In this document: positions 1 to 64,000 of the stretch, one piece after another
How positions within the stretch are numbered: the first letter of the stretch is position 1
How the letters are laid out: each line of letters opens with the position of its first letter
From: Chamaesiphon minutus PCC 6605
GTDB taxonomy: Bacteria > Cyanobacteriota > Cyanobacteriia > Cyanobacteriales > Chamaesiphonaceae
Direction: 5' to 3'
DNA: 64,000 nucleotides
Assembly (NCBI RefSeq): GCF_000317145.1
Contig: NC_019697.1
Span: 4,228,886-4,292,885 of the forward strand
The notes under the pieces: generated by a model
What the model was told of the DNA's origin: nothing
The model's database searches: none
The model's input: only the letters and a program-made list of their open reading frames with translations
Translations under genes and position numbers: made by a program

Positions 1-1637
1 TATTTAGTTCCTCAATGTTGGGCTTAGTCGTCAGTCCCAACCTCGTCCAAGTCTATATCTTCTGGGAATTGGTAGGGATGTGTTCCTATCTGCTGATTGG
101 CTTTTGGTACGATCGTAAAGCCGCCGCCGATGCCTGTCAAAAAGCTTTCGTTACCAACCGCGTCGGTGACTTTGGCTTGCTCCTAGGGATGCTCGGACTC
201 TACTGGGCGACTGGCAGCTTTGACTTCCAAATTATGGGCGACAGACTCCAAGAACTCGTCGAATCGGGTGCAATTGGGGGCGGATTGGCTGCCCTATTGG
301 CGATCCTCGTCTTTATGGGGCCAGTTGCCAAATCCGCTCAATTCCCGCTCCACGTTTGGCTTCCAGATGCGATGGAAGGCCCCACGCCGATTTCCGCACT
401 GATCCATGCTGCAACGATGGTAGCCGCTGGTGTCTATCTCATCGCCCGGATGTATCCCGTGTTCGAGAATATCCCCGCTGCGATGGATACTATCGCTTGG
501 ACTGGCGCAGTTACAGCCTTTTTGGGTGCCTCGATCGCGATTACCCAAAACGATATCAAAAAAGGTCTCGCTTACTCCACCATGTCCCAACTGGGCTACA
601 TGGTAATGGCCATGGGCGTCGGAGCTTATTCGGCTGGTTTATTCCACCTAATGACTCACGCTTACTTTAAAGCGATGATGTTCTTAGGTTCTGGTTCCGT
701 CATTCACGGTATGGAAGATGTCGTCGGACATAACCCCGTTCTCGCTCAGGATATGCGCTTAATGGGCGGCTTACGGAAGCATATGCCCGTCACTGCTGGT
801 ACCTTCTTTATCGGTACCCTGGCAATTTCAGGAATTCCTCCCTTTGCCGGATTCTGGTCGAAAGACGAAATTCTCGGTGCCACATATGCCTCAAATCCGC
901 TCTTGTGGGCGGTTGGTTTCCTCACCGCAGGGGTGACCGCATTTTATATGTTCCGGATGTATTTCTCGACCTTTGAGGGCAGTTTCCGGGGCAACGATAC
1001 CAAGATTCAAAAGCAATTACTCGCAGCCGCACGTCCGAGTGGTAGTGACGCTCATAACGACCATCACGACGATGCCCACGCTCACAACCACGCCGCCAAG
1101 CCCCATGAGTCGCCGTGGAGCATGACTTTACCGCTACTGATCCTCGCGGTGCCATCCGCCTTAATCGGATTAGTCGGAACGCCATTCAATAACTACTTTG
1201 AAGCGTTTATTTCCGCACCCGGACATGCCGTGGAACACGCACATGAATTCGATCTCAATGAATTCTTAATTATGGCTGGTAGTTCTGTCGGCATCGGCCT
1301 AATCGGGATTACGTTAGCATCCTTGATGTATCTCAGTCGCAAAATCGATCCCAGCGCGATCGCTTCCAAAATTCCCGCGCTATACAATCTCTCCCTGAAT
1401 AAGTGGTACATCGATGATATCTACAATAGCGTCTTCGTCATCGGTTTGCGCCGAGTTGCCCGTCAGGTAATGGAAGTCGATTACCGCGTTGTCGATGGTG
1501 CGGTGAATCTCACTGGTTTAGCAACATTGCTCGGTGGTGAAGGTTTGAAATATCTCGAAACCGGGCGCGCTCAATTCTACGCCTTGATTGTCTTTGGGGC
1601 GGTATTGGGTTTAGCGATCGTGTTTGGAGTTGCCTAA
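1..1637 (+). CDS. ndhF: NAD(P)H-quinone oxidoreductase subunit 5 (NdhF), 5' truncated by window edge
   Basis: This is the C-terminal part of the large antiporter-like proton-pumping subunit of the thylakoid NDH-1 complex, which takes electrons from ferredoxin to plastoquinone. The frame is open to base 1, reading ...FSSSMLGLVVSPN, so the Met codon at 15 is internal and the true start lies outside. Visible family features are FWELVGMCSYLLIGFWYDR, the TNRVGDFG motif, the TM7/8 stretch GPTPISALIHAATMVAAGVYL and the late KWYIDD segment common to NdhF C-termini. A His/Asp-rich loop around residues 335-365 (SDAHNDHHDDAHAHNHAAK) is typical of the variable region before the last helices. About 540 residues are present of a family length near 650-680. 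It is followed by a palindromic, terminator-like stretch and a convergent gene. Confidence 0.95.
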   Translation, partial: FSSSMLGLVVSPNLVQVYIFWELVGMCSYLLIGFWYDRKAAADACQKAFVTNRVGDFGLLLGMLGLYWATGSFDFQIMGDRLQELVESGAIGGGLAALLAILVFMGPVAKSAQFPLHVWLPDAMEGPTPISALIHAATMVAAGVYLIARMYPVFENIPAAMDTIAWTGAVTAFLGASIAITQNDIKKGLAYSTMSQLGYMVMAMGVGAYSAGLFHLMTHAYFKAMMFLGSGSVIHGMEDVVGHNPVLAQDMRLMGGLRKHMPVTAGTFFIGTLAISGIPPFAGFWSKDEILGATYASNPLLWAVGFLTAGVTAFYMFRMYFSTFEGSFRGNDTKIQKQLLAAARPSGSDAHNDHHDDAHAHNHAAKPHESPWSMTLPLLILAVPSALIGLVGTPFNNYFEAFISAPGHAVEHAHEFDLNEFLIMAGSSVGIGLIGITLASLMYLSRKIDPSAIASKIPALYNLSLNKWYIDDIYNSVFVIGLRRVARQVMEVDYRVVDGAVNLTGLATLLGGEGLKYLETGRAQFYALIVFGAVLGLAIVFGVA

Positions 1638-1895
1638 ATCTAAGCTAGTTAATTTAGGGATGAGGATTTAATACTATACAGATCTATCCTACTAAGGGCA
1701 ATTCCTGAATTGTCCCTACACAAGGAAGAATTACACGTTATTAAATCCTCATTCCTTACCAAGTTCTATTTATCCCCCCACCCTCCTTATTATTAGGAGG
1801 GCTTTTATTTTGACGATCCGGCAATGACTGGACTAAGAGCTTGTAGCGATAGCCATAACTACGCTCCCGATCGCTTTATCTTTAATGCCAATTGG
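1638..1895. repeat. Nested palindromes between convergent genes (likely bidirectional terminator)
   Basis: An outer inverted repeat ATGAGGATTTAATA (from about 1659) pairs with TATTAAATCCTCAT (to about 1752). Inside it sits a GGGCAATTCCTGAATTGTCCC core (about 1697-1716) that belongs to the palindrome family also seen at 28585, 42883, 45781 and 63074. It lies between ndhF (+) and the gene at 1896 (-), so it may end transcription from both sides. Terminator function is inferred. Confidence 0.55.
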
Positions 1896-2333
1896 CTATT
1901 GATAAAGTGACATTTGTTGGATGACAAACCGTCTCTCTGAAGGGGTAGCACCGATATTTTTCATCATCTCCCGAATGTTATTTCTATTAACCTGAATGTA
2001 AGTGCCATTTTGCCGATAGTGAGTATTCTGCACTTGCCGCATGGCCTTGCGCAAATTTCTTTCGCGGATTGAATAGCGACGATTGGGAGTTGAAAGCTGT
2101 GCGAGTGAGTTAGTATAACAGCTTCTAGCTTTAGACTCGGATGCAGCGAGATTTTCGTTCGTCCAGGTTGAGGTATCCAAATTGTAGATCCGGTCGCACT
2201 CTTTTGTTGTCTGTGCCGAGACAGGTTGTGGCAACATTACTGAATTGCTGATGGCAACAAAGCAGATCGGCACCAAATTAAATAGATATTTACGGAGTAT
2301 TCGATCGATTGGCTCCACTACTATAATCCCCAA
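1896..2333 (-). CDS. Hypothetical exported protein
   Basis: I do not recognise this 145-residue protein. The N-terminus has a basic stretch followed by a hydrophobic segment (YLFNLVPICFVAISNSVMLPQPVSA) and an SAQ site that looks like signal-peptidase cleavage, so export is likely. The mature part is Asn/Arg/Gln-rich with two Cys residues (ECDRIYN and RSCYTNS), which could form a disulfide in the periplasm. It lies alone between ndhF (convergent) and the HupE-like gene on the same strand. The start may be one of several; the first Met is taken because it leaves a complete signal peptide. No enzyme motif is visible. Confidence 0.55.
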   Translation of the reverse strand: MGIIVVEPIDRILRKYLFNLVPICFVAISNSVMLPQPVSAQTTKECDRIYNLDTSTWTNENLAASESKARSCYTNSLAQLSTPNRRYSIRERNLRKAMRQVQNTHYRQNGTYIQVNRNNIREMMKNIGATPSERRFVIQQMSLYQ

Positions 2334-2575
2334 TTTGTAAACTATTATCTAAAGTCTTTTGCTTCGGCCACATCATTATGGTATTTGGATACTATCAAAA
2401 GTTATTGACTGATTCATCTACCAAAAGTAGTAGATTTTCTGGATTTGCAATAAATGTCGATCCTGTCAAGTCGGTATCGGTGGTTGAGGGGTATAGTTTC
2501 GATGAGGAAAGCGTTTCTCTAGAAATATACAATAAACTAACTCTGTCGATCGAGCTAACAACTTGCAACTATTCA

Positions 2576-3709
2576 CTATCCCATCAAAGCGCGTTCCCAA
2601 AACCAGATCCCACTCATTACGACTACCCCTACCGAAATCAGACGGCGAATCGCTAAATCCCAAGGCAATTTGCGCAGATAAGATAAACAAACATACGTCA
2701 AAAGCACGATCGAGATCTGGCCGATTTCGATACCAGCACTAAAACTAAGTAAAGAAACTGCTAAATTATTTCGAGGTAATTCTAACTCTTGTAAAGCTGA
2801 AGAAAAGCCTAAGCCATGAATTAGACCAAACCCAAAGGCTAATTGCCATCTCGCCAGATTAGGCTCCTTCCGCCACAAATTTTCGGCAGCAATATAGGCG
2901 ATCGATAGAGCGATAAATATCTCCACCCAGCGACTAGGGACGGAGACAATGTTGAGAACTGCTAGGGTTAAAGTAATCGAATGCGAGATACTGAATGCAG
3001 TGACAACCTTAATAAGATATCTCAATCCGCCACCTAGCATTAAGATACTAATTAAAAATAAAATATGGTCGTAACCAGTTAAAATATGCTCGATGCCCAG
3101 TCCGATAAAACTAGTAATCTGCTGTAAAATGGGCGGATCGATGAGATCGGCATTTTTGCTAGTTGGTGTAAAGACAATATTATCGACCTTACCATCTCTA
3201 AATACCTGTACCAAACACCGCGCTGTGTTTACTCCAGGTACGAACAAATCGTAATACATTTGCAATTGGCTCACGGGTTCTGCCCAGCGATATTGCAATA
3301 GTAAGGTGCTGTGGGTGTCGGGTGCCGCAATGAGATTCGGTTGCGAGGTTTTGGCAAGAGTCGATCGCACGATCGAGACACCATTTTTTTGTCCGGCTGC
3401 TGTTAGTTGAATTTTTTCATTCAAAAATTGCCGAAGTTCGCTTTGATGTGTAGTTATTTCTAGTTCTGACAATTTTAGATCCTTGTCATCATCAAATCGA
3501 TCGACTAAACCAGTCGGTATCGTTAGATTTAATTCGACATTCTTCTGAGCGATCTGAATATCTGCTACTGCTAGATCTGCCCAATGTGCTTGACTGGGCA
3601 TAACTAAACTAAAGCTTAAGATCGCTCCTAATAATACGGCGCTCGCATTTCTACCAAATCTGGGGATTCGATTGTAGACATTAAGCCAAAAGTGAGTGAA
3701 AAAATTCAT
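2576..3709 (-). CDS. HupE/UreJ-like integral membrane protein with exported N-terminal domain
   Basis: A 377-residue membrane protein. After a signal-like hydrophobic stretch ending in PSQAHWADLAVADIQ come about 180 periplasmic residues, including an acidic DDDKDLKLSELE loop (residues about 74-85) that resembles an EF-hand-like Ca-binding loop. The C-terminal half has about six membrane segments with the HupE/UreJ_2 signature GIEHILTGYDHILFLISIL and the pattern HSITLTLA and GFGLIHGLGFSSAL with conserved His residues. HupE/UreJ relatives are linked to nickel or cobalt uptake, but the long N-terminal domain is typical of the uncharacterised HupE/UreJ_2 group. It is the last gene of a minus-strand run after the TPR, exported and DUF4331 genes, so a joint role at the cell envelope is likely. 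The substrate is unknown. Confidence 0.75.
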   Translation of the reverse strand: MNFFTHFWLNVYNRIPRFGRNASAVLLGAILSFSLVMPSQAHWADLAVADIQIAQKNVELNLTIPTGLVDRFDDDKDLKLSELEITTHQSELRQFLNEKIQLTAAGQKNGVSIVRSTLAKTSQPNLIAAPDTHSTLLLQYRWAEPVSQLQMYYDLFVPGVNTARCLVQVFRDGKVDNIVFTPTSKNADLIDPPILQQITSFIGLGIEHILTGYDHILFLISILMLGGGLRYLIKVVTAFSISHSITLTLAVLNIVSVPSRWVEIFIALSIAYIAAENLWRKEPNLARWQLAFGFGLIHGLGFSSALQELELPRNNLAVSLLSFSAGIEIGQISIVLLTYVCLSYLRKLPWDLAIRRLISVGVVVMSGIWFWERALMG

Positions 3710-3779
3710 ATCGATATAGTTATTTTCGATTGGTTTTTAACGAGCTTCAACCGCTATAAAATTCGAGTGAGGTGATTCT

Positions 3780-5168
3780 TTAATTCAATCCCGATAATCC
3801 GACACCTAACCCTAAAGCCTGTCTCGCTCCAGCATCGAACGTCGGATCGATCGATTTAACTACTTCTCGATACTTCTGGGCTTGCGCCGATTGCCCTCTA
3901 GCTTGGGCGATAACCGCCGCTCGATCTAATAAACCCGGATCGCGGATTCCCAACTTTAATGCTGCTGAGATCGCCTGCTGTGCCCGTTCTAGCTGCCCCG
4001 TCTGTAAATAAGCAGCCGCTAAGGTATCCCAAGTTTCAGGATCTTGGCGGATTTTAATTTCGGCTTGCATCAAAGCCAGTGCCTCGGCGCGATCTGCTCG
4101 CTGTCCCCATTCCAGCAATAATTGCGCCAACTCCCGCCGATGCCCGAAACCCGTCAGATCCGATCGCAATCTCGACACCGCTTGCTCCCATGTTTGGTTG
4201 GCTTGCGCAATCTTGCCTTGCAACCGTTGGACTCGCGCCAAACCTCTGAGGGCAACATGATCGTGGACTGTAGGGTTTTGCTGATTATTAGTGAGGAAAA
4301 ATCGATCGTATAATTCAACGGCGCGTCGCTGGTGCTGCGGTTGAGTGGGATCGGCTTGCCACCGTCGAACGGATAATTCGGCCAGATTTAATAAGGCTGG
4401 CGGATATTTTGGCAAGATTTGTAAGGCAGAATCATATAATTCCTCCGCCTGCTGAAGTTGTCCCCTCTTGTAATAAAACCGCCCCAATAATGTCCGCACC
4501 CACGCCGAACTCCCCGCCTCATCCGGTTCTTCAGCCGCGATCGCGGTTTTAAAATCTTTAATTGCGGCGGCATCTTGTCCCTGAGCGACTTCTACCAAAG
4601 CTCTGAGCGCGAAATTACTGAGGCTGGGCATCCTGCGGACTGCGGTGTCGGCAGCTACTCGGGCGGCGTTAGCATTACCCAAAGCCAGATAGTTAGTTGT
4701 TGACAGAGAAAGGGATTCAGCTTGCGGGGGCAGTTGTTTGACTAAAGCTAATGACTGGGTGAAGTCATGTTTTGCCGCTGATACCTTTGCTAGCACCAAA
4801 ATCGCTCCATAGTTATAAAATGGCAACTGGTTGAGCGATTGCTGGGCTGTTTGTTGGGCAAGTAGATACCAACTACTGTCTCCAGTCGCCCGCGCCATTT
4901 TTAAATAATTTTGCGCCAATGCCGCTCGTGCTAGTCCCGCTGTCGGTTGCTGTTGAATGATGCGTTGGTGAAAGGCGATTTCCTGTTGGATATTTTTGGT
5001 AATGCTCCCCACTGCTGGACGCGGAAACCGATATTTCCAAGCCGGATTGGTACGTGGGGCGGTGAGTAGCAAATAAGATGCGATCGTGCCACTAACGATT
5101 ACTAGCAGCGCACCGAACCAGAGCAATTTTTTACGCTCAGACGCTCTTTGGATCGGAGAAATTTGCAT
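3780..5168 (-). CDS. Membrane-anchored tetratricopeptide repeat protein
   Basis: A 462-residue protein with an N-terminal membrane anchor (LLWFGALLVIVSGTIASYLLL, residues about 15-35) followed by TPR-like helical pairs. Clear examples are LLGRFYYKRGQLQQAEELYDSAL and LAAAYLQTGQLERAQQAISAAL. Such proteins act as protein-protein scaffolds; the bulk should lie on the outer face of the membrane. It starts 24 nt after the Ser/Gly-rich exported protein gene and ends 70 nt before the HupE-like gene, so the three are probably one transcript. No catalytic domain is visible. It may be an assembly or docking factor for the exported DUF4331 product, but that is only a context inference. Confidence 0.7.
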   Translation of the reverse strand: MQISPIQRASERKKLLWFGALLVIVSGTIASYLLLTAPRTNPAWKYRFPRPAVGSITKNIQQEIAFHQRIIQQQPTAGLARAALAQNYLKMARATGDSSWYLLAQQTAQQSLNQLPFYNYGAILVLAKVSAAKHDFTQSLALVKQLPPQAESLSLSTTNYLALGNANAARVAADTAVRRMPSLSNFALRALVEVAQGQDAAAIKDFKTAIAAEEPDEAGSSAWVRTLLGRFYYKRGQLQQAEELYDSALQILPKYPPALLNLAELSVRRWQADPTQPQHQRRAVELYDRFFLTNNQQNPTVHDHVALRGLARVQRLQGKIAQANQTWEQAVSRLRSDLTGFGHRRELAQLLLEWGQRADRAEALALMQAEIKIRQDPETWDTLAAAYLQTGQLERAQQAISAALKLGIRDPGLLDRAAVIAQARGQSAQAQKYREVVKSIDPTFDAGARQALGLGVGLSGLN

Positions 5169-5192
5169 GTCTGTTTAGTGAGTACGGGTAAT

Positions 5193-5807
5193 TTACCGAA
5201 GTTCGATAATCGTTGGGGGCGCGGGCGTCCCTGGCGGCTGGACGGAGGCTGGAATGACGATCGTGGTTCCTTCTCGGCGATCGTTCGGTGGTGGTGCGAT
5301 CGGCACTGGCGCAATAGTGGGCGTGCTTTGCATCTCGACTTTCGCGGCACCAATATTCATCGAGCCTTCTTTGAGATCGGCAATTAGTTTACGAGGATCT
5401 TTGTAGCCTAGTCTCGGAGCCAAAAGTATCGCCAGTCCATTCGCCATTTCAGTTTTGTTTTGGGCGATCGCTTCTGCTAGCGCGATCGTTAAGCTACGAT
5501 TGTCTTCTAGTTGACGTTTGATCCGATCTGCTTCTGCTAATGAAAATTCTGGCGCACCCGGTCGCCAAGTGATGCCTACCTGCCAGCGCACACCATTGGA
5601 ACCAGAACTAGAACCACTATTAAAACCGTTGTTAAAACTGTTGGAGCCAAAAGACGAGCCATCAGTGATTGTCGAGCCAAGATCGACCTTGAAGCACAAA
5701 TTAGAGCAACTATCCGAGCTTGATGAAAATGACGTGTATTGAGCCAAACAGGGAGCTGCGATCGTTGTCACCCAGAGGATTAGAGCGGAAAGTAGCGGAT
5801 ATTTCAT
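5193..5807 (-). CDS. Ser/Gly/Asn-rich exported protein, unknown function
   Basis: A 204-residue protein that I cannot place in a family. It begins with a clear signal peptide (MKYPLLSALILWVTTIAAPCLAQ). The mature N-terminus has a Cys pair (DSCSNLCF) and a low-complexity Ser/Gly/Asn/Phe tract (residues about 52-72). A helical middle part follows (SLAEADRIKRQLEDNRSLTIALAEAIAQNK) and a Pro-rich tail (residues about 160-200). It sits between the broken DUF4331 gene and the TPR gene on the same strand, 24 nt from the latter, so it belongs to that presumptive operon. The low-complexity region and tail suggest a surface or periplasmic adaptor rather than an enzyme. Confidence 0.6.
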   Translation of the reverse strand: MKYPLLSALILWVTTIAAPCLAQYTSFSSSSDSCSNLCFKVDLGSTITDGSSFGSNSFNNGFNSGSSSGSNGVRWQVGITWRPGAPEFSLAEADRIKRQLEDNRSLTIALAEAIAQNKTEMANGLAILLAPRLGYKDPRKLIADLKEGSMNIGAAKVEMQSTPTIAPVPIAPPPNDRREGTTIVIPASVQPPGTPAPPTIIELR

Positions 5808-6937
5808 GGCAGTTATCTACAATATTCGTGCGCAGATTTTGATGGGGTGCCGACTACTGGCGGAAATCCTGGAGATCGGCCAAAGACTATGCCAACTAAA
5901 AGGAATTGGAAGTCTGTTCGAGCTTCCAATTCCTGGATCGCGATCGATCTAAATGCCTGAAACATCTGACTTTGACCGCATGTCGCTGCGACAGTTATCG
6001 ATCGCGCGGCTCACCACAGACTACTTAATTTGGTAAGGCTAAATAAGGAAAACTCGATTCCAATGGTTTGTGCCCTTGCGCGGGGTTGCCTGAAGTGCCC
6101 TCATAGGTGGCGTTATCGCCCTTAATTGCGCCATTAGTTAAGACGCTTAGAGTCGTATCGATGACATCATCCTTGAGCAGCCGCCCGCGAATGGGACTAC
6201 CGAGCGCATTGAGCGCATTGCCATAACCACTAGCACCCGTGGTATCGATCCGCATCACATCTGGTAAAAAGGCGGCTAGGAGCGCATTCGTCCGATTAGT
6301 GTCATTTCCCAACGCTTTGAGCGTGCGGGTAGCTTCTGCACCGATCGGAGCTGCTGCTGGAGAGAGATCGGCAGTCGGTGGTACGCTGTTGAAGGTATTG
6401 AGTAAGTCGTTGCTGACAATTAAGCCCTCGTTGATGGCAGGACGCGCCAAGCGTTCGACCTGCTGATAGTTGCCATTGGCATCGCGGAGCGAAATTGTCT
6501 CCCAGATATCGTAAGTAGTTGCGCCACTATTACCTTGCAAAAATTGCAGCGGCAGCCGAATTGCGATCGTATTGACGTTAAAACCTTTAAATGAATCCAC
6601 TGCTTGAGCGGGCGGACGGAAGCCAACGGCAGGCCCGATGCCTAATGCCCCAGCTCGCACCCGGAAAAATTGCTCGACATCAAAGACAAATGGATCTTCC
6701 CGCAAACCCGCAAACACGGAAAGCTTGGAGCCTCCGGCTGAGAGTTGGTTGACGATCGGTCTTTGGGCATTGGCAGCTTGTAACCTGAGTTCGATGAGGC
6801 TATGCCTCATCGAACTCAGATGTGACAACATGTTCAGCTTAATAGCAAATTTTATGTAAATTTTGGCACGATAAAACCCATCATTAAGATGATTAATGAT
6901 TGAAAATATTGAGTTAAGTTAATAAATAAATAATCGG

Positions 6938-7828
6938 CTAAATAGGAACAATACTAAAGAAGTTTTGAGCAGGCTCATCTAGCTTCAAACTCGGCTTTTT
7001 AGGTTGATGAGTATAAGCAATTAATGCTGTAATCAGATTTAGCATGAAATTATGCAAGCTCCGATGGCGAGAATGGACTAAATAACAAATATTTTTTAAC
7101 TGGTCATTTACCGTTTCAATCAGCGAGCGTTTCCGAAGTGATATTTTGTCATCCATCAAGATGAGCTTGTTTTTCATATTAGATTTTAGTGGCGTAATTA
7201 GCTGCAATCCTTTATTTAATAATTCTTCAAATAGTTCTTTCTTAATATATCCTTTGTCTCCAAATATTTTTCCTGATATTCCCTGTGTCATTGATGGCAA
7301 ATGTGTGCGGTCATCGACATTGCCAGGTGTGATTTTGCAGCTTAATATCTCTCCGCAATCATTAATAATTAAATGAAGCTTGAATCCAAAGTACCATCCC
7401 ATAGAACTCTTACTCAGCTTGGCAGTTTCTTTGAAAACCTTATTTCTTTTAATTCTTTTTGGGTGACAAACTGGAATAGCCGTGCTATCCACGAAACTAA
7501 TTCCAGTCACCTTACCTTGACGAGAGTTGAGATAATAAAGGCAAGCTATTAAAACATTTGGCATCAACTCCACCATTCTATTGTAACTAACCAATTTTGG
7601 AAAATAATCAGTTAAGTTTTGACAAACATTTTTGAGGTAATAATCCTTAAATGTTCGATAGCTTGACTGATGGAAATGAATAGAAATAGTCATGACCTCG
7701 CTCAGTGATAGGCCGCAGCGTTTTGGTAAGCTATTACCGTTGGCAGGGAAAGATATTGATGAAAAAGTTGCCAGCCAATCTTGGCAGAAATCATCTATTT
7801 CACAAAATAGTTCGGTTAAGTCCATCAT
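6938..7828 (-). CDS. IS982-family DDE transposase
   Basis: A 296-residue transposase. The catalytic triad can be read in SFVDSTAIPVCHPKR (first Asp), GKIFGDKGYIKKELFE (second Asp) and KRSLIETVNDQLKN (Glu). The IS982 signature KSSMGWYFGFKLHLI is present, and the length is normal for the family, so it looks intact and potentially active. It lies inside the terminal inverted repeats at 6783 and 8122, and reads in the same direction as the interrupted DUF4331 gene. The AT-rich composition differs from the neighbouring genes, as expected for a transferred element. Confidence 0.92.
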   Translation of the reverse strand: MMDLTELFCEIDDFCQDWLATFSSISFPANGNSLPKRCGLSLSEVMTISIHFHQSSYRTFKDYYLKNVCQNLTDYFPKLVSYNRMVELMPNVLIACLYYLNSRQGKVTGISFVDSTAIPVCHPKRIKRNKVFKETAKLSKSSMGWYFGFKLHLIINDCGEILSCKITPGNVDDRTHLPSMTQGISGKIFGDKGYIKKELFEELLNKGLQLITPLKSNMKNKLILMDDKISLRKRSLIETVNDQLKNICYLVHSRHRSLHNFMLNLITALIAYTHQPKKPSLKLDEPAQNFFSIVPI

Positions 7829-7987
7829 CTAAGTGTGGTTTTCTAATATATATATTAATTTAACCAGAATCAGAGATTATACATAAGGGTTGCAATGCTA
7901 TTTGTACTTTTATTTGCCGACCGCTCCTCAGAACTTTTAATAACTTATTAATTGTTAATTATTTGTAATTATCGATCGACGTTTTAC

Positions 7988-8034
7988 TTCCAAGTCATTA
8001 TCAATAATCAAAGCTTATTGATAATGACTTGGAA
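7988..8034. repeat. Perfect 20-bp-arm hairpin inside the IS, upstream of its transposase
   Basis: TTCCAAGTCATTATCAATAA (7988-8007) is followed by a 7-nt spacer and its exact reverse complement (8015-8034). It lies about 160 nt upstream of the transposase start and between this gene and the host promoter side. It could block read-through transcription or translation into the transposase, or be a nested miniature element. No T-tract follows on the transcribed strand, so it is not a classic intrinsic terminator. Confidence 0.7.
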
Positions 8035-8739
8035 ATATCTCATTTTAATAATTGATGTTTATGACTCAAGCACAGTCAGAGACTTGATTTGATGATGAGG
8101 CACAGCCTCATCGAACTCAGGTTTGTAGTGACGTGGTGACAAGATTGGTTGCTGAGGTGGTCTGTCCATCCTTGATGACAGTCATCTTGATTTGCTGCTG
8201 CTGTTGGTCGTTGGGCGCACCAAACTCAAACCGGATTATGACATCTTCTTGTCCGGTGGGTGTAGCGTCCTTATTGGCGACGCGAGTCAGTTTAAATTCA
8301 TAGCGGGCGTTAGTACTAAAGTAGTACTGCTGGCGGGCGATCGAGCGGGGATTGCTATTCATCACCAAGACCAGATCGCTAGGGTTGGCATTTGAATTTT
8401 GATCTTGTTCCCGAAATGCGTATAAATCAGTCAAATTCAAGCTGCGACCTTTAGCATCGACCTCACCGTCATCGTGATCGGAAGCCATCAAATATTGTGG
8501 CAAGCTAGTTGCTGCCAACATTACCGCAAGCGAGATGCCACCCAGAACTAGCGATTTTTTCCAGTTAAACTTAGCAAACTTAAAAATTGAAACTGCCATA
8601 TGCGATCCTGCTACTTAATGATTGAGTGGATAGATTTGTCGATTTACTTGTATATACGCTGCTAATTTCAGAATGGATCTTTATAATCACTAATAAAATC
8701 ATGGACGCTTGAATAATTAACTAGCTTGCGTTCGGACAA

Positions 8740-9345
8740 CTAAGATATATTTTTGTCGATCGTTTCAGCGAGTTTCATTTTGCGTCTGGCATACGCACCA
8801 TAACCAAAAGCTGCTAAAGTACCTAAAATTGTCGCTGGTTCTGGTACTGCGGTAGGGATAGCCGAAACATTGCCCGCACCAGTAATACTATTGGTGAAAG
8901 TCCCAGATTGATTATTATCAAAACCAGTCGTAACAAAGTAATAATTAGTGCCAGGGTTGAGGGCTGTGGTAAATCCAGATAAGCCCAAGGTTGGATTATC
9001 GTCATTACCAATGACGATATTATTTAATTCATTACCAAACGTGGGATTGAAGGTATTTTGATAAAGAAAAGTATAGTTATCAAAGTTTGCAGTACTCTGA
9101 AAAATATAGTTATCTGCGGCACTAACGGTAAATCCGAAACCACTATAGTTGACAGTATTGTTAGAGACGCTAGTTGGCGGATTGGGTCCATTGTCAACAG
9201 GTCTAACCCATGTAGGAGCATCTATCGTAGTGTCACTGTAAGTAAAAGTAACAGCCTGAGCACTAGGAGCGATCGGCGACATCAACACTGTCCATCCCCA
9301 GATAATACTGGCACTAGCGAAAGTAAGTTTATTGTTTTTAAGCAT
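8740..9345 (-). CDS. PEP-CTERM sorting domain protein
   Basis: A 201-residue exported protein. The start at 9345 (MLKNNKLTFASASIIW) is preferred over an upstream Met because it gives a normal signal peptide ending in PSAQA. The C-terminus carries the sorting signal VPEPATILGTLAAFGYGAYARRKMK: a VPEP motif, a hydrophobic helix and a basic tail, the substrate of the exosortase/EpsH system for cell-surface or extracellular delivery. The middle part is Asn/Thr/Phe-rich beta-type sequence with many NN, as in PEP-CTERM proteins in general. It is a single gene with non-coding flanks on both sides. The specific role is unknown. Confidence 0.8.
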   Translation of the reverse strand: MLKNNKLTFASASIIWGWTVLMSPIAPSAQAVTFTYSDTTIDAPTWVRPVDNGPNPPTSVSNNTVNYSGFGFTVSAADNYIFQSTANFDNYTFLYQNTFNPTFGNELNNIVIGNDDNPTLGLSGFTTALNPGTNYYFVTTGFDNNQSGTFTNSITGAGNVSAIPTAVPEPATILGTLAAFGYGAYARRKMKLAETIDKNIS

Positions 9346-9964
9346 AATTTTGACTGACAATATATATGACATATTTGCATTCTAACAAGCCAATTAATAG
9401 GTTGTTAGTCATGCGATCGAATACCAATCGAATTTAAGCTACATGACTTATATCGATGAAAATTTATGTCCGAAAGCACATTTTTTAGCGATATTGCTTC
9501 AGTCATAATGCTTATTAATCTTAATTAATAATTAACACAAGAAAAGACTTATAAATATACATTTATAAGTGAAAAATTGCACACATTAACCCTAATTTAG
9601 TTGCGTGTTTTACAAGCGTCAATACATCAACACTGCCTCGATCACGTAGCGTTATTTATCATCCCTGCTATTACAGGAATGTCAACTTTCATTCAGCCGA
9701 GATATATAGTTATACGCACCGATCTCGTTAATGGATCTCTATTGATGCAAAAAAATCTCAGTTATTTTCAGGTTCGCTCTCGGTAGCAAAGCTCAACGTG
9801 CATCTGAGATAATCAGTGCTGTGCTAAGGGGATGTTGAAAGAGTTGAAAGATTTGTGACTTAAGTCTCCTGAACTAATGCGCTCGTATCATTCGATTGGG
9901 TGAGGCGCTCGGATCGAGTGTCAGCTAAAATGCTCTAATTAGTATTTTCCTTCCTTTGGAGTCA
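9346..9964. other. Intergenic region upstream of the broken sigma gene
   Basis: No convincing gene is seen in these 620 bases. The left part holds AT-rich promoter-like sequence for the PEP-CTERM gene. A decamer CGCTCGTATC at 9880-9889 also occurs upstream of the ferritin-like gene (15290-15299, opposite strand) and may be part of an ECF-sigma promoter. Confidence 0.5.
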
Positions 9965-10549
9965 ATGGTCGAAACCACAAATTTACTCTTAAAGATCGCC
10001 AAGGGAGATCGGACAGCACTCTCTCAGCTCTACGATCGATATGCCCGAACGATTTATGCGATCGCCTGGAAGAGTCTCAACTGAGTTGAGGACTGCGAAG
10101 AAGTTGTTTTAGATGTATTTGCCCAAATTTGGAGGATTGCTGACAGGTACGACGTCTATGAAGGTTCGGTCGAACAGTGGATTTTGACGCTAGCGCGCAG
10201 TCCGATCCTCGATCGATTACGTAAATTGCAACGGCTCTATAAAGTTAAAACAGTAATCTCTTGTGGCAAAAGAATCGATTTTCCAACTATCAGCGTAGAT
10301 CTAATTGAAACGATCGAAATTGACGAACGACGACAATTGGTACTCGCGGCGTTAAGCCAGATTCCCTCAGAACAACTGGAGGCGATCGAATTGGCTTACT
10401 ATCAAGGTTTAACCCACACTGAGATCGCCACACGCACTGGACTGTCGATCTGTACCGTCAAAACCTTACTACGGCTCGGATTGAGTAACCTAAAAATAGC
10501 CTTTAAAAGCAAATTGTCAGTAACTCCAGTAGGTAGCAACTTGGGTTAA
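9965..10549 (+). pseudogene. ECF sigma factor with in-frame TGA at codon 40
   Basis: Read from the ATG at 9965 the frame encodes an ECF-type sigma-70 factor closely similar to the intact paralogue at 15457: region 2 (LYDRYARTIYAIAWKSLN-stop-VEDCEEVVLDVFAQIWRIADRY) and region 4 (QIPSEQLEAIELAYYQGLTHTEIATRTGLSICTVKTLLRLGLSNLKIAF). Codon 40 (10082-10084) is TGA where the paralogue has TCA (Ser), a single C-to-G change. Without readthrough no full sigma factor is made; the part after the stop contains only the end of region 2 and region 4. The rest of the frame is intact over 194 residues, so the mutation is probably recent. It is followed by its ChrR-type anti-sigma partner at 10744. Confidence 0.85.
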
Positions 10550-10743
10550 ACAGTAGAACTCCTGCGAAAGTCTGGGAAAGATCGACAGCACCTATGATTA
10601 TCGACACATTTAGTTAATATTTTATAATTAGTTAATAATGCTCGAAATAATTGGTATTAAAGGATAGCTTAAATACTTTCTTCGCAGGAGACCTAATGAT
10701 AGAGCATCACTAAACCCCCTTATCCCCCGTGTCTGAACCGCTG

Positions 10744-11385
10744 ATGAACGAACATCGATGTTTTTGCGAACTCGCACCACTTTATGCGCTCGATCTGCTC
10801 GATCTTGAAGAACGGCTCTGGATAGAAGCTCAAATTTTGGCTTGCCCAGATCTGGCTGAAGAACTAGCAAGTTATCAAGCCGCAGTAGCTGTGATTCCCT
10901 ATAGTGCTCCAGTCGTGCCGATAGCCGCAGATCTCAAGTCGCGGTTATTCGATCGCCTTGATGCTCCAGCGGAGAGTCAACTGGGTTTAGATGCTGTTCC
11001 TGCACAGCCGGAAATTTCGTCAGTAGAGTCATCCGCGCCAGCCACGATCGCGATTAGATCTGGGGAGCTAGAATGGCAACCATATCGGGCAGCCGGAGTC
11101 GAAGTTGCGGTGCTATTTATCGATCCGCTCAACCGGATGTGCTCTGCAATTGTTAAAGCAGCCGATGGAGTCATCTATCCACTCCATCAACATCAAGAGA
11201 TTGAGGAAATTTATATGTTAGAAGGAGAACTAGAAATCGCTGGACAGGTATATCTGGCGGGGGACTACATTCGATCGTCCGCCAATTCGATCCATCCACC
11301 TGCAACTACCAAGGGTTGTAAGTTCTTGATTCGGGCTTGTATCGACGATAATTACGACGAAAACTTGCTCGCTCGCGCTCATTAA
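10744..11385 (+). CDS. ChrR-like cupin anti-sigma factor (paralogue 1)
   Basis: A 213-residue protein with the ChrR organisation: an N-terminal anti-sigma segment (HRCFCELAPLYALDLLDLEERLWIEAQILACPDLAEELASYQ) and a C-terminal cupin (residues about 115-195, VIYPLHQHQEIEEIYMLEGELEIAGQVYLAGDYIRS) with the metal-binding HxH...E pattern. ChrR binds and inhibits an ECF sigma factor of the RpoE type, and in Rhodobacter releases it on singlet oxygen stress. The start at 10744 (ATG) matches the start of the paralogue at 16135; a GTG at 10729 is the alternative. The typical Zn-ligand HxxxCxxC motif is only partly present (HRCFC). Its sigma partner upstream has a premature stop, so this protein may act alone or on the second sigma factor. 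Confidence 0.8.
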   Translation: MNEHRCFCELAPLYALDLLDLEERLWIEAQILACPDLAEELASYQAAVAVIPYSAPVVPIAADLKSRLFDRLDAPAESQLGLDAVPAQPEISSVESSAPATIAIRSGELEWQPYRAAGVEVAVLFIDPLNRMCSAIVKAADGVIYPLHQHQEIEEIYMLEGELEIAGQVYLAGDYIRSSANSIHPPATTKGCKFLIRACIDDNYDENLLARAH

Positions 11386-11524
11386 AAATTGTCTGCGATC
11401 GTCGCTGAAGGGTCGATCGGCATCGACTACAAACCAGACACTCAGACGATCGTATTCAAAATATAATAAAAGTGTTTTTATATCGATTTTTTGCTAACAA
11501 CTTTTTGGGATCTTCCATGCCGAT

Positions 11525-11943
11525 TTATCCCTTGAATCCTAATTGGATAATTAATGTCACAAGTGCATTTGCCGCACCCATTCCTCCAAAATAAAGTCCA
11601 GTTGCGAGTCCCGCTCGATCGATTGGTAAGTTACTCAAGCACCACGGGATTTGAGCGATAAATAATATTCCCAATGCGATACCACTAATTACCAGGATCG
11701 CGATCGAGATCGGCAAGGAAGATGAAAGCGAATTTATCGAGATTATTAATAAAATAACAGCCAAGCCGATCGCCATCGAGCGATTCATGCCCCATTTCAT
11801 CACCCATCGTTCTAAGGTAATAGCAGCGATCGCACAAATGAATAACATACTCGCTGAGATATATTCAGGGGAAAGATCGAATAGACGTAACGTCTCAATA
11901 ACCGCTGGTAAATCAGGGGGTTGCAAAAAGAGCAAAAATCTGG
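11525..11943 (-). pseudogene. C-terminal fragment of a broken MFS transporter
   Basis: About 139 residues with four to five hydrophobic helices (ISASMLFICAIAAITLERWVM, AIGLAVILLIISINSL, ISIAILVISGIALGILFIAQIPW, GLATGLYFGGMGAANALVTLIIQLGF). The pattern of GLYFGGMGAANA near the end fits the last helices of a major facilitator superfamily permease. The N-terminal half is found on the same strand at 13345-14109, separated by an IS66-type remnant. The frame runs back only to a stop near 11944, with no proper ATG, so this piece is not an independent gene. Confidence 0.7.
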
Positions 11944-11944
11944 T

Positions 11945-13345
11945 TTAACAAAGAGATGAGTATAAACAGCGATACTAGTCCAGCCCAAGCGAGTACCCCA
12001 AGCACAGCAAGAGCTAATAATTAAGCGGCATAACATCCGATTTCAGCTAGCGGAGTACATCACAGAGGATGGAAAAACAGTGGTGGGAGAATTACCCACA
12101 GAATATCAAGGAAGACACTATTGGCCAGGATTAGTGTGTTATGTGATGTATCAGCATTACCAATGTAGAGTAACACAGCCATTAATCTACGAGCAACTCC
12201 GAGAATGGGGAATAGATATTTCGGCAGGACAAGTAAATCGGTTATTAAATGAAGAGCATCAAAGATTCGAGCAAGAACAACACCAGGTATTGAGAGCAGG
12301 GTTAGAGACAGCAACATATATCCATACCGATGATACCGGAGCAAGGCACAACGGTAAAAATGGATATTGCACAGTAATTGGGAATGATGACTTCGCGTAT
12401 TTCCACAGCAGTAACTCCAAAAGTCGAGAAAACTTTCTGGAAATATTGCAAGCTGGAGCGGAAAAATATGTATTGAACGAAGAGGCAAAAGCATATCTGG
12501 AAAATTATCAGCTCCCGCATAAACATCTTCTGGAGATCGGTTTTTCGGAAGAGCCATTGGCAATCACCAAAGAAGATTGGCATAACTATTTATTAGGAAA
12601 AGGAATAGTTGGCGTAAAAACAGTACGGGTGCTGAGTGAAGCAGCACTGCTAGGGGGTTTGACAATTCAAGGTAGGAGTGAGCCACTGAGGATTCTCAGC
12701 GATGGGGCAGGACAATTCAACATCATGGAGCATGGATTATGCTGGGTTCATATCGAGAGAAATTTGCGAAAATTAGAGGGTAAGACCGAGCAAGAACGAG
12801 AGAATATTGCTGATATGCAAGGATTATTATGGGAATACTATCAAGAATTGAAACAGTACCAACAGCAGCCAAGTAGAGAAAGAGCATTGAGCCTACAGGA
12901 TAAATTTGATGAGATATTTGGCAGATGTTATATTCATCATGGATTGCTCAATCATGCACTCAACCAAATCAGAAATCGCAAGATTGAACTGTTACAGGTA
13001 CTAAATTGTCCAGAATTTCCCTTGCATAACAATGCAGCAGAAACTGATATTAGAGAATATGTGACCCGCCGAAAAATTAGCGGCGGCACACGTTCTGAGT
13101 TAGGACGAAAAGCTAGAGACACTTTCGTTGGATTGAAAAAGACTTGTCGTAAACTAGGGATTTCGTTTTGGAATTATCTGACATCTAGATTATGTGGCGA
13201 TGAACAAGTACGACCCTTATCAGATGTGCTTCGTGCTAAAGCTGCTGCTAAAATTCCGGCTCCAGCATAGCGAATTTTAAGTAACTATCTTATTTAGTAC
13301 GAGAGAGGGGTATTTCTCCTGACCATATTTCCCTCTATCAGCGTT
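11945..13345 (+). mobile_element. IS66-type element remnant inside an MFS gene (ends not resolved)
   Basis: The stretch between the two halves of the MFS transporter holds an IS66-type transposase that lacks its N-terminal part. I could not find matching terminal inverted repeats or the 8-bp target duplication expected for IS66, so the outer borders given are approximate and mark the disrupted region. Loss of both ends and of the transposase N-terminus suggests an old, degraded insertion accompanied by deletion. Confidence 0.6.
12080..13270 (+). CDS. IS66-type DDE transposase, N-terminally truncated
   Basis: A transposase core of 396 residues from a GTG at 12080. The same frame continues upstream to about 11960 without an obvious start (PKRVPQAQQELIIKRHNIRFQLAEYITEDGK), showing that the N-terminus was lost. 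The IS66 features are LRAGLETATYIHTDDTGARHNGK (first Asp), RILSDGAGQFNIMEHGLCWVH (second Asp) and FPLHNNAAETDIREYVTRRKISGG (Glu). IS66 transposases are normally about 480-520 residues. No accessory TnpA/TnpB genes are seen. Probably inactive, but the catalytic core is complete. Confidence 0.8.
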   Translation: MVGELPTEYQGRHYWPGLVCYVMYQHYQCRVTQPLIYEQLREWGIDISAGQVNRLLNEEHQRFEQEQHQVLRAGLETATYIHTDDTGARHNGKNGYCTVIGNDDFAYFHSSNSKSRENFLEILQAGAEKYVLNEEAKAYLENYQLPHKHLLEIGFSEEPLAITKEDWHNYLLGKGIVGVKTVRVLSEAALLGGLTIQGRSEPLRILSDGAGQFNIMEHGLCWVHIERNLRKLEGKTEQERENIADMQGLLWEYYQELKQYQQQPSRERALSLQDKFDEIFGRCYIHHGLLNHALNQIRNRKIELLQVLNCPEFPLHNNAAETDIREYVTRRKISGGTRSELGRKARDTFVGLKKTCRKLGISFWNYLTSRLCGDEQVRPLSDVLRAKAAAKIPAPA

Positions 13346-14109
13346 TATTGAGGTCTTACGAATAGACTGGCGTGCAATCTTTGAGGGCAAACTCTAAGTA
13401 AAATATTTACTAAGATTCCCGCCACTAATCCCATCCCAAAAATTCTGATTTTCCGAGCCAAACTCGACTCGATCGACATTGTTGGTTTGGCGATCGCGCT
13501 CGTAACAGTCGAATTTAATTCTGGTTTGGATGACCATAATAAGATCGCACTTAGCACCAGCATCACTGCACCTAGCAAAAATGTATTGCCAGAGCCTAAT
13601 GCGGTAATTATCCGCTCGAAAATCGGTCCGATCGCGCCAATTAGCCCGAAAATAAATGTTAAAATAGAACTAGCGGCTGGTAATGCTTCTGTCGGGGTAG
13701 TCTGACGAATTAAAGCAATAGCTGGGCCGCGAAATACAATCATCGCTACCGTCCAAAAAGTCATTAAAACCGGGATCGTCCATCGCAGCCAAACGGCAAT
13801 AGATCCGTGCAATAATAGCCCGATGGCGACGAATAATAACCCCGCCAAGGTAATTCCCACAGCGATCCCTGGGAGCCGACTACCCACTCGGTGCATCAAC
13901 CGATCGGACATCATGCCAACAATTGGTTCGATCGCTGCACCCAAGAAACCTTGGATTATGCCTAAGCTTTGGGCGATGTGAATGAAGCCTAAATTTGTTA
14001 GAATGACTGGTTGATAAAAACTATACGCCATCCAACTAAAAATGATAGCGGCTACTAATGCGCCCAATCCCCACAGTTGCCGCCACAGAATGCGCTGATA
14101 ACTAGTCAT
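13345..14109 (-). pseudogene. N-terminal fragment of a broken MFS transporter
   Basis: The first 230-240 residues of a major facilitator superfamily permease: six to seven membrane segments with the loop GMMSDRLMHRVGSRLPGIAVGITLAG, which corresponds to the conserved motif between helices 2 and 3 (GxxSDRxxxRxGxR). The coding sense decays after GMGLVAGILVNILLR into sequence that runs into the IS66 remnant and stops at 13345. The matching C-terminal fragment is at 11525-11943. The combined length would be near 375-390 residues, so a small part may be missing. Substrate unknown. Confidence 0.75.
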
Positions 14110-14169
14110 ATTTCTAATGTCGATCGAGAATAGATCGTTAGCTCGACTTTATCCATTTTAAAATCTTCT

Positions 14170-14487
14170 TTAAAATCTTCCTTTTTGAAACTGGCTCCCA
14201 AGCTTATAAAATATAACTAACTTTTTCCCGATCGATTTACCCAGTTTGACATGCTCGACACCTACCATCGGCACGATCGAATTTTTTGCACCAAGCTCGT
14301 TGTCTTGGCGACGACGGCGGACTAAAATGGCTCGATCGACAACGATCCCCAGCAAAGAAAATCCGCCCAAAATCGCGATCGCCAGAGGCAATCGCAGCAT
14401 GATATCTTTGAAACCTAAATCTATAATTTGCACCTCTGTGGATGGGTAATGGGTAATGGGTAGCGTCGCTGCCTTGTCGATTGGCAA
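14170..14487 (-). CDS. Possible small membrane protein
   Basis: A weak candidate of up to 105 residues. A single hydrophobic helix (LRLPLAIAILGGFSLLGIVV) is followed by DRAILVRRRR, a normal positive-inside pattern. The first approximately 25 residues lie in an interspersed repeat (see 14445), so a start at the internal Met near 14403 is more likely if the gene is real. It lies between the ferritin-like gene and the broken MFS gene on the same strand. It may also be a chance reading. Confidence 0.3.
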   Translation of the reverse strand: MPIDKAATLPITHYPSTEVQIIDLGFKDIMLRLPLAIAILGGFSLLGIVVDRAILVRRRRQDNELGAKNSIVPMVGVEHVKLGKSIGKKLVIFYKLGSQFQKGRF

Positions 14488-14520
14488 AAAGACGATCGTA
14501 ATCTTACCCTTTGCCCTTTC
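14445..14520. repeat. Interspersed repeat bounded by GGGTAA / TTACCC (copy 1)
   Basis: This stretch (GGGTAATGGGTAGCGTCGCT... to ...CTTACCCTTTGCCC) resembles 58683-58760 (GGGTAATGAATGGGCAGCGTC... to ...CTTACCCATTACCC) over some 75 bases, including GCGTCGCTGC, TTGT and ACGATCGT. Both begin with GGGTAA and end with TTACCC, i.e. with short terminal inverted repeats. It looks like a small non-autonomous element or recombining repeat. Confidence 0.5.
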
Positions 14521-14526
14521 ACCTTT

Positions 14527-14568
14527 TACCCTCTACCCTCTACCCTCTACCCTCTACCCTCTACCCCC
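14527..14568. repeat. Heptanucleotide tandem repeat (TACCCTC)n
   Basis: About five units of TACCCTC end in CTACCCCCTAA just beyond the stop of the ferritin-like gene. Heptamer tandem repeats of this kind (STRR) are known from cyanobacteria, and related heptamers occur in this window at 29986, 46493 and 58636. Confidence 0.8.
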
Positions 14569-14571
14569 TAA

Positions 14572-15255
14572 CTAAACATTCAACACCCAAGCCGGACGAG
14601 TGTTGGGATTGAAGAAAGCAGTAGGCACGATCGCCAGATCTACTCCGAGTGATTTGAAGGCTGCTCGAATGGCGGTGGCATGGGCGGCTTCGTTGGTACC
14701 GATGCTGGCTCCAGCGGTAATTAGTGCGGGTGTTTTGAGTTTTGCGGCTTCCAAGGTATAGGCGATTGCGGCATCAACTTCGAGAGCTAGTGCGAGTTTG
14801 GCGATATTGACATCGGTATCGATATTCCCTTCACCTTTTTTGAGATAGGAAGAGAGATCGTAGCTAGTTTCTGCTTTGACGGGAGTACCGCCTAAGCTTC
14901 TAATGGCATTGCTGAGGACATCTCGGTGGGCTTGATGATCGGTGAGATTAGCAGTCGCTACGGCTAAGACAGCTTTACCGACGGCAGTATTAGTCAACTT
15001 AGGAGCGGCGAATTTATATGCCCAGATTGCTTGATGTTCGTAGTAAAGCCCGTTGTTGAGAACGGCGATATCATTTTTCTTATCTCGAGCTGATGTGGTT
15101 TTACCGATTGTCGTCGCCTGTGCCATCTGGCTGGCTGCGGGGATGGCAAATGCAGTGGCTAACCCAGCCGCTGCGCCTGCGAATAACACTCCTCGGCGGG
15201 AGATGTTGTGAGTTTGATGGGTAACGGATTGAATTAGCGACTTGTTGGTATCCAT
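14572..15255 (-). CDS. Tat-exported ferritin-like domain protein (DUF4439-type)
   Basis: A 227-residue protein from the ATG at 15255. The twin-arginine signal (NISRRGVLFAGAAAGLATAFAIPAA) predicts export in folded form, often with a bound cofactor. The remainder is all-helical with the ferritin-like metal ligands in the pattern NNGLYYEHQAIWAYKFA, LTDHQAHRDVL, ALALEVDAAIAYTLEAA and NEAAHATAIRAAF, i.e. repeated Glu and Glu/His-x-x-His. Such proteins bind di-iron and are often tied to oxidative stress. It is transcribed away from the intact sigma gene at 15457 and carries the decamer CGCTCGTATC 35 nt before the start, shared with the region upstream of the other sigma gene. This makes it a candidate member of the sigma/ChrR regulon (inference). 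Confidence 0.8.
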   Translation of the reverse strand: MDTNKSLIQSVTHQTHNISRRGVLFAGAAAGLATAFAIPAASQMAQATTIGKTTSARDKKNDIAVLNNGLYYEHQAIWAYKFAAPKLTNTAVGKAVLAVATANLTDHQAHRDVLSNAIRSLGGTPVKAETSYDLSSYLKKGEGNIDTDVNIAKLALALEVDAAIAYTLEAAKLKTPALITAGASIGTNEAAHATAIRAAFKSLGVDLAIVPTAFFNPNTRPAWVLNV

Positions 15256-15456
15256 GTGGTGGTATCTCTGTCGAAGGAACTTTCCTATAGATACGAGCGT
15301 TATACACATCTGGATCTGTTTTCGATCGACATTATTTCGATCGAGGTTAAAAGCTGACTGTAGCCACGCTAATATCTAAAGATACTCGAACTAGATCGAT
15401 CGACATTTACCATATACTTCGAGCGATTCTTACTTTAATTTGACAGTATCCTCCCA

Positions 15457-16023
15457 ATGTTGCAGTCCCCGATCGAACCCGCAAAATTACTCATAAATAT
15501 CGCCAAGGGGGATCGGAGTGCATTATCACAGCTTTACGATCGCTATTCCCGGATGATTTATGCGATCGCCTGGAAAAGTTTAAACTCAGTAGAAGAATGC
15601 GAAGAAGTTGTCTTAGATGTATTTGCCCAAATCTGGCGGATCGCCGACAGATTCGATCTCAATAAAGGCTCTGCCGAACAGTGGATTTTTACCCTCGCAC
15701 GCAGTCGGACACTAGATAGACTGCGGAAGTTTCAACGACTCCAAAAAGTTAATGAGGCCATTGATGCCGGAAAAGAAATCGATTTCCCTACCGCTAGTGT
15801 AGATCCAATTGAAGCGATAGAAATTAGCGAACGACGCCAACAAGTACTCGCAGCATTAGAGCAGATTCCGCCAGCACAACGCCAAGTCATCGAAATGGCT
15901 TATTACCAAGGTTTGACCCATTCTGAAATCGCCACAGCCACAGGACTCTCACTCGGTACAGTCAAAACTCGCCTCCGACTGGGATTGAGTAAACTAAAAT
16001 TAGGGTTTGAAAATAAATCGTAA
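15457..16023 (+). CDS. ECF sigma factor (paralogue 2, intact)
   Basis: A 188-residue extracytoplasmic-function sigma factor. Region 2 is LYDRYSRMIYAIAWKSLNSVEECEEVVLDVFAQIW with the DVF-Q-W motif that contacts the -10 element. Region 4 is QIPPAQRQVIEMAYYQGLTHSEIATATGLSLGTVKTRLRLGLSKL with a helix-turn-helix for the -35. It is followed after 111 nt by its ChrR-like anti-sigma gene and divergent from the Tat ferritin-like gene. The sequence is close to that of the broken paralogue at 9965 (about 70-75 percent by eye), so a duplication of the whole sigma/anti-sigma pair is evident. The cyanobacterial group is related to RpoE/ChrR systems that respond to singlet oxygen; the signal here is not known. 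Confidence 0.9.
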   Translation: MLQSPIEPAKLLINIAKGDRSALSQLYDRYSRMIYAIAWKSLNSVEECEEVVLDVFAQIWRIADRFDLNKGSAEQWIFTLARSRTLDRLRKFQRLQKVNEAIDAGKEIDFPTASVDPIEAIEISERRQQVLAALEQIPPAQRQVIEMAYYQGLTHSEIATATGLSLGTVKTRLRLGLSKLKLGFENKS

Positions 16024-16134
16024 CTCAGCCTTCGCCTCTAGCCGTCGATCCTAGTAGTAACTCTGGTAAATACTAGCTAGTGGTAGATAGCAGAAATTAA
16101 GCTCCTACTTCTTGTCCCCACTCCCAACTGGATC

Positions 16135-16764
16135 GTGACCGACCATTACTGTTTTTGCGACCTCGCCCCACTATACGCACTCGATTTACTCACTCCTGAA
16201 CAACGGCTTTGGATCGAAGCTCAAATTGCCGAGTGTCCGGATCTGGCCGAAGAATTAGCAGGTTACGAAGCAGCGGTGGGGTCAATGCCTTACACGGCTC
16301 CTCCTATGCCGATGGCAGCAAATTTGAAGGATCGGTTATTTGACAGGTTGGGACTAGATCCCGTTGCATCGAGTCCGCATTCGCAAGCACAGACATCGCC
16401 AGCAGAGCCATCAGAGCCAGAGCAATTTGCAATTCGAGCGGGGGAGCTTAACTGGAAGCCACACCGCATTGAAGGCGTAGAATGCGCGCTGTTATTCCTC
16501 GATGAGGTCAATCGGATGCGATCGATGCTAGTCACAGCAGCCGCTGGCGTCGTCTATCCACTGCACGAACATCGTGGGGTCGAGGAAATTTACATGTTAG
16601 CAGGCGACCTAATTATTGACAATCGAACTTATCTAGCTGGCGACTACATTCGATCGCATCCCAATTCGATCCACGCACCATCGACGAATACGGGTTGCAA
16701 GTTTTTGATTCGGTCTTGTATCGATGATAATTATGACGAAAACTCGATCGCTAGATCTCATTAA
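16135..16764 (+). CDS. ChrR-like cupin anti-sigma factor (paralogue 2)
   Basis: A 209-residue protein with GTG start; the first residues (MTDHYCFCDLAPLYALDLL) align with the paralogue at 10744. The N-terminal part (to about residue 70) corresponds to the sigma-binding helices, and the C-terminal cupin (VVYPLHEHRGVEEIYMLAGDLIIDNRTYLAGDYIRSHPNSIHAP) carries HxH...E and a later His as metal ligands. Both paralogues end in a similar FLIRxCIDDNYDEN tail. It should hold the sigma factor encoded just upstream inactive until a stress signal acts on the cupin or Zn site. The two genes are likely co-transcribed. Confidence 0.85.
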   Translation: MTDHYCFCDLAPLYALDLLTPEQRLWIEAQIAECPDLAEELAGYEAAVGSMPYTAPPMPMAANLKDRLFDRLGLDPVASSPHSQAQTSPAEPSEPEQFAIRAGELNWKPHRIEGVECALLFLDEVNRMRSMLVTAAAGVVYPLHEHRGVEEIYMLAGDLIIDNRTYLAGDYIRSHPNSIHAPSTNTGCKFLIRSCIDDNYDENSIARSH

Positions 16765-17130
16765 TATTGTGTTGGCACTTGCAAGCTAGCCCCTTTGCCC
16801 ACTGCTCGTTAATAGGATCGGTTCAAATTTGTCCTCTTTATGCCCGCCGAATTAGAGATCGATCGGCTAAAATGCGGAGTATAACTATCGCCGATCGAGT
16901 CGATCGCTCTAGTGCCTGCGAACGCCAGCAGATCGCTCGAACTCAGCCTTAGCAATGAGTTGTAACTAGCGTTCGATCGACCTTATCGACCCGCACAAAG
17001 ATGTCATAGCCAGAGGCTCGTAGCGATAAGACAGGGTCTTTGTCGATATATTTTCCAGATCGAAGCTTATTCAATAGCGGCTACGCCCCAGAAATCGATA
17101 GTCAGTAAATATTTGGAGTAAATATCAATC
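16765..17130. other. Intergenic region upstream of tal
   Basis: No gene is supported in these 366 bases. The sequence is rich in CGATCG. A plausible ribosome binding site (TTGGAGTAAATATC) lies just before the tal start. Confidence 0.5.
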
Positions 17131-18285
17131 ATGTCACCCACAGCTCAAAATCCCTTATTAACGATCGAGCAAGAATACGGACAAAGCATTTGGATGGACA
17201 ATCTCAGCCGAGATATCCTCACCACAGGCGAACTCGCCCAACTAATCGACAGCCGTGGCGTCTTGGGGATCACATCTAACCCCGCCATTTTTGAAAAAGC
17301 GATCGCAGGTAACGCCATTTATGACAACCAAATCGAAGAAGGGATTAAAGCTGGAAAATCGCTTAACGACATCTACGAATCCCTAATTTTTACCGATATC
17401 CGTCAAGCCTGCGACATTTTGCGCCCCGTCTACGACAAAACTAACGGGATCGATGGGTACGTCAGCATCGAAGTCCCGCCCACGATTGCCGCAGACACCG
17501 CCAGCACCATTAGCGAAGCCCGCCGCTACTACGGTGAAATCGGTCGTCCCAACGTGATGATTAAGATCCCTGGTACCCCCGAAGGCTTACCTGCCGTCGA
17601 ACAAATGATTAGCGAAGGCATCAGCGTCAACGTCACCCTCCTCTTCTCTGTCGCCAGCTACGTCGAAGCAGCCTGGGCATACATTCGCGGCTTAGAAACT
17701 CGCGCCGTCAAAGGCGAAGACATTAGTAACATCGCCTCCGTCGCCAGTTTCTTCCTCAGCCGGATCGACACCAACATCGATGGTAAACTAGACCATCTCC
17801 TCAAAAACCTCAGCGACCCCACCAAAACCGAAAAACTTTCCGCACTCAAAGGCAAAATCGCGATCGCCAACGCCAAAATTGCCTATCAAGAATACAAAAA
17901 AATTATCGCCACAGATCGCTGGCAACAACTAGCTGCCAAAGGCGCACGCGTCCAACGCCTCCTGTGGGCGAGTACCGGGACTAAAGATCCCAGCTACAGC
18001 GATGTCATGTACGTCGATGGATTAGTCGGTAACGATACCGTCAACACCCTCCCTCCAAACACGATCGAAGCCTGCGCGGATCATTGCGATCCCGCCAGCC
18101 GCATCGAAGCCGGAGTCGATGAAGCCTACCGCCTTGTCGCCAGCCTCAAAGACCCCGACATCAACATCGATCTCGATAGCGTCATGAACGAACTCCTCAT
18201 CGACGGCATCGACAAATTCGTCAAACCCTTCGACTCCCTGATGAAATCCTTAGATGTTAAGGTGAAAGCGTTGATGCCAGTTTAG
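17131..18285 (+). CDS. tal: Transaldolase
   Basis: A 384-residue transaldolase of the long type found in cyanobacteria and actinobacteria. It transfers dihydroxyacetone between sedoheptulose-7-phosphate/glyceraldehyde-3-phosphate and erythrose-4-phosphate/fructose-6-phosphate in the pentose phosphate pathway. Family motifs are SIWMDNLSRDIL and GVLGITSNPAIFEKAI near the N-terminus, and the Schiff-base Lys in GRPNVMIKIPGTPEGL around residue 145. SVASFFLSRIDTNID follows later. It lies upstream of zwf and opcA, the classical cyanobacterial oxidative pentose phosphate set for dark metabolism. The 700-bp gap to zwf, with repeats, suggests that zwf has its own promoter here. Confidence 0.97.
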   Translation: MSPTAQNPLLTIEQEYGQSIWMDNLSRDILTTGELAQLIDSRGVLGITSNPAIFEKAIAGNAIYDNQIEEGIKAGKSLNDIYESLIFTDIRQACDILRPVYDKTNGIDGYVSIEVPPTIAADTASTISEARRYYGEIGRPNVMIKIPGTPEGLPAVEQMISEGISVNVTLLFSVASYVEAAWAYIRGLETRAVKGEDISNIASVASFFLSRIDTNIDGKLDHLLKNLSDPTKTEKLSALKGKIAIANAKIAYQEYKKIIATDRWQQLAAKGARVQRLLWASTGTKDPSYSDVMYVDGLVGNDTVNTLPPNTIEACADHCDPASRIEAGVDEAYRLVASLKDPDINIDLDSVMNELLIDGIDKFVKPFDSLMKSLDVKVKALMPV

Positions 18286-18985
18286 GGATTTGGGATTTTG
18301 CAGATGCGCTCCGGTCGGGTTCCCCGACCATGGAAGCGCACCAAGCAGGATTTTGAATTTTGGATTGATGGTTTGGATCGATCGGCGACAGACAGAGATC
18401 GAAGTACATTGATAACTTAGTGAGAGACTCAATCCCAAAAACATCTCCACTCGATCGATCTAAAAACCATACCCTCAAACCAAGCACCATCTCTGAAATT
18501 ACCGCACAACGCACCAAGTACGGAGTAAGTGCGATCGAGATTGAAACGAAGTCAACCATACTTATGCGTCAACCATAGCCTCAAAAAGGAGACTAAGATT
18601 CTGGTTCCCCCTCCCCCCTTCCAAACTGTTCATAACCCGCAGATTAATAACCTAAAGTAACAGTACTAATGCGAAGCGCGCTCAACGTCCCACAGATCGA
18701 ACCTTGTGCAGGGGAGTTTGAGGGGCGGGGTGCCGCCCCTCAACGGGGGGTCTGGGGGAAGCCTCCCCCAGATCCGGGTTCTACCACACCAGAGATCGAA
18801 CACTAAGCACCGATCCGAGTTCTGCCCCACCAGAGATCGAACACTAAGCACCGATCCGAGTTCTGCCCCACCAGAGATCGAACACTAAGCACCGATCCAA
18901 GTTCTGCCCCACCAGCAGCAACGATAATCGACTAGGGCAGAAACCTAAGTGGAAAGCCTCCACCCCACACATACCCAGAATAAAA
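18286..18985. other. Repeat-rich intergenic region between tal and zwf
   Basis: No gene is supported. It contains GC-rich hairpins (18720-18742 with arms GAGGGGCGG/CCGCCCCTC, and 18751-18772 with arms TCTGGGGGA/TCCCCCAGA) and a 41-bp tandem repeat (18788-18917). Confidence 0.7.
18788..18917. repeat. 41-bp tandem repeat, about 3.2 copies
   Basis: Units starting at 18788, 18829 and 18870 (ACCAGAGATCGAACACTAAG...) are nearly identical, the third ending CCAAG instead of CCGAG, followed by a partial fourth copy ACCAGCAG. A degenerate copy precedes at about 18770. Spacing is exact without intervening unique spacers, so this is not a CRISPR array. It lies about 70 nt before the zwf start. Confidence 0.9.
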
Positions 18986-20515
18986 ATGCTCGATCTACTC
19001 GAAAACCCATTCCGCCTCGGACTACGACAAGAACGAGTCCCCGAACCCCAAATCCTCACCATCTTCGGCGCATCCGGCGACCTCACCCACCGCAAACTGA
19101 TCCCCGCATTATATCAAATGCGACTCGATCGTCGGCTCCCCCCCGAAATCACCATCGTCGGCGTCGCCCGCCGCGACTGGAGCCACGAATACTTCCGCGA
19201 ACACTCCAAACAAGGCATCGAAGAATTCGGCAACGGCATCCAAGACGAAACCGCCTGGAACGAATTTGCCAAAGGCTTATACTACTGCTCTGGCGACATC
19301 GACAAACCCGAAAGCTACCAAAAACTCAAAGCCTTCCTCGGCGAACTCGATACCGAACGCCGCACCATGGGCAACCGAGTCTTCTACCTCTCCGTCGCCC
19401 CCAACTTCTTCCCCGAAGCCATCAAACAACTAGGTAGTGCCGGGATGCTCAACGATCCCCAAAAACATCGCCTCGTCATCGAAAAACCCTTCGGACGCGA
19501 CCTCAGCTCCGCCAGAGTTCTCAACCGCGTCGTCCGCCAACATTGCCAAGAGCAGCAAGTGTACCGGATCGACCACTACCTGGGCAAAGAAACCGTCCAA
19601 AACCTGCTCGTGTTGCGATTTGCCAACGCCATCTTTGAACCCCTCTGGAATCGCAATTACATCGATCACATCCAGATCACCGTCGCCGAAACCGTCGGTG
19701 TCGAAGATCGTGCGGGTTACTACGAATCCGCTGGTGCATTGCGCGACATGATCCAAAACCACCTAATGCAGGTATTTTGCCTCACCGCCATGGAGCCGCC
19801 CAACTCCCTCGACGCCGATTCCATCCGCACCGAAAAAGTCAAAGTTCTCGAAGCCACCCGCCTCGCAGATGTCAATAACCTCAATCGATCGGCAATTCGG
19901 GGACAATATCAATCAGGCTGGATGAAAGGCGAGCAGATCCCTGGCTATCGCGAAGAACCAGGCGTCGCTCCTGGCTCCGTTACCTCCAGCTTTGTCGCCA
20001 TGAAATTTATGGTCGATAACTGGCGGTGGAAAGATGTCCCCTTCTATCTGCGCACTGGCAAACGCTTACCCAAAAAAGTTTCCGAAATTGCCGTGCAATT
20101 TAAAGAAGTGCCGTGGTTGATTTTCCAATCAGCCTCGCGTCAAGCCAATCCCAACGTCCTCACATTCCAGATTTATCCCAACGAAGGCATCTCACTCCAA
20201 TTTGAAGCCAAAATGCCTGGAGCCGATCTGCGCACGCGCACCGAAAATATGGACTTCAACTACCAAGAAGCCTTTGGCGTCAAATCTTCCGATGCCTACG
20301 ATCGATTATTGATCGACTGTATGCTCGGCGATCAAACCCTCTTCACCCGCTCCGACGAAGTTGAAGAAGCATGGCGCATCGTCACCCCCGCCCTCTCCGA
20401 CTGGGAAGCCAACACCGATCCCAACTCGATTTCCCTCTACGAAGCAGGTACCTGGGGGCCATTAGCAGCCGAAGATCTAATCAATGACGATGGTCGCAAG
20501 TGGCATCGATCTTAG
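18986..20515 (+). CDS. zwf: Glucose-6-phosphate 1-dehydrogenase
   Basis: A 509-residue enzyme that oxidises glucose-6-phosphate to 6-phosphogluconolactone with reduction of NADP+, the entry step of the oxidative pentose phosphate pathway. The dinucleotide-binding motif [21 protein letters not shown] is at residues about 24-44. The active-site signature [14 protein letters not shown], with the catalytic His and substrate Lys, is near residue 195. Length and C-terminal ending ([16 protein letters not shown]) are normal. opcA follows 273 nt downstream, coding for its activator. In cyanobacteria the enzyme is shut off in the light through thioredoxin; I did not locate the regulatory cysteines with certainty. 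Confidence 0.97.
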
Positions 20516-20788
20516 ACCTGCGGGGAGCCAGGGGCGGGGAGTGACAGAGTCACGGAAACAAAATTAACAAACAGCATTTATCCACCCCCGCTCCCTGTCT
20601 TGTCTTGACGCACACAACCGGGAGGTAACCTCCCGGTCGTTGGCGGAGCCTTCCCGAAGGGAGCTGCGTCGCTGTCTGGCTAAACCGTCGGCTTTGCCGA
20701 CTTTGGCGAAGCCTCTGCCTTAGCAGATACGCGAGCCACCGCTCCCCGCTCCCCGCTCCATCCTCCCTATTCCCTACCCTCTACAAAA
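20516..20788. other. zwf-opcA spacer with palindromic repeats
   Basis: The 273 bases hold inverted repeats (for example ACCGGGAGGTAACCTCCCGGT near 20619-20640) and CGTCGGCTTTGCCGAC-type hairpins. No gene is seen. These GC-rich palindromes could stabilise zwf mRNA or end part of the transcription. Confidence 0.5.
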
Positions 20789-22153
20789 ATGAGTACCCAA
20801 TCCCCCCCAGTCGTCTCTCTGCGCGCGCCGAAGGATGTTTCGGTAACTGATATCGAACAGGAATTAGGCCAAATCTGGAAAGACTATCAACCAGAAAGCC
20901 AAGCCCAAGATACGATCGTTGCTACTCAGGCTAGTACCTTCACTCTGATGGTCTACGAGCCAGAACCGACCCAGCACATGTTAGCAGTATTGGGCTTCTA
21001 TAATGGCCCAATCGATGGCATTTTAGGCCCAGCGCAAGTCAAAGCTATCAGAGCAGCGCAAAAAGCTTATAAACTCCCCGTCACTGGTAAACTCGATCGC
21101 GAGACGACGAGCCAGATTCAGTCGAATTATCACGATCGAATCACTCAGAATAACGACAAACACGCCCTCGCCGTCGAAAAAGACGTCGATAATCGCGGTT
21201 ATATAGTTACTGATGCGATCGCCAATACCAATCCCCGCCGGATCGTCACACTCTGTCCGATCGTCGGCGAAGATAGTAGCGTCACCGCCCAAGTATCGGT
21301 ATATTGTCCGATGAAGAAGCAGTATCTACATTCCCTTGTCTGTAGCGAATACGTCACCTTACGGGGCACGCCAGACGCCTTAGAGCGCAATGGCGAGAGT
21401 ATTGCCAATCTATCGGTTCCCGACTTACCCCGCTTCTTGTGGTGGAAGGATACCCCCACACCTAGCAAACCACTATTTCAAAACTTAGCACATCAAGCAC
21501 ATTCGGTCATATTTGACTCGGCTGATTTTGTCAATAGCGAAACTGAATTGTTGCAATTACACGAAATTCTCGACAATGGTATTCCCGTCATCGATCTCAA
21601 CTGGCGCAGGATTGCTGGTTGGCAAGAACTCACCGCCGAAGCCTTCGATCCGCCAGCTCGTCGCAAAGATATCACCGAAATCGATCGTGTCGATGTCAAC
21701 TACGAGTTAGGCAATCCCGCTCAAGCCATTATGTTTCTCGGCTGGCTCTCCAGTCGCCTCCAATGGCAACCCGTCAGCTACAAACATACTGGCGGCGATT
21801 ATGACTTGCGAGAAGTCGATTTTGTCGCTCCTGACGGACGCAAAATCCATACCGAACTAGCCGGAATGCCAACAGCCGACCCTGGTGAAATTCCTGGCGA
21901 TTTGATGGGTGTGAGGCTTAACTCTACCAACCCCAAAGCCAACTGTATCACCGTTCTGTGTTCGGAAGTAGCTGGCTGTATGCAAATGGAAATGCGCGGC
22001 GGTACCCAAACTGCACGAGTAGAAGAAGTAACTTCCATCGCCGAGCGCAATGCCGAAGATTTACTCGCCGAGTATTTACAACGCTGGAGTCGAGATCTAC
22101 TCTACGAGCAAACGATGACTGTAGTTGCTCAGATTTTGAGCAAATTAGGCTGA
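20789..22153 (+). CDS. opcA: Glucose-6-phosphate dehydrogenase assembly/activator protein OpcA
   Basis: A 454-residue OpcA, the allosteric partner that raises the affinity and activity of G6PDH in cyanobacteria. The N-terminal part has a peptidoglycan-binding-like helical repeat (LAVLGFYNGPIDGILGPAQVKAIRAAQKAYKLPVTG, residues about 55-95), a known addition in cyanobacterial members. The conserved OpcA domain follows (RRIVTLCPIVGEDSSVTAQVSVYC, LPRFLWWKDTP, SVIFDSADF, DLNWRRIAGWQEL). Position after zwf is as in other cyanobacteria. Confidence 0.95.
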   Translation: MSTQSPPVVSLRAPKDVSVTDIEQELGQIWKDYQPESQAQDTIVATQASTFTLMVYEPEPTQHMLAVLGFYNGPIDGILGPAQVKAIRAAQKAYKLPVTGKLDRETTSQIQSNYHDRITQNNDKHALAVEKDVDNRGYIVTDAIANTNPRRIVTLCPIVGEDSSVTAQVSVYCPMKKQYLHSLVCSEYVTLRGTPDALERNGESIANLSVPDLPRFLWWKDTPTPSKPLFQNLAHQAHSVIFDSADFVNSETELLQLHEILDNGIPVIDLNWRRIAGWQELTAEAFDPPARRKDITEIDRVDVNYELGNPAQAIMFLGWLSSRLQWQPVSYKHTGGDYDLREVDFVAPDGRKIHTELAGMPTADPGEIPGDLMGVRLNSTNPKANCITVLCSEVAGCMQMEMRGGTQTARVEEVTSIAERNAEDLLAEYLQRWSRDLLYEQTMTVVAQILSKLG

Positions 22154-22215
22154 GTTCGGGTTAAAGATATCGGCTTCGTTCTAGCACCGCCGATTGAAAT
22201 CGGGGCTACTATTAC

Positions 22216-22263
22216 AAAGTCCGCCTACGCGGACTAATAAACTAGTCCGCGTAGGCGGACTTT
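22216..22263. repeat. Long palindrome with AGTCCGCGTAGGCGGACT arms (copy 1)
   Basis: Perfect 21-bp arms (AAAGTCCGCCTACGCGGACTA and its complement) surround a six-base loop. The wider context (GATTGAAATCGGGGCTA... and ...GAGACTTCCAGTCTC) is repeated at 45066-45184, and the arm recurs at 36857-36884. It lies downstream of opcA. Confidence 0.9.
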
Positions 22264-22385
22264 GCATCACGAGCAGAGACTTCCAGTCTCTAGGCTCTTC
22301 GTCTCCCAAACTGAGGTTAAAGTAGGCTAAATTATTGCGTAGGGTGTGTTATCGCATTAGCATAACGCACCCAAAATTTTACAGG

Positions 22386-23060
22386 ATGACTCTATTTAAT
22401 ATCTTCGGATCTCCTTCTTCGATCGATCGAGATATCCTCGTTTTTGTCGATACACTGCCCGAATTGGAAGCCAGCAAAACCCTAGCTAAACAGCTTGCGC
22501 CGACAATCCAGGCGCACTTTCAAGACGCTAAATCACCAAATATTAACTTCGGCATTCTGGATAATGGGGTAATTGTAAAGACGCTCAAAGGCATCCCCGA
22601 CGAAACTAATAATGCTATCTTGGCAACATATAACTTTCATCTCCAACCACATCAACTTGCCGTTACCCATCCTGTAGTGCGAGATCTTGATGCCAAAAAC
22701 CAGCGCGCCGCTCGCGTCATCCTCTCATTCTATTCTCGCACGACTCACCGCGAAGGGGTCAAGCAAGCCCTCCGGGGAGATTTTCAGGCAAAATGTGCCA
22801 TGCTGTCGCAACTCAATTTCTCTGTACCTGTAGACTTTGGCAAACAGGCTACGCCTGAAGTAGATATTTACAAAAGTATCGCCTTTCAACTCGGACAGTC
22901 GCTAGCACTGTCCGAGGGTGTCGAACTCTATACTAAAGAAGACATCGTTTCATATTTTCCGCTGTTTGGTGCTGCACTCCGTCGCGAGCCAATTATCCCC
23001 GAATGTCGGCAGGCTTTAGAACATGCCAAGCAGCGGTTCTTAGATATAAGCTTTGCATAA
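22386..23060 (+). CDS. Hypothetical protein, 224 residues
   Basis: Not recognised. The ATG at 22386 (MTLFNIFGSPSSIDRDILVFVD) is chosen over an upstream in-frame start because it opens with a compact fold. The start GSPSSIDRDILVFVD loosely resembles the GS...DxD signature of nucleotidyltransferases, but the spacing is short and the rest gives no support. A helical C-terminal half contains SFYSRTTHREGVKQALRGDFQAK. No signal peptide or membrane segment. It stands alone after the palindrome that follows opcA. Composition is like that of the chromosomal genes around it. Confidence 0.6.
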   Translation: MTLFNIFGSPSSIDRDILVFVDTLPELEASKTLAKQLAPTIQAHFQDAKSPNINFGILDNGVIVKTLKGIPDETNNAILATYNFHLQPHQLAVTHPVVRDLDAKNQRAARVILSFYSRTTHREGVKQALRGDFQAKCAMLSQLNFSVPVDFGKQATPEVDIYKSIAFQLGQSLALSEGVELYTKEDIVSYFPLFGAALRREPIIPECRQALEHAKQRFLDISFA

Positions 23061-23242
23061 GCTATACGATCGAACACCAAGAGCTATAATCCTTATTTAT
23101 CGATCGATGACGATCTCATTTTGAGCCGATCGTGGTCTAAAATAAGTCAGCTACAATGGTATTCAGATAATTAATGTCTAATTTCAGTTAGACATCAGCT
23201 CAAGCAGAAACTTGTCTTCAGCTATCGCCAGATCTAACGAGG

Positions 23243-23359
23243 ATGTATAGACCAATCTATCTAGTTCGGTTCGATCGACGTACTGGTGACATATTTATGT
23301 TAGCTGGAGAAGGAATTGAGATAACAATTAAGGCAAATGGTCTTTGGAGGTTTAATTGA
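23243..23359 (+). CDS. DUF6888-like small protein (possibly 5' truncated)
   Basis: A 38-residue frame (MYRPIYLVRFDRRTGDIFMLAGEGIEITI...) that fits the small cyanobacterial DUF6888 family, known as the upstream partner of DUF6887. The in-frame codons before the ATG also look like family sequence (TCLQLSPDLTR), back to a TAG at about 23189. The natural start may therefore have been lost through that stop, or a non-standard start is used. The stop codon TGA shares its last base with the ATG of the next gene (TGATG), a sign of translational coupling. Confidence 0.55.
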   Translation: MYRPIYLVRFDRRTGDIFMLAGEGIEITIKANGLWRFN

Positions 23360-23556
23360 TGAAACCAGATTTTCAAGCTATTTCTCAAGCTGAATTGAGA
23401 TCTTACGTCATCGCCCATCCTGACGATCTTGAAGCTTTTGAGACTCTAGCAGATCGGGCTTATGCCAATCCCAATCCCCAATGGTATCAGCCTCAAGATA
23501 TCGGTAGATTTCCAGAACTTTTGGAGCAGCATCGAGCTAATAAATATACACAATGA
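23359..23556 (+). CDS. DUF6887-like small protein
   Basis: A 65-residue protein (MKPDFQAISQAELRSYVIAHPDDLEAFETLADRAYANPN) with the pattern of cyanobacterial DUF6887, in which PDF..S..EL..YV..H..D.EAF is conserved. The family is found paired with DUF6888, and both orders and overlaps have the look of a two-component small module, though no function is established. The start ATG overlaps the stop of the upstream gene by one base and its own stop overlaps the next gene by four bases (ATGA). A good Shine-Dalgarno (TTTGGAGG) lies just upstream. Confidence 0.7.
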   Translation: MKPDFQAISQAELRSYVIAHPDDLEAFETLADRAYANPNPQWYQPQDIGRFPELLEQHRANKYTQ

Positions 23557-24035
23557 GTTTATTTTCTGACAATCCCATAGCAATGGAAGAAGTAATAGAC
23601 GATACAAGAAAAACTGTAGAACAAGAAACCCGATGGGCTTATCCAATTGCACTGAAACTATACCAAGATAGCCATCATTTGCCAATTGACTGGGCAGTAG
23701 AGTGCCTAAGAATATACTTGTCTGAGTTTAAGCCTTCAAATATTACTAAGCTTAATAAGTATATTGCACAGGCTTTAGATATGGAGTATCGAGATGGGCT
23801 AACTTCTTCGCAGTGCATAAAGATTGCAAATGAACTCTGTTATTTGCCCGAAGAAGGGGACAATCTTGAAGCTGCAATAGCTAGATTGTGGTGGGCTATC
23901 TCAAACAAACAGGATAGTTTTCACGAAGCTGGAAGAGCTATTGAATTATTATTACCCGATAAATCTAATAGTCTATTATTCGATCTTTATTTGGAAGCTG
24001 CTGTCAGGATTTACAAAGAATACGGAATTTATTAA
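23553..24035 (+). CDS. Hypothetical helical protein
   Basis: A 160-residue acidic, Leu-rich, probably all-helical protein without recognised motifs (EEVIDDTRKTVEQETRWAYPIALKLYQ, YIAQALDMEYRDGLTSSQCIKIANELCYL). It overlaps the DUF6887 gene by four bases, so the three small genes at 23243-24035 form one translationally coupled unit. No signal peptide or membrane segment. It ends two bases before the convergent DUF433 gene. Confidence 0.6.
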   Translation: MSLFSDNPIAMEEVIDDTRKTVEQETRWAYPIALKLYQDSHHLPIDWAVECLRIYLSEFKPSNITKLNKYIAQALDMEYRDGLTSSQCIKIANELCYLPEEGDNLEAAIARLWWAISNKQDSFHEAGRAIELLLPDKSNSLLFDLYLEAAVRIYKEYGIY

Positions 24036-24037
24036 AT

Positions 24038-24229
24038 TTATTTCGCATAAGATAGGGCTTCATAAATATCTAGCAGCTCTAAATATGGATAAGCAGCGAG
24101 GATTTCTTCAGGTGTACGTCCTGATGCCATTAGTCCGACAATCGTGCCGACAGTAACGCGTAAGCCGCGAATGCAAGGCTTACCGCCCATCACTTCGGGA
24201 TTGAATGTAATTCGAGACAACTCTTTCAT
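24038..24229 (-). CDS. DUF433 domain protein (antitoxin-type)
   Basis: A 63-residue DUF433 protein (MKELSRITFNPEVMGGKPCIRGLRVTVGTIVGLMASGRTPEEILAAYPYL) with the family core NPxVMGGKPxIRGxRxTV and the helix-turn-helix-like EEILAAYPYL. These are usually the antitoxin half of pairs with a DUF5615 (PIN-like) toxin directly downstream. Here the downstream position is occupied by the convergent hypothetical gene, so the toxin partner is missing and the gene looks like an orphan. A weak Shine-Dalgarno (AAGGAGAATCC on the minus strand) precedes the ATG. Confidence 0.85.
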   Translation of the reverse strand: MKELSRITFNPEVMGGKPCIRGLRVTVGTIVGLMASGRTPEEILAAYPYLELLDIYEALSYAK

Positions 24230-24504
24230 GAGGATTCTCCTTAGTGAGATCGAGCTTTATTAGTGGTTGGTGCAATTAGTTATTAAAATAGCCAATATCT
24301 GAAATCTAACTATTGGGTACTGCCCTACTAATATTTTATAATTAATTATGCCTACCTGAAAGCCATAACTTGTTAAATTAACTTTGCCCAGCGTATACTG
24401 TACTGTATCTAAATTTTAATGCTCGGCGGTAATTAATAGTCTCCCAGCCGAGACATACCTAATTTCTCCCAAAAACTTTAAGCCAACTGAAATAATAATT
24501 TCAC

Positions 24505-26823
24505 ATGTTAGATATCCGCGCTCAAATTGCTGCCGAACTCGACTTAAACCCTAGCATCGTGCAAAACGTTCTAGATTTATTTGCCGAAGGAGCCACGATC
24601 CCGTTTATTGCTCGGTATCGGAAAGAGCGAACGGATGAGATGAATGAAATCGTGTTGCGCGAACTCGAAGAAAGGTTTACATATTTAACCGAGTTGGCGG
24701 CGCGGAAAGAAAGTATTATTAGCTCGATCGAGTCTCAAGATAAATTAACTCCAGAATTGCGCGCCAAAATCGAAAATTGTTTATTAAAAACCGAAATAGA
24801 AGATTTATATCTACCCTACAAACCGAAGCGACGCACGCGAGCGACAATTGCTAGGGAAAAAGGATTAGAACCATTAGCTGAGTTGATTCGCTCTTTAAAT
24901 AATCCCAGTGCCAAGCCGCTAGAATTGGAACCCGAAGCAGCTAAATATATCGATGAAGAGAAGGGTGTCAAGACAGCCGCCGAAGCTCTAGCTGGTGCGT
25001 CCGATATTATTGCGGAATCGATCGCGGATAAAGCCAATTTACGCGCTTATATTCGTGAGTATATTCAATCGGAAGGGCAGTTTATATCGAAGATTAAAGA
25101 TGATGTCCCTGAAGGCTCGACTAAATTTGAGATGTATCGCAAGTATTCGGCACCAGTAAGTAAAGTTGCCCCACATAATTTACTCGCCCTATTTCGTGGC
25201 GAAACTGAAAAGGTATTGAGTCTCGACTTAGAATTTAGCGAAGATGATATTTACGATTATTTAGCTACCCAAGAGATTAAAACTAAAGTACCCGCTATTC
25301 GGGACTTTTATCAAGCAATGCTCAAAGATGCTTTCAACCGCTTGATGAAAACATCGTTGGTAAATGAAGTCCGAGCTGAATCTAAATTACAGGCAGATAT
25401 CGGCTCGATTTCTAATTTTGAAACCAATCTCCGCGAACTATTACTATCGGCCCCAGCGGGGATGAAACCGACACTGGCGATCGATCCTGGCTTCCGCAGT
25501 GGATGTAAGGTTGCGGTATTATCTGAGACAGGCCAATTCTTGGCTTATGAAGCTGTATTTCCCCATCAGTCTGCCAACCAACGCCAACAAGCTGCCAATA
25601 CAGTCAAACAATTTATTAAAAAATACAATATCCAATTAATTGCGATCGGGAATGGTACCGCCGGACGCGAAACCGACCAATTTGTCATCGAAACGATCGC
25701 CGATCTCGAACCGAAACCGATTAAAGTAATGGTCAATGAATCGGGAGCATCGATTTATTCAGCAAGCGAAGTGGCAATCTCCGAATTTCCCGATTTGGAT
25801 ATTACCGTGCGCGGCGCAATCAGTATCGGACGCCGATTACAAGATCCTTTAGCCGAATTAGTAAAAATCGATCCCAAATCGATCGGTGTCGGTCAATATC
25901 AACACGATGTAGACCAAAAATTACTCAGAAAAAAACTCGATGATACTGTCGAAAGTTGCGTCAACTATGTCGGCGTCGATCTCAATACTGCCTCCAAAGA
26001 ATTGCTGACATTTGTCTCTGGTTTAACGCCGACGATTGCCAATAATATCATTGCCTATCGCAACGAAAATGGAGCTTTTAAAAACCGCAAACAACTACTC
26101 AAAGTAGCCAAGCTCGGCCCCAAAGCCTTCGAGCAAGCCGCTGGTTTTTTGCGCATCCGCGATGGCGAAAACCCCCTGGATAATACCGCCGTTCATCCCG
26201 AAAGTTATCCGATTTTGGCCGCGATCGCCAAAGATGTCAATATCCCCCTCACCGAACCCACCAAACTCGGCTCACAGCTCAAACAAACAGATATTAAAAA
26301 ATATATCACCGATACCATCGGCGAACCCACCCTCCGCGATATCATCGGCGAACTCGAAAAACCCGGACGCGACCCCCGCGCCGAGTTCAAATATGCCACC
26401 TTTAAGGAAGGTATTCAAGAAATTACAGATTTAGTCGTCGGCATGGAATTGGAGGGCACCGTGACCAACGTAGCTAACTTTGGAGCCTTTGTAGACATTG
26501 GGGTGCATCAAGATGGATTGGTACACATCTCCCAGTTATCCGATACCTTTGTCAGCGATCCCAACCAAATTGTCAAAGTCGGTCAAGTCGTCAAAGTAAA
26601 AGTACTAGAAGTCAACGCTCAACTCAAACGCATAAGTTTGACGATGAAAACTGGTGCTACACAAACAGAACGGCCATCCCCACAGCCAGCCGAGCGCAGT
26701 CCCAAACCCCAACTATCATCGGCGAAGCCATCGAAACTAGTAACAAAAACTCAACCAGTGCAGGAATCAAACCAGCCAGCAACACTGGCAGATTTACAAC
26801 GGAAGTTTGGCAAGAAAAAATAG
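24505..26823 (+). CDS. tex: Tex-like S1 RNA-binding transcription accessory protein
   Basis: A 772-residue Tex/YhgF family protein that binds nucleic acids and influences transcription and RNA metabolism. In order: N-terminal helical Tex domain (IPFIARYRKERTDEMNE), a YqgF/RNase H-like domain (PTLAIDPGFRSGCKVAVLSE, about residues 320-440), a helix-hairpin-helix region (VDLNTASKELLTFVSGLTPTIANNIIAYRNENG, about 490-560) and an S1 domain (GMELEGTVTNVANFGAFVDIGVHQDGLVHISQLSD, about 645-715). A basic low-complexity tail ends the protein. Length is typical. It stands alone, without operon partners. Confidence 0.95.
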   Translation: MLDIRAQIAAELDLNPSIVQNVLDLFAEGATIPFIARYRKERTDEMNEIVLRELEERFTYLTELAARKESIISSIESQDKLTPELRAKIENCLLKTEIEDLYLPYKPKRRTRATIAREKGLEPLAELIRSLNNPSAKPLELEPEAAKYIDEEKGVKTAAEALAGASDIIAESIADKANLRAYIREYIQSEGQFISKIKDDVPEGSTKFEMYRKYSAPVSKVAPHNLLALFRGETEKVLSLDLEFSEDDIYDYLATQEIKTKVPAIRDFYQAMLKDAFNRLMKTSLVNEVRAESKLQADIGSISNFETNLRELLLSAPAGMKPTLAIDPGFRSGCKVAVLSETGQFLAYEAVFPHQSANQRQQAANTVKQFIKKYNIQLIAIGNGTAGRETDQFVIETIADLEPKPIKVMVNESGASIYSASEVAISEFPDLDITVRGAISIGRRLQDPLAELVKIDPKSIGVGQYQHDVDQKLLRKKLDDTVESCVNYVGVDLNTASKELLTFVSGLTPTIANNIIAYRNENGAFKNRKQLLKVAKLGPKAFEQAAGFLRIRDGENPLDNTAVHPESYPILAAIAKDVNIPLTEPTKLGSQLKQTDIKKYITDTIGEPTLRDIIGELEKPGRDPRAEFKYATFKEGIQEITDLVVGMELEGTVTNVANFGAFVDIGVHQDGLVHISQLSDTFVSDPNQIVKVGQVVKVKVLEVNAQLKRISLTMKTGATQTERPSPQPAERSPKPQLSSAKPSKLVTKTQPVQESNQPATLADLQRKFGKKK

Positions 26824-27196
26824 AATTAGCGGCAGGTCGATCGATTTCAGCTATCTGGGTACTAACAAAACTAACAACCAAGCTCTAGCCAACTCGATAT
26901 TAGGGCTGGACGATCGACAATCTTATGACAAAAGTATAACTAATAACAGTTTAGGTAAGTTAGATCGATTAGATCGATAGAGGCATCTAAAAACAATTTT
27001 AGTAGCGTCGCAAAGCCTACCGCAGGCAAAGTCTCCCACCTTAGAGAAACTGCCAACAAACTACCACCGAAGCGCGATTTGTGTTGTACCAGCCGCTAAA
27101 AATCGCGCTAAGCTATAACATATAAGGTCGCCAAGGATAGACTGTCCCCACAGACCCCCGATCGTTCCACCTTCTGCTAATTGGCATTTTTCAACC
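26824..27196. other. Intergenic region tex-hisD
   Basis: The 373 bases contain AT-rich stretches and CGATCG repeats but no gene that I can support. The hisD promoter should lie here. Confidence 0.5.
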
Positions 27197-28525
27197 ATGC
27201 TGCGAATCATCACTCAGCAGACTGAAGCGCAACAAGAGTTGCAGCGAATCAGTGCCCGTACCCACGACGATGCGATCGTCCATAAAGAAGCCACCGTCAA
27301 CGAGATTGTCCAAACAGTCAGACGACAGGGCGACAAGGCTTTGCTACACTATACGGCTGAATTTGACGGTCAAGCTCTGACAGTCGATCGGTTGCGGGTC
27401 AGTGGTGCCGAATTAGATGCTGCCTATCAACAGGTGTCTAAGGAGTTACTCAAGGCGATCGAACTTGCCGCCCAAAATATCGAGGCTTTTCACCGCCAGC
27501 GGATGCCCAAATCTTGGGTCACCTTTGGTGAGGATGATGTCGTGCTGGGCAAACGATACAATCCCGTCGATCGGGCGGGCATCTACGTGCCAGGAGGCCG
27601 CGCTTGCTACCCCAGCACGGTGCTGATGAATGCCATTCCTGCTAAAGTCGCAGGCGTGCCGCAGATCGCCATGGTGACCCCACCAGGAGCTGATAAAAAT
27701 CTCAATCCTGCCGTCTTGGTTGCCGCTCAAGTCGCTGGCATCGAAGAAATCTATCGGGTGGGTGGTGCTCAATCGATCGCCGCTTTAGCATACGGTACCG
27801 ATACGATCGCTAAAGTAGATGTCATTACAGGACCGGGTAATATTTATGTCACCCTCGCCAAAAAGTTAGTCTACGGCACCGTGGGGATCGATTCCCTCGC
27901 AGGGCCATCCGAAGTGCTAATTATTGCCGACCGCAATGCCAATCCCCAGCACGTTGCGGTCGATTTGTTAGCCCAAGCCGAACACGATCCGATGGCTGCG
28001 GCAATCTTGATTACCACCGACATGGGTTTAGCTACAGCCGTTCAAGCCGCAGTCGAGCAACAACTGGTAAATCATCCCCGCCGCACGCTCACCGAAAAAT
28101 CGATCGCCCATTACGGACTGATCGCGGTAGTCGATACTCTAGAACAAGCTGCCGAACTCTCTAATCGGTTCGCACCAGAACATTTAGAAATTAAAACTGA
28201 CGACCCTTGGGCATTAATCGATCGGATTCGTCATGCTGGGGCGATCTTCTTGGGTGATTCGACTCCAGAAGCGGTAGGCGACTACCTGGCTGGCCCGAAT
28301 CATACCTTGCCGACATCTGGTGCCGCTCGTTATGCTTCAGCCTTGGGTGTCGAAACATTTATGAAGCACTCTAGTCTAATCCAATATTCGCCAGCAGCTT
28401 TAGGCAAGGTTGGCAATGCGATTCAAGCTCTCACCCAAGCTGAAGGACTATTCTCGCATGGGGAGTCGGTACGCCTGCGGTTGAACGACGCTGCTACCGA
28501 TCGACTGCGTCAACGAGACGAATAA
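27197..28525 (+). CDS. hisD: Histidinol dehydrogenase
   Basis: A 442-residue enzyme for the last two steps of histidine synthesis: NAD-dependent oxidation of L-histidinol through the aldehyde to histidine. Motifs are GIYVPGGRACYPSTVLMNAIPAKVAGV, DVITGPGNIYVTLAKK, IDSLAGPSEVLIIAD and the Zn/catalytic segments LLAQAEHDPMA, NRFAPEHLEI and GPNHTLPTSGAARYASAL. Full length, cytoplasmic. No other his gene is next to it, as is usual in cyanobacteria. A perfect 40-bp palindrome follows the stop. Confidence 0.97.
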   Translation: MLRIITQQTEAQQELQRISARTHDDAIVHKEATVNEIVQTVRRQGDKALLHYTAEFDGQALTVDRLRVSGAELDAAYQQVSKELLKAIELAAQNIEAFHRQRMPKSWVTFGEDDVVLGKRYNPVDRAGIYVPGGRACYPSTVLMNAIPAKVAGVPQIAMVTPPGADKNLNPAVLVAAQVAGIEEIYRVGGAQSIAALAYGTDTIAKVDVITGPGNIYVTLAKKLVYGTVGIDSLAGPSEVLIIADRNANPQHVAVDLLAQAEHDPMAAAILITTDMGLATAVQAAVEQQLVNHPRRTLTEKSIAHYGLIAVVDTLEQAAELSNRFAPEHLEIKTDDPWALIDRIRHAGAIFLGDSTPEAVGDYLAGPNHTLPTSGAARYASALGVETFMKHSSLIQYSPAALGKVGNAIQALTQAEGLFSHGESVRLRLNDAATDRLRQRDE

Positions 28526-28584
28526 CGAAGGCAGAACGCAGAAGGTCGTTTTTGTAATGGGTATTTATGCCCAGCTTCCAACTC

Positions 28585-28624
28585 GCCAAAGTAGGGGCAA
28601 TTCATGAATTGCCCCTACTTTGGC
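28585..28624. terminator. Perfect 40-bp palindrome between convergent genes
   Basis: GCCAAAGTAGGGGCAATTCA is followed directly by its full reverse complement. It lies between hisD (+) and the gene at 28657 (-). The central GGGGCAATTCATGAATTGCCCC core recurs in this window at 1697, 42883, 45781 and 63074 with different outer arms. A role as bidirectional terminator is likely. Confidence 0.7.
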
Positions 28625-28656
28625 AAGCGATTGGCTCGATACCGATCGTGGACAGC

Positions 28657-29592
28657 TTACGATCGATCTGGCAACTCTAGCTTTTGCGGCAGCGAACGCT
28701 TAATCGGTGCGGGTTTGGGTTTTTCGACCTCGCTGCGCGGAGTGACCGCTTTGGCATCATCCCCGTCCCAAGGCTTCTTAAATGGTTTTGAACCAGCCCC
28801 ATCGATCGGGGGCTTCCCACCGCCTTTACGTGGCGTTTTAGCCCGCAGAGTGGCTACAAATTGACCGCTACGGATCTGTAAATTGTTCTCGACTCTGACC
28901 ACATCAAAATCCCAGAAGTTACCGACCAGCTTTTGAGGGAGATCGCCAATGAGTCGAATTTTAAAATATCGCTCTTCTTCGGTTTTTTTCTTGGGTGCTT
29001 GGCGAATTTTGACAAAGATTTCTTTGCTTTCCCGCGATTGATAAATGACTTCGCCCCGAATCGAGAAATAACTATCGGGAATCCCTAAAGTCTCGATCGT
29101 GGGCATCGGCGGTACCTCCACTGGCTCGCTAGACCCCTCTGGAGCGACGATCGTCGGATCGAGTGGCTTAATTACCAATTGTGGGTCCCACATCCCCATA
29201 ATTTGGGCGTGCAGCTTATTATCCTCTTTGCGAATGCGCGGATAGACTACCCACAGATGCGATTTTTCTAGATCCAGGTGATTTTTGATCAGACTCATGA
29301 TCCGACCGAGAATCACAGCATCAATCTCTGTACCGTCATCGGCCAAAACCATCCCTTGATTGAATTCCTCGCTAGAGGGAATATATTTACCTAAAATCAA
29401 GCCGATCGCGCGATACTGGAGCGGCTCACTTGCAGGTGGAATCGGTGTATTCCCCGTCAGTTGTAGCATCGGGGGCAAAGGTGGATAATCTGCCGGGTCT
29501 GGTTTTTTCGGTCGCTTGATCGGTTTCGCAGGTCTGGTAGCAGCCTCTGGATGCGATGGAGGCCGATCGGTAGGAAATTGTGCAGAACTCAT
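28657..29592 (-). CDS. Conserved cyanobacterial hypothetical protein with Pro-rich N-terminus
   Basis: A 311-residue soluble protein. The first approximately 65 residues are Pro/Lys-rich and disordered (RPAKPIKRPKKPDPADYPPLPPM). A structured middle follows (LQYRAIGLILGKYIPSSEEFNQGMVLADDGTEIDAVILGRIMSLIKNHLDLEKSHLWVVYPR) and then FSIRGEVIYQSRESKEIFVKIRQ. The tail is again basic and low-complexity (AKTPRKGGGKPP, EKPKPAPIKRSL). I recall similar proteins as conserved hypotheticals across cyanobacteria, but no function. The beta-rich middle could bind RNA or protein; this is not shown. It faces hisD tail to tail. Confidence 0.7.
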   Translation of the reverse strand: MSSAQFPTDRPPSHPEAATRPAKPIKRPKKPDPADYPPLPPMLQLTGNTPIPPASEPLQYRAIGLILGKYIPSSEEFNQGMVLADDGTEIDAVILGRIMSLIKNHLDLEKSHLWVVYPRIRKEDNKLHAQIMGMWDPQLVIKPLDPTIVAPEGSSEPVEVPPMPTIETLGIPDSYFSIRGEVIYQSRESKEIFVKIRQAPKKKTEEERYFKIRLIGDLPQKLVGNFWDFDVVRVENNLQIRSGQFVATLRAKTPRKGGGKPPIDGAGSKPFKKPWDGDDAKAVTPRSEVEKPKPAPIKRSLPQKLELPDRS

Positions 29593-30071
29593 AGAAAATG
29601 CCTTCGGACGGAGTCAAATTTTTCGATCTCCCTCTCATGGTAATCGGGATCTTCGAGACTGAAATTATGGGTATGTAACAACCAAGCAGATCGACTATCT
29701 GCCCAGATCGACATCTGGCGATAGATAGATAGTGCCCACATCCCGCGCTCAAACTACTATGGAAGCAACCCAGTCGATCTAAAAGACTGACTTTGGTTAC
29801 ATTCACTTGCATAATTATTGATGCCAGCCTATTCTAGCAATTTCTGGTCAAATCCTGAAATCAATCTTAAATTATTACACCCGATCGACCTCAAATTCTG
29901 TGCTAATCGATGCAATCCCGTAACACAAATAGCCAATATCTTCGGTGTTACACTTTTTGATTAATTTAAACAACCCCTACCCCACCCTAAAGCCTAAAGC
30001 CTAAAGCCTAAAGCCTAAAGCCTAAAGCCTAAAGCCTAAAGCCTAATCCCTAATCCCTATACCCTCTAGTC
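29593..30071. other. Intergenic region with heptamer repeats upstream of glyQ
   Basis: About 480 bases without a supported gene. The right end is filled by the CCTAAAG repeat array that reaches to within 17 bases of the glyQ start. Confidence 0.6.
29986..30055. repeat. Heptanucleotide tandem repeat (CCTAAAG)8 directly before glyQ
   Basis: Eight perfect CCTAAAG units (29986-30041) are followed by two CCTAATC variants. The same heptamer in opposite orientation forms the array at 58636-58670. The array takes the place where the glyQ ribosome binding site would be expected, leaving CCCTATACCCTCTAGTC before the ATG, which has no clear Shine-Dalgarno. Confidence 0.9.
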
Positions 30072-30956
30072 ATGAACTTTCAATCCGTCGTCGCCACTCT
30101 CAACCAATTCTGGAGCGCACAAGGCTGTTCGATCGTCCAAGCATACGATACCGAAAAAGGTGCAGCCACCAAAAGCCATCATACCTTCTTGCGCTCGATC
30201 GGCCCCGAACCGTGGTCGGTGGCGTATATCGAACCCTGTCGGCGTCCTGGTGACGGTCGTTATGGTCAAAACCCCAACCGCTATCAACATTACTATCAAT
30301 ATCAAGTCCTGATCAAACCCTCTCCCGATAATATTCAAGACGTCTATCTCGACTCTCTGCGCGCCGTAGGCATCGAGCCAGCAGATCACGATATTCGGTT
30401 TGTCGAAGATAACTGGGAAGACGCCGCGATGGGTGCGTGGGGTGTCGGTTGGGAAGTGTGGCTAGATGGAATGGAAGTCACTCAATTTACCTACTTCCAG
30501 CAGTGTGGCGGGATCGATTGTCGTCCGGTATCGATCGAAATTACCTATGGTTTGGAGCGGTTGTGCATGTATCTGCAAGGTGTAGATTCGATCGCCAAAA
30601 TCCAATGGAACGACACGCTCACCTACGCCGATATCTATCTCCAATCGGAAATAGAGCAATCTACATACAATTTTGAGGCGTCTAATCCCGAATTATTATT
30701 TACGCTGTTCGACTTATATCAACAAGAAGCCGAACAACTGATCGCCAAAAAGTTGGTCATGCCGAGCTTGGATTATGTCCTCAAATGCTCTCACACCTTC
30801 AATATGCTCGATGCGCGCGGTGTCATCTCAGTCACAGAGAGAACGCGCTATATCGGTAAAGTACGCGGATTAGCCCGACAAGTCGCCCACCTTTATCTCG
30901 CACAACGCGAAAAATTAGGCTTCCCCTTGCTATCTAAAGCCACGGCGATCGTCTAA
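30072..30956 (+). CDS. glyQ: Glycine--tRNA ligase alpha subunit
   Basis: A 294-residue alpha chain of the bacterial tetrameric glycyl-tRNA synthetase, which carries the class II active site that activates glycine. Motifs are [19 protein letters not shown] near the N-terminus, the class II motif 2 region [38 protein letters not shown], and [15 protein letters not shown] for motif 3. Normal length. The beta subunit (glyS) is not in this window, as usual in cyanobacteria where the two are unlinked. A heptamer array sits immediately upstream. Confidence 0.97.
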
Positions 30957-31085
30957 TCCACAACGATTCGGGATTAGATCTGGTCGGTGAAACCTATTTG
31001 GTGGGTAGTGCTAAGACCTAGTTGGTGGGCAATGCCCACCCTACGGCTATAGCTTTCAACTTTCCACTCTCAACTTTCAACTAAC

Positions 31086-31217
31086 TTAGTCTTCATGATC
31101 GTCGAAAGGATCGGACAACTGCTTGGCTGGAGGGCCGAAGGAGATATACAGACCGTAGGCAGTGGTGAGGATCACCGCTGCACCTAACGTAATGCTAAGA
31201 ACTGTTGCAGATTCCAT
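31086..31217 (-). CDS. psbN: Photosystem II biogenesis protein PsbN
   Basis: A 43-residue protein (MESATVLSITLGAAVILTTAYGLYISFGPPAKQLSDPFDDHED) with one membrane helix and the highly conserved GLYxxFGPPxxxLxDPFDDHED tail that identifies PsbN. It is needed for assembly and repair of the photosystem II reaction centre rather than being a stable subunit. It lies in the usual place, opposite to psbH on the other strand and divergent from it by about 250 bases. Confidence 0.97.
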   Translation of the reverse strand: MESATVLSITLGAAVILTTAYGLYISFGPPAKQLSDPFDDHED

Positions 31218-31470
31218 GATTATTTTAATTTAAGGATGTTGCTTCTCTTACAATATTAATGAATTTTACAAAAATTTACCAAATATTACGGAGATCGATA
31301 CAGAGCGAACTTGAATCTACTCAGGCGGTGGGGATGCCAACACATGGATTCTTTCGCTCGAATTAGAACGGGATCGGTTGTCGAAAACGCGAATTTTGTT
31401 TGGTACACTGAGGGATGTGGAATGTTCCCATCCCGCATATATAATAGTATCCACATAACATTATCGACAC

Positions 31471-31674
31471 ATGGCACAACGCACAAAATTAGGAGATCTG
31501 CTCAGACCTCTAAATGCTGAATATGGTAAAGTCGTTCCTGGTTGGGGTACTACCCCAGTTATGGGCGTATTTATGGTTTTATTTGCAGTCTTTTTACTGA
31601 TCATTCTCCAAATCTACAATAACTCTCTAGTTCTAGATAGTTTCTCTGTTGACTGGAGCGGCGGCGGACAATAG
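31471..31674 (+). CDS. psbH: Photosystem II reaction centre protein PsbH
   Basis: A 67-residue single-helix subunit of photosystem II. The sequence [48 protein letters not shown] is characteristic: soluble N-terminal arm, PGWGTTP before the helix and IYN after it. It stabilises the CP47 side and QB function. Divergent arrangement with psbN is conserved in cyanobacteria and chloroplasts. Confidence 0.98.
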
Positions 31675-31911
31675 GCAGAGGTGGTGACTGGAGATTGGGA
31701 TGGGTAAACAACGTTAGCCTTTGTCTAGGTTTAATCTTAGAAGACGATCGTTAAGATTGACTCTATCCCATACCCGATCGATAGCCACTGTAGATTAGTC
31801 GATCGTTGACAGGTTAGTCGATCTCACAGGATTCGATCTGAGCCTCGATCGATAAAATGACGGTGTATAACTGTAGACACAGCCAGAGCAATTGGAAGTA
31901 GGAACAAGATT

Positions 31912-32163
31912 ATGAACTTTTTTGGGATCGGTTTACCGGAAACTATCGCGATCGCTGTTGTCGTACTATTGGTATTTGGCCCCAAGAAGTTACCAGAAAT
32001 CGGCAAGAGTTTAGGCAAAGCGATTAAAGGTTTCCAAGAAGCCTCGAATGATTTTCAGTCAGAGTTTAAGAAGGAAGTAGACGCGATCGAATCTGCGGTA
32101 AAGTCTCCCAGTCAAATCGAATCGACTGAGGCAGCCAAAAATAAATCAGAAAGTAATACTTAG
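31912..32163 (+). CDS. tatA: Sec-independent protein translocase TatA/TatE
   Basis: An 83-residue TatA: a short N-terminus, one membrane helix (LPETIAIAVVVLLVFGPKKLPEIGKSLGKAIKGF) with the hinge FGPKKLPE and a following amphipathic helix, then an acidic/Ser-rich tail. It forms the variable pore of the twin-arginine pathway for folded proteins in thylakoid and plasma membranes, consistent with a Tat-dependent product in this window (14572). Stand-alone gene downstream of psbH. Confidence 0.95.
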   Translation: MNFFGIGLPETIAIAVVVLLVFGPKKLPEIGKSLGKAIKGFQEASNDFQSEFKKEVDAIESAVKSPSQIESTEAAKNKSESNT

Positions 32164-32223
32164 ACTAACTTTTGAGAGCGGGTTATAAGCGAGATTCTGT
32201 AAGATAGCTCGGTAAATAATCTC

Positions 32224-32991
32224 ATGAAGATGACTGCTGAAGATTTTTTAACTCATTGTAAAATTCCAGAAAAAGGTTATACAAAAGTTGATTTTAGAGG
32301 AGTCGATCTTAGTAGTATGGACTTAAGCGGCTCAGACATCCGAGGTGTTATTAATCTTAGCGGAGCCAACTTAAGAGGTGCAAATCTAACTGGAGTCAAG
32401 TGGAAAGGGGTAGATCTTAGGGGAGCTGACTTGAGTGATGCCGTTTTGAAAGATGCTTCGATGGAAGATATCAACTTAAGTGGGAATAGTATTCCTGCTG
32501 ATTGTGAAGGAGTTGAATTCGTCACATGTTACATGTACGGCTGTGGATTTATAAATTTGAATAATGCTGTCTTTCGTAACTGTTGGCTGCTAGGAGCGGA
32601 TTTTGAACACGCTAGCATTCAAAATACCAAATTCATTGACACACATTTAAATGGTGCTTCTTTTAGAGCAGACATGCAATATATTGAATTTACTCGATGT
32701 GATTTGAGTGGAAGCTATATTGGAGAGTCTAGGTTTGACAATATTCGGGTCGAAGAAAGTCATCTCAAAGGCGTGAATTTTGACGGAGGTGTTTTTAATA
32801 TTTGTGAATTTATCAGATCGGATTTGAGAGGAATGATTTTTAATGAAAGGATATTGACTAAAGAAAGAGTCTCACAAGCAAGTATTGCTGGAAGTATGGA
32901 GCAAACTATCTTTGAGGATACTATCTTGAGTGATGTACAGCACTTGGTAAGTTACGGAGAAAGAAAAAGAAACCGAGGGAAAATAGAGTAA
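32224..32991 (+). CDS. Pentapeptide repeat protein, C-terminus replaced by IS sequence
   Basis: A 255-residue right-handed quadrilateral beta-helix protein. Repeats of the A(D/N)LXX type are obvious (VDLSSMDLSGSDIRGVINLSGANLRGANLTGVKWKGVDLRGADLSDAVL), becoming irregular in the second half. From codon 238 onward the sequence is contributed by an insertion element: the TSD GATGT at 32932-32936 ends the original reading, and the present tail (QHLVSYGERKRNRGKIE) is IS-encoded. Without the IS the protein would end ...LSDVGETVSYP with a TAA at 34440-34442, i.e. 245 residues. The repeat core is untouched, so the protein may still fold. Function unknown. Confidence 0.85.
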   Translation: MKMTAEDFLTHCKIPEKGYTKVDFRGVDLSSMDLSGSDIRGVINLSGANLRGANLTGVKWKGVDLRGADLSDAVLKDASMEDINLSGNSIPADCEGVEFVTCYMYGCGFINLNNAVFRNCWLLGADFEHASIQNTKFIDTHLNGASFRADMQYIEFTRCDLSGSYIGESRFDNIRVEESHLKGVNFDGGVFNICEFIRSDLRGMIFNERILTKERVSQASIAGSMEQTIFEDTILSDVQHLVSYGERKRNRGKIE

Positions 32992-34412
32992 TCCTCAAGT
33001 GGTAAACAAAAGGAGCATGACTATGATTCCTTTGGTCGGAGTGCCCCAAACCATAGCCAAACAACTGAGTGCGTATCGAGAGGTCTTTTGTAGAGCCGAA
33101 GGATTCGAGCATGTCAGTCGATATGTCAGTGGATTAATATTAAGCGCAAACAAGACCCTGCAAGGAATTTACGCCCAACAAGTTTACCCCCAGGGAGAAG
33201 GAGTAAGTAGAAGAGCGATGCACTCTGCCGTCTTTGAGGCGGGATGGAGTAGCGAAAAATTAATGACACAGCATCGAGAAATAGTAGGGAAAAAGCACCG
33301 AGGAGTAGGGAGAGAAATAATCAGTTTAGATTGGACATTATCCCATCATGAATACGGATTAGAAATCTACGGGGTCAAACGAAGTTATGATTATGTCAAT
33401 CGGTGTATGAGTAATTATCAAACAGTAGTAACTGCAACGATCGCCAACCGAGAACAAATTGATGGGATTGCTGCTGAAGTCCAATTACCGGACTTTAGTA
33501 AAGAGGAAAAGAAGTACTTGCAAATGACGGCGCAACCAAGTTATCAAAGCCAAGCGGAATTAATGCAAAGGTTAACCGAGCTGTTGCATTATCAGCAAAA
33601 CCGATTGGCGTACCGAAAACGTACCGAAATAGCAGTAGATATCGTGCGTCAAGTCGAGTCAGAAGGAGCATTTCCCCAAGCAGACTATGCTTTTGACAAC
33701 GGAGTATTAACGTTAGAATTAACTCAAATAATTGAGTCTTCAGGGAAGCATTGGGTCAGCGAAATTGAAAGTTCTCGGTTAATTTTATGGCAGGACAAAT
33801 GGTGTAGAGTCGATGTAATTGCCACTCAATTATGCGGGGAACATCCAGAGAGTTTTCGACCTTTGCAAGTACGGTGTCGCAATGGTACGGTCAAGCAGTT
33901 TTGGGCTTTTACTAAAACTGTGCGCCTCAAACGATATGGACGAAAACGATTAGTTATCGTTCACGAACGGGAGGATTTAAGTGATGAACCAAGATTTTTA
34001 TTAACTGATGCTTTGCACTGGGAAAGTGGTCGAGTTATTCAGACTTGGAGTTATCGTTGGACTATCGAGATTTTTCATGAGTTTGCCAAGCAGGTGACTG
34101 GGTTTGAGTCGGCTCAGGTACGCAATCAGGAAGCGGTTAAACGCCACTTCTGTCTCAGTTGTATATCGCAGTCGTTACTTCAATCCTTGCCCTGTCAAGG
34201 TCAAAAATCTGAACGATTTATGTTTGCCCACAACCAGCAAACGGTAGGACAGCAACTTTATAGTTTGACTCGCGAAGCTTATCTCCAAATGCTGCATCTG
34301 GTGCAAGGTCTATTTGCCCAAACCCATACCTGTGAGCAAGTTTTGGAGGTGCTGATGCCTGCTTAATCTCCTCAATCATATTTTTCTCTGTTCGTAACTT
34401 GCCAAGTGCTGT
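32937..34412 (+). mobile_element. IS4/IS701-type insertion sequence with 5-bp target duplication
   Basis: A complete 1476-bp element. The left end ACAGCACTTGGTAAGTTACG (32937-32956) and the right end, reversed, ACAGCACTTGGCAAGTTACG (34393-34412) match at 19 of 20 bases. GATGT is duplicated at 32932-32936 and 34413-34417. It contains a single transposase gene. It is inserted in the last codons of the pentapeptide gene without moving it out of frame, giving a new C-terminal tail. Confidence 0.92.
33017..34366 (+). CDS. DDE transposase (IS4/IS701-like)
   Basis: A 449-residue transposase, start chosen at the ATG at 33017; a GTG at 32999 is the alternative. The catalytic residues are probably in IISLDWTLSHHEYGLEIYGVKRSYDYV (first Asp) and ADYAFDNGVLTLELTQ (second Asp). 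The YREK-like region WSYRWTIEIFHEFAKQVTGFESAQVRNQEAVKRH supplies the catalytic Glu, as in IS4-superfamily enzymes. The frame is complete and ends shortly before the right inverted repeat, so activity is possible. The exact family name (IS701 versus another IS4 group) is not certain. Confidence 0.85.
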   Translation: MTMIPLVGVPQTIAKQLSAYREVFCRAEGFEHVSRYVSGLILSANKTLQGIYAQQVYPQGEGVSRRAMHSAVFEAGWSSEKLMTQHREIVGKKHRGVGREIISLDWTLSHHEYGLEIYGVKRSYDYVNRCMSNYQTVVTATIANREQIDGIAAEVQLPDFSKEEKKYLQMTAQPSYQSQAELMQRLTELLHYQQNRLAYRKRTEIAVDIVRQVESEGAFPQADYAFDNGVLTLELTQIIESSGKHWVSEIESSRLILWQDKWCRVDVIATQLCGEHPESFRPLQVRCRNGTVKQFWAFTKTVRLKRYGRKRLVIVHEREDLSDEPRFLLTDALHWESGRVIQTWSYRWTIEIFHEFAKQVTGFESAQVRNQEAVKRHFCLSCISQSLLQSLPCQGQKSERFMFAHNQQTVGQQLYSLTREAYLQMLHLVQGLFAQTHTCEQVLEVLMPA

Positions 34413-34442
34413 GATGTAGGCGAAACTGTGTCCTATCCATAA

Positions 34443-34832
34443 TCATGAAATCGATCGAACCATTGGTAAAATACTTGAATCTTGAGATAATCGATCGACA
34501 AAATCATCGATCCCTTCGATGCCGATCGATTGCAAAGTATTTAATAAATTCCGACTATCTTCCATCAGCCGCGTGACATCGATACCTGCATATACGGGTT
34601 GATAATAAGGTAACCGCCCGATTCCTTCGCCGAGCAAAGTTACCGCACCGCGCCAATTGCGATTGTGGAGATGATAGCAAGCCACCGCAATTTGCAACAC
34701 GCCTTGATAAAACTTCTTGTCAGGATCTACCGACTCCATCCACAAAGCTTCGAGCGTATCGTGACAGGCATAATACTCACCCGCATTAAATTCATTAATA
34801 CCCTGCAACCATTCCGGTGGAAAATCTGACAT
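34443..34832 (-). CDS. DUF309 family protein
   Basis: A 129-residue DUF309 protein with the typical core FNAGEYYACHDTLEALWMESVDPDKKFYQGVLQIAVACYHLHNRNWRGAVTLLGEGIGRL: a helical pair with conserved HDxLExxW and YQGxLQxAVA. The family is widespread in cyanobacteria and Bacillus; function unknown. Its stop codon directly abuts the ancestral stop of the pentapeptide gene, supporting the reconstruction of the pre-insertion locus. It diverges from rcaE with about 70 bases between them. Confidence 0.88.
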   Translation of the reverse strand: MSDFPPEWLQGINEFNAGEYYACHDTLEALWMESVDPDKKFYQGVLQIAVACYHLHNRNWRGAVTLLGEGIGRLPYYQPVYAGIDVTRLMEDSRNLLNTLQSIGIEGIDDFVDRLSQDSSILPMVRSIS

Positions 34833-34905
34833 TACTTAGCTAAGAGCAGGTTTTTTAGTAAGATGATGATATCACCGATAGCCTCGCCTCAACACCACCG
34901 ATCGA

Positions 34906-36777
34906 ATGACAGGTAAACCGTCCAAGCCACCAAAAAGAAAATCGGCTGCGATCGATCGAAATCCAGTCGCGATGCCTCGTGGCGATCGATCGGTACCGCC
35001 AGCCGCCCAAATTCAGAGCGAACGGCAACAGGTGGAATTGTTTGCAGATATTGCCTTTAAGATTCGGCAGTCATTACAGCTATCCGAAATTCTACGGACG
35101 ATCGTGACAGAAGTCCAACTAGTATTAAAAGCCGATCGAGTTTTGATTTATCAGGTGCTGGCTGACGGTACTGGCAAGCCAATTAGCGAAGCCGTATTGC
35201 CGGAATATCAGGCAATTTTGGGGATGGAATTTCCAGAGGAGGTATTTCCACATGAGTACCAACAGCGGTATGCGCGCGGACGCGTCAGAGCGGTGGCGGA
35301 TGTCCGCGATCCGCAGGCGGAAGTGGCCGATTGTCTGGTAGAATTCGTCGAACAGTTTGGGGTCAAAGCTAAATTAATCGTCCCGATTTTGCACAGTTCG
35401 AGCGTCCATCCACCCAGATCGACACCACCCACTCATCCCCTGTGGGGATTGCTGATCGCGCATCAATGCGATCGCCCCCGCCAGTGGGCTGATTTCGAGC
35501 TAGGACTGATGCAACAGCTCGCCGACCAAATTAGCATCGCCCTCGCGCAAGGGGAGTTGTGGGAGCATTTAGAAGAGATTGTGGCGGAAAGAACGGCACA
35601 ACTGCAAGCTGTCAATGCCAGTCTCCAGCAAGAAATCGACGATCGCAAGCAAGCAGAAACAGCCCTGCGCCAGAGTGAGGAGCAGTTGCGACTGATTACC
35701 AATGCGTTACCAGTCTTAATTGCCTATATCGACGATCGCGAGTGCTATCAATTTAACAATCGAGCTTATACGGACTGGTTGGGACAGTCGCTAACGGCGA
35801 TGCACGGTGCCCACATGCGCCAAGTTTGGGGAAATGATTGCTATCAAAGAATGGAACCCTACATTCGGGCGGCTTTGGCAGGGCAAGTCGTCACTTATGA
35901 GAATGAAATCGATCTGATTAATGGTAGTACTCGCTCTGTGAGCATCACTTATATTCCCCACCGCGATCTGGAAGATCGAGTGAGTGGGTTCTTTGCCCTG
36001 ACTAGCGATATCAGCGATCGTAAGGCGATCGAACGGATGAAGGATGAATTTATCTCTGTTGTCAGTCACGAACTCCGCACGCCCCTGACATCCCTCCACA
36101 GTGCCCTCAAAATCTTGGCGACAGGACGCTTGGGGACTCTTTCGAGCGACGGACAACAACTACTGGCGATCGCCGATGAAAATACCGAACGCCTGGTGCG
36201 GCTGGTAAATAGCGTCCTCGATCTCCAACGGATCGAATCGGGAGCTGTAACGATCGAAAAACAAGCGTGTAATGCTGCCGAACTGATGGTGCAAGCAGTA
36301 GAAGCGATGCAACCTATGGCGCAACAGCATGGCATTACCCTAGTCAATCAACCATTAAATGCCAACATTTGGGCAGACGCCGATTATATCCTCCAGACGT
36401 TGACCAATCTAATTAGCAATGCGATCAAATTTTCCGCCCCTGGTGGCAAGGTGTGGCTGACAGTTGACACTCAGCGACAGCCGCTCCCTGTGCCAAAGGG
36501 TCAAAAAATATCCAAATCCAAAGCCAAGAACGCGGCGGAGGTAGTACTATTTCAAGTCCGCGATGAAGGACAAGGAATTCCCACTCATAAATTAGAAAGT
36601 ATCTTTGAAAGATTTCAACAAGTTGATGCCTCCGATTCTCGCAAAAAAGGTGGTACGGGTCTGGGCTTAACAATTTGTCGAAAAATTATCGATCGACATG
36701 AAGGTAAAATTTGGGTGGATAGTAATTTAGGTGTCGGTAGTACCTTCTCGTTCACGTTACCAGCTTCGATCGAATAG
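34906..36777 (+). CDS. rcaE: RcaE-like green/red light sensor histidine kinase
   Basis: A 623-residue hybrid of GAF, PAS and histidine kinase domains, with the architecture of the RcaE cyanobacteriochrome that governs type III chromatic acclimation. GAF domain: residues about 43-215, with the likely bilin-binding Cys143 (EVADCLVEFVEQFGVKAKLIVPIL) and WGLLIAHQC near its end. A coiled-coil linker (ERTAQLQAVNASLQQEI) follows, then a PAS domain about 260-375. HisKA has the phospho-accepting His388 in EFISVVSHELRTPLTSL, and the HATPase has NLISNAIKFS, DEGQGIP and GTGLGLTI. Residue 144 is Leu, where many bilin-binding GAF domains have His, and a Pro/Ser-rich insert (about 164-178) lies in the GAF. 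The response regulators at 36976 and 37413 complete the RcaE-RcaF-RcaC phosphorelay. Identity rests on architecture and context rather than alignment. Confidence 0.85.
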   Translation: MTGKPSKPPKRKSAAIDRNPVAMPRGDRSVPPAAQIQSERQQVELFADIAFKIRQSLQLSEILRTIVTEVQLVLKADRVLIYQVLADGTGKPISEAVLPEYQAILGMEFPEEVFPHEYQQRYARGRVRAVADVRDPQAEVADCLVEFVEQFGVKAKLIVPILHSSSVHPPRSTPPTHPLWGLLIAHQCDRPRQWADFELGLMQQLADQISIALAQGELWEHLEEIVAERTAQLQAVNASLQQEIDDRKQAETALRQSEEQLRLITNALPVLIAYIDDRECYQFNNRAYTDWLGQSLTAMHGAHMRQVWGNDCYQRMEPYIRAALAGQVVTYENEIDLINGSTRSVSITYIPHRDLEDRVSGFFALTSDISDRKAIERMKDEFISVVSHELRTPLTSLHSALKILATGRLGTLSSDGQQLLAIADENTERLVRLVNSVLDLQRIESGAVTIEKQACNAAELMVQAVEAMQPMAQQHGITLVNQPLNANIWADADYILQTLTNLISNAIKFSAPGGKVWLTVDTQRQPLPVPKGQKISKSKAKNAAEVVLFQVRDEGQGIPTHKLESIFERFQQVDASDSRKKGGTGLGLTICRKIIDRHEGKIWVDSNLGVGSTFSFTLPASIE

Positions 36778-36856
36778 TAGGCAGCCCGACATCTAGACTG
36801 CCTACTTAACCTAAGTTGTACCAATAACCACAGCGGTTAGAAACCGCTGCTCGGAG

Positions 36857-36884
36857 TGCAAAGTCCGCGTAGGCGGACTTTGCA
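36857..36884. repeat. Palindrome with AGTCCGCGTAGGCGGACT core (copy 2)
   Basis: TGCAAAGTCCGCGTAGGCGGACTTTGCA is built of 12-base arms around GTAG and corresponds to one arm of the longer palindromes at 22216 and 45084. It lies in the rcaE-rcaF spacer, flanked by smaller hairpins (AGCGGTTAGAAACCGCT, and ACGATTTCAATCGT). The sequence GTAGCAACTTGGGTTAA following at about 36922 also occurs at 10534-10550. Confidence 0.85.
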
Positions 36885-36975
36885 ACAATAGCCACGATTT
36901 CAATCGTTGGTATTCTAGTAAGTAGCAACTTGGGTTAATTATTTCTGCCTTCGGCCTTCTCTCTCGATCGAATTT

Positions 36976-37350
36976 ATGGAGCATAAACGATTATTAACTA
37001 TCGACGATGAAGAAGCTATCCAAATTGTCGTCAAATTTGGGATTAGTATGACGGCAGAATGGGAAGTTTTATCTGCCAGTAACGGTAAAATGGGAATTGA
37101 GACTGCCGAACGCGAACTGCCCGATGCAATTTTATTGGATGTAATGATGCCGGAAATGGATGGCATTGCCACTTTCAAGGCTCTGCAAGCAAATCCAATT
37201 ACTGCTGGAATTCCAGTTATCTTCCTGACTGCTAAAGCCCAGACTGCCGAACGCCGACAGTTTAGCGATCTCGGTGTCAGTGGGACGATCGCCAAACCAT
37301 TTAATTCGCTCGATTTACCCGCTCGGATTGCCAAAATTCTGAATTGGTGA
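36976..37350 (+). CDS. rcaF: RcaF-like single-domain response regulator
   Basis: A 124-residue receiver domain, the same length as Fremyella RcaF. Acidic pocket residues D10/D11 (LLTIDDEEA), phospho-acceptor D55 (AILLDVMMPEMDG), the Thr in IFLTAKAQ and Lys in GTIAKPFN are all in place. No output domain. In chromatic acclimation RcaF shuttles phosphate from RcaE to the Hpt/receiver modules of RcaC. Position between the sensor kinase and RcaC-type gene supports that role. Confidence 0.85.
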   Translation: MEHKRLLTIDDEEAIQIVVKFGISMTAEWEVLSASNGKMGIETAERELPDAILLDVMMPEMDGIATFKALQANPITAGIPVIFLTAKAQTAERRQFSDLGVSGTIAKPFNSLDLPARIAKILNW

Positions 37351-37412
37351 AAGATAGTCGATCGTTTTGCATTCTATCTTAGTAAATTAGACTCGATCTG
37401 GATTAGGTTTAG

Positions 37413-39344
37413 ATGAAAATTCTGTTAATAGAAGATGATGACGCATCGATCGCCCTATTAACTCGGAGCCTGACAGCTCAACATCATATTGTCGATGCGG
37501 TCAAAGATGGCGAACTGGGGTGGACCTACGCTTCTACCTTTGACTATCACGCCATCGTGCTCGATATCATGCTGCCCAAGTTAGATGGGATTAGTTTGTG
37601 CCAAAAGTTGCGAAATGCGGGCTATACGACACCGATCTTGCTCCTAACTGCTCAAGATAATACTACCGCCAAGGTACAAGGCTTAGATGCAGGGGCGGAT
37701 GACTACATGGTCAAACCGTTTGAAACTGCCGAACTGATCGCCAGAGTCCGCGCTCTGTTGCGTAGGGGTAGCACCAATCCCCTGCCAATATTGAGTTGGG
37801 GCGATCTGCTTTTAGATTCGAGCAGTTGTGAAGTTACCTACAACGGCCAGCCGCTGAGCCTGACAACCAAGGAATACGACTTGTTAGAGCTATTCTTGCG
37901 GGATACTTATCGCGTGTTTAGTAGCGAAGAAATTATCGATCGATTGTGGTCTTCTGACGATTTTCCCGCAGAGGCGACAGTGCGCTCTCATTTACGGCGG
38001 CTCCGCCACAAACTTCAAGCCGCAGGCGCACCTCCAGACTCGATCGCGACCATTCACGGACGGGGATATCATCTCAAATCACTCCAGCAACTGGAAGAGG
38101 GGGAGAGGGGTGGAGGGGGAGACGGCGGGACTGAGCATGGTGGTTCTGAGTCAACCACAACACGCCAACAGCAGCAATATTTGGCCTTTCTCCAGGAAAC
38201 ATGGGTAAAGACCAAACCTCAATGTCAGGAACGACTAGTCGAACTTAGGGCGATCGTCGATCGATTGGTGGTGGAAACTAGCAGCGATTTAGAACGACAA
38301 CAAGCACACCAAATCGCGCACAAATTAATTGGTACCCTCGGCGTATTTGGCTTGACGGCGGCAATGTCGATTGCCCGCGAGATCGAAGTTTTACTCGATC
38401 TCGATACTTCACTCGCTCCGACGGAGGCGAAGAAACTGCCAACTTTGGTAGCCGAACTAAGCCGGAATATCGAAGCCGCAGCACCTACTCAGCCACCGCC
38501 AACCACAACTGTGGACACAGCTTCAGATCGATCGTCATTGCCCTTGCTATTACTGGTCGATCTCCCGTCAAACCTAACTCAGCCCCTGACAACGCTCGCC
38601 ACACAGCGTGGCTGTCGCACTGTTACTGTGGCGACGATTGCTGATGCCGAAAATTATCTGACTACCGCCATTAACGAGCAGTTGCCAACAGCGATTTTAA
38701 TCGGTCTCGGAATCGAGCGGCAAGAGTCGATGCTCCATAGGAGCGGCTACGCCAACAGCGAGCGTCCGCTGTTCGATTTTCTCGAGCGCGTCGCACGGCA
38801 GTTTCCCGCTCGCTCCGTACTTGTACTGAGCGAGCGTGACGAATTACAACAGCGGTTAGAGATCGTCAGACATGGTGGCAAATTTTTGGGCACTAGCGGA
38901 TTGACAACAGCGCAAATCTTTATAGCGGCTACTTCCTTATTCCAGCCTGCCAATGCAATGGTGAAAGTAATGGTTGTCGATGACGATCTCGATTGGTTGC
39001 ACGCGCTCCCCAAATTATTAGCACCTTGGGGGCTGAAATTAACTACTCTTGCCGATCCGCTCCAGTTTTGGACGATATTGCAATCGGTGCAACCCGACGC
39101 GCTCGTGTTAGATATCAAAATGCCAGAAATTAACGGTTTTGAATTGTGTCAAGTCTTGCGTAGCGATCCGCACTGGCGACACTTACCGATTTTATTTTTG
39201 ACGGCAGCAAATGACCCGATCGCCCAGCAGGAAGCTTTTAACGTTGGTGCCGACGATTATCTCTGCAAACCGATCGGTGGTGGCGAACTGGCTCGACGCA
39301 TCCGCCACCGTCTGGCGCGACTGCACGCCGCACAGCTCGCCTGA
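37413..39344 (+). CDS. rcaC: RcaC-like DNA-binding response regulator (receiver-wHTH-Hpt-receiver)
   Basis: A 643-residue multidomain regulator close in length (651) and order to RcaC. It has an N-terminal receiver with D51 (HAIVLDIMLPKLDG), the same position as the key Asp51 of RcaC, and an OmpR-type winged helix (about 125-225, LTTKEYDLLELFLRDTYRVFSSEEIIDRLW). An acidic/Gly-rich linker is followed by an Hpt domain around H303 (HQIAHKLIGTLGVFGLTAAM) and a C-terminal receiver with D567 (ALVLDIKMPEINGFE). A degenerate receiver-like segment lies between Hpt and the last receiver. RcaC binds L-box direct repeats to raise red-light genes (PC2, pcyA) and lower green-light genes (cpeC); candidate L boxes are at 56486, 56243 and 48268. 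It ends nine bases before the convergent cpeZ. Confidence 0.88.
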   Translation: MKILLIEDDDASIALLTRSLTAQHHIVDAVKDGELGWTYASTFDYHAIVLDIMLPKLDGISLCQKLRNAGYTTPILLLTAQDNTTAKVQGLDAGADDYMVKPFETAELIARVRALLRRGSTNPLPILSWGDLLLDSSSCEVTYNGQPLSLTTKEYDLLELFLRDTYRVFSSEEIIDRLWSSDDFPAEATVRSHLRRLRHKLQAAGAPPDSIATIHGRGYHLKSLQQLEEGERGGGGDGGTEHGGSESTTTRQQQQYLAFLQETWVKTKPQCQERLVELRAIVDRLVVETSSDLERQQAHQIAHKLIGTLGVFGLTAAMSIAREIEVLLDLDTSLAPTEAKKLPTLVAELSRNIEAAAPTQPPPTTTVDTASDRSSLPLLLLVDLPSNLTQPLTTLATQRGCRTVTVATIADAENYLTTAINEQLPTAILIGLGIERQESMLHRSGYANSERPLFDFLERVARQFPARSVLVLSERDELQQRLEIVRHGGKFLGTSGLTTAQIFIAATSLFQPANAMVKVMVVDDDLDWLHALPKLLAPWGLKLTTLADPLQFWTILQSVQPDALVLDIKMPEINGFELCQVLRSDPHWRHLPILFLTAANDPIAQQEAFNVGADDYLCKPIGGGELARRIRHRLARLHAAQLA

Positions 39345-39352
39345 GTAGTTAT

Positions 39353-39967
39353 CTATTGCCGATCGCTATTAAATTTTGTCGTCATCTCTAGCCGCGATAA
39401 AGCACTAGTCGCTGCTTCTTTGACGTATGAATCTACCGCTTCATCTGCCAAGAGAGTATTAATAGCCGTCAAACAGCGCGGATCGGCGATCGCGCTAAGG
39501 GCATTGACAATCGACATTGCTAACGCTGGATTATCGGTAGTTTGCAATGCTTCGATCAAAATATCCACGATCGGCACACCAATGACACCCATTGCCATCA
39601 CTGCGGCAATATTAACCACCGGATTTGGATCTTGAAGCGCAGTCTTTAAACCCGCGATTCCCTGTGGGGGGAACGGCTCGTCAGGATAATTAATCGCTAC
39701 CTGCGCCAGTGCTTTGGCAGCACTCCCACGCACGGTAACATTTTCACTATTGAGTAGAGCTTCAACCAATGGCGGCACCGTATCGTGCCCGATCGCACCC
39801 AATGTTTTTACTGCCGCCCGCCGATAAGTAGTATCCTCATCGTCGAGAATATCCATCAATCGCGGAATAGTAATCTCGTCAGGATTATCGACTAGTTCCC
39901 ACATCGCTCGATCGCGCATGTGAGGATTTGGGTGTTTGAGTTGTTGTAAACTTTCTTCTGTAGACAT
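39353..39967 (-). CDS. cpeZ: Phycoerythrobilin lyase subunit CpeZ
   Basis: A 204-residue HEAT/Armadillo-repeat protein of the CpcE/F-CpeY/Z group. Repeats are visible from residue about 10 on (LQQLKHPNPHMRDRAMWELVDNPD, PRLMDILDDEDTTYRRAAVKTLGAIGHDTVPPLVEALLNSENVTVRGSAAKALAQVA). CpeZ works with CpeY in attaching phycoerythrobilin to the alpha subunit of PE (Cys82), possibly as chaperone. Length near 205 is as expected. It follows cpeY after 112 nt and both follow cpeBA, the order known from Fremyella. Confidence 0.88.
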   Translation of the reverse strand: MSTEESLQQLKHPNPHMRDRAMWELVDNPDEITIPRLMDILDDEDTTYRRAAVKTLGAIGHDTVPPLVEALLNSENVTVRGSAAKALAQVAINYPDEPFPPQGIAGLKTALQDPNPVVNIAAVMAMGVIGVPIVDILIEALQTTDNPALAMSIVNALSAIADPRCLTAINTLLADEAVDSYVKEAATSALSRLEMTTKFNSDRQ

Positions 39968-40079
39968 AATTTATCTGATTAACAATTAATAGCTTTTATT
40001 TATATTAGGAAGTTTCGCCTTAATCGACCCAACCTCCAATTTTTCTCGTTCATACCATCATCTAATTCTTACCAACAAC

Positions 40080-41372
40080 TCAATCCTGCTCATCCTTAAA
40101 TCCTGTAAATCCCGATCTGGCTTTTGCTTTTACTAACCAATCGGCATCATCGGCTAAAATTTCATATCCACTAAGATCGCCCAACTTTTCCAATGCCATC
40201 AGTGCGGCATATTTAAGATCCCAAATTTTAGTCTCCAGACTCTTATGTAATTCGGGAATCGCACGGACATCGCCAATTTCCGCTAGCGCGATCGCGGCGG
40301 CGGCGCGAGATTTTTGGAATTGTGGTTGGGTATTGTGGAGAGCTTCAATTAATAGATCGTATGCTGGGGCGTGTTTCAACCAGCCCATGATTTTCATGAC
40401 ATGGAAATGGGCACCATAATCTTGATTAGCTTCTTCCTCGTAGGCAGCAAATAACGCCGCAGGAGCGGTATCTGGATAGTTCTCGACGATCGTTTGGGTG
40501 GCTAGATAAGCCTTCCCAAAGTCAGTTTCGTATAAGTTGCGAATCAGCGCGGGGAGTGCGGGTACTCGATCGTAACTGTGTACCAGCTTTAAATCTTGGG
40601 GTCGATCGCGTAATGACTGTTCTAAATAGGGTTGGATCTGGATAAATGTCAGCGAACCATCGCCAATTCCTGCTTCGGCAAGCGTCCGAATCCCCCGCAG
40701 CCGAAATACTAAGGATACCGGACAACTAGCAATATCGGGAATCGCTGCATAATACCGCGCATCCATCAAATCTTGAATCGACAATCGCCGCCCCAACACA
40801 TTCTGATTTTGCAGCATGGCAACTACCTGCGGCATCTGACTATAGTCCCCAGTCAGACGGCAAACTCCGGCAATGGCAGCACTCGCGATCGGCGGATCTT
40901 CGTCTTTAACAAATTTACTTATAGATGGCACCGCAGGCTGATAATTTAACTTAGTCAGCGTGTGAATCATCACCCGATAACTTTGTCGTGGCTTTGCCAG
41001 TAACTTGGTTAATTCTGCCAAAATTTCGGGATCTTGGGTGCCAATTTCGCCAATTGCCCACGCTGCATTTTCGACTGTATAGCAGTCGTCATCTTGGAGA
41101 CAGACGCGAATGGCGGGGAGAGCTGCTGTTGCTTGCAGTCGCCCCAATATTTCGATCGATTTACGGCGCACGATCTTGTTATCCAGACTCGGATCGGTTT
41201 GTTCCAGTGCGCGCATCAGCGCGGCGATCGATCGATCCGTCCGAAAGTTAATTAAATGAGACGCCGCAATGTACCGAGAATCATTTTCGGAAACCAGAGC
41301 CTGTGGCGTATCTAAAATCTCGATCGCCCGATCTTCTGTCAGATTAAATAAGCTAAAAAAGCGGTTATCCAT
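40080..41372 (-). CDS. cpeY: Phycoerythrobilin lyase CpeY
   Basis: A 430-residue HEAT-repeat bilin lyase; the start at 41372 (MDNRFFSLFNLTEDRAIEIL) gives the family length near 430, while upstream in-frame codons run through non-coding leader. Recognisable repeats are DRSIAALMRALEQTDPSLDNKIVRRKSIEILGRLQATAALPAIRVCLQDDDCYTVENAAWAIGEIG. The conserved middle part of CpeY is VLGRRLSIQDLMDARYYAAIPDIASCPVSLVFRLRGIRTLAEAG. The enzyme ligates phycoerythrobilin to Cys82 of CpeA. It belongs to the cpeBA-cpeYZ transcription unit. Confidence 0.92.
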   Translation of the reverse strand: MDNRFFSLFNLTEDRAIEILDTPQALVSENDSRYIAASHLINFRTDRSIAALMRALEQTDPSLDNKIVRRKSIEILGRLQATAALPAIRVCLQDDDCYTVENAAWAIGEIGTQDPEILAELTKLLAKPRQSYRVMIHTLTKLNYQPAVPSISKFVKDEDPPIASAAIAGVCRLTGDYSQMPQVVAMLQNQNVLGRRLSIQDLMDARYYAAIPDIASCPVSLVFRLRGIRTLAEAGIGDGSLTFIQIQPYLEQSLRDRPQDLKLVHSYDRVPALPALIRNLYETDFGKAYLATQTIVENYPDTAPAALFAAYEEEANQDYGAHFHVMKIMGWLKHAPAYDLLIEALHNTQPQFQKSRAAAAIALAEIGDVRAIPELHKSLETKIWDLKYAALMALEKLGDLSGYEILADDADWLVKAKARSGFTGFKDEQD

Positions 41373-41612
41373 GTTGGCGGTACGGGGATGTACAAATGAG
41401 ATAAAGCGGGGAGCGGGGAGCGGGGAGATAAAAACCTCAGAACCGTGCATCAACGCGGCAATATCTCCATTATTTACCCAGATCGAAACAAACCCAGAGA
41501 TTCTGGACAATTACTCTACCTTAACAGGCAAAGCAAAGAATCAAGAATCTCCAGGCTTGTGAGTAAAGACATCTCACCTATTTATGATGAGATTGGCAAT
41601 CTTCTTTCCAGA

Positions 41613-42140
<528 letters not shown>

Positions 42141-42177
42141 CTAATTGTCGATCGATCTGCTGACGGATGGCTATTAA

Positions 42178-43015
<838 letters not shown>

Positions 43016-43237
43016 ATGTCAGAAGTATCGGAAAACTACGCCCAAGAACTCGCCGAGACGATCGCCGAATTTGAGAAGTATCGCGAACGGTTCCTTTCGG
43101 ACACCCTAGAAGCTGGCCAAAAAGCTAAATTGATGAAATCGCAAGTGATGGCTAGCTTGGCACCAGAATTAGCAGCGATCGACGAAAAGATCGCCGAACT
43201 GCGCCAGCAACAAGCAAATCTGACCGCAGGTAACTAA
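43016..43237 (+). CDS. Small coiled-coil protein of the PE island
   Basis: A 73-residue acidic helical protein (MSEVSENYAQELAETIAEFEKYRERFLSDTLEAGQKAKLMKSQVMASLAPELAAIDEKIAELRQQQANLTAGN) with heptad-like spacing in both halves. The ATG at 43016 is preferred to an upstream in-frame start. It is 34 nt upstream of the cpeF-like lyase gene, and the two are probably translated from one mRNA. I cannot name a family. A partner or chaperone role for the lyase or for PE assembly is a context inference. Confidence 0.65.
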   Translation: MSEVSENYAQELAETIAEFEKYRERFLSDTLEAGQKAKLMKSQVMASLAPELAAIDEKIAELRQQQANLTAGN

Positions 43238-43271
43238 CCCTCGTCAAATCATTCCATCTGTAAGATCGACC

Positions 43272-44189
43272 ATGAGCAACCAACTCAACACCCCAGCAAC
43301 ATCTGGGAATGATGCAAATCTCCAGTTTCAAGCAGAGACAGACGCATTACTCGAAAAAGTCAGCGAACAAGTAGATTTAGAAATTTTCGATCCTCACGAT
43401 GAAGAATTGCTCAAAGATTTAGTCGAACGACTCGGAGATCCGCGCGGCATCACCCGATTGCGGGTGGCAACAACTTTGGGCGAAATTGGCGAATCGGCAA
43501 CGCCATTTTTGATAGAGGCTTTAGCAAATCATCAAAATGTAGTCGTGCGCCGTGCTGCGGGCAAAACTTTAACCATTATTGCCGATCCGCGTGCCGTACC
43601 CGCACTAGTACACGCACTGCTCAATGATGAAGATACTGTCGTCCAAGGTTCTGCGGTGGGCGCATTAGCACGGATGGGTGAGGCTTCAGTGCCACTGTTG
43701 CTGGAAATTTTGGGTTCGCCAGAGCATCCAGAGAGTACCAAAGGACACGTTGCTTGGGCATTATCCTTTATCGGCTCGGAGGCGAAGACTTACCTTTATC
43801 GCGAAATTGACTCTGATTCGCCCGCAATTCGAGCGGCGGTAGTGGGGGCGATTACTAAAATTGCTCAGGAAAATCCCGAAGAACAGATCGCCTTTGACTT
43901 ACTGATTAGAGCTACTAAAGATGCCGAAGCAATGGTGCGCTGCGAAGCTGCTGCCGCATTGGGCAATCTTGCCTATCGTCCAGCACGAGTCCCGCTCCTA
44001 GAGCTACTGGAACATCCCGACTGGGAAAGTCGCAAATCGGCAGTATTAGCATTGATGAAGCTCGGCGACAAACAAGCGATCGCCGACTTAGAAGCCGCAG
44101 CAGGGAAGGAATCTGAAGCTTCAGTTCAAGCAGTCATCAAGCTGGCAATCTCGCAACTTGCCAAAAAAATGGATGTAGATGAGTGGTAA
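43272..44189 (+). CDS. cpeF: CpeF-like HEAT-repeat bilin lyase
   Basis: A 305-residue HEAT-repeat protein of the CpcE/CpeY superfamily. After a variable N-terminus (to about 45) come repeats LVERLGDPRGITRLRVATTLGEIGESATPFLIEALANHQNVVVRRAAGKTLTIIADPRAVPALVHALLNDEDTVVQGSAVGALARMG. Length and location in a PE gene set fit CpeF, which in Fremyella attaches the doubly linked phycoerythrobilin to Cys48/Cys59 of CpeB, but MpeV-like or other lyase relatives cannot be excluded. It starts 34 nt after the small coiled-coil gene and overlaps or abuts the DUF3598 gene. Confidence 0.7.
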   Translation: MSNQLNTPATSGNDANLQFQAETDALLEKVSEQVDLEIFDPHDEELLKDLVERLGDPRGITRLRVATTLGEIGESATPFLIEALANHQNVVVRRAAGKTLTIIADPRAVPALVHALLNDEDTVVQGSAVGALARMGEASVPLLLEILGSPEHPESTKGHVAWALSFIGSEAKTYLYREIDSDSPAIRAAVVGAITKIAQENPEEQIAFDLLIRATKDAEAMVRCEAAAALGNLAYRPARVPLLELLEHPDWESRKSAVLALMKLGDKQAIADLEAAAGKESEASVQAVIKLAISQLAKKMDVDEW

Positions 44190-44191
44190 AA

Positions 44192-45028
44192 ATGGTGAGA
44201 TCGCAATGGGAATGCGTGCTGCAAAATCTCGGTGAGTGGCAGGGTTCATTTACTAGACTTTCGCCTGTAGGTGAAGAGATTGAAGATATTCCCAGTTTAA
44301 TTTCCTTAACTGGGGTGGACGAGAATCGATCTATTCATTTATCCCTCACGCGCTATTATCCCGATCCCGAAGGCATTCTCCAACCCCAAGAGATGGCGTT
44401 CGACTTTAGCGCGCCCAGTGCGGGAGCAATGTTTTTTGAGACGGGCGCATTTTCCGAAGGTTCGCCATATTTGCGCAAGGGGTTGCCAGGAGGAGCGGAG
44501 TTTGCATTCAGACATGAAGATCGACGGTTGCGACTAATTCCGCAATACGATGGCGATGGCCAACTATTTCGGCTGACGCTAATTCGGGAAGCACGAGTCG
44601 GTACCAATGCCCCCGAACGTCCGCCGCTGGATCTGGCTGGCTGGTTGGGGGTTTGGCAGGGCGAAGCTGTAACACTTTACCTGGGTAGTACGCAAGCCTC
44701 CGAGTTGTCAACGCTTCAAACCGTTGAAATGAGAGACGATCGAACGGTGACAGTCTCCCGCACGATCGGATCTCAAGTTACAGAATCTACCTTGACAACT
44801 GATTCGGCATCTACTCCAACTTGCTTAACCAACCAGTCAACCCAAGTTATCCTCTTAGCCGATGCCGCCTATGTACTGTGCCCGACTCAAATCGAGCCTG
44901 GAGTAGCCACCGAGCTAGAAGTTGGTTGGTCGATCTCTCAAAATCTCCGCCAGCGGCTGATTCGGACATATACCGATCGAGGTGATTGGTTGAGTTTGAC
45001 TTTTATTACCGAATCGAGGAGTGGATAG
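44192..45028 (+). CDS. DUF3598 family protein (lipocalin-like)
   Basis: A 278-residue protein starting at the ATG at 44192 (MVRSQWECVLQNLGEWQGSFTRLSPVGEEIEDIPSLISLTG), two bases after the stop of the lyase gene. The segment SQW..LQNLGEWQGSFTR...G and the later LRLIPQYDGDGQLFRLTLIREAR are hallmarks of DUF3598, a beta-barrel family with two lipocalin-like halves (second half from about residue 140, GWLGVWQGEAVTLY). CpcS/CpeS and CpcT/CpeT lyases also have a calycin fold, so a part in bilin or chromoprotein handling is conceivable. That is inference only. Co-transcription with the lyase gene is very likely. Confidence 0.75.
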   Translation: MVRSQWECVLQNLGEWQGSFTRLSPVGEEIEDIPSLISLTGVDENRSIHLSLTRYYPDPEGILQPQEMAFDFSAPSAGAMFFETGAFSEGSPYLRKGLPGGAEFAFRHEDRRLRLIPQYDGDGQLFRLTLIREARVGTNAPERPPLDLAGWLGVWQGEAVTLYLGSTQASELSTLQTVEMRDDRTVTVSRTIGSQVTESTLTTDSASTPTCLTNQSTQVILLADAAYVLCPTQIEPGVATELEVGWSISQNLRQRLIRTYTDRGDWLSLTFITESRSG

Positions 45029-45083
45029 TTCGTAGGTTGGGTAGCTTTGTTCCGATACCGCCTCCGATTAAAATCGGGGCTAA

Positions 45084-45143
45084 TGATGCAAAGTCCGCCT
45101 ACGCGGACTGATTAACTAGTCCGCGTAGGCGGACTTTGCATCA
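45084..45143. repeat. Long palindrome with AGTCCGCGTAGGCGGACT arms (copy 3)
   Basis: Perfect 26-bp arms (from TGATGCAAAGTCCGCC) surround a short loop. The flanks (about 45066-45184) match those of the copy at 22196-22312, so the full repeat is about 120 bp long. It separates the DUF3598 gene from the orphan biliprotein gene. Confidence 0.9.
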
Positions 45144-45197
45144 CAAGCCGAGACTTCCAGTCTCCAGGCAACTCTTATACCGAACTGACGTTAATTT

Positions 45198-45773
45198 ATG
45201 GAACTTAGTACTACTGTTAGAGAACTAATTATCAAAGCGAGAATTGTTAGTTTTGAGGATTGGAAAACGACTCATTCGCCAGCAATTATCGATCTATTTC
45301 AAAGTGCTGACGATCGCCGAGAATATCTCACAGATGATGAACTCGACAAAATTGAAGCTAACTCATCTAGTAATTCAAGTCTAATTCCGATCGCTAGATT
45401 ATTGCGAGATGCTGCAACAGAGATCGTTGATGATGCCCGCGATCGAGTTTTAGCCACCTTTCCCGCAATTACTCAACCTGGTGGCGGTTTGTATCCAGCC
45501 GCACGCGCCGAAGCTTGTTGGCGAGACTTCTGGCACTTTTTGCGATGTGTTACCTATGGCATTGCTGGCGGTAGTGTGGAATATACGAGCGATATGGGCT
45601 TAGATTATATGAACTTGTTATACCAAGAATTGCAAGTTCCTCTCGATGCAATGGTGCTAGGTTTGCAAGAGCTGAAAACCGCTAGTTTGACAAGAGTAGA
45701 GCCAGAGCTAAAACCAACTCTAGCACCTTATTTCGATCGATTAATCAGCAAACTTCAGGATTTTAAAAAATAG
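45198..45773 (+). CDS. Divergent orphan phycobiliprotein-like protein
   Basis: A 191-residue protein of the phycobilisome (globin-like) superfamily but unlike CpeA/B, CpcA/B or ApcA-F. The central part RAEACWRDFWHFLRCVTYGIAGGSVEYTSDMGLDYMNLLYQELQVPLDAMVLGL aligns with [19 protein letters not shown]...[14 protein letters not shown] of biliproteins. The Cys in ACWRD matches the single bilin site (Cys82/84), and the RD pair that holds the chromophore is retained. The N-terminal part (to about residue 70) is diverged. It may bind one bilin or act as an assembly, storage or sensory partner. Position in the island between lyase genes favours a role in PE synthesis. Ends in a large palindrome before the convergent lyase gene. 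Confidence 0.75.
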   Translation: MELSTTVRELIIKARIVSFEDWKTTHSPAIIDLFQSADDRREYLTDDELDKIEANSSSNSSLIPIARLLRDAATEIVDDARDRVLATFPAITQPGGGLYPAARAEACWRDFWHFLRCVTYGIAGGSVEYTSDMGLDYMNLLYQELQVPLDAMVLGLQELKTASLTRVEPELKPTLAPYFDRLISKLQDFKK

Positions 45774-45780
45774 AAAATTT

Positions 45781-45832
45781 CACAGAATCGAGGTAGGGAT
45801 AATTCATGAATTACCCCTACCTCGATTCTGTG
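45781..45832. terminator. 52-bp palindrome between convergent genes
   Basis: CACAGAATCGAGGTAGGG with its complement encloses the ATAATTCATGAATTA core. It lies between the orphan biliprotein (+) and the CpcS/CpeS-family gene (-), and the outer arms differ from the related palindromes elsewhere. Likely bidirectional terminator. Confidence 0.65.
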
Positions 45833-45834
45833 TG

Positions 45835-46395
45835 CTATGCGGATAAATGCTTCTGCACCATTGACTGGAGATCTCGCTCGGTGGCACACCGCCGTTCCGA
45901 ACAATAAGTCATCAAATACACGCCATTCATCATCCGTACCGTACTCACCCGCACCCGAAAATCATCGGTGATAAACCAGCAGCGTTCCTGTCCCTGATTG
46001 TTGTCGTAGTCAGTATCGATCGTCAGAATGCCATCATCGCCAAACCAATAACGGCTCACTACGGGAATCTTCTCGACATAGCCTTGATTGCGAATCAGTT
46101 TACCCGATCGCCGCGACGCATCATTAGGCACATCGATTAACACCGCCGCTTGTTCGGGATTTGGTTCGCCTTTATCCTGATTGGCTTGCCACATGAAACT
46201 AGCTCCGCCTGTAGCTTGAGTCGGATCGATATTCTGTTGCTTGCAAATACTCTCGACACGCGGATCTGTCTGTGCCACCACGGAGATATACAAATTTGAC
46301 TCTCCCGACTCATCACCAGAACAGTCAAAGTGATGTACATTACGCTGGGTAAACCACATTCCTTCACTTTTGGTGAAGAAGTCCATCATTGTCAT
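45835..46395 (-). CDS. CpcS/CpeS-family chromophore lyase
   Basis: A 186-residue S-type bilin lyase with a lipocalin fold. The conserved opening MDFFTKSEGMWFTQRNVHHFD and the strands GKLIRNQGYVEKIPVVSRYWFGDDGILTIDTDYDNNQGQERCWFITDDFRVRVSTVRMMNGVYLMTYCSERR are characteristic; the family attaches bilins to Cys82/84-type sites. It is distinct from the cpeS-like gene at 51877, so the organism has at least two S-type lyases here. Which subunit it serves (PC, APC or PE beta) cannot be read from the sequence alone; CpcS, CpeU or CpcU-type names are all possible. Confidence 0.85.
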   Translation of the reverse strand: MTMMDFFTKSEGMWFTQRNVHHFDCSGDESGESNLYISVVAQTDPRVESICKQQNIDPTQATGGASFMWQANQDKGEPNPEQAAVLIDVPNDASRRSGKLIRNQGYVEKIPVVSRYWFGDDGILTIDTDYDNNQGQERCWFITDDFRVRVSTVRMMNGVYLMTYCSERRCATERDLQSMVQKHLSA

Positions 46396-46492
46396 TGGCG
46401 GTTGGAAGAGCATGGGAGTTGGGAGTTGGGAGTTAGGAGAGGGGGAGAGGGGGCGACGAGAAAAAGGACGTTAGCATTCAAACTTTCTATTT

Positions 46493-46558
46493 ACTATCCA
46501 CTATTCACTATCCACTATTCACTATTCACTATTCACTATCCACTACCCTCTACCCTCT
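46493..46558. repeat. Heptanucleotide tandem repeats (CACTATT/CACTATC)n and TACCCTC
   Basis: Some seven units of CACTATT/CACTATC end in CACTACCCTCTACCCTCTAA, where two TACCCTC units join. The array runs into the stop codon of the pentapeptide gene on the minus strand. Confidence 0.8.
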
Positions 46559-47379
46559 AATCCTAGACTCGCTCTAGTAGTATTGCGGGTAAAGGAATTA
46601 TAAGTTTCTAATTCTGCGCTGGGATAGCTGAGTAGACGCGATCGCATTTCATCAGTCACTCCCAGTGCGTGGCTAAAATCTGCCCCGGCAATGCTTTCTA
46701 ATCGATCGAATTCTACATCTGTTAAATCGGCGGCGCGCAAGTCTGCACCAGCTAAATTGGCACCATTCAATGCCGCCTTTCGCAGACAGGCTCCGGTTAA
46801 AAATGCCCGTCGCAAGTCCGATTGACTCAGGCGCACGCCTTGGAGATTAGCTCCCGTGAGATCGGCTCCACCTAAGTAAGCACCCAGTAAATTTGCATCT
46901 TGCAAATCGATGTAGCGCAAGTTGGCAGTGTTGAGTTGGGCACCATTCAATCTCGCACCAGGGCCGATCGCGCCGGAAGATTTATAGTTAAAATTGTCGG
47001 GGAAAATGGTGTATCGATCGTATCTGACGCCTTGCATTTTTAGATCTGTTAAATCTGCACCCCTCAGATCTGTCCCACTCAAATCTACTCGTACCAGGCA
47101 GGCTCCTGTTAAGTTAGCATCTTTCAATATCGCTCGATCGAGACTAGCTCCGCGTAGATCGGCACCAGCGAAATTTGCCCCAGTCAGATCTGTCTGACTG
47201 AGATCTGCTCTAATCAGCGTCGCATGGCGCAAATCGACTTGAGGCAAAGCTTTACCGCTCAACTTAACTTGGTACAAGTCAGCCCCAGCACCAGAGGTTC
47301 CGGCTGCTAATGCCTCAAAAATCTGCTGGTTATCCTGAATGCGACGATCGATCGCGGATACAGTTTGTTCGTGATACAT
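46543..47379 (-). CDS. Pentapeptide repeat protein of the PE island
   Basis: A 278-residue beta-helix protein; start at 47379 (MYHEQTVSAIDRRIQDNQQ). Two blocks of A(D/N)LXX repeats: VDLRHATLIRADLSQTDLTGANFAGADLRGASLDRAILKDANLTGACLVRVDLSGTDLRGADL and, after a loop of about 30 residues, LNTANLRYIDLQDANLLGAYLGGADLTGANLQGVRL. Pentapeptide repeat genes occur in phycobilisome gene regions of marine Synechococcus, so the position here may not be accidental. No catalytic motif. The last codons overlap a heptamer repeat array, which may have shaped the C-terminus. Confidence 0.8.
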   Translation of the reverse strand: MYHEQTVSAIDRRIQDNQQIFEALAAGTSGAGADLYQVKLSGKALPQVDLRHATLIRADLSQTDLTGANFAGADLRGASLDRAILKDANLTGACLVRVDLSGTDLRGADLTDLKMQGVRYDRYTIFPDNFNYKSSGAIGPGARLNGAQLNTANLRYIDLQDANLLGAYLGGADLTGANLQGVRLSQSDLRRAFLTGACLRKAALNGANLAGADLRAADLTDVEFDRLESIAGADFSHALGVTDEMRSRLLSYPSAELETYNSFTRNTTRASLGLEGRG

Positions 47380-47544
47380 GGATATTTTAACCAAGTAAAG
47401 TATGTGTAAAGCCTCAGTCGCGATGCAAACAGGAAGCGGTAATTACCAATTATCAATTCTTGAGTCGATCGGGGAGCGAACAGTGCTAATCTATCTGTTG
47501 ACCGCTGGGGAATCCCAGTTATTCTAGATCGAAAGTGAGGCAAT

Positions 47545-48012
47545 GTGGACAATCTCGATCGGGGACGGATGTTGTTGTCCCATAATTTTGATATCACAGA
47601 TGGCCGTTTAGCAGGTCTTAGTCGGGAAGAATTTACTGAAGTGTTTCGGATCGGAACGAGCGATGACACTCGGATTCAATGTCGCTCGATCGCGCATCCC
47701 CACTGGATTGTGGAAATTTTATTCGATCGCGCTCTCGATCCTCAAGCTGTCGGAGCTGAATGTGCCCGCATCCTTGCCCAGTATCGCCAGCAAGATGCCA
47801 GAAATCGTGCCGATATTTTAATTTTAGGTGGTATCAAAACCACGCCGCCTACTAGCCCCGATCCGGATGCCCTTCAACCCGGACAGTGGGGCGTCGATGT
47901 CGTCGAAACAGTCAATGGCGATCTATTTTTGACTAAAATCGACTGGGATGCCACCATCGCCCAGAAGCCTGCCGATAGTACCTTCAAAGTCCAATTACCG
48001 AGCGATCTTTAA
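47545..48012 (+). CDS. Hypothetical protein of the PE island (possibly DUF2656-like)
   Basis: A protein of up to 155 residues (GTG start at 47545) or 147 residues from the ATG at 47569 (MLLSHNFDITDGRLAGLSREEFTEVFRIG). Conserved-looking stretches are HPHWIVEILFD, LILGGIKTTPPTSPDPDALQPGQWGVDVVET and KPADSTFKVQLPS. I recall a similar small family (DUF2656) as a companion of PE genes in cyanobacteria, but cannot verify it here. It is divergent from the pentapeptide gene and precedes the cpeC leader. No signal peptide or membrane segment. Confidence 0.6.
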   Translation: MDNLDRGRMLLSHNFDITDGRLAGLSREEFTEVFRIGTSDDTRIQCRSIAHPHWIVEILFDRALDPQAVGAECARILAQYRQQDARNRADILILGGIKTTPPTSPDPDALQPGQWGVDVVETVNGDLFLTKIDWDATIAQKPADSTFKVQLPSDL

Positions 48013-48706
48013 AAAGTTGAAAGTTGACAGCAAAGCATTGGCTCTAAATCCTTACTAGTGGGTAATTTAAAAGCTAATCAGCCTTTCCGACATCTAGAGC
48101 GCATTTTCAATTCTGCCCTCTACCTTCATTAACTCCCAACTTAAGAGCGCGTATTTCCAGTTTGCGGATCTAGCAAAAGGAGGATATGTTCTATATGTAA
48201 TCCAACCCTACAGTGTAAGTCTATAATTCTTAATATTTTTAACCTCCTTCTTAGATGAGAATTTAGATGTGTACATTTCGTGCAAGACGAACGATCTTGG
48301 CAAAAGAGTGACGCGACTCATTTTGAGCGAGCAGTGTCCTAAATTACCGATCTAGATTAAAAAAGCCGTGCGCGAATACAAGGTGGATTGACTGCCAGAC
48401 AAGGTTCTAGCCAATAGCTGTATCTAAAAGTATGCTGTTTGGCCAAGGCACGATCTCAGATATTTCCACATTGAAATTACCACACAGCAGATTTTACTCT
48501 ATTTCATACCGCCATAGAAAATTCATAATTATCTTAACATTTTGAGATAATTGCCCCGAAGAGGATGCCCGCACAGATCGATCGAGTCGATTGGAAGTGG
48601 CTATTGGCATGAAATTGAAGCGAATCTACGATTTTAAACAGTCGATTTTGCCATGCCATGCGGACATCCTTTCGAGCTTCTTTTCGTTTACCAGGAGATA
48701 GAATAA
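48013..48706 (+). promoter_or_regulatory. Promoter and long leader of the cpeC operon
   Basis: Nearly 700 non-coding bases before cpeC. At 48173-48190 an AAAGGAGGATATG sequence, a strong Shine-Dalgarno plus ATG, opens a frame of only four codons (MFYM). A complementary AACCTCCTT lies at 48241-48249, so the two can pair in RNA. A degenerate L-box direct repeat in reverse orientation (TGTGTAC-ATTT-CGTGCAA) is at 48268-48285. In Fremyella the cpeC leader is the target of post-transcriptional Cgi control in addition to RcaC, so a long structured leader is expected. The start of cpeC has its own AGGAG. Confidence 0.55.
48268..48285 (-). promoter_or_regulatory. Candidate L box (degenerate, reverse) upstream of cpeC
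   Basis: On the minus strand TTGCACG-AAAT-GTACACA matches TTGCACA-N4-TTGCACA at 11 of 14 positions. It is about 420 bases before the cpeC start and in reverse orientation relative to the gene, in contrast to the cpcB box. Weak on its own, stronger with the other two boxes in the island. Confidence 0.4.
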
Positions 48707-49555
48707 ATGCCCTTTGGACCAGCATCGCGCCTAGGTGTTAGTTTGTTTGACGAAACCCCGCCCCAGGAATGGGTAGCGGGTCGTTCTAATGACGAAATCG
48801 AAACACTGATTTTGGCTGTTTACAGACAAGTACTAGGCAATGCCTATGTCATGGAAAGCGAACGGTTGACCGTTCCCGAATCTCAGTTCAAGCGCGGCGA
48901 ACTCAGCGTCCGCGAATTTGTCCGCGCTGTGGGCAAATCCGACCTGTATCAATCGCGGTTTGCCGATTGTCCTCGCTATCGGTTTGTCGAGCTAAACTTC
49001 CGTCATTTCCTCGGTCGTGCGCCCAACAGCTACGACGAAATGAAAGCTCACAGTGCGATCTTGGATGCTGGCGACTTCGACTCAGAAATCGACTCGTATG
49101 TAGATAGCGACGAATACCAAAATGTATTTGGGGAAAATATCGTTCCTTACATTCGCGGCTACAAAACCGAAGCGATTACTCACATGGTTGGTTTTACGCA
49201 TACCTTCCAACTGGTACGTGGTGCCTCAACTAGCTCCCTGAAAGCCGATGTTGCTGGTAAATCTCCCAAGCTGAATAGTTTGGTCATTAACGCCACCGCC
49301 ACAGCCGTAGTAGAGCCAGGATCTACTTTCCGCAACCCGACTGGGAGCGCGCGCACGCTGCTTGGCCCCAACGCTAGCGAAGGTGGTAAAGTGTACCGGA
49401 TTGAAGTTACTGGTTACCGTGCCAAAGCATTTAACAAAATCTCTAAATTCCGCCAGAGCAACCAAGTTTACATGGTGTCCTACGATAAACTCTCCCAAGA
49501 ATATCAACGGATTCACCAGCAAGGCGGCAAGATCGTTAGCATCACGGCTGTCTAA
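48707..49555 (+). CDS. cpeC: Phycoerythrin rod linker CpeC
   Basis: A 282-residue linker. Phycobilisome linker domain (residues about 28-165): [57 protein letters not shown]...FVELNFRHFLGRAPNSYDEM. C-terminal CpcD-like domain (about 225-282): YRIEVTGYRAKAFNKISKFRQSNQVYMVSYDKLSQEYQRIHQQGGKIVSITAV. It joins PE hexamers into rods. First gene of a unit with the order of Fremyella cpeCDESTR, with an AGGAG ribosome site before the ATG. Naming as CpeC rests on position. Confidence 0.9.
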   Translation: MPFGPASRLGVSLFDETPPQEWVAGRSNDEIETLILAVYRQVLGNAYVMESERLTVPESQFKRGELSVREFVRAVGKSDLYQSRFADCPRYRFVELNFRHFLGRAPNSYDEMKAHSAILDAGDFDSEIDSYVDSDEYQNVFGENIVPYIRGYKTEAITHMVGFTHTFQLVRGASTSSLKADVAGKSPKLNSLVINATATAVVEPGSTFRNPTGSARTLLGPNASEGGKVYRIEVTGYRAKAFNKISKFRQSNQVYMVSYDKLSQEYQRIHQQGGKIVSITAV

Positions 49556-49605
49556 GACTAGTCGATCGATAGTTTAAAAATGTTTAAAGGAGTCAATATT
49601 TAATC

Positions 49606-50343
49606 ATGGCAACAATGACACCGCTCGAACTGTGGCCGACGCGCTCTACAGAAGACGTCCAAGCGATTATTCGCGCAGTCTACAAGCAAGTATTGGGCAA
49701 CCCTCATGTGATGGAAAGCGAACGCTTAACAGCGGCTGAATCGCAACTGGCTAACGGCAATCTCTCCGTGCGCGAGTTCGTCCGTGCTGTCGGTACTTCC
49801 GAATTTTACCGCACGCGTTATTTCGAGAAATGCGCTCCCAATCGGTTTGTGGAATTAAATTTCATGCACTTCTTGGGTCGTCCGCCTGCATCTCAAGCCG
49901 AAATCTCCGAGCATATCGTGCGCTGTGTCGCTGAAGGTTTCGATGCCGAAATCGACTCTTTCATCAATAGCGAAGAGTATCAGGCGACCTTTGGCGAAAA
50001 TGTGGTGCCTTACAATCGTGGTGCTAACACCCAAGTCGGTCAGTCTCAGGTAACTTACAACCGGATGTTCGCGTTAGATCGCGGCCCCGCGCAGGTTAGC
50101 AGTGCGGTGACCTCAGCTCAAATTGGTGCGAGCAATCAAATTAAGGCGGCTAGCGTCAATTTAGGTGGCTCCGGTCAAGCAAATCAGAAAACCTTCAAGA
50201 TTCTGGTTACAGGATCTAAATTTGACAGTCCTCGTCGTCGCAGTACCACAGAATACCGTGTTGCTGGCGATAACATGACTTTGCAAATTCAGCGGATCAA
50301 TCGGAGTGGTGGCAAGATTGTCAGCATTACTGAAGTTGTCTAA
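49606..50343 (+). CDS. cpeD: Phycoerythrin rod linker CpeD
   Basis: A 245-residue PE linker with the same two domains: linker domain (about 13-150: DVQAIIRAVYKQVLGNPHVMESERLTAAESQLANGNLSVREFVRAVGTSEFY) and CpcD-like domain (about 195-245: FKILVTGSKFDSPRRRSTTEYRVAGDNMTLQIQRINRSGGKIVSITEV). It starts 50 nt after cpeC and has a clear AAAGGAG site. Second linker of the operon; which hexamer interface it serves cannot be told from sequence alone. Confidence 0.9.
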   Translation: MATMTPLELWPTRSTEDVQAIIRAVYKQVLGNPHVMESERLTAAESQLANGNLSVREFVRAVGTSEFYRTRYFEKCAPNRFVELNFMHFLGRPPASQAEISEHIVRCVAEGFDAEIDSFINSEEYQATFGENVVPYNRGANTQVGQSQVTYNRMFALDRGPAQVSSAVTSAQIGASNQIKAASVNLGGSGQANQKTFKILVTGSKFDSPRRRSTTEYRVAGDNMTLQIQRINRSGGKIVSITEVV

Positions 50344-50614
50344 ACCGCAATTCTCACCTAGAAAATTGCCGCAGGTTTAAACGACTGCAAATTGAGTTTA
50401 GTACATCCACTTAGCAATCCTAACTCGATCGGATCGATCGGGATTTTAGCCTATTTGAGTTGGAGACCCGATCTATCAAAAGATTTAGGATTGCTACAGT
50501 CAATAAAATAAATATTTTTTAGTAGATGGTTGGGTTATTTCTCTCCCATGCAATCGCACGATCGAGAAACTAGATAAAATTTACACGATTAATTTTTGAT
50601 TAGGAGTAATCATC

Positions 50615-51376
50615 ATGGCACTTTGGGTTAGTAATGCCGATGCCACCGAGTTGTGGAATAATTCTTCTGAAGACGATCTGCAAACTGCGATCCGCGCGGC
50701 TTATCGTCAAGTTTTGGGTAATGCCCATGTGATGGAAAGCCAACGCTTGACTAGTGCAGAATCCATGCTGCGCAATGGCGATATTAACATGCGCGGATTC
50801 ATTCGCGCGATCGCGCAATCCGATCTCTATCGCGCGTTATTTTTTGAGACTTCCTCTGCTTACCGATTTATCGAACTAAATTGCAAGCATTTCCTCGGTC
50901 GCGCTCCACTCAACCAAGCCGAAATTAGCGACCATGTGCGGTTGTATAACGAGCGAGGTTATGAAGCTGAAATTAATTCTTACATCGATAGCGATGAGTA
51001 TGGATCTAAGTTTGGCGAAAATATCGTCCCCAGCGCGCAGGGAAATCGCACCCAAGTAGGGATCGAGAATGTTAATTTCAACCGAACTTTTGCACTCGAT
51101 CGCGGTTTTGCTGCGTATGATGCAGCTAGCAAAAATGCCAAACTGATTGGCGATATTGCAGGCAATCGGGCGACAAAGATCGGTTTTCCCGCTGGTGGTG
51201 CTGCTTATGCCAATACTAGCAAACGCTTCCGAATTGCTGTCAACAAGGCCAAATTTGGCGCGAGAGTAACTCAGAGCAATGCCAGTTTTGAAGTGAGCTA
51301 CAGTCAGTTGTCTAAACAAATTCAAAATATTCAGAAAACTGGTGCAAAAATCCTCAGTATCTCTGAAGTTTCGTAG
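50615..51376 (+). CDS. cpeE: Phycoerythrin rod linker CpeE
   Basis: A 253-residue PE linker: linker domain (DLQTAIRAAYRQVLGNAHVMESQRLTSAESMLRNGDINMRGFIRAIAQSDLYRALFFETS) and CpcD-like C-terminal domain (FRIAVNKAKFGARVTQSNASFEVSYSQLSKQIQNIQKTGAKILSISEV). The 271-nt gap to cpeD is longer than elsewhere in the operon and holds an AT-rich stretch with a possible extra promoter before the gene. Third linker of the cpeCDE series. Confidence 0.9.
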   Translation: MALWVSNADATELWNNSSEDDLQTAIRAAYRQVLGNAHVMESQRLTSAESMLRNGDINMRGFIRAIAQSDLYRALFFETSSAYRFIELNCKHFLGRAPLNQAEISDHVRLYNERGYEAEINSYIDSDEYGSKFGENIVPSAQGNRTQVGIENVNFNRTFALDRGFAAYDAASKNAKLIGDIAGNRATKIGFPAGGAAYANTSKRFRIAVNKAKFGARVTQSNASFEVSYSQLSKQIQNIQKTGAKILSISEVS

Positions 51377-51509
51377 CTAAAACTTGACATCTGAGCCATC
51401 AGCACCATATCCTAATGGCTCAGTTAATACTGGCAATTTAGTCACTCTAATTTGCGACCGATCGCACTCGAGAGTCAAGTACAAATTAAATAAATTTTTG
51501 GAGTTAAAA

Positions 51510-51830
51510 ATGATAGATTGTATGGTCAAGATTGATGTGACAAATATGTCATCTCACTCGCCGATCCGATCTGGATCGTACTCAATGAAAGTTCCGTTTG
51601 CTTCCCTATCGCGGACGATGCAATTCATTCATCGCTCTGGCGGTAAGGTAGTTGAAGTTACCAAACTATCAGCAACTACTACTTTAACCGAGCTACCACA
51701 CCTCGCTACCCCAGTCTATACCTCGACAGTTAACTCCAAGCCGCAGTCTCCAGCAGCAACTGTCGATCGTACCGAGCCGCAATCGACCCAAGATCGCTCG
51801 AAACGGGGTGGCAAACACCATAAAAAATAA
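51510..51830 (+). CDS. Small CpcD-domain linker with Ser/Thr/Pro-rich basic tail
   Basis: A 106-residue protein from the ATG at 51510 (MIDCMVKIDVTNMSSHSPIRSGSYSMKVPFASLSRTMQFIHRSGGKVVEVTKLS), preceded by TTTTGGAG. The first 55 residues are a CpcD-type rod-cap domain (compare cpcD at 59800: VQVPYNRMNEKMQQILRMGGKIVSIQPL). The remaining 50 are Thr/Ser/Pro-rich and end with the basic run DRSKRGGKHHKK. Single-domain CpcD-type linkers end PC rods; one located between cpeE and cpeS should cap or modify PE rods. The extension and basic end are unusual for a cap linker and could contact nucleic acid, membrane or another linker (speculative). Confidence 0.75.
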   Translation: MIDCMVKIDVTNMSSHSPIRSGSYSMKVPFASLSRTMQFIHRSGGKVVEVTKLSATTTLTELPHLATPVYTSTVNSKPQSPAATVDRTEPQSTQDRSKRGGKHHKK

Positions 51831-51876
51831 ATAGCTCACACAAATTTCGGCTGGTAGGTTTGGGTACTCAATATTG

Positions 51877-52413
51877 ATGGATATTATACAGTTTGTCGAG
51901 CAGTCGATCGGACAATGGCGATCGCAACGTAGTGCACATCACATGGCCTTCAGCCAATTTGAAGCAGTGCGATCGATTATTGACATTGACATGCTCTCTA
52001 GCAACGATCCCGCCGTCGTGGAGCTGTGCCAAGCTTATGATGTCGAGCCTAGTAGAGCTGTTTCGCCCTTTCAAATGAAATGGGAAGGACAGTCAGATTG
52101 GGATGAAGATAATCCGGAGGTCAAGGGTAGTACCATTTTAGTGCCAGTTCCCGACCCCGTGGTGCCCCACCGAGGCAAATTACTCAGAGACCAGGGTTAT
52201 GCTGAAACCATCGCCGCCGCAGGTGAATATCACTTTCTCGATGATGGCACTTTCGTATTAATTACTGCATACGAGCGTGCCGCCGCCGAAGAAAGAATTT
52301 GGTTTGCCAATCCTAATTTACGGTTTCGGGTGTCGTTAATTAAAACTAGTGGTGGTAGTGGGGTAGTGACAGCTTCCTTCTCATCCGAAATTAAATCTTC
52401 AAAAGCTGAATAA
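51877..52413 (+). CDS. cpeS: Phycoerythrobilin lyase CpeS
   Basis: A 178-residue S-type lyase of calycin fold: MDIIQFVEQSIGQWRSQRSAHHMAFSQFEAVRSIIDIDML, then GKLLRDQGYAETIAAAGEYHFLDDGTFVLITAYERAAAEERIWFANPNLRFRVSLIK. The position between the cpe linkers and cpeT matches Fremyella cpeS. CpeS attaches phycoerythrobilin to Cys80/82 of CpeB. The ATG at 51877 is used; TTG directly before is not needed. Confidence 0.88.
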   Translation: MDIIQFVEQSIGQWRSQRSAHHMAFSQFEAVRSIIDIDMLSSNDPAVVELCQAYDVEPSRAVSPFQMKWEGQSDWDEDNPEVKGSTILVPVPDPVVPHRGKLLRDQGYAETIAAAGEYHFLDDGTFVLITAYERAAAEERIWFANPNLRFRVSLIKTSGGSGVVTASFSSEIKSSKAE

Positions 52414-52517
52414 TATCAGAGCTTTAACATTTTGTGCGTCTCGACTATCTCTCCTCCTTTTAGATAATTTTTTAATAAATATTGACGATTTAATCGATTT
52501 ATCATCCACCGTCAATT

Positions 52518-53123
52518 ATGACTTCAGTTAAAAACACCGATTTAGTCACACTTTGTCAATGGATGGCCGGAGATTTTAGCAATCGCCAACAATCTTCTAC
52601 TCAGCCACAACAGTTCGCCCATATTCACATTTTTTTCCGTCCGTTACCATTTGATTTTTTCAATGGCATCGGGTTTTATTCCGAACAGGTATACGACCAC
52701 GATCTGTGGACGCCATATCGGCAGGGAATTCATCGAGTAGTAGATCGTGGCGATGATATTTATATTGAAAACTATAGTCTCATCGATCCGATTCGCTATG
52801 CAGGTGCAGCTCGCGAAATATCAATCCTCAAGACGATTACTACCAACAATATTGCCCGTCGCCAGCACTGTTCGATGGTGTTTAGGCGAGAGGGTGACAT
52901 GTTTCGCGGTGGGGTCGAACCAGGAAATCGCTGCTTAATTGAAAAGAAAGGGTGCATGACATATTTGATTAGTGAAGTAGAGATTACTGAAACTACTTGG
53001 TTGAGTCTCGATCGCGGTATGGATGTGAACACACACGAACAAATTTGGGGTTCTACATCCGGCCAATTACGATTTGAAAAGTGTCAAAGTTTTGCGATGG
53101 AATTACCTCTGGATCGGATTTAA
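52518..53123 (+). CDS. cpeT: Phycoerythrobilin lyase CpeT
   Basis: A 201-residue T-type lyase. Conserved features are LCQWMAGDFSNRQQSSTQPQQFAHIHIFFRPLPFDFF, FYSEQVYDHDLWTPYRQGIHRV, GGVEPGNRCLIEKKGCMTYLISEVEI and SLDRGMDVNTHEQIWGSTSGQLRFEK. CpeT attaches phycoerythrobilin to Cys165 of CpeB. Its paralogue at 61123 is placed with the PC genes and is probably CpcT. It is followed 12 nt later by cpeR. Confidence 0.92.
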   Translation: MTSVKNTDLVTLCQWMAGDFSNRQQSSTQPQQFAHIHIFFRPLPFDFFNGIGFYSEQVYDHDLWTPYRQGIHRVVDRGDDIYIENYSLIDPIRYAGAAREISILKTITTNNIARRQHCSMVFRREGDMFRGGVEPGNRCLIEKKGCMTYLISEVEITETTWLSLDRGMDVNTHEQIWGSTSGQLRFEKCQSFAMELPLDRI

Positions 53124-53135
53124 GGTGGCAACAAT

Positions 53136-53489
53136 ATGAATATCTCGATCGAAAGTCAAACTGCAATTATTAATAAAGTGAGTATTCTGCCGCCAATTGC
53201 TCAAAAAAAGATGCAATGTTGGATTCGGAGCAGACATCTCATTTATTCTGGTAATTTTTTTATATATGAAACAGTTGATTTTAGTGCTGTCGAACGATTT
53301 GGTGACTGTATCGAAGCATTGGGGGGTGCTGTAATTGCAGTTAGTTCGGTCGGCAAAGTTTGGATGGGCGATCGCCGACAAGTCATTTTATATCGATCGA
53401 AAGCAAGTTTGCAAACACCCCATCACGATCTCCATCATTACTGGATTAAGTATGGCAGTTTTCGTACCAGATTTGACGAACGGGTCTAA
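53136..53489 (+). CDS. cpeR: Phycoerythrin gene activator CpeR
   Basis: A 117-residue small protein (MNISIESQTAIINKVSILPPIAQKKMQCWIRSRHLIYSGNFFIYETVDFSAVERFGDCIEALGGAVIAVSSVGKVWMGDRRQVILYRSKASL). Size, place at the end of cpeCDEST and the segment ERFGDCIEALGG fit CpeR, which is needed for transcription of cpeBA in green light. It has been noted to resemble phosphatase 2C in part, but no catalytic motif is seen here. Through it the RcaC-controlled cpeC operon should in turn control cpeBA. Confidence 0.85.
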   Translation: MNISIESQTAIINKVSILPPIAQKKMQCWIRSRHLIYSGNFFIYETVDFSAVERFGDCIEALGGAVIAVSSVGKVWMGDRRQVILYRSKASLQTPHHDLHHYWIKYGSFRTRFDERV

Positions 53490-53585
53490 CTCGATCGGGT
53501 TTGGAAATCAATACTCAGTCAGCTTGAATCCAGCTCACACAATTGCAATTAAATTAACAACAATATTTTTAACGAGATTAAAATT

Positions 53586-54317
53586 ATGTATCAACCTTTT
53601 CTCAATCACTTAGAGCAATCCTTATTTCAACGCTTCGATCTTCAAAGTCGGCTAATTCCCGCTGGACTGGAAGCGCAAGTGAGCGAACGCGGCAAAAATC
53701 CAGCTTCGATTAAAAGTTGGTGTTATGAATGTCCTGAGTTTCGGAAAATCCGCTACACCTATATCGATGCTGGTGCGAGTGCTCAGATTTTTAATAGCGT
53801 CATTTATCCCAGTCATAATTCTGAATTGCCATTGCTGGGCATTGACTTCCTGTCTTTTGGACAAGTCAAAAATTTAATTGTAATGGACTTTCAACCGTTA
53901 TTTCAGGATGAAGCTTATCTAACTAAGTATATTCATCCTTTGAAAAAATTACACGAAAAATATCCAGATTTAGCTCAAAATCTAGAAATGAAGTTCTACG
54001 ATGCAAATCAATATTTTTCCAAATATCTATTGTTTGCTAAAACCGATCCAGAGACTGTCAAGACGCGAGTATTTGAAGCCTTTCAAGATTATCTCAATCT
54101 CTATTGGGAGATGCTATCTACTAGTGAATTATTGACCGATCCATCGGATATTCAGCGGATTGCCAAAGCTCAAAGAGATTACGACCAATATAGTGCCGAT
54201 CGCGACCCCGCCTCTGGCTTATTTAGTAGCTATTTCGGTCATGAATGGTCGGAAAAATTCTTGTACGGATTTTTGTTTGAAGATGCAATGCCCCTATCTG
54301 CTACTGTTGCCAAATAA
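53586..54317 (+). CDS. pebA: 15,16-dihydrobiliverdin:ferredoxin oxidoreductase
   Basis: A 243-residue ferredoxin-dependent bilin reductase that reduces biliverdin IX-alpha to 15,16-dihydrobiliverdin. PebA features: SWCYECPEFRKIRYTYIDAGASAQIFNSVIYPSHNSELPLLGIDFLSFGQVKNLIVMDFQPLFQD, with the Asp of YIDAG and LLGID near the bilin pocket. C-terminal DRDPASGLFSSYFGHEWSEKFLYGFLFE is family-typical. Directly upstream of pebB and downstream of cpeR, so phycoerythrobilin supply is linked to PE expression. Confidence 0.95.
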   Translation: MYQPFLNHLEQSLFQRFDLQSRLIPAGLEAQVSERGKNPASIKSWCYECPEFRKIRYTYIDAGASAQIFNSVIYPSHNSELPLLGIDFLSFGQVKNLIVMDFQPLFQDEAYLTKYIHPLKKLHEKYPDLAQNLEMKFYDANQYFSKYLLFAKTDPETVKTRVFEAFQDYLNLYWEMLSTSELLTDPSDIQRIAKAQRDYDQYSADRDPASGLFSSYFGHEWSEKFLYGFLFEDAMPLSATVAK

Positions 54318-54405
54318 TCTTTAGGAACAACTAGTAAGCCATATCCCCGACTTCTCCACGAAGTTGGGGATATTAAATAGCAATTATCAATTATCAATTA
54401 TTAAT

Positions 54406-55158
54406 ATGACACTATATCAACCATTTCTAGACTATGCGATCGCATTATTGCAAGAGCGATTGCCATTACAGTCTTACCCGATTCCCAGTGGATTCGAGTA
54501 CAAATCAGCGATCGTCGGTAAAGGCAAACAAGAAAACGAAGTCGTAACTACCAGTTACGGCTATCAGTCCCCTAAGCTGCGGCAAATCCGCGCCGCACAC
54601 GTCCAGGGTGGTAGTGCGCTTCAAGTGTTGAATTTTGTGATTTTCCCGCACCTGAACTACGACTTACCCTTTTTTGGTGCAGATTTAGTCACGCTTCCTG
54701 GCGGACACTTAATCGCCTTGGATATGCAACCATTATTTCGGGACGAGCGCGAATATCAAGCCAAATATAGCGATCCCATCTTGCCAATTTTCGAGACCTA
54801 TCGCCAACATCTCCCGTGGGGTGGTGATTTCCCTGAAGAAGCTAGTGCCTTTTTCTCGCCTGCTTTTCTCTGGACGCGACCAAAAGAAAATGAAGCCGTC
54901 GAAACCCATGTATTTGAGGCATTTAAGGCGTATCTCCAGGCATATTTAGATTTTGTCGATCGGGCCGAACCCGTTACCGATCCGCAAGCTTTAGCCGCAA
55001 TTAAACAATCGCAGTTGCGCTATCTACGCTATCGAGCAGAAAAAGATCCCGCTCGCGGTATGTTCAATCGCTTCTATGGTTCTGAGTGGACGGAAGAGTA
55101 CATTCATGGCTTTTTATTCGACCTAGAACGCAAGCTCGAAACCGCTGCATCTGTCTGA
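54406..55158 (+). CDS. pebB: Phycoerythrobilin:ferredoxin oxidoreductase
   Basis: A 250-residue bilin reductase that converts 15,16-dihydrobiliverdin to phycoerythrobilin. Start at 54406 ([19 protein letters not shown]) with the in-frame upstream part being leader. PebB features: [62 protein letters not shown] and [28 protein letters not shown]. PebA and PebB pass the intermediate between them, and their genes are adjacent as usual. pcyA, the competing enzyme for phycocyanobilin, faces it on the opposite strand. Confidence 0.95.
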
Positions 55159-55245
55159 GTCGATCCGATCGAGCAATGTCTCGATTAGGGGAGTTTTGAT
55201 GGCGAAAATTTTCGCGATCGCACCCACACTAGATCCGCCCTAAAT

Positions 55246-55989
55246 TTAACAACTCACAACCAAAGCTTCGTAATCGAACAGCATGGTAGTCATATAGCGA
55301 TCGGCCCATTCGACACCAAATGATTTTTCTAGGACGCGCCGCGTCTTATCATTTTGTTGCTGGCGATCGCAATAATACTGGTGTCCGGCAGAAATCTGGG
55401 CAATCTCGGCAATAGCGGTTGTCGGTGGAGTGCTGCTGGCAATTTGGCAATGAATCGCGAGCATCGACAGCACATAATCCAGAAAAGCCGTCTCTTCAGT
55501 GGCATTGGTGGGACGCACGAATAAACAATAATCTGAGAAAATATCTCCCCAGGTGGGTAAATCTCGCACTTGAGAGAAGCTGATGGCGGGGAGTTGGCGC
55601 AGTGGGAGTTGATATCGCGCGGGCAAAGATCGATTGCGATTTACTGGCGATAAATCGACAATTGCGGCACTAATTGTCCCTCTACCGCAGACGATATCTG
55701 CCCCAAAAATCGGCAGATCGCGATCGGGGTGTGGAAACATTACACAGTGGAGGATATCTAAATTCTGGCCTACCTGAGCCAGTTCTAGATGCAACTTGCG
55801 AAATTGGGGGGTTTGATGGCATTTATTTTCAATAACTAAGCGTTCGCCCTCCAAGCTGCCTTCGACATAGCCTAAATCGTGGGGAATTTGGTAAGGAGAC
55901 AGGTCTAGATGCTCTTGCCACGTCCGTTCGATGCGATCGGCTAGTTTCGCGATGAGGGGATGTTGTTTGGTACGGAGCGAGATCGACAT
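55246..55989 (-). CDS. pcyA: Phycocyanobilin:ferredoxin oxidoreductase
   Basis: A 247-residue bilin reductase that makes phycocyanobilin from biliverdin in one four-electron process. PcyA features: MSISLRTKQHPLIAKLADRIERTWQEHLDLSPYQIPHDLGYVEGSLEGERLVIENKCHQTPQFRKLHLELAQVGQNLDILHCVMFPHPDRDLPIFGADIVCGRGTISAAIVDLSP. The catalytic His (MFPHPDRDLPIFGADIV) and Asp (GAD) are present. Convergent to pebB and divergent from cpcB; in Fremyella pcyA is red-light induced via RcaC, and a candidate L box in the proper orientation lies at 56243. Confidence 0.95.
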   Translation of the reverse strand: MSISLRTKQHPLIAKLADRIERTWQEHLDLSPYQIPHDLGYVEGSLEGERLVIENKCHQTPQFRKLHLELAQVGQNLDILHCVMFPHPDRDLPIFGADIVCGRGTISAAIVDLSPVNRNRSLPARYQLPLRQLPAISFSQVRDLPTWGDIFSDYCLFVRPTNATEETAFLDYVLSMLAIHCQIASSTPPTTAIAEIAQISAGHQYYCDRQQQNDKTRRVLEKSFGVEWADRYMTTMLFDYEALVVSC

Positions 55990-56242
55990 AATTTTTAATA
56001 TGGTTTTATAAAGTAAATTTAAACATTGAATCTTTTGTTAGATCGTTACATATTTGTCAAGTCAATTAACTTATCAATGGGAGCGATCTTCTGGCGAAGT
56101 CAAAGATTTACTATCGAAAATACTAGTAAGGCGAATGGTAAAGGAGCTGACGATCGATTGAATGTCTGGTGGCAAAAACCAATCTCAACCTCTGTCTCAA
56201 TCTCTAATCTTGGCCAGATGTTTACTACCTTCGCCGATCGTT

Positions 56243-56260
56243 CGTGCAGATTACGTGCAA
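56243..56260 (-). promoter_or_regulatory. Candidate L box for pcyA
   Basis: On the minus strand TTGCACG-TAAT-CTGCACG is a direct repeat of seven bases with a four-base spacer, matching the L-box pattern TTGCACA-N4-TTGCACA at 11 of 14 positions. It reads toward pcyA, about 254 bases upstream of its start. The repeat is internally consistent (TGCACG twice), which argues against chance. Confidence 0.6.
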
Positions 56261-56485
56261 AAACACGATCCTCGTTGGGGCAATGTGGGTTTGAGTACAA
56301 CGTCAGCATGACAGGCGATCCCCGCTGTAGATCGATTTTTAAAAAATGTATTACTGAATCTAAACTAATGCAACAATCTGTTTACAATTAAAACAGATCT
56401 CTCATCTGCTGAATTGATTAATTGGTAAGGGTTTGTCGCTTTGTTAACATTTTTTAATTACATCTTTTTCGAATTGATTCGATCT

Positions 56486-56503
56486 CTGCACAAAAGTTGC
56501 ACA
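56486..56503 (+). promoter_or_regulatory. L box (RcaC binding site) upstream of cpcB
   Basis: CTGCACA-AAAG-TTGCACA matches the Fremyella L box TTGCACA-N4-TTGCACA at 13 of 14 positions with the exact four-base spacer. It lies 127 bases before the cpcB start, in forward orientation. In Fremyella this element makes the PC2 operon red-light inducible through RcaC. Confidence 0.82.
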
Positions 56504-56629
56504 CCAAGGCTGCTTTAATCAAACTTAATTCAAAACAGATGAATTCCTGACAATTTATCATCGATTAATCGATCGGGAATTTATAATTTGTTGAAGTAAA
56601 TTTTATTGCAACGTAGGGAGTTTCCTTAG

Positions 56630-57148
56630 ATGTTAGACGCTTTTACTAAAGTAGTTGCTCAAGCAGATGCCCAAGGTACATTTGCTAGTGATTCTCAGAT
56701 TAATGCTCTTAAAGCAATGGTAGCTGAGGGCACCAAACGGATTGATGTTGTCAACCGGATTACTTCCAACTCCTCTGCAATCGTCGCTAACGCGGCACGC
56801 GCACTGTTCGACGAACAACCCAACCTGATCGCACCAGGTGGTAACGCCTACACCAACCGTCGCATGGCAGCTTGCTTGCGCGACATGGAAATCATTTTAC
56901 GCTACGTTACTTACGCAACATTTACTGGCGACGCATCCGTCCTCGACGATCGTTGTTTGAATGGCTTGCGCGAAACTTACCTGGCTCTGGGCGTTCCTGG
57001 TGGTTCCGTTGCTACTGGTGTTCAAAAAATGAAAGAAGCTGCAATTGCAATTGCTAACGATCCCAACGGTATCACTAAAGGTGACTGTAGCTCTTTGATG
57101 GCTGAATTAAGCGGTTACTTCGATCGCGCAGCTTCTGCTGTCGGTTAA
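56630..57148 (+). CDS. cpcB: Phycocyanin beta subunit (PC2-type)
   Basis: A 172-residue C-phycocyanin beta chain. Bilin sites Cys82 ([46 protein letters not shown]) and Cys153 ([27 protein letters not shown]). Asn72 (the gamma-N-methylasparagine site) is in [11 protein letters not shown]. First gene of an operon with the order B-A-H-I-D that matches the red-light-inducible cpcB2A2H2I2D2 of Fremyella, and it carries an L box upstream. The bilin on Cys153 would be attached by CpcT (61123). Confidence 0.97.
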
Positions 57149-57212
57149 TTTATATCGATTTCTCGTTACCTTTTGCACGAATACAATCATTTATTGAGAG
57201 ATTAAGTAAACT

Positions 57213-57701
57213 ATGAAAACTCCTTTAACCGAAGCTGTAGCTACCGCTGATTCCCAAGGTCGTTTCTTGAGTTCTACCGAACTGCAAGTTGCTTTTGGTC
57301 GCATTCGTCAGGCAACTGCTAGCCTTGATGCTGCTAAAGCTTTGGCTGGTAAAGCTCAAAGCTTGGCTGATGGTGCTGCAAATGCCGTTTATCAGAAATT
57401 CCCCTACACCACTACCATGCAGGGCAACAACTATGCTTCTACCCCTCGCGGTAAAGCTAAGTGCGCTCGTGACATCGGTTACTACGTTCGGATGATCTCC
57501 TACTGCCTGATTGCTGGTAGCACTGGCCCGATGGATGACTACCTGATTGGCGGTTTGGCTGAAATCAACTCCACCTTCGACTTGTCTCCTAGCTGGTATG
57601 TTGAAGCTCTCAAATATGTTAAAGCTAACCACGGTCTCTCTGGTGACTCTGCAAGCGAAGCTAATTCCTACATCGATTACGCAATTAACGCCTTAAGCTA
57701 A
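57213..57701 (+). CDS. cpcA: Phycocyanin alpha subunit (PC2-type)
   Basis: A 162-residue C-phycocyanin alpha chain with the single phycocyanobilin at Cys84 ([42 protein letters not shown]). It starts [31 protein letters not shown] and ends [10 protein letters not shown], both typical. It follows cpcB after 64 nt. A CpcE/F-type lyase pair needed for this site is not present in the window. Confidence 0.97.
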
Positions 57702-57711
57702 TTGACATCCA

Positions 57712-57784
57712 AATCCCAGAACTGGAGGCTGTCTTTCGTGCTCATTAAGAATGGGAAAGAAGGATATCCTCTAGCTCTGGGATT
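57712..57784 (+). promoter_or_regulatory. Intercistronic hairpin after cpcA
   Basis: AATCCCAGAACTGGAGG (57712-57728) can pair with CCTCTAGCTCTGGGATT (57768-57784), leaving an inner loop of about 39 bases. Such structures after cpcA favour a high level of the cpcBA message over the linker part. Function by analogy. Confidence 0.6.
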
Positions 57785-57815
57785 GTTGTAACTATACGCA
57801 ATCGGAGTTGAAATT

Positions 57816-58634
57816 ATGACAAGCTCTATGGCCGCAAAACAGTTGGGATTCGAGCCGTTTGCTGGCGCATCGCCAGTAGAACTACGACCCCACCCGTCGG
57901 AAGATGATGTTCGGGCTGTAATTTGGGCTGCCTATCGGCAGGTCTTCGGCAACGACCATATTATGGAAAGCGAACGACTAACCAGTGCCGAATCGCTCCT
58001 GCGCCAGGGCGATATGAGCGTGCGAGATTTCGTCCGCGCATTGGCACAATCAGAACTATATAAACAAAAATTTTTCTATTCAACTCCCCAAGTGCGGTTC
58101 ATCGAACTGAACTTCAAGCACTTATTGGGTCGCGCTCCAGCTAATGAAGCCGAAATTACCGAGCATGTCAATCGGTTTATCGATCGTGGATACATCGCCG
58201 AAATCGACTCCTACATCGATTCGATGGAATATCAAGACAGCTTTGGTGATGCGACAGTGCCTTACTATCGTGGTTTTGCTACCCAACGGGGTCAAACTAG
58301 TGTGGGCTTCACTCGGATGTTCCAACTGTATCAAGGTTATGCCAACAGCGATCGCGCTCAAGGCAATAACAAAGGTGCTGCTTTGACCGCAGAACTCGGT
58401 CGAAATACCGCCACGGCAATTCGCACTCCCAATTTGGGACGCAGTTTAGCTGGCACTATTAAAGGCGATCGCGAGCAATTATATCGCGTGCGGCTCGTCC
58501 AAACCAACCGCATTAACAGCCCGCAAATTCGGCGCAGTTCTGGCGAGCTACTCGTTAGCTACGAACAACTTTCTGCTACCCTCCAACGCCTCAATCAGCG
58601 TGGGAGTCGGGTAGTGAGTATCGATCGAGCTTAG
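57816..58634 (+). CDS. Phycocyanin rod linker (CpcH2/CpcC-type), first
   Basis: A 272-residue PC rod linker: linker domain (about 24-160: [62 protein letters not shown], then [46 protein letters not shown]) and a C-terminal CpcD-like domain ([49 protein letters not shown]). By order in the operon it corresponds to cpcH2. It joins PC hexamers in the distal rod. Confidence 0.9.
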
Positions 58635-58635
58635 A

Positions 58636-58670
58636 TTTAGGCTTTAGGCTTTAGGCTTTAGGCTTTAGGC
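58636..58670. repeat. Heptanucleotide tandem repeat (TTTAGGC)5
   Basis: Five perfect units directly follow the stop of the first PC linker gene. The heptamer is the reverse complement of the CCTAAAG array before glyQ at 29986. Confidence 0.9.
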
Positions 58671-58682
58671 AAGAGGGTATGA

Positions 58683-58797
58683 ATGGGTAATGAATGGGCA
58701 GCGTCGCTGCTTTGTTGACGAACAAGGACGATCGTGGTCTTTCGCTCTTACCCATTACCCATCCACCCATCTATCCATCCACCCATCCACCCATCTA
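58683..58797. repeat. Interspersed repeat (copy 2) and CATCCACC-type low-complexity tract
   Basis: 58683-58760 corresponds to the repeat at 14445-14520, with GGGTAA and TTACCC at its ends. A CCATCCACCCATC low-complexity tract follows up to the ribosome site AAGGAG of the next linker gene. Confidence 0.6.
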
Positions 58798-58810
58798 AGG
58801 AGTAAAACCC

Positions 58811-59677
58811 GTGCCAATTACCACCGGAGCTTCTCGTTTAGGCACCAGTGCCTATAGCGATATTAAGCCAATCGAATTACGCACCAATTGGTCGCCAGCA
58901 GATGCCCAAATTATTATCAATGCTGTCTACCGTCAGGTATTAGGTAACGACTATCTGATGCAAAACGAACGACTATTGGGACTCGAATCCGTGCTCTGTA
59001 ACGGTCAAATTACCGTGCGAGATTTCGTGCGCGGTGTCGCCAAATCTGAGTTGTACAAAAACAAATTTTTGTACTCATCTTTTCAGACGCGGACGATCGA
59101 ATTAAACTGCAAACATTTACTAGGTCGCGCACCTTATGATGAATCTGAAGTAATCGAACATCTCGATCGCTATCAAGAAAAGGGTTACGATGCCGATATC
59201 GATTCTTATATCGATTCTCTAGAATATAACGAGAATTTTGGCGACTCGATCGTTCCTTACTATCGTAGCTTTACATACCAAGTGGGTCAAAAAATGCCCG
59301 GATTTACTCGGATGTTCCGACTCTATCGCGGTTATGCCAATAGCGATACATCGCAAGTTGCTGGTGCCAAGTCCCGCTTGGCTGGCGAGCTGGGTAGCAA
59401 TACTACTTCGGCAATTATTCCGCCTTCTGGTAGCAACGATGGATTTGCTTATCAAGGTGCTGCTGGTAGCACGACGCCCTCGCGCGCGTTCGGTCGTTCG
59501 ACAATTGGTGAATCAGACCGCCTGTATCGCATTGAAGTATCGAGTATTAGTCTGCCACGCTATCCTCGCGTCCGCCGGAGCAACAAAGAGTTTATTGTTT
59601 CCTACGACCAACTCAACAGTACGCTCCAGTACATCAACAAGATTGGTGGCAAAGTCGCTAGCGTTACCGTAGCCTAA
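58811..59677 (+). CDS. Phycocyanin rod linker (CpcI2/CpcC-type), second
   Basis: A 288-residue PC rod linker starting with GTG after TCTAAGGAGTAAAACCC. Linker domain [66 protein letters not shown] and C-terminal CpcD-like domain [48 protein letters not shown]. By order it corresponds to cpcI2. The N-terminal [18 protein letters not shown] extension resembles those of cpcC linkers. Confidence 0.9.
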
Positions 59678-59799
59678 CTTCGGTGTGTTAACTCTTTAAT
59701 TTTAGTTAATCGTGGTGTGGGAATGCGCTATAAAGACCCATTCTCACACATCGCCTGATTGATACTCGCCACTTTTTCACGATCGCAGGAGCAAATAAA

Positions 59800-60057
59800 A
59801 TGTTGGGACAATCAGCTTTTACCAGAGGTTCGACCGCGACAGCCAATAATCGAATTTTTGTTTATGAAGTAGCTGGATTGCAGCAAAACGACGATAGCCA
59901 ATCTAACGTGCAGATTCGGACTAGTGCGAATACCTTCGTACAAGTTCCTTACAATCGCATGAATGAAAAGATGCAGCAAATTTTGCGCATGGGTGGCAAA
60001 ATCGTCAGTATTCAACCACTAGGTGCAAAACCCCCAGCGGCGGAATCCGAATCTTAA
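59800..60057 (+). CDS. cpcD: Phycocyanin rod-capping linker CpcD
   Basis: An 85-residue CpcD, the small linker that ends PC rods. MLGQSAFTRGSTATANNRIFVYEVAGLQQNDDSQSNVQIRTSANTFVQVPYNRMNEKMQQILRMGGKIVSIQPL is family-typical over its whole length. Last gene of the cpcBAHID operon; good AGGAG site upstream. Confidence 0.95.
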   Translation: MLGQSAFTRGSTATANNRIFVYEVAGLQQNDDSQSNVQIRTSANTFVQVPYNRMNEKMQQILRMGGKIVSIQPLGAKPPAAESES

Positions 60058-60127
60058 TCGATCGCGATCCAGTTCTTGTAGATGTTTAATAGTTACCATG
60101 TGGGTCGATTTAACAATCGACCCATTT

Positions 60128-61057
60128 TTATGAAAATTCAGACCAACCAGTGCGATAATGACCGTAATTACAGACTTGAGGATTGAGGATTTCGGTAAGA
60201 ATTTCTAGAGATTCTACCAGTCTGGGGCCGGGGCGATTAAAGTAAGCATTACCATCGGTAATGTAGACTCGATCTTGTTTGACTGCTGCGAGCTGTTGCC
60301 ACTGAGGATGTTTAGTTAACGGTTGTGCTTCGATGCGAGTGCGATCGAGATCGAAACCACAGGGCATGAAAATAATTGTATCGGGATCGGCAGCTACCAA
60401 TTCATCCCAACTAATCCGAGGTGAATGTTGTCCGGTAACGCCACCAATCGGTTTGCCACCAGCCATCTCGACTAATTCGGGAATCCAATTACCAGCCAAC
60501 ATTAATGGATCTGTCCACTCAATGCAGGCAACTTTTGGGAGTGGAGATTGAAGATTTTGACACTGGGTTTGACAGATTTTAACTCGCTTTTGCAGAGTTG
60601 CAACGATCGGTTGCCAATCGACATTTAAAGTTTCGCCAACACGTTGAATATCCGCCCAGACATCTGCGATCGTGTCGGGTTGAAGTGAGATAATTTGAGG
60701 GTGACTATTAGTTAATTTCGCCACAGCTTTTTCTACTTCCGGAAAGCTGACCGCACAAACGTCACACTGGTCTTGAGTAATAATGTGAGTGGGCTGCAAT
60801 TGGGTCAACACATCGAGATTAATTTCATAAATACTCATGGCGGCGGCGAGTAATTTATCTACTTCCTGATGAATCTCGCCACTCGGCTGATGGATAGATA
60901 GTCGTGCCGAAGTACAGACAGCTCGATCTTTAATTTCAGGGGGATAATCACATTCATGCGAAATACCCACCAATCGATCGGTCAGTCCCAAACAAGCGAT
61001 AATTTCTGTGGCACTAGGCAAGAGTGAAATCAGCCGCAGCGGTGCTAATGGAGTCAT
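60128..61057 (-). CDS. BtuF-like cobalamin/metal-chelate binding protein
   Basis: A 309-residue protein with the periplasmic-binding helical-backbone fold: RLISLLPSATEIIACLGLTDRLVGISHECDYPPEIKDRAVCTSARLS, then THIITQDQCDVCAV and ISWDELVAADPDTIIFMPCGFDL. This fits the cobalamin-binding BtuF/CobW-neighbour group. No signal peptide or lipobox is present, so it may be cytoplasmic, a common variant in cyanobacteria. It is divergent from cpcT with about 65 nt between, and no cobalamin riboswitch could be placed there. An odd guest between cpcD and cpcT. Confidence 0.75.
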   Translation of the reverse strand: MTPLAPLRLISLLPSATEIIACLGLTDRLVGISHECDYPPEIKDRAVCTSARLSIHQPSGEIHQEVDKLLAAAMSIYEINLDVLTQLQPTHIITQDQCDVCAVSFPEVEKAVAKLTNSHPQIISLQPDTIADVWADIQRVGETLNVDWQPIVATLQKRVKICQTQCQNLQSPLPKVACIEWTDPLMLAGNWIPELVEMAGGKPIGGVTGQHSPRISWDELVAADPDTIIFMPCGFDLDRTRIEAQPLTKHPQWQQLAAVKQDRVYITDGNAYFNRPGPRLVESLEILTEILNPQVCNYGHYRTGWSEFS

Positions 61058-61122
61058 AAATTGTGAAAATAGGATCGTGCAGTTCCAGTAAAATCGACAG
61101 TAATTAACATTAGACCTCCACT

Positions 61123-61734
61123 ATGACTCATTCTACCGATATTCCTACCTTGGCGCGCTGGATGGCTGGCGATTTTAGCAATCAAGCGCAAGCAATTGAG
61201 AACCCACCATTTTTCGCGCATATTCGAGTGTGTATGCGTCCGCTACCCTACGAGTTGTTCGATGGAGTGAGCTTATTTCTCGAACAGGCTTATGACTTTA
61301 TGCTCCAGAATCCTTATCGCTTAAGGGTGCTAAACTTTGTTGTCGTCAACGAGCGCATCGAAATCGAGCATTATACGCTAGATCCTGAAGCCGAATTTTT
61401 CGGAGCCGCTCGTAACCCCGAACAGCTCCAGCAAATCACCCGCGATAATATCATCAAAATGCCAGGTTGCACGATGATTACCGAATGGACTGGCAGTACG
61501 TTTAAGGGCTATGTGGAGCCTGGAAAGGGCTGCAAGGTGACTCGAAATGGCAAAGATACTTATTTGGACAACAGCTTTGAAATCTCGCCTGGACACCTAA
61601 TTAGCCTCGATCGCGGTCGCGATATTGCCACCGACGAACATGTCTGGGGATCGATCGCGGGGCCATTTGAGTTTACTCAAAAAGTGAGTTTTGCCGATGA
61701 AGTACGGGTCGAAAAAGTTAATTCAATAAATTAG
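61123..61734 (+). CDS. cpcT: CpcT-type phycocyanobilin lyase
   Basis: A 203-residue T-type lyase: LARWMAGDFSNQAQAIENPPFFAHIRVCMRPLPYELFDGVSLFLEQAYDFMLQNPYRLRVLNFVVVNERIEIEHYTL, GYVEPGKGCKVTRNGKDTYLDNSFEISPGHLISLDRGRDIATDEHVWGSIAGPFEF. CpcT attaches phycocyanobilin to Cys153 of CpcB. It is similar to, but clearly distinct from, CpeT at 52518; the place next to cpc genes supports the PC assignment. Confidence 0.88.
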   Translation: MTHSTDIPTLARWMAGDFSNQAQAIENPPFFAHIRVCMRPLPYELFDGVSLFLEQAYDFMLQNPYRLRVLNFVVVNERIEIEHYTLDPEAEFFGAARNPEQLQQITRDNIIKMPGCTMITEWTGSTFKGYVEPGKGCKVTRNGKDTYLDNSFEISPGHLISLDRGRDIATDEHVWGSIAGPFEFTQKVSFADEVRVEKVNSIN

Positions 61735-62016
61735 GATCTTCTGTAGAGGCGGATCGATCGAGTAAACATCGATAAATTCTCGCAATTTTAACCAAACCCG
61801 CTTATCTTCAGTGGAATTGACAGATCGTTCGATCGGGTAAAATTTATAGACGATAACATGCGATTGGTTATTGGTGGGGAGGGTGGATTTGTTCGAGAAT
61901 TACTATTGAACGCGCAAATTCTGAGCATTGTCTTGTCGCGCTAAACCTGGAAGAAAACTCCAGAGCGCGCGCCGCAAACCCACCCCTACAGATCCTACTC
62001 CTAACTCCTAACTAAC
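61735..62016. other. Intergenic region cpcT-rluE
   Basis: No gene is seen in these 282 bases; some CGATCG repeats and a stretch rich in CTAACTCCTAACT before the next gene. Confidence 0.5.
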
Positions 62017-62592
62017 TTGCGTTACATCCTCTTCTACAAACCCTATGGTGTCCTGAGTCAATTTACAGACGATGGCGGCAAGCAGACGCTCAAAGACTAT
62101 ATTTCCGTTCCCGATGTGTATCCCGTGGGGAGGTTGGATTGGGACAGCGAGGGATTGTTACTGCTGACTGATGATGGGAGATTGCAACATCGACTTAGCG
62201 ATCCTCAGTACGGACATCCCCGTACTTATTGGGTACAAGTAGAGCGCGTTCCAGACGAACAGGCACTAGAGCACCTAGCCGCTGGTGTAGAGATCCAAAA
62301 ATATCAAACCAAGCCCGCACGGGCAAAGTTATTAGCTGCCGAACCCGAATTACCGCCGCGAGATCCACCGATTCGCGATCGCCAAAAAATCCCGACCGCT
62401 TGGTTAGAATTAACCTTAACCGAAGGTAAAAATCGCCAAGTGCGGCGGATGACAGCAGCAGTCGGGTTTCCGACACTGAGATTGGTACGCGTTTCGATCG
62501 GGTTACTATCCCTCGAAGGTTTATCATTAGGAATGTGGCGGGATTTAACTCACGCTGAGGTCAAGGAATTAAAAAGGTTCAAAAATTACTAA
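62017..62592 (+). CDS. rluE: 23S rRNA pseudouridine synthase, RluE type
   Basis: A 191-residue RsuA-family pseudouridine synthase without an S4 domain, as in RluE. The catalytic Asp is in [22 protein letters not shown]; other motifs are [19 protein letters not shown] and [29 protein letters not shown]. It begins with TTG, since no ATG in frame precedes and the first coding residues [11 protein letters not shown] match the family start. Modifies a single uridine in 23S rRNA. Confidence 0.9.
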
Positions 62593-62641
62593 ATAATTCC
62601 CTGCTAATTCAGTGCGTGCTGCGGAGAACGAGATATTGGAT

Positions 62642-63076
62642 ATGCAAGCAAAAAAATTACCTCATCTAATTTGCGGACAATTAACAGTATCGATCGCGAT
62701 CGTATTGACACTCCAAGCATGTGCGGTGAATAAACGGGGTGCGCCTACGCCCGATCGAGTTGTAGAACAATATCTATCGGCTTTGGAAACTAAAAAAGAG
62801 CATCTCATGCTCGATTTAATACCGGAAAATTTTAATCTTACTAAAGAAGTCAGAACTAAAATTGATAAAATTGGTGGGCGCAAAATTCAAGATCGGCAAA
62901 TCGTCTACACCAAACCTAAATCTTCTTTATGGAATGCCAAGATTAAAGGATTTTATTTAGATAGTAGCGGTAACAAGCAAAAATTTGAAGACTCGATCGT
63001 TTTGGAATATCAAAATAAGGGAGATCTAAAATTGTATGCGGGACGTTGGTATCTTTTGTTAGAGGATAGAGAGTGA
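62642..63076 (+). CDS. Small putative lipoprotein
   Basis: A 144-residue protein from the ATG at 62642, with a signal peptide ending in a lipobox (LTVSIAIVLTLQAC|AVNKRG). The mature part APTPDRVVEQYLSALETKKEHLMLDLIPENF and QKFEDSIVLEYQNKGDLKLYAGRWYLLLED resembles small NTF2-like or DUF4878-type lipoproteins (xxVVxxYLxAL...), though I would not fix the family. The stop codon lies in the arm of a long palindrome shared with the next, convergent gene. Confidence 0.65.
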   Translation: MQAKKLPHLICGQLTVSIAIVLTLQACAVNKRGAPTPDRVVEQYLSALETKKEHLMLDLIPENFNLTKEVRTKIDKIGGRKIQDRQIVYTKPKSSLWNAKIKGFYLDSSGNKQKFEDSIVLEYQNKGDLKLYAGRWYLLLEDRE

Positions 63077-63120
63077 AATCTGAGTAGCGGCATTAATAAA
63101 TTGCCCCTACTCAGATTTCA
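63074..63120. terminator. 47-bp palindrome overlapping the stops of convergent genes
   Basis: TGAAATCTGAGTAG with its complement CTACTCAGATTTCA encloses a GGCATTAATAAATTGCCC core. The left arm contains the TGA of the lipoprotein gene and the right arm codes the last residues and stop of the LysR gene. Same palindrome family as at 28585, 42883 and 45781. Confidence 0.65.
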
Positions 63121-64000
63121 TTTAAGGCGATTTCTAGTAATTTATTCATTGTCGGTGAAGGATCGTTGCGTCGCCAGACGATCGCAATTGTAGCTAACTT
63201 CTCTACGCTCAAAGACTCCGATCTAATCGGCTTATAAACTACTCCTTGACGTTGGGCTTCTTGAATCGATTCTGGTAGAATTGAAACACCCATATTTGCC
63301 GAGACAAGACTGACGATCGTCTGCATTTGGATACATTCTTGAACTACCAGCGGACTAAAGCCAGCAGCTTGACAAATAGCAATAATCGGATCGTACAATC
63401 CTGGTGCGAGTTTGCGGGGGAACAGAATAAACGGTTCGGTTGCTAATGTAGCGAGATCGAGCGAGTCTTGCGTTGCTAAATGATGATGAGTTGGTAAAGC
63501 CACAACTACAGATTCTTGAAAAATGACTTGGCTGACAAAATCTCGCTCCACAATTGGCGGACGGATCAAACCAATATCGATTCTCCCTTCTCGCAACCAA
63601 ATTAACTGCCGATCTGTCGTCAACTCATGTAGTTTAATTTGGACTTGAGGATATCGATCGTGGAACTGTTGGAGCATCACTGGTAAAATATTATAAGTCG
63701 CCGAACCCACAAATCCGATCGAGATTTGTCCGAGTTCGCCGCGACTAGTTTTACCACCAATATCGATCGCGCGATCGAGTTGTTGAAATACTTGACTCAC
63801 TTCAATTAAAAATGCTTGTCCGGCAGGAGTAAGTGCCACCGATCTTTTAGTTCGCGTGAATAGTTCAAAACCCAACTCTGCTTCTAAGTCTTGAATTTGT
63901 TTGCTCAAAGGTGGTTGCGCGATGTGCAATTTTTCTGCCGCACGTCCGAAGTGCAATTCGGTAGCAACAGTACTAAAATAACGTAAGTGACGAAGTTCCA
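63111..64000 (-). CDS. LysR-family transcriptional regulator (first base of start codon outside window)
   Basis: A LysR-type regulator of about 296 residues. The reading continues beyond the internal Met at 63956 to the end of the window as (A)TG GAA CTT CGT CAC, i.e. MELRHLRYFSTVATELHFGRAAEKLHIAQPPLSKQIQDLEAELGFELFTRTKRSVALTPAG. Only the A of the start codon is cut off. The winged helix-turn-helix occupies residues 1-62. The effector domain follows (GQISIGFVGSATYNILPVMLQQFHDRYPQVQIKLHELTT), as in BenM/CatM/CbbR-like members. Target genes are probably divergent, outside the window. Confidence 0.92.
   Translation of the reverse strand, partial: ELRHLRYFSTVATELHFGRAAEKLHIAQPPLSKQIQDLEAELGFELFTRTKRSVALTPAGQAFLIEVSQVFQQLDRAIDIGGKTSRGELGQISIGFVGSATYNILPVMLQQFHDRYPQVQIKLHELTTDRQLIWLREGRIDIGLIRPPIVERDFVSQVIFQESVVVALPTHHHLATQDSLDLATLATEPFILFPRKLAPGLYDPIIAICQAAGFSPLVVQECIQMQTIVSLVSANMGVSILPESIQEAQRQGVVYKPIRSESLSVEKLATIAIVWRRNDPSPTMNKLLEIALNEI

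Follow-up and report, generated by a model that had tools for sequence, protein, structure and literature searches.

A predicted CA3 (RcaEFC) regulon gathered in one 27-kb locus of Chamaesiphon minutus PCC 6605

Genes of the locus

We analyzed a 64,000-nucleotide stretch of the Chamaesiphon minutus PCC 6605 genome (the window; coordinates are positions within it). Open reading frames (ORFs) and profile searches place at 34906-61734 the genes rcaE-rcaF-rcaC, a phycoerythrin (PE) block in the order cpeBAYZ, lyases, cpeCDE-orf-STR-pebAB, a divergent pcyA/cpcBA-linkers-cpcD set, and cpcT.

34906..36777, + strand: rcaE, GAF-PAS-HisKA-HATPase cyanobacteriochrome kinase, 623 aa; best PDB matches 8k9o and 7ckv (RcaE)
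36976..37350, + strand: rcaF, single receiver, 124 aa
37413..39344, + strand: rcaC, receiver-wHTH-Hpt-receiver, 643 aa
39353..39967, - strand: cpeZ-like HEAT lyase subunit; weak profile match, adjoins cpeY in relatives
40080..41372, - strand: cpeY lyase; 725 bits against a cut-off of 600, start shifted to ORF residue 47
41613..42107, - strand: cpeA, phycoerythrin alpha; profile match
42178..42732, - strand: cpeB, phycoerythrin beta; profile match, start shifted to ORF residue 24
43272..44189, + strand: HEAT-repeat lyase, CpeF candidate; profile match, near pebAB in several relatives
44183..45028, + strand: DUF3598/BFA1_C protein; Pfam
45198..45773, + strand: AplA-like lone phycobiliprotein with a Cys at the bilin-site motif (C107); profiles
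45835..46413, - strand: second CpeS-family lyase; Pfam
46543..47394, - strand: pentapeptide-repeat protein; recurs in PE clusters
47545..48012, + strand: DUF2656 protein; Pfam, recurs near cpeC
48707..53489, + strand: cpeC-cpeD-cpeE-orf148 (CpcD-like)-cpeS-cpeT-cpeR; profiles, cpeR by position
53586..55158, + strand: pebA-pebB; NCBIfam, starts 96 bp past cpeR
55246..55989, - strand: pcyA; NCBIfam
56630..57701, + strand: cpcB-cpcA (island phycocyanin); NCBIfam
57816..60057, + strand: two rod linkers (cpcH, cpcI) by weaker profiles and position, and cpcD by position
61123..61734, + strand: cpcT lyase; Pfam

The gene content and order given in the first-pass annotation agree with the ORFs and the NCBIfam/Pfam profiles, with some amendments. 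The cpeB and cpeY ORFs are open upstream of their likely starts, now placed at about 42732 and 41372 from where the profile matches begin, and the cpe operon has an additional 148-aa ORF with a CpcD-like domain, with pebAB closely behind. CpeY, CpeA, CpeB, PebA, PebB, PcyA, CpcB, and CpcA pass NCBIfam equivalog cut-offs, and Pfam cut-offs are passed for the CpeS and CpeT families. CpeR (117 aa) has no family match in NCBIfam, Pfam, or PHROGs and is named for its place after cpeT and for homologues at the same place in relatives. The names of CpeZ, CpeF, and the linkers were assigned from position, conserved neighborhoods, and weaker profile matches. We presume that CpeF and AplA-like are fitting names for the HEAT-repeat lyase and the lone phycobiliprotein, and take the 85-aa ORF at 59800-60057 to be cpcD from its position. 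The AplA context of the lone phycobiliprotein is given in PMC2246261.

The three consecutive signaling genes have the domain orders and lengths first proposed for them, and D51 of RcaC is present. The RcaE GAF domain is closest in the PDB to solved RcaE-type GAF domains (8k9o, E 3e-73; 7ckv, E 8e-64) and contains Glu112, Cys143, Leu144, and Lys156, as does the solved RcaE sequence at equal spacing. We take Glu112 and Lys156 to be protochromic-triad positions. The phosphorelay residues are H388 in RcaE, D55 in RcaF, and D51, H299/H303, and D567 in RcaC, whose Hpt match is slightly under the Pfam cut-off (23.8 against 24.6 bits). The sensor has the GAF-PAS-HK order of the RcaE group and a bilin Cys followed by Leu, a pair described as characteristic of RcaE and CcaS (PMC9415938); the relay has the single receiver and the receiver-wHTH-Hpt-receiver regulator of CA3.

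The genome contains two further cpcB genes, 82% identical to the island cpcB. Neither of these phycocyanin operons has an L box (best profile scores -0.7 and -7.0), and a constitutive role is putative.

L boxes and predicted color control

We scanned with a sequence that we take to be the L-box consensus and with a profile trained on 56 sites (up to two mismatches) from relatives outside Chamaesiphon. Three putative L boxes lie before pigment and bilin genes.

48268..48285, - strand: before cpeC and opposite to it; 421 bp upstream, 11 of 14 specified bases
56243..56260, - strand: before pcyA in the same direction; 253 bp upstream, three mismatches to the consensus
56486..56503, + strand: before cpcB in the same direction; 126 bp upstream

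The cpcB box is the sole one-mismatch match in the 6.76-Mb genome, which has no exact match. The pcyA box has the top profile score of the window (25.1), attained in none of 100 random windows. The cpeC box is weak alone (score 8.9, rank 4): about one such site is expected by chance per 64 kb, and its score lies between the 95th and 99th percentile of the window's 600-bp stretches. Consensus matches in the window at up to three mismatches show no excess over chance (9 found, 5.35 expected), so the L-box argument is carried only by profile, place, orientation, and relatives. Genome-wide, there are 23 matches at up to two mismatches against 7 for the reversed pattern, most of them not tied to known targets.

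In relatives, all 28 true cpcB genes have a same-way L box (up to two mismatches; 30 matches were scanned, and the two without a box are 33% and 40% identical, hence not cpcB). An opposite box is found before 11 of 12 cpeC genes adjoining RcaE and before none of five cpeC genes adjoining other GAF sensors; a partial cpeC paralogue in L067 also lacks it. A same-way box precedes 18 of 33 pcyA genes, and the one opposite box belongs to a divergent cpcB (L073). Under the same mismatch limit, the reversed-motif control gave 1/30 for cpcB and none for cpeC or pcyA, and stray matches occur before cpeB (1/3), pebA (1/8), apcL (1/14), and cpcH (2/24). In Fremyella, RcaC represses cpeC from an opposite L box. 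PMC8256508 describes RcaC as an activator of pcyA and cpc2 through L boxes and, in PCC 7335, as a repressor of pebAB that acts from a more distant L box in the opposite orientation. A simple sequence rule may be read from this: an L box with the gene would mean on in red light, and one against the gene on in green.

Within the Chamaesiphon family, the opposite box precedes cpeC in five of six genomes with RcaC, the weak site of the window counted, and in none of five without (Fisher 0.015, kinship ignored); it is clear in four of the five other RcaC-bearing relatives. The sixth, G007, has RcaEFC and no box within 600 bp before cpeC, in a 77% complete draft with separate contigs. The family offers a natural experiment in which the inverted box on PE genes largely tracks RcaC, making gain and loss of color control directly testable.

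It is unlikely, on balance, that the sensor system is intact with only phycocyanin and pcyA under color control, PE control having weakened or vanished through decay of the cpeC box. Such decay would fit the score of 8.9 against 17.1 for the corresponding site of G001, the nearest relative, but place and orientation are kept in both G001 and G003, where the site is stronger, and in G003 and G008 a TACACA second half likewise occurs in the pcyA boxes, which still score 18.7 and 20.4. G001 also has a site opposite cpeB (score 17.0) that is absent from the window.

There is no sign of rcaE autoregulation: no L box precedes rcaE at up to three mismatches in the seven loci scanned, and the profile gives no good score there in the window, G003, G007, or G008. 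L-box-like matches 71-477 bp before rcaF (14/63 at up to three mismatches, 2/63 at up to two) were set aside as probable coding conservation; their letters are much alike across genomes, and most of them lie where rcaE ends.

From the domain architecture, the key sensor residues, the orientation of the L boxes, and the two L-box-free phycocyanin sets elsewhere, we predict with high confidence that 34906-61734 is a complete CA3 regulon in one locus, and its red/green pigment genes very probably re-color the antenna of C. minutus. As first claimed, sensor, relay, regulator, putative binding sites, pigments, bilin synthesis, and lyases all lie in about 27 kb. From these genes, residues, and oriented sites and their conservation, which are observed, we infer the light colors, phosphotransfer, RcaC binding, and pebAB co-transcription.

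In red light, RcaE, with a bilin on Cys143, would autophosphorylate, and the phosphate would pass via RcaF and the RcaC Hpt domain to RcaC, which would bind the L boxes. The same-way boxes would activate the island phycocyanin along with phycocyanobilin synthesis, and the opposite box would turn off cpeCDE-orf-STR, perhaps also pebAB behind it. The role of CpeR is known from Fremyella; its loss would turn off cpeBA too. In green light, RcaC would be unphosphorylated and the pattern reversed. The separate phycocyanin sets may supply constant inner rods.

Gene clustering and origin

Among RcaE loci (the best 80 of 138 were kept, of which 69 are full-length by our thresholds), we chose 30 full-length ones on longer contigs, a selection of such loci, and searched 29 (L048 was left out), reading about 30 kb on each side; contig ends shortened some flanks, and a few short ends were omitted. 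In this set, rcaE is linked to pigment or bilin genes in 24 of the 29 genomes, and none has all eight modules together, which the window contains within 23 kb. Rca genes have been seen next to their targets before, one such cluster having been published, and the CA3 regulon is an already known kind of system; completeness in one place is the unusual feature.

Of the Chamaesiphon genomes read, the window and its nearest relative have the genes joined, the latter over several contigs. The joined state is probably derived, because the PE block sits apart in other Chamaesiphon. The suggestion of an ancestral module is therefore unsupported. That of a transferable module holds in part: tree conflicts fit transfer of an rcaEFC-pcyA-cpc core elsewhere, and nothing points to the whole island having moved as one piece.

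The RpoC1 tree shows a Nostocales clade that the RcaE, RcaC, PcyA, and CpcBA data reject, which suggests that the core crossed cyanobacterial orders in other lineages. The tested groups were chosen by taxonomy and the RpoC1 tree after a quick RcaE tree had been seen. The RcaE tree was built by a careful search and the others by quick ones. For RcaC, PcyA, and CpcBA, 44 loci qualified besides the window, and thresholds left 35, 28, and 26 rows (the RcaC set lacks Moorena, for one). Nine of the 11 family genomes gave an RpoC1 match past the 1e-50 limit (G003 and G007 did not), and 37 RpoC1 rows were used.

We consider it improbable that the whole 27-kb island reached Chamaesiphon as a single transferred piece. 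Chamaesiphon RcaE conflicts with its RpoC1 placement and RcaC is patchy (5 of 10 relatives at at least 61% identity), as such a transfer could produce, but in G003, G007, and G008 the parts are separated, GC is near-flat (46% in most parts, 50% in rca), and the window contains no tRNA. A mobile or genomic island is likewise unsupported by the GC and tRNA observations and by a left flank common to C. polymorphus. The left edge has a transposase-like ORF that is unmatched in C. polymorphus, whose rcaE occupies the same position.

Tentatively, the locus may be a plug-in switch: a core of rcaEFC, pcyA, cpc2, and L boxes could have passed between orders, with resident PE genes wired later by an inverted L box and docked beside it in this lineage. 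The window would then be the most complete product among the genomes read. One contiguous locus with nearly all parts for red/green antenna switching would help in reconstructing CA3 in a laboratory strain of cyanobacteria.

Comparison with known systems

CcaS/CcaR clusters of CA1, CA2, and CA7 are similar in that the sensor adjoins the pigment or linker genes under its control (PMC12461855) and, unlike the window, have one regulator, CcaR, with a G box and neither RcaF nor RcaC. Homologues of ccaS, not rcaE, are reported for two glacier Chamaesiphon drafts (PMC8941735). A CA2-like or non-color two-component locus whose proteins merely resemble those of Fremyella is very unlikely here: the genome does contain 28 GAF matches (RcaE itself counted), one other GAF with all four key residues, and 109 matches to RcaC, but the next-best GAF is 48% identical, the best matches of this GAF are RcaE with the key residues present, and L boxes lie at the expected genes in conserved orientation.

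Pseudanabaena sp. SR411, a strain whose PE and PC were shown to respond as in CA3, has a cluster with rcaEFC near the genes for PE and for the bilin synthases of PE and PC (PMC11377992). The cluster has 7 of the 8 modules near rcaE; no cpc occurs in the stretch read, where the contig ends about 4 kb past the rcaE start. A literature search for PCC 6605 combined with chromatic acclimation and phycoerythrin found no paper. Hirose (2019) reportedly surveyed CA gene clusters in 445 genomes, and this genome may already figure there.

The locus resembles the RcaE/F/C system of Fremyella diplosiphon (Tolypothrix PCC 7601) in domain orders, phosphorelay and GAF residues, target genes, and L boxes with the same rule of orientation. 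The first-pass annotation held that the Fremyella loci are scattered, which is doubtful because the closest sequenced kin, Calothrix membranacea FACHB-236 (RcaE GAF 98.9% identical to the solved one), is less so: there, rcaEF and cpeC are 0.9 kb apart, and cpeBA is no more than 16 kb away from rcaEF. No rcaC was found there in about 30 kb read on either side of rcaE. Relative to Fremyella, the window has all targets in one locus, including the island cpc, pcyA, cpeBA, and pebAB. It also has pebAB behind cpeR, an additional CpcD-like ORF among the cpe operon genes, and pcyA divergent from cpcB with one L box each.

Sensor, relay, and gene content

Judged from its sequence, the window holds a real and functional-looking regulon for type 3 chromatic acclimation (CA3), with a mechanism that appears ordinary for the known kind; the CA3 locus is unusual in its completeness. 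Comparisons with other genomes lend useful support to the L-box rule and to modular transfer of the core. The window spans bases 4228886-4292885 of a 6.28-Mb contig (genome 6.76 Mb, three contigs). The best matches of the RcaE GAF domain are both solved RcaE-type GAF chains, 8k9o and 7ckv, which have identical letters wherever both align. Glu112, Cys143, Leu144, and Lys156 are spaced as in the solved sequence, and we take them to be the bilin cysteine and protochromic triad positions. A leucine after the cysteine is a mark of RcaE and CcaS (PMC9415938, section 3.1). RcaF D55 and RcaC D51, H299/H303, and D567 are present and plausibly form the relay. The genome contains 27 other GAF matches, and one of eight such loci examined has all four RcaE-type residues:

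G000:C1:4585500-4586051 (the window's own genome), GAF domain L113, inside an open frame of 1279 amino acids

This domain is a possible further green/red sensor. Given that it has all four residues, these alone are insufficient to identify RcaE. Overall identity does identify it, since the genome's next-best GAF is just 48% identical to the RcaE GAF. The nearest named match, among the best 80 of 138 loci, is from Chamaesiphon polymorphus (97% identical).

All genes listed by the first-pass annotation are present in the window, with three differences: pcyA and cpcB are divergent, pebAB lies directly behind cpeR, and the cpe operon has an additional ORF:

51384-51830, ORF of 148 amino acids that lies between cpeE and cpeS, 7 bp after the former, and has a CpcD-like domain

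Homologues of this possible phycoerythrin rod-capping linker (24-76% identity) occur in the same operon in six of the ten family genomes read. As pebAB starts 96 bp after cpeR, the cpe operon and pebAB may have a common transcript.

The island also encodes an AplA-like lone phycobiliprotein (45198-45773). Its homologues were within or adjoining Rca/phycoerythrin clusters in many loci read, and also close to cpeC in relatives that lack RcaC (G002, G005, G006). PMC2246261 describes AplA as a photosensor and also notes a pentapeptide gene in marine Synechococcus rod regions. A pentapeptide-repeat protein (46543-47394) and a DUF2656 protein (47545-48012) recur in the phycoerythrin clusters of several genera. 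A dispersed repeat with a palindrome (36798-36946) lies at the rcaE end and in the rcaE-rcaF gap and may affect rcaF expression; a 2.1-kb query has 75 matches in the genome, 72 of which fall on this repeat. Left of the island (32999-34366) are a transposase-like ORF, with a DDE match just under the Pfam cut-off, and a pentapeptide ORF. The segment 32163-34449 has no match in the C. polymorphus locus L009, where its flanks are 0.5 kb apart.

L boxes in the genome and in relatives

We take the L box consensus to be TTGCACA-N4-TTGCACA. The genome has a single match to it with one mismatch, and this precedes cpcB by 126 bp; at two or fewer there are 23 matches, versus 7 for the reversed pattern. 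A profile trained on 56 sites from relatives, with Chamaesiphon excluded, ranked these sites in the window (same-way boxes point with transcription, opposite boxes against it):

56243, minus strand, score 25.1, before pcyA, same-way; top-scoring, not reached in 100 random windows
56486, plus strand, score 13.7, before cpcB, same-way; second, expected 0.12
22126, score 9.1, unrelated; third
48268, minus strand, score 8.9, before cpeC, opposite; fourth, expected about 1

No L box was found in the genome's two other phycocyanin operons, both of which were scanned.

Across the relatives examined, the orientation rule is nearly exceptionless. All 28 true cpcB genes have a same-way box. Where cpeC adjoins RcaE the box is opposite in 11/12 cases and same-way in none; where it adjoins other GAF sensors there is no box (0/5). 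A same-way box of its own precedes pcyA in 18/33 cases, and several pcyA genes without one sit behind cpc on the same strand. Within the Chamaesiphon family, cpeC is present in all 11 genomes searched, and RcaC, full or fragmentary, at 61% identity or more in six, the window's included (an additional RcaC-like protein at 39-40% in G003, G006, and G007 is excluded). In G004, neither rcaE nor rcaF was found next to rcaC. Five of the six RcaC-bearing genomes have an opposite box before cpeC: G001, G003, G004, G008, and the window's own, where it is weak; G007 is the exception. None of the five genomes without RcaC has one (Fisher p 0.015, treating genomes as independent of kinship). The window, G001, G003, and G008 carry both boxes between their divergent pcyA and cpcB genes. 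The RcaC-like proteins in G003:C124, G006:C127, and G007:C32, 39-40% identical and aligned nearly full length, are encoded beside an RcaF-like receiver, a candidate second phosphorelay in Chamaesiphon.

Clustering and the joined arrangement

Full-length RcaE occurs at 69 of 80 GAF loci (the best 80 of 138), with rcaF within 4 kb in 62 and rcaC in 49 of the 69. In 29 RcaE genomes we read about 30 kb to either side of rcaE, where contigs reached. One or more pigment or bilin genes are near rcaE in 24 of them; the counts are rcaF 28, rcaC 23, pcyA 15, cpcBA 14, cpeBA 8, pebAB 8, cpeC 6, and cpeR 6. None of the 29 has all eight modules together over this distance. Seven are found in Pseudanabaena SR411 and in Elainella saxicola, both of which miss cpcBA in the stretch read; the SR411 contig stops near rcaC. 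CA3 gene clustering in SR411 is already published (PMC11377992).

The joined order is found in the window and in its nearest relative, G001, there over separate contigs that cover rcaC to cpeS2 and the pentapeptide gene to cpcT. C. polymorphus L009 covers the flank up to rcaE and is likely the same genome as G001. G003 and G008 share the order rcaEFC-pcyA-cpcBA-linkers (over two contigs in G008), and their phycoerythrin block is on other contigs. The cpcT gene is before rcaE in G007 and after pebB in G003. On a parsimonious reading of these gene orders, the phycoerythrin block would have moved in between rcaC and pcyA within the window's sub-lineage; alternatively, the joined state could be older, with splitting in other Chamaesiphon.

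Possible transfer between orders

The RpoC1 tree groups Chamaesiphon with Moorena and Pleurocapsales. The RcaE data reject this grouping, so the Chamaesiphon rcaE copy may have been acquired. Its sister in the RcaE tree is Pegethrix, on a long branch (support 91, no star), and no donor was found in that tree. The RpoC1 tree unites 13 Nostocales in one clade (support 100), which is rejected by RcaE (AU p 1.9e-5) and, with partly different rows, by RcaC (10 rows, 1e-8), PcyA (6 rows, 1.3e-4), and CpcBA (5 rows, 1.5e-5). Calothrix MO_167 groups with Pleurocapsales in all four gene trees (support 89-91, not starred, for PcyA). Moorena joins them in each of the three trees that include it, and Mastigocoleus also groups with Pleurocapsales for RcaC and CpcBA. 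Calothrix MO_167, Xenococcaceae, and Moorena all have the gene order cpc-pcyA-rcaEFC, and in Mastigocoleus cpc is followed by rcaEFC. Together, the tree conflicts and common gene order suggest block transfer of rcaEFC-pcyA-cpc genes between orders. An alternative would be ancient duplication followed by loss, but 28 of the 29 genomes have a single close RcaE, which counts against it.
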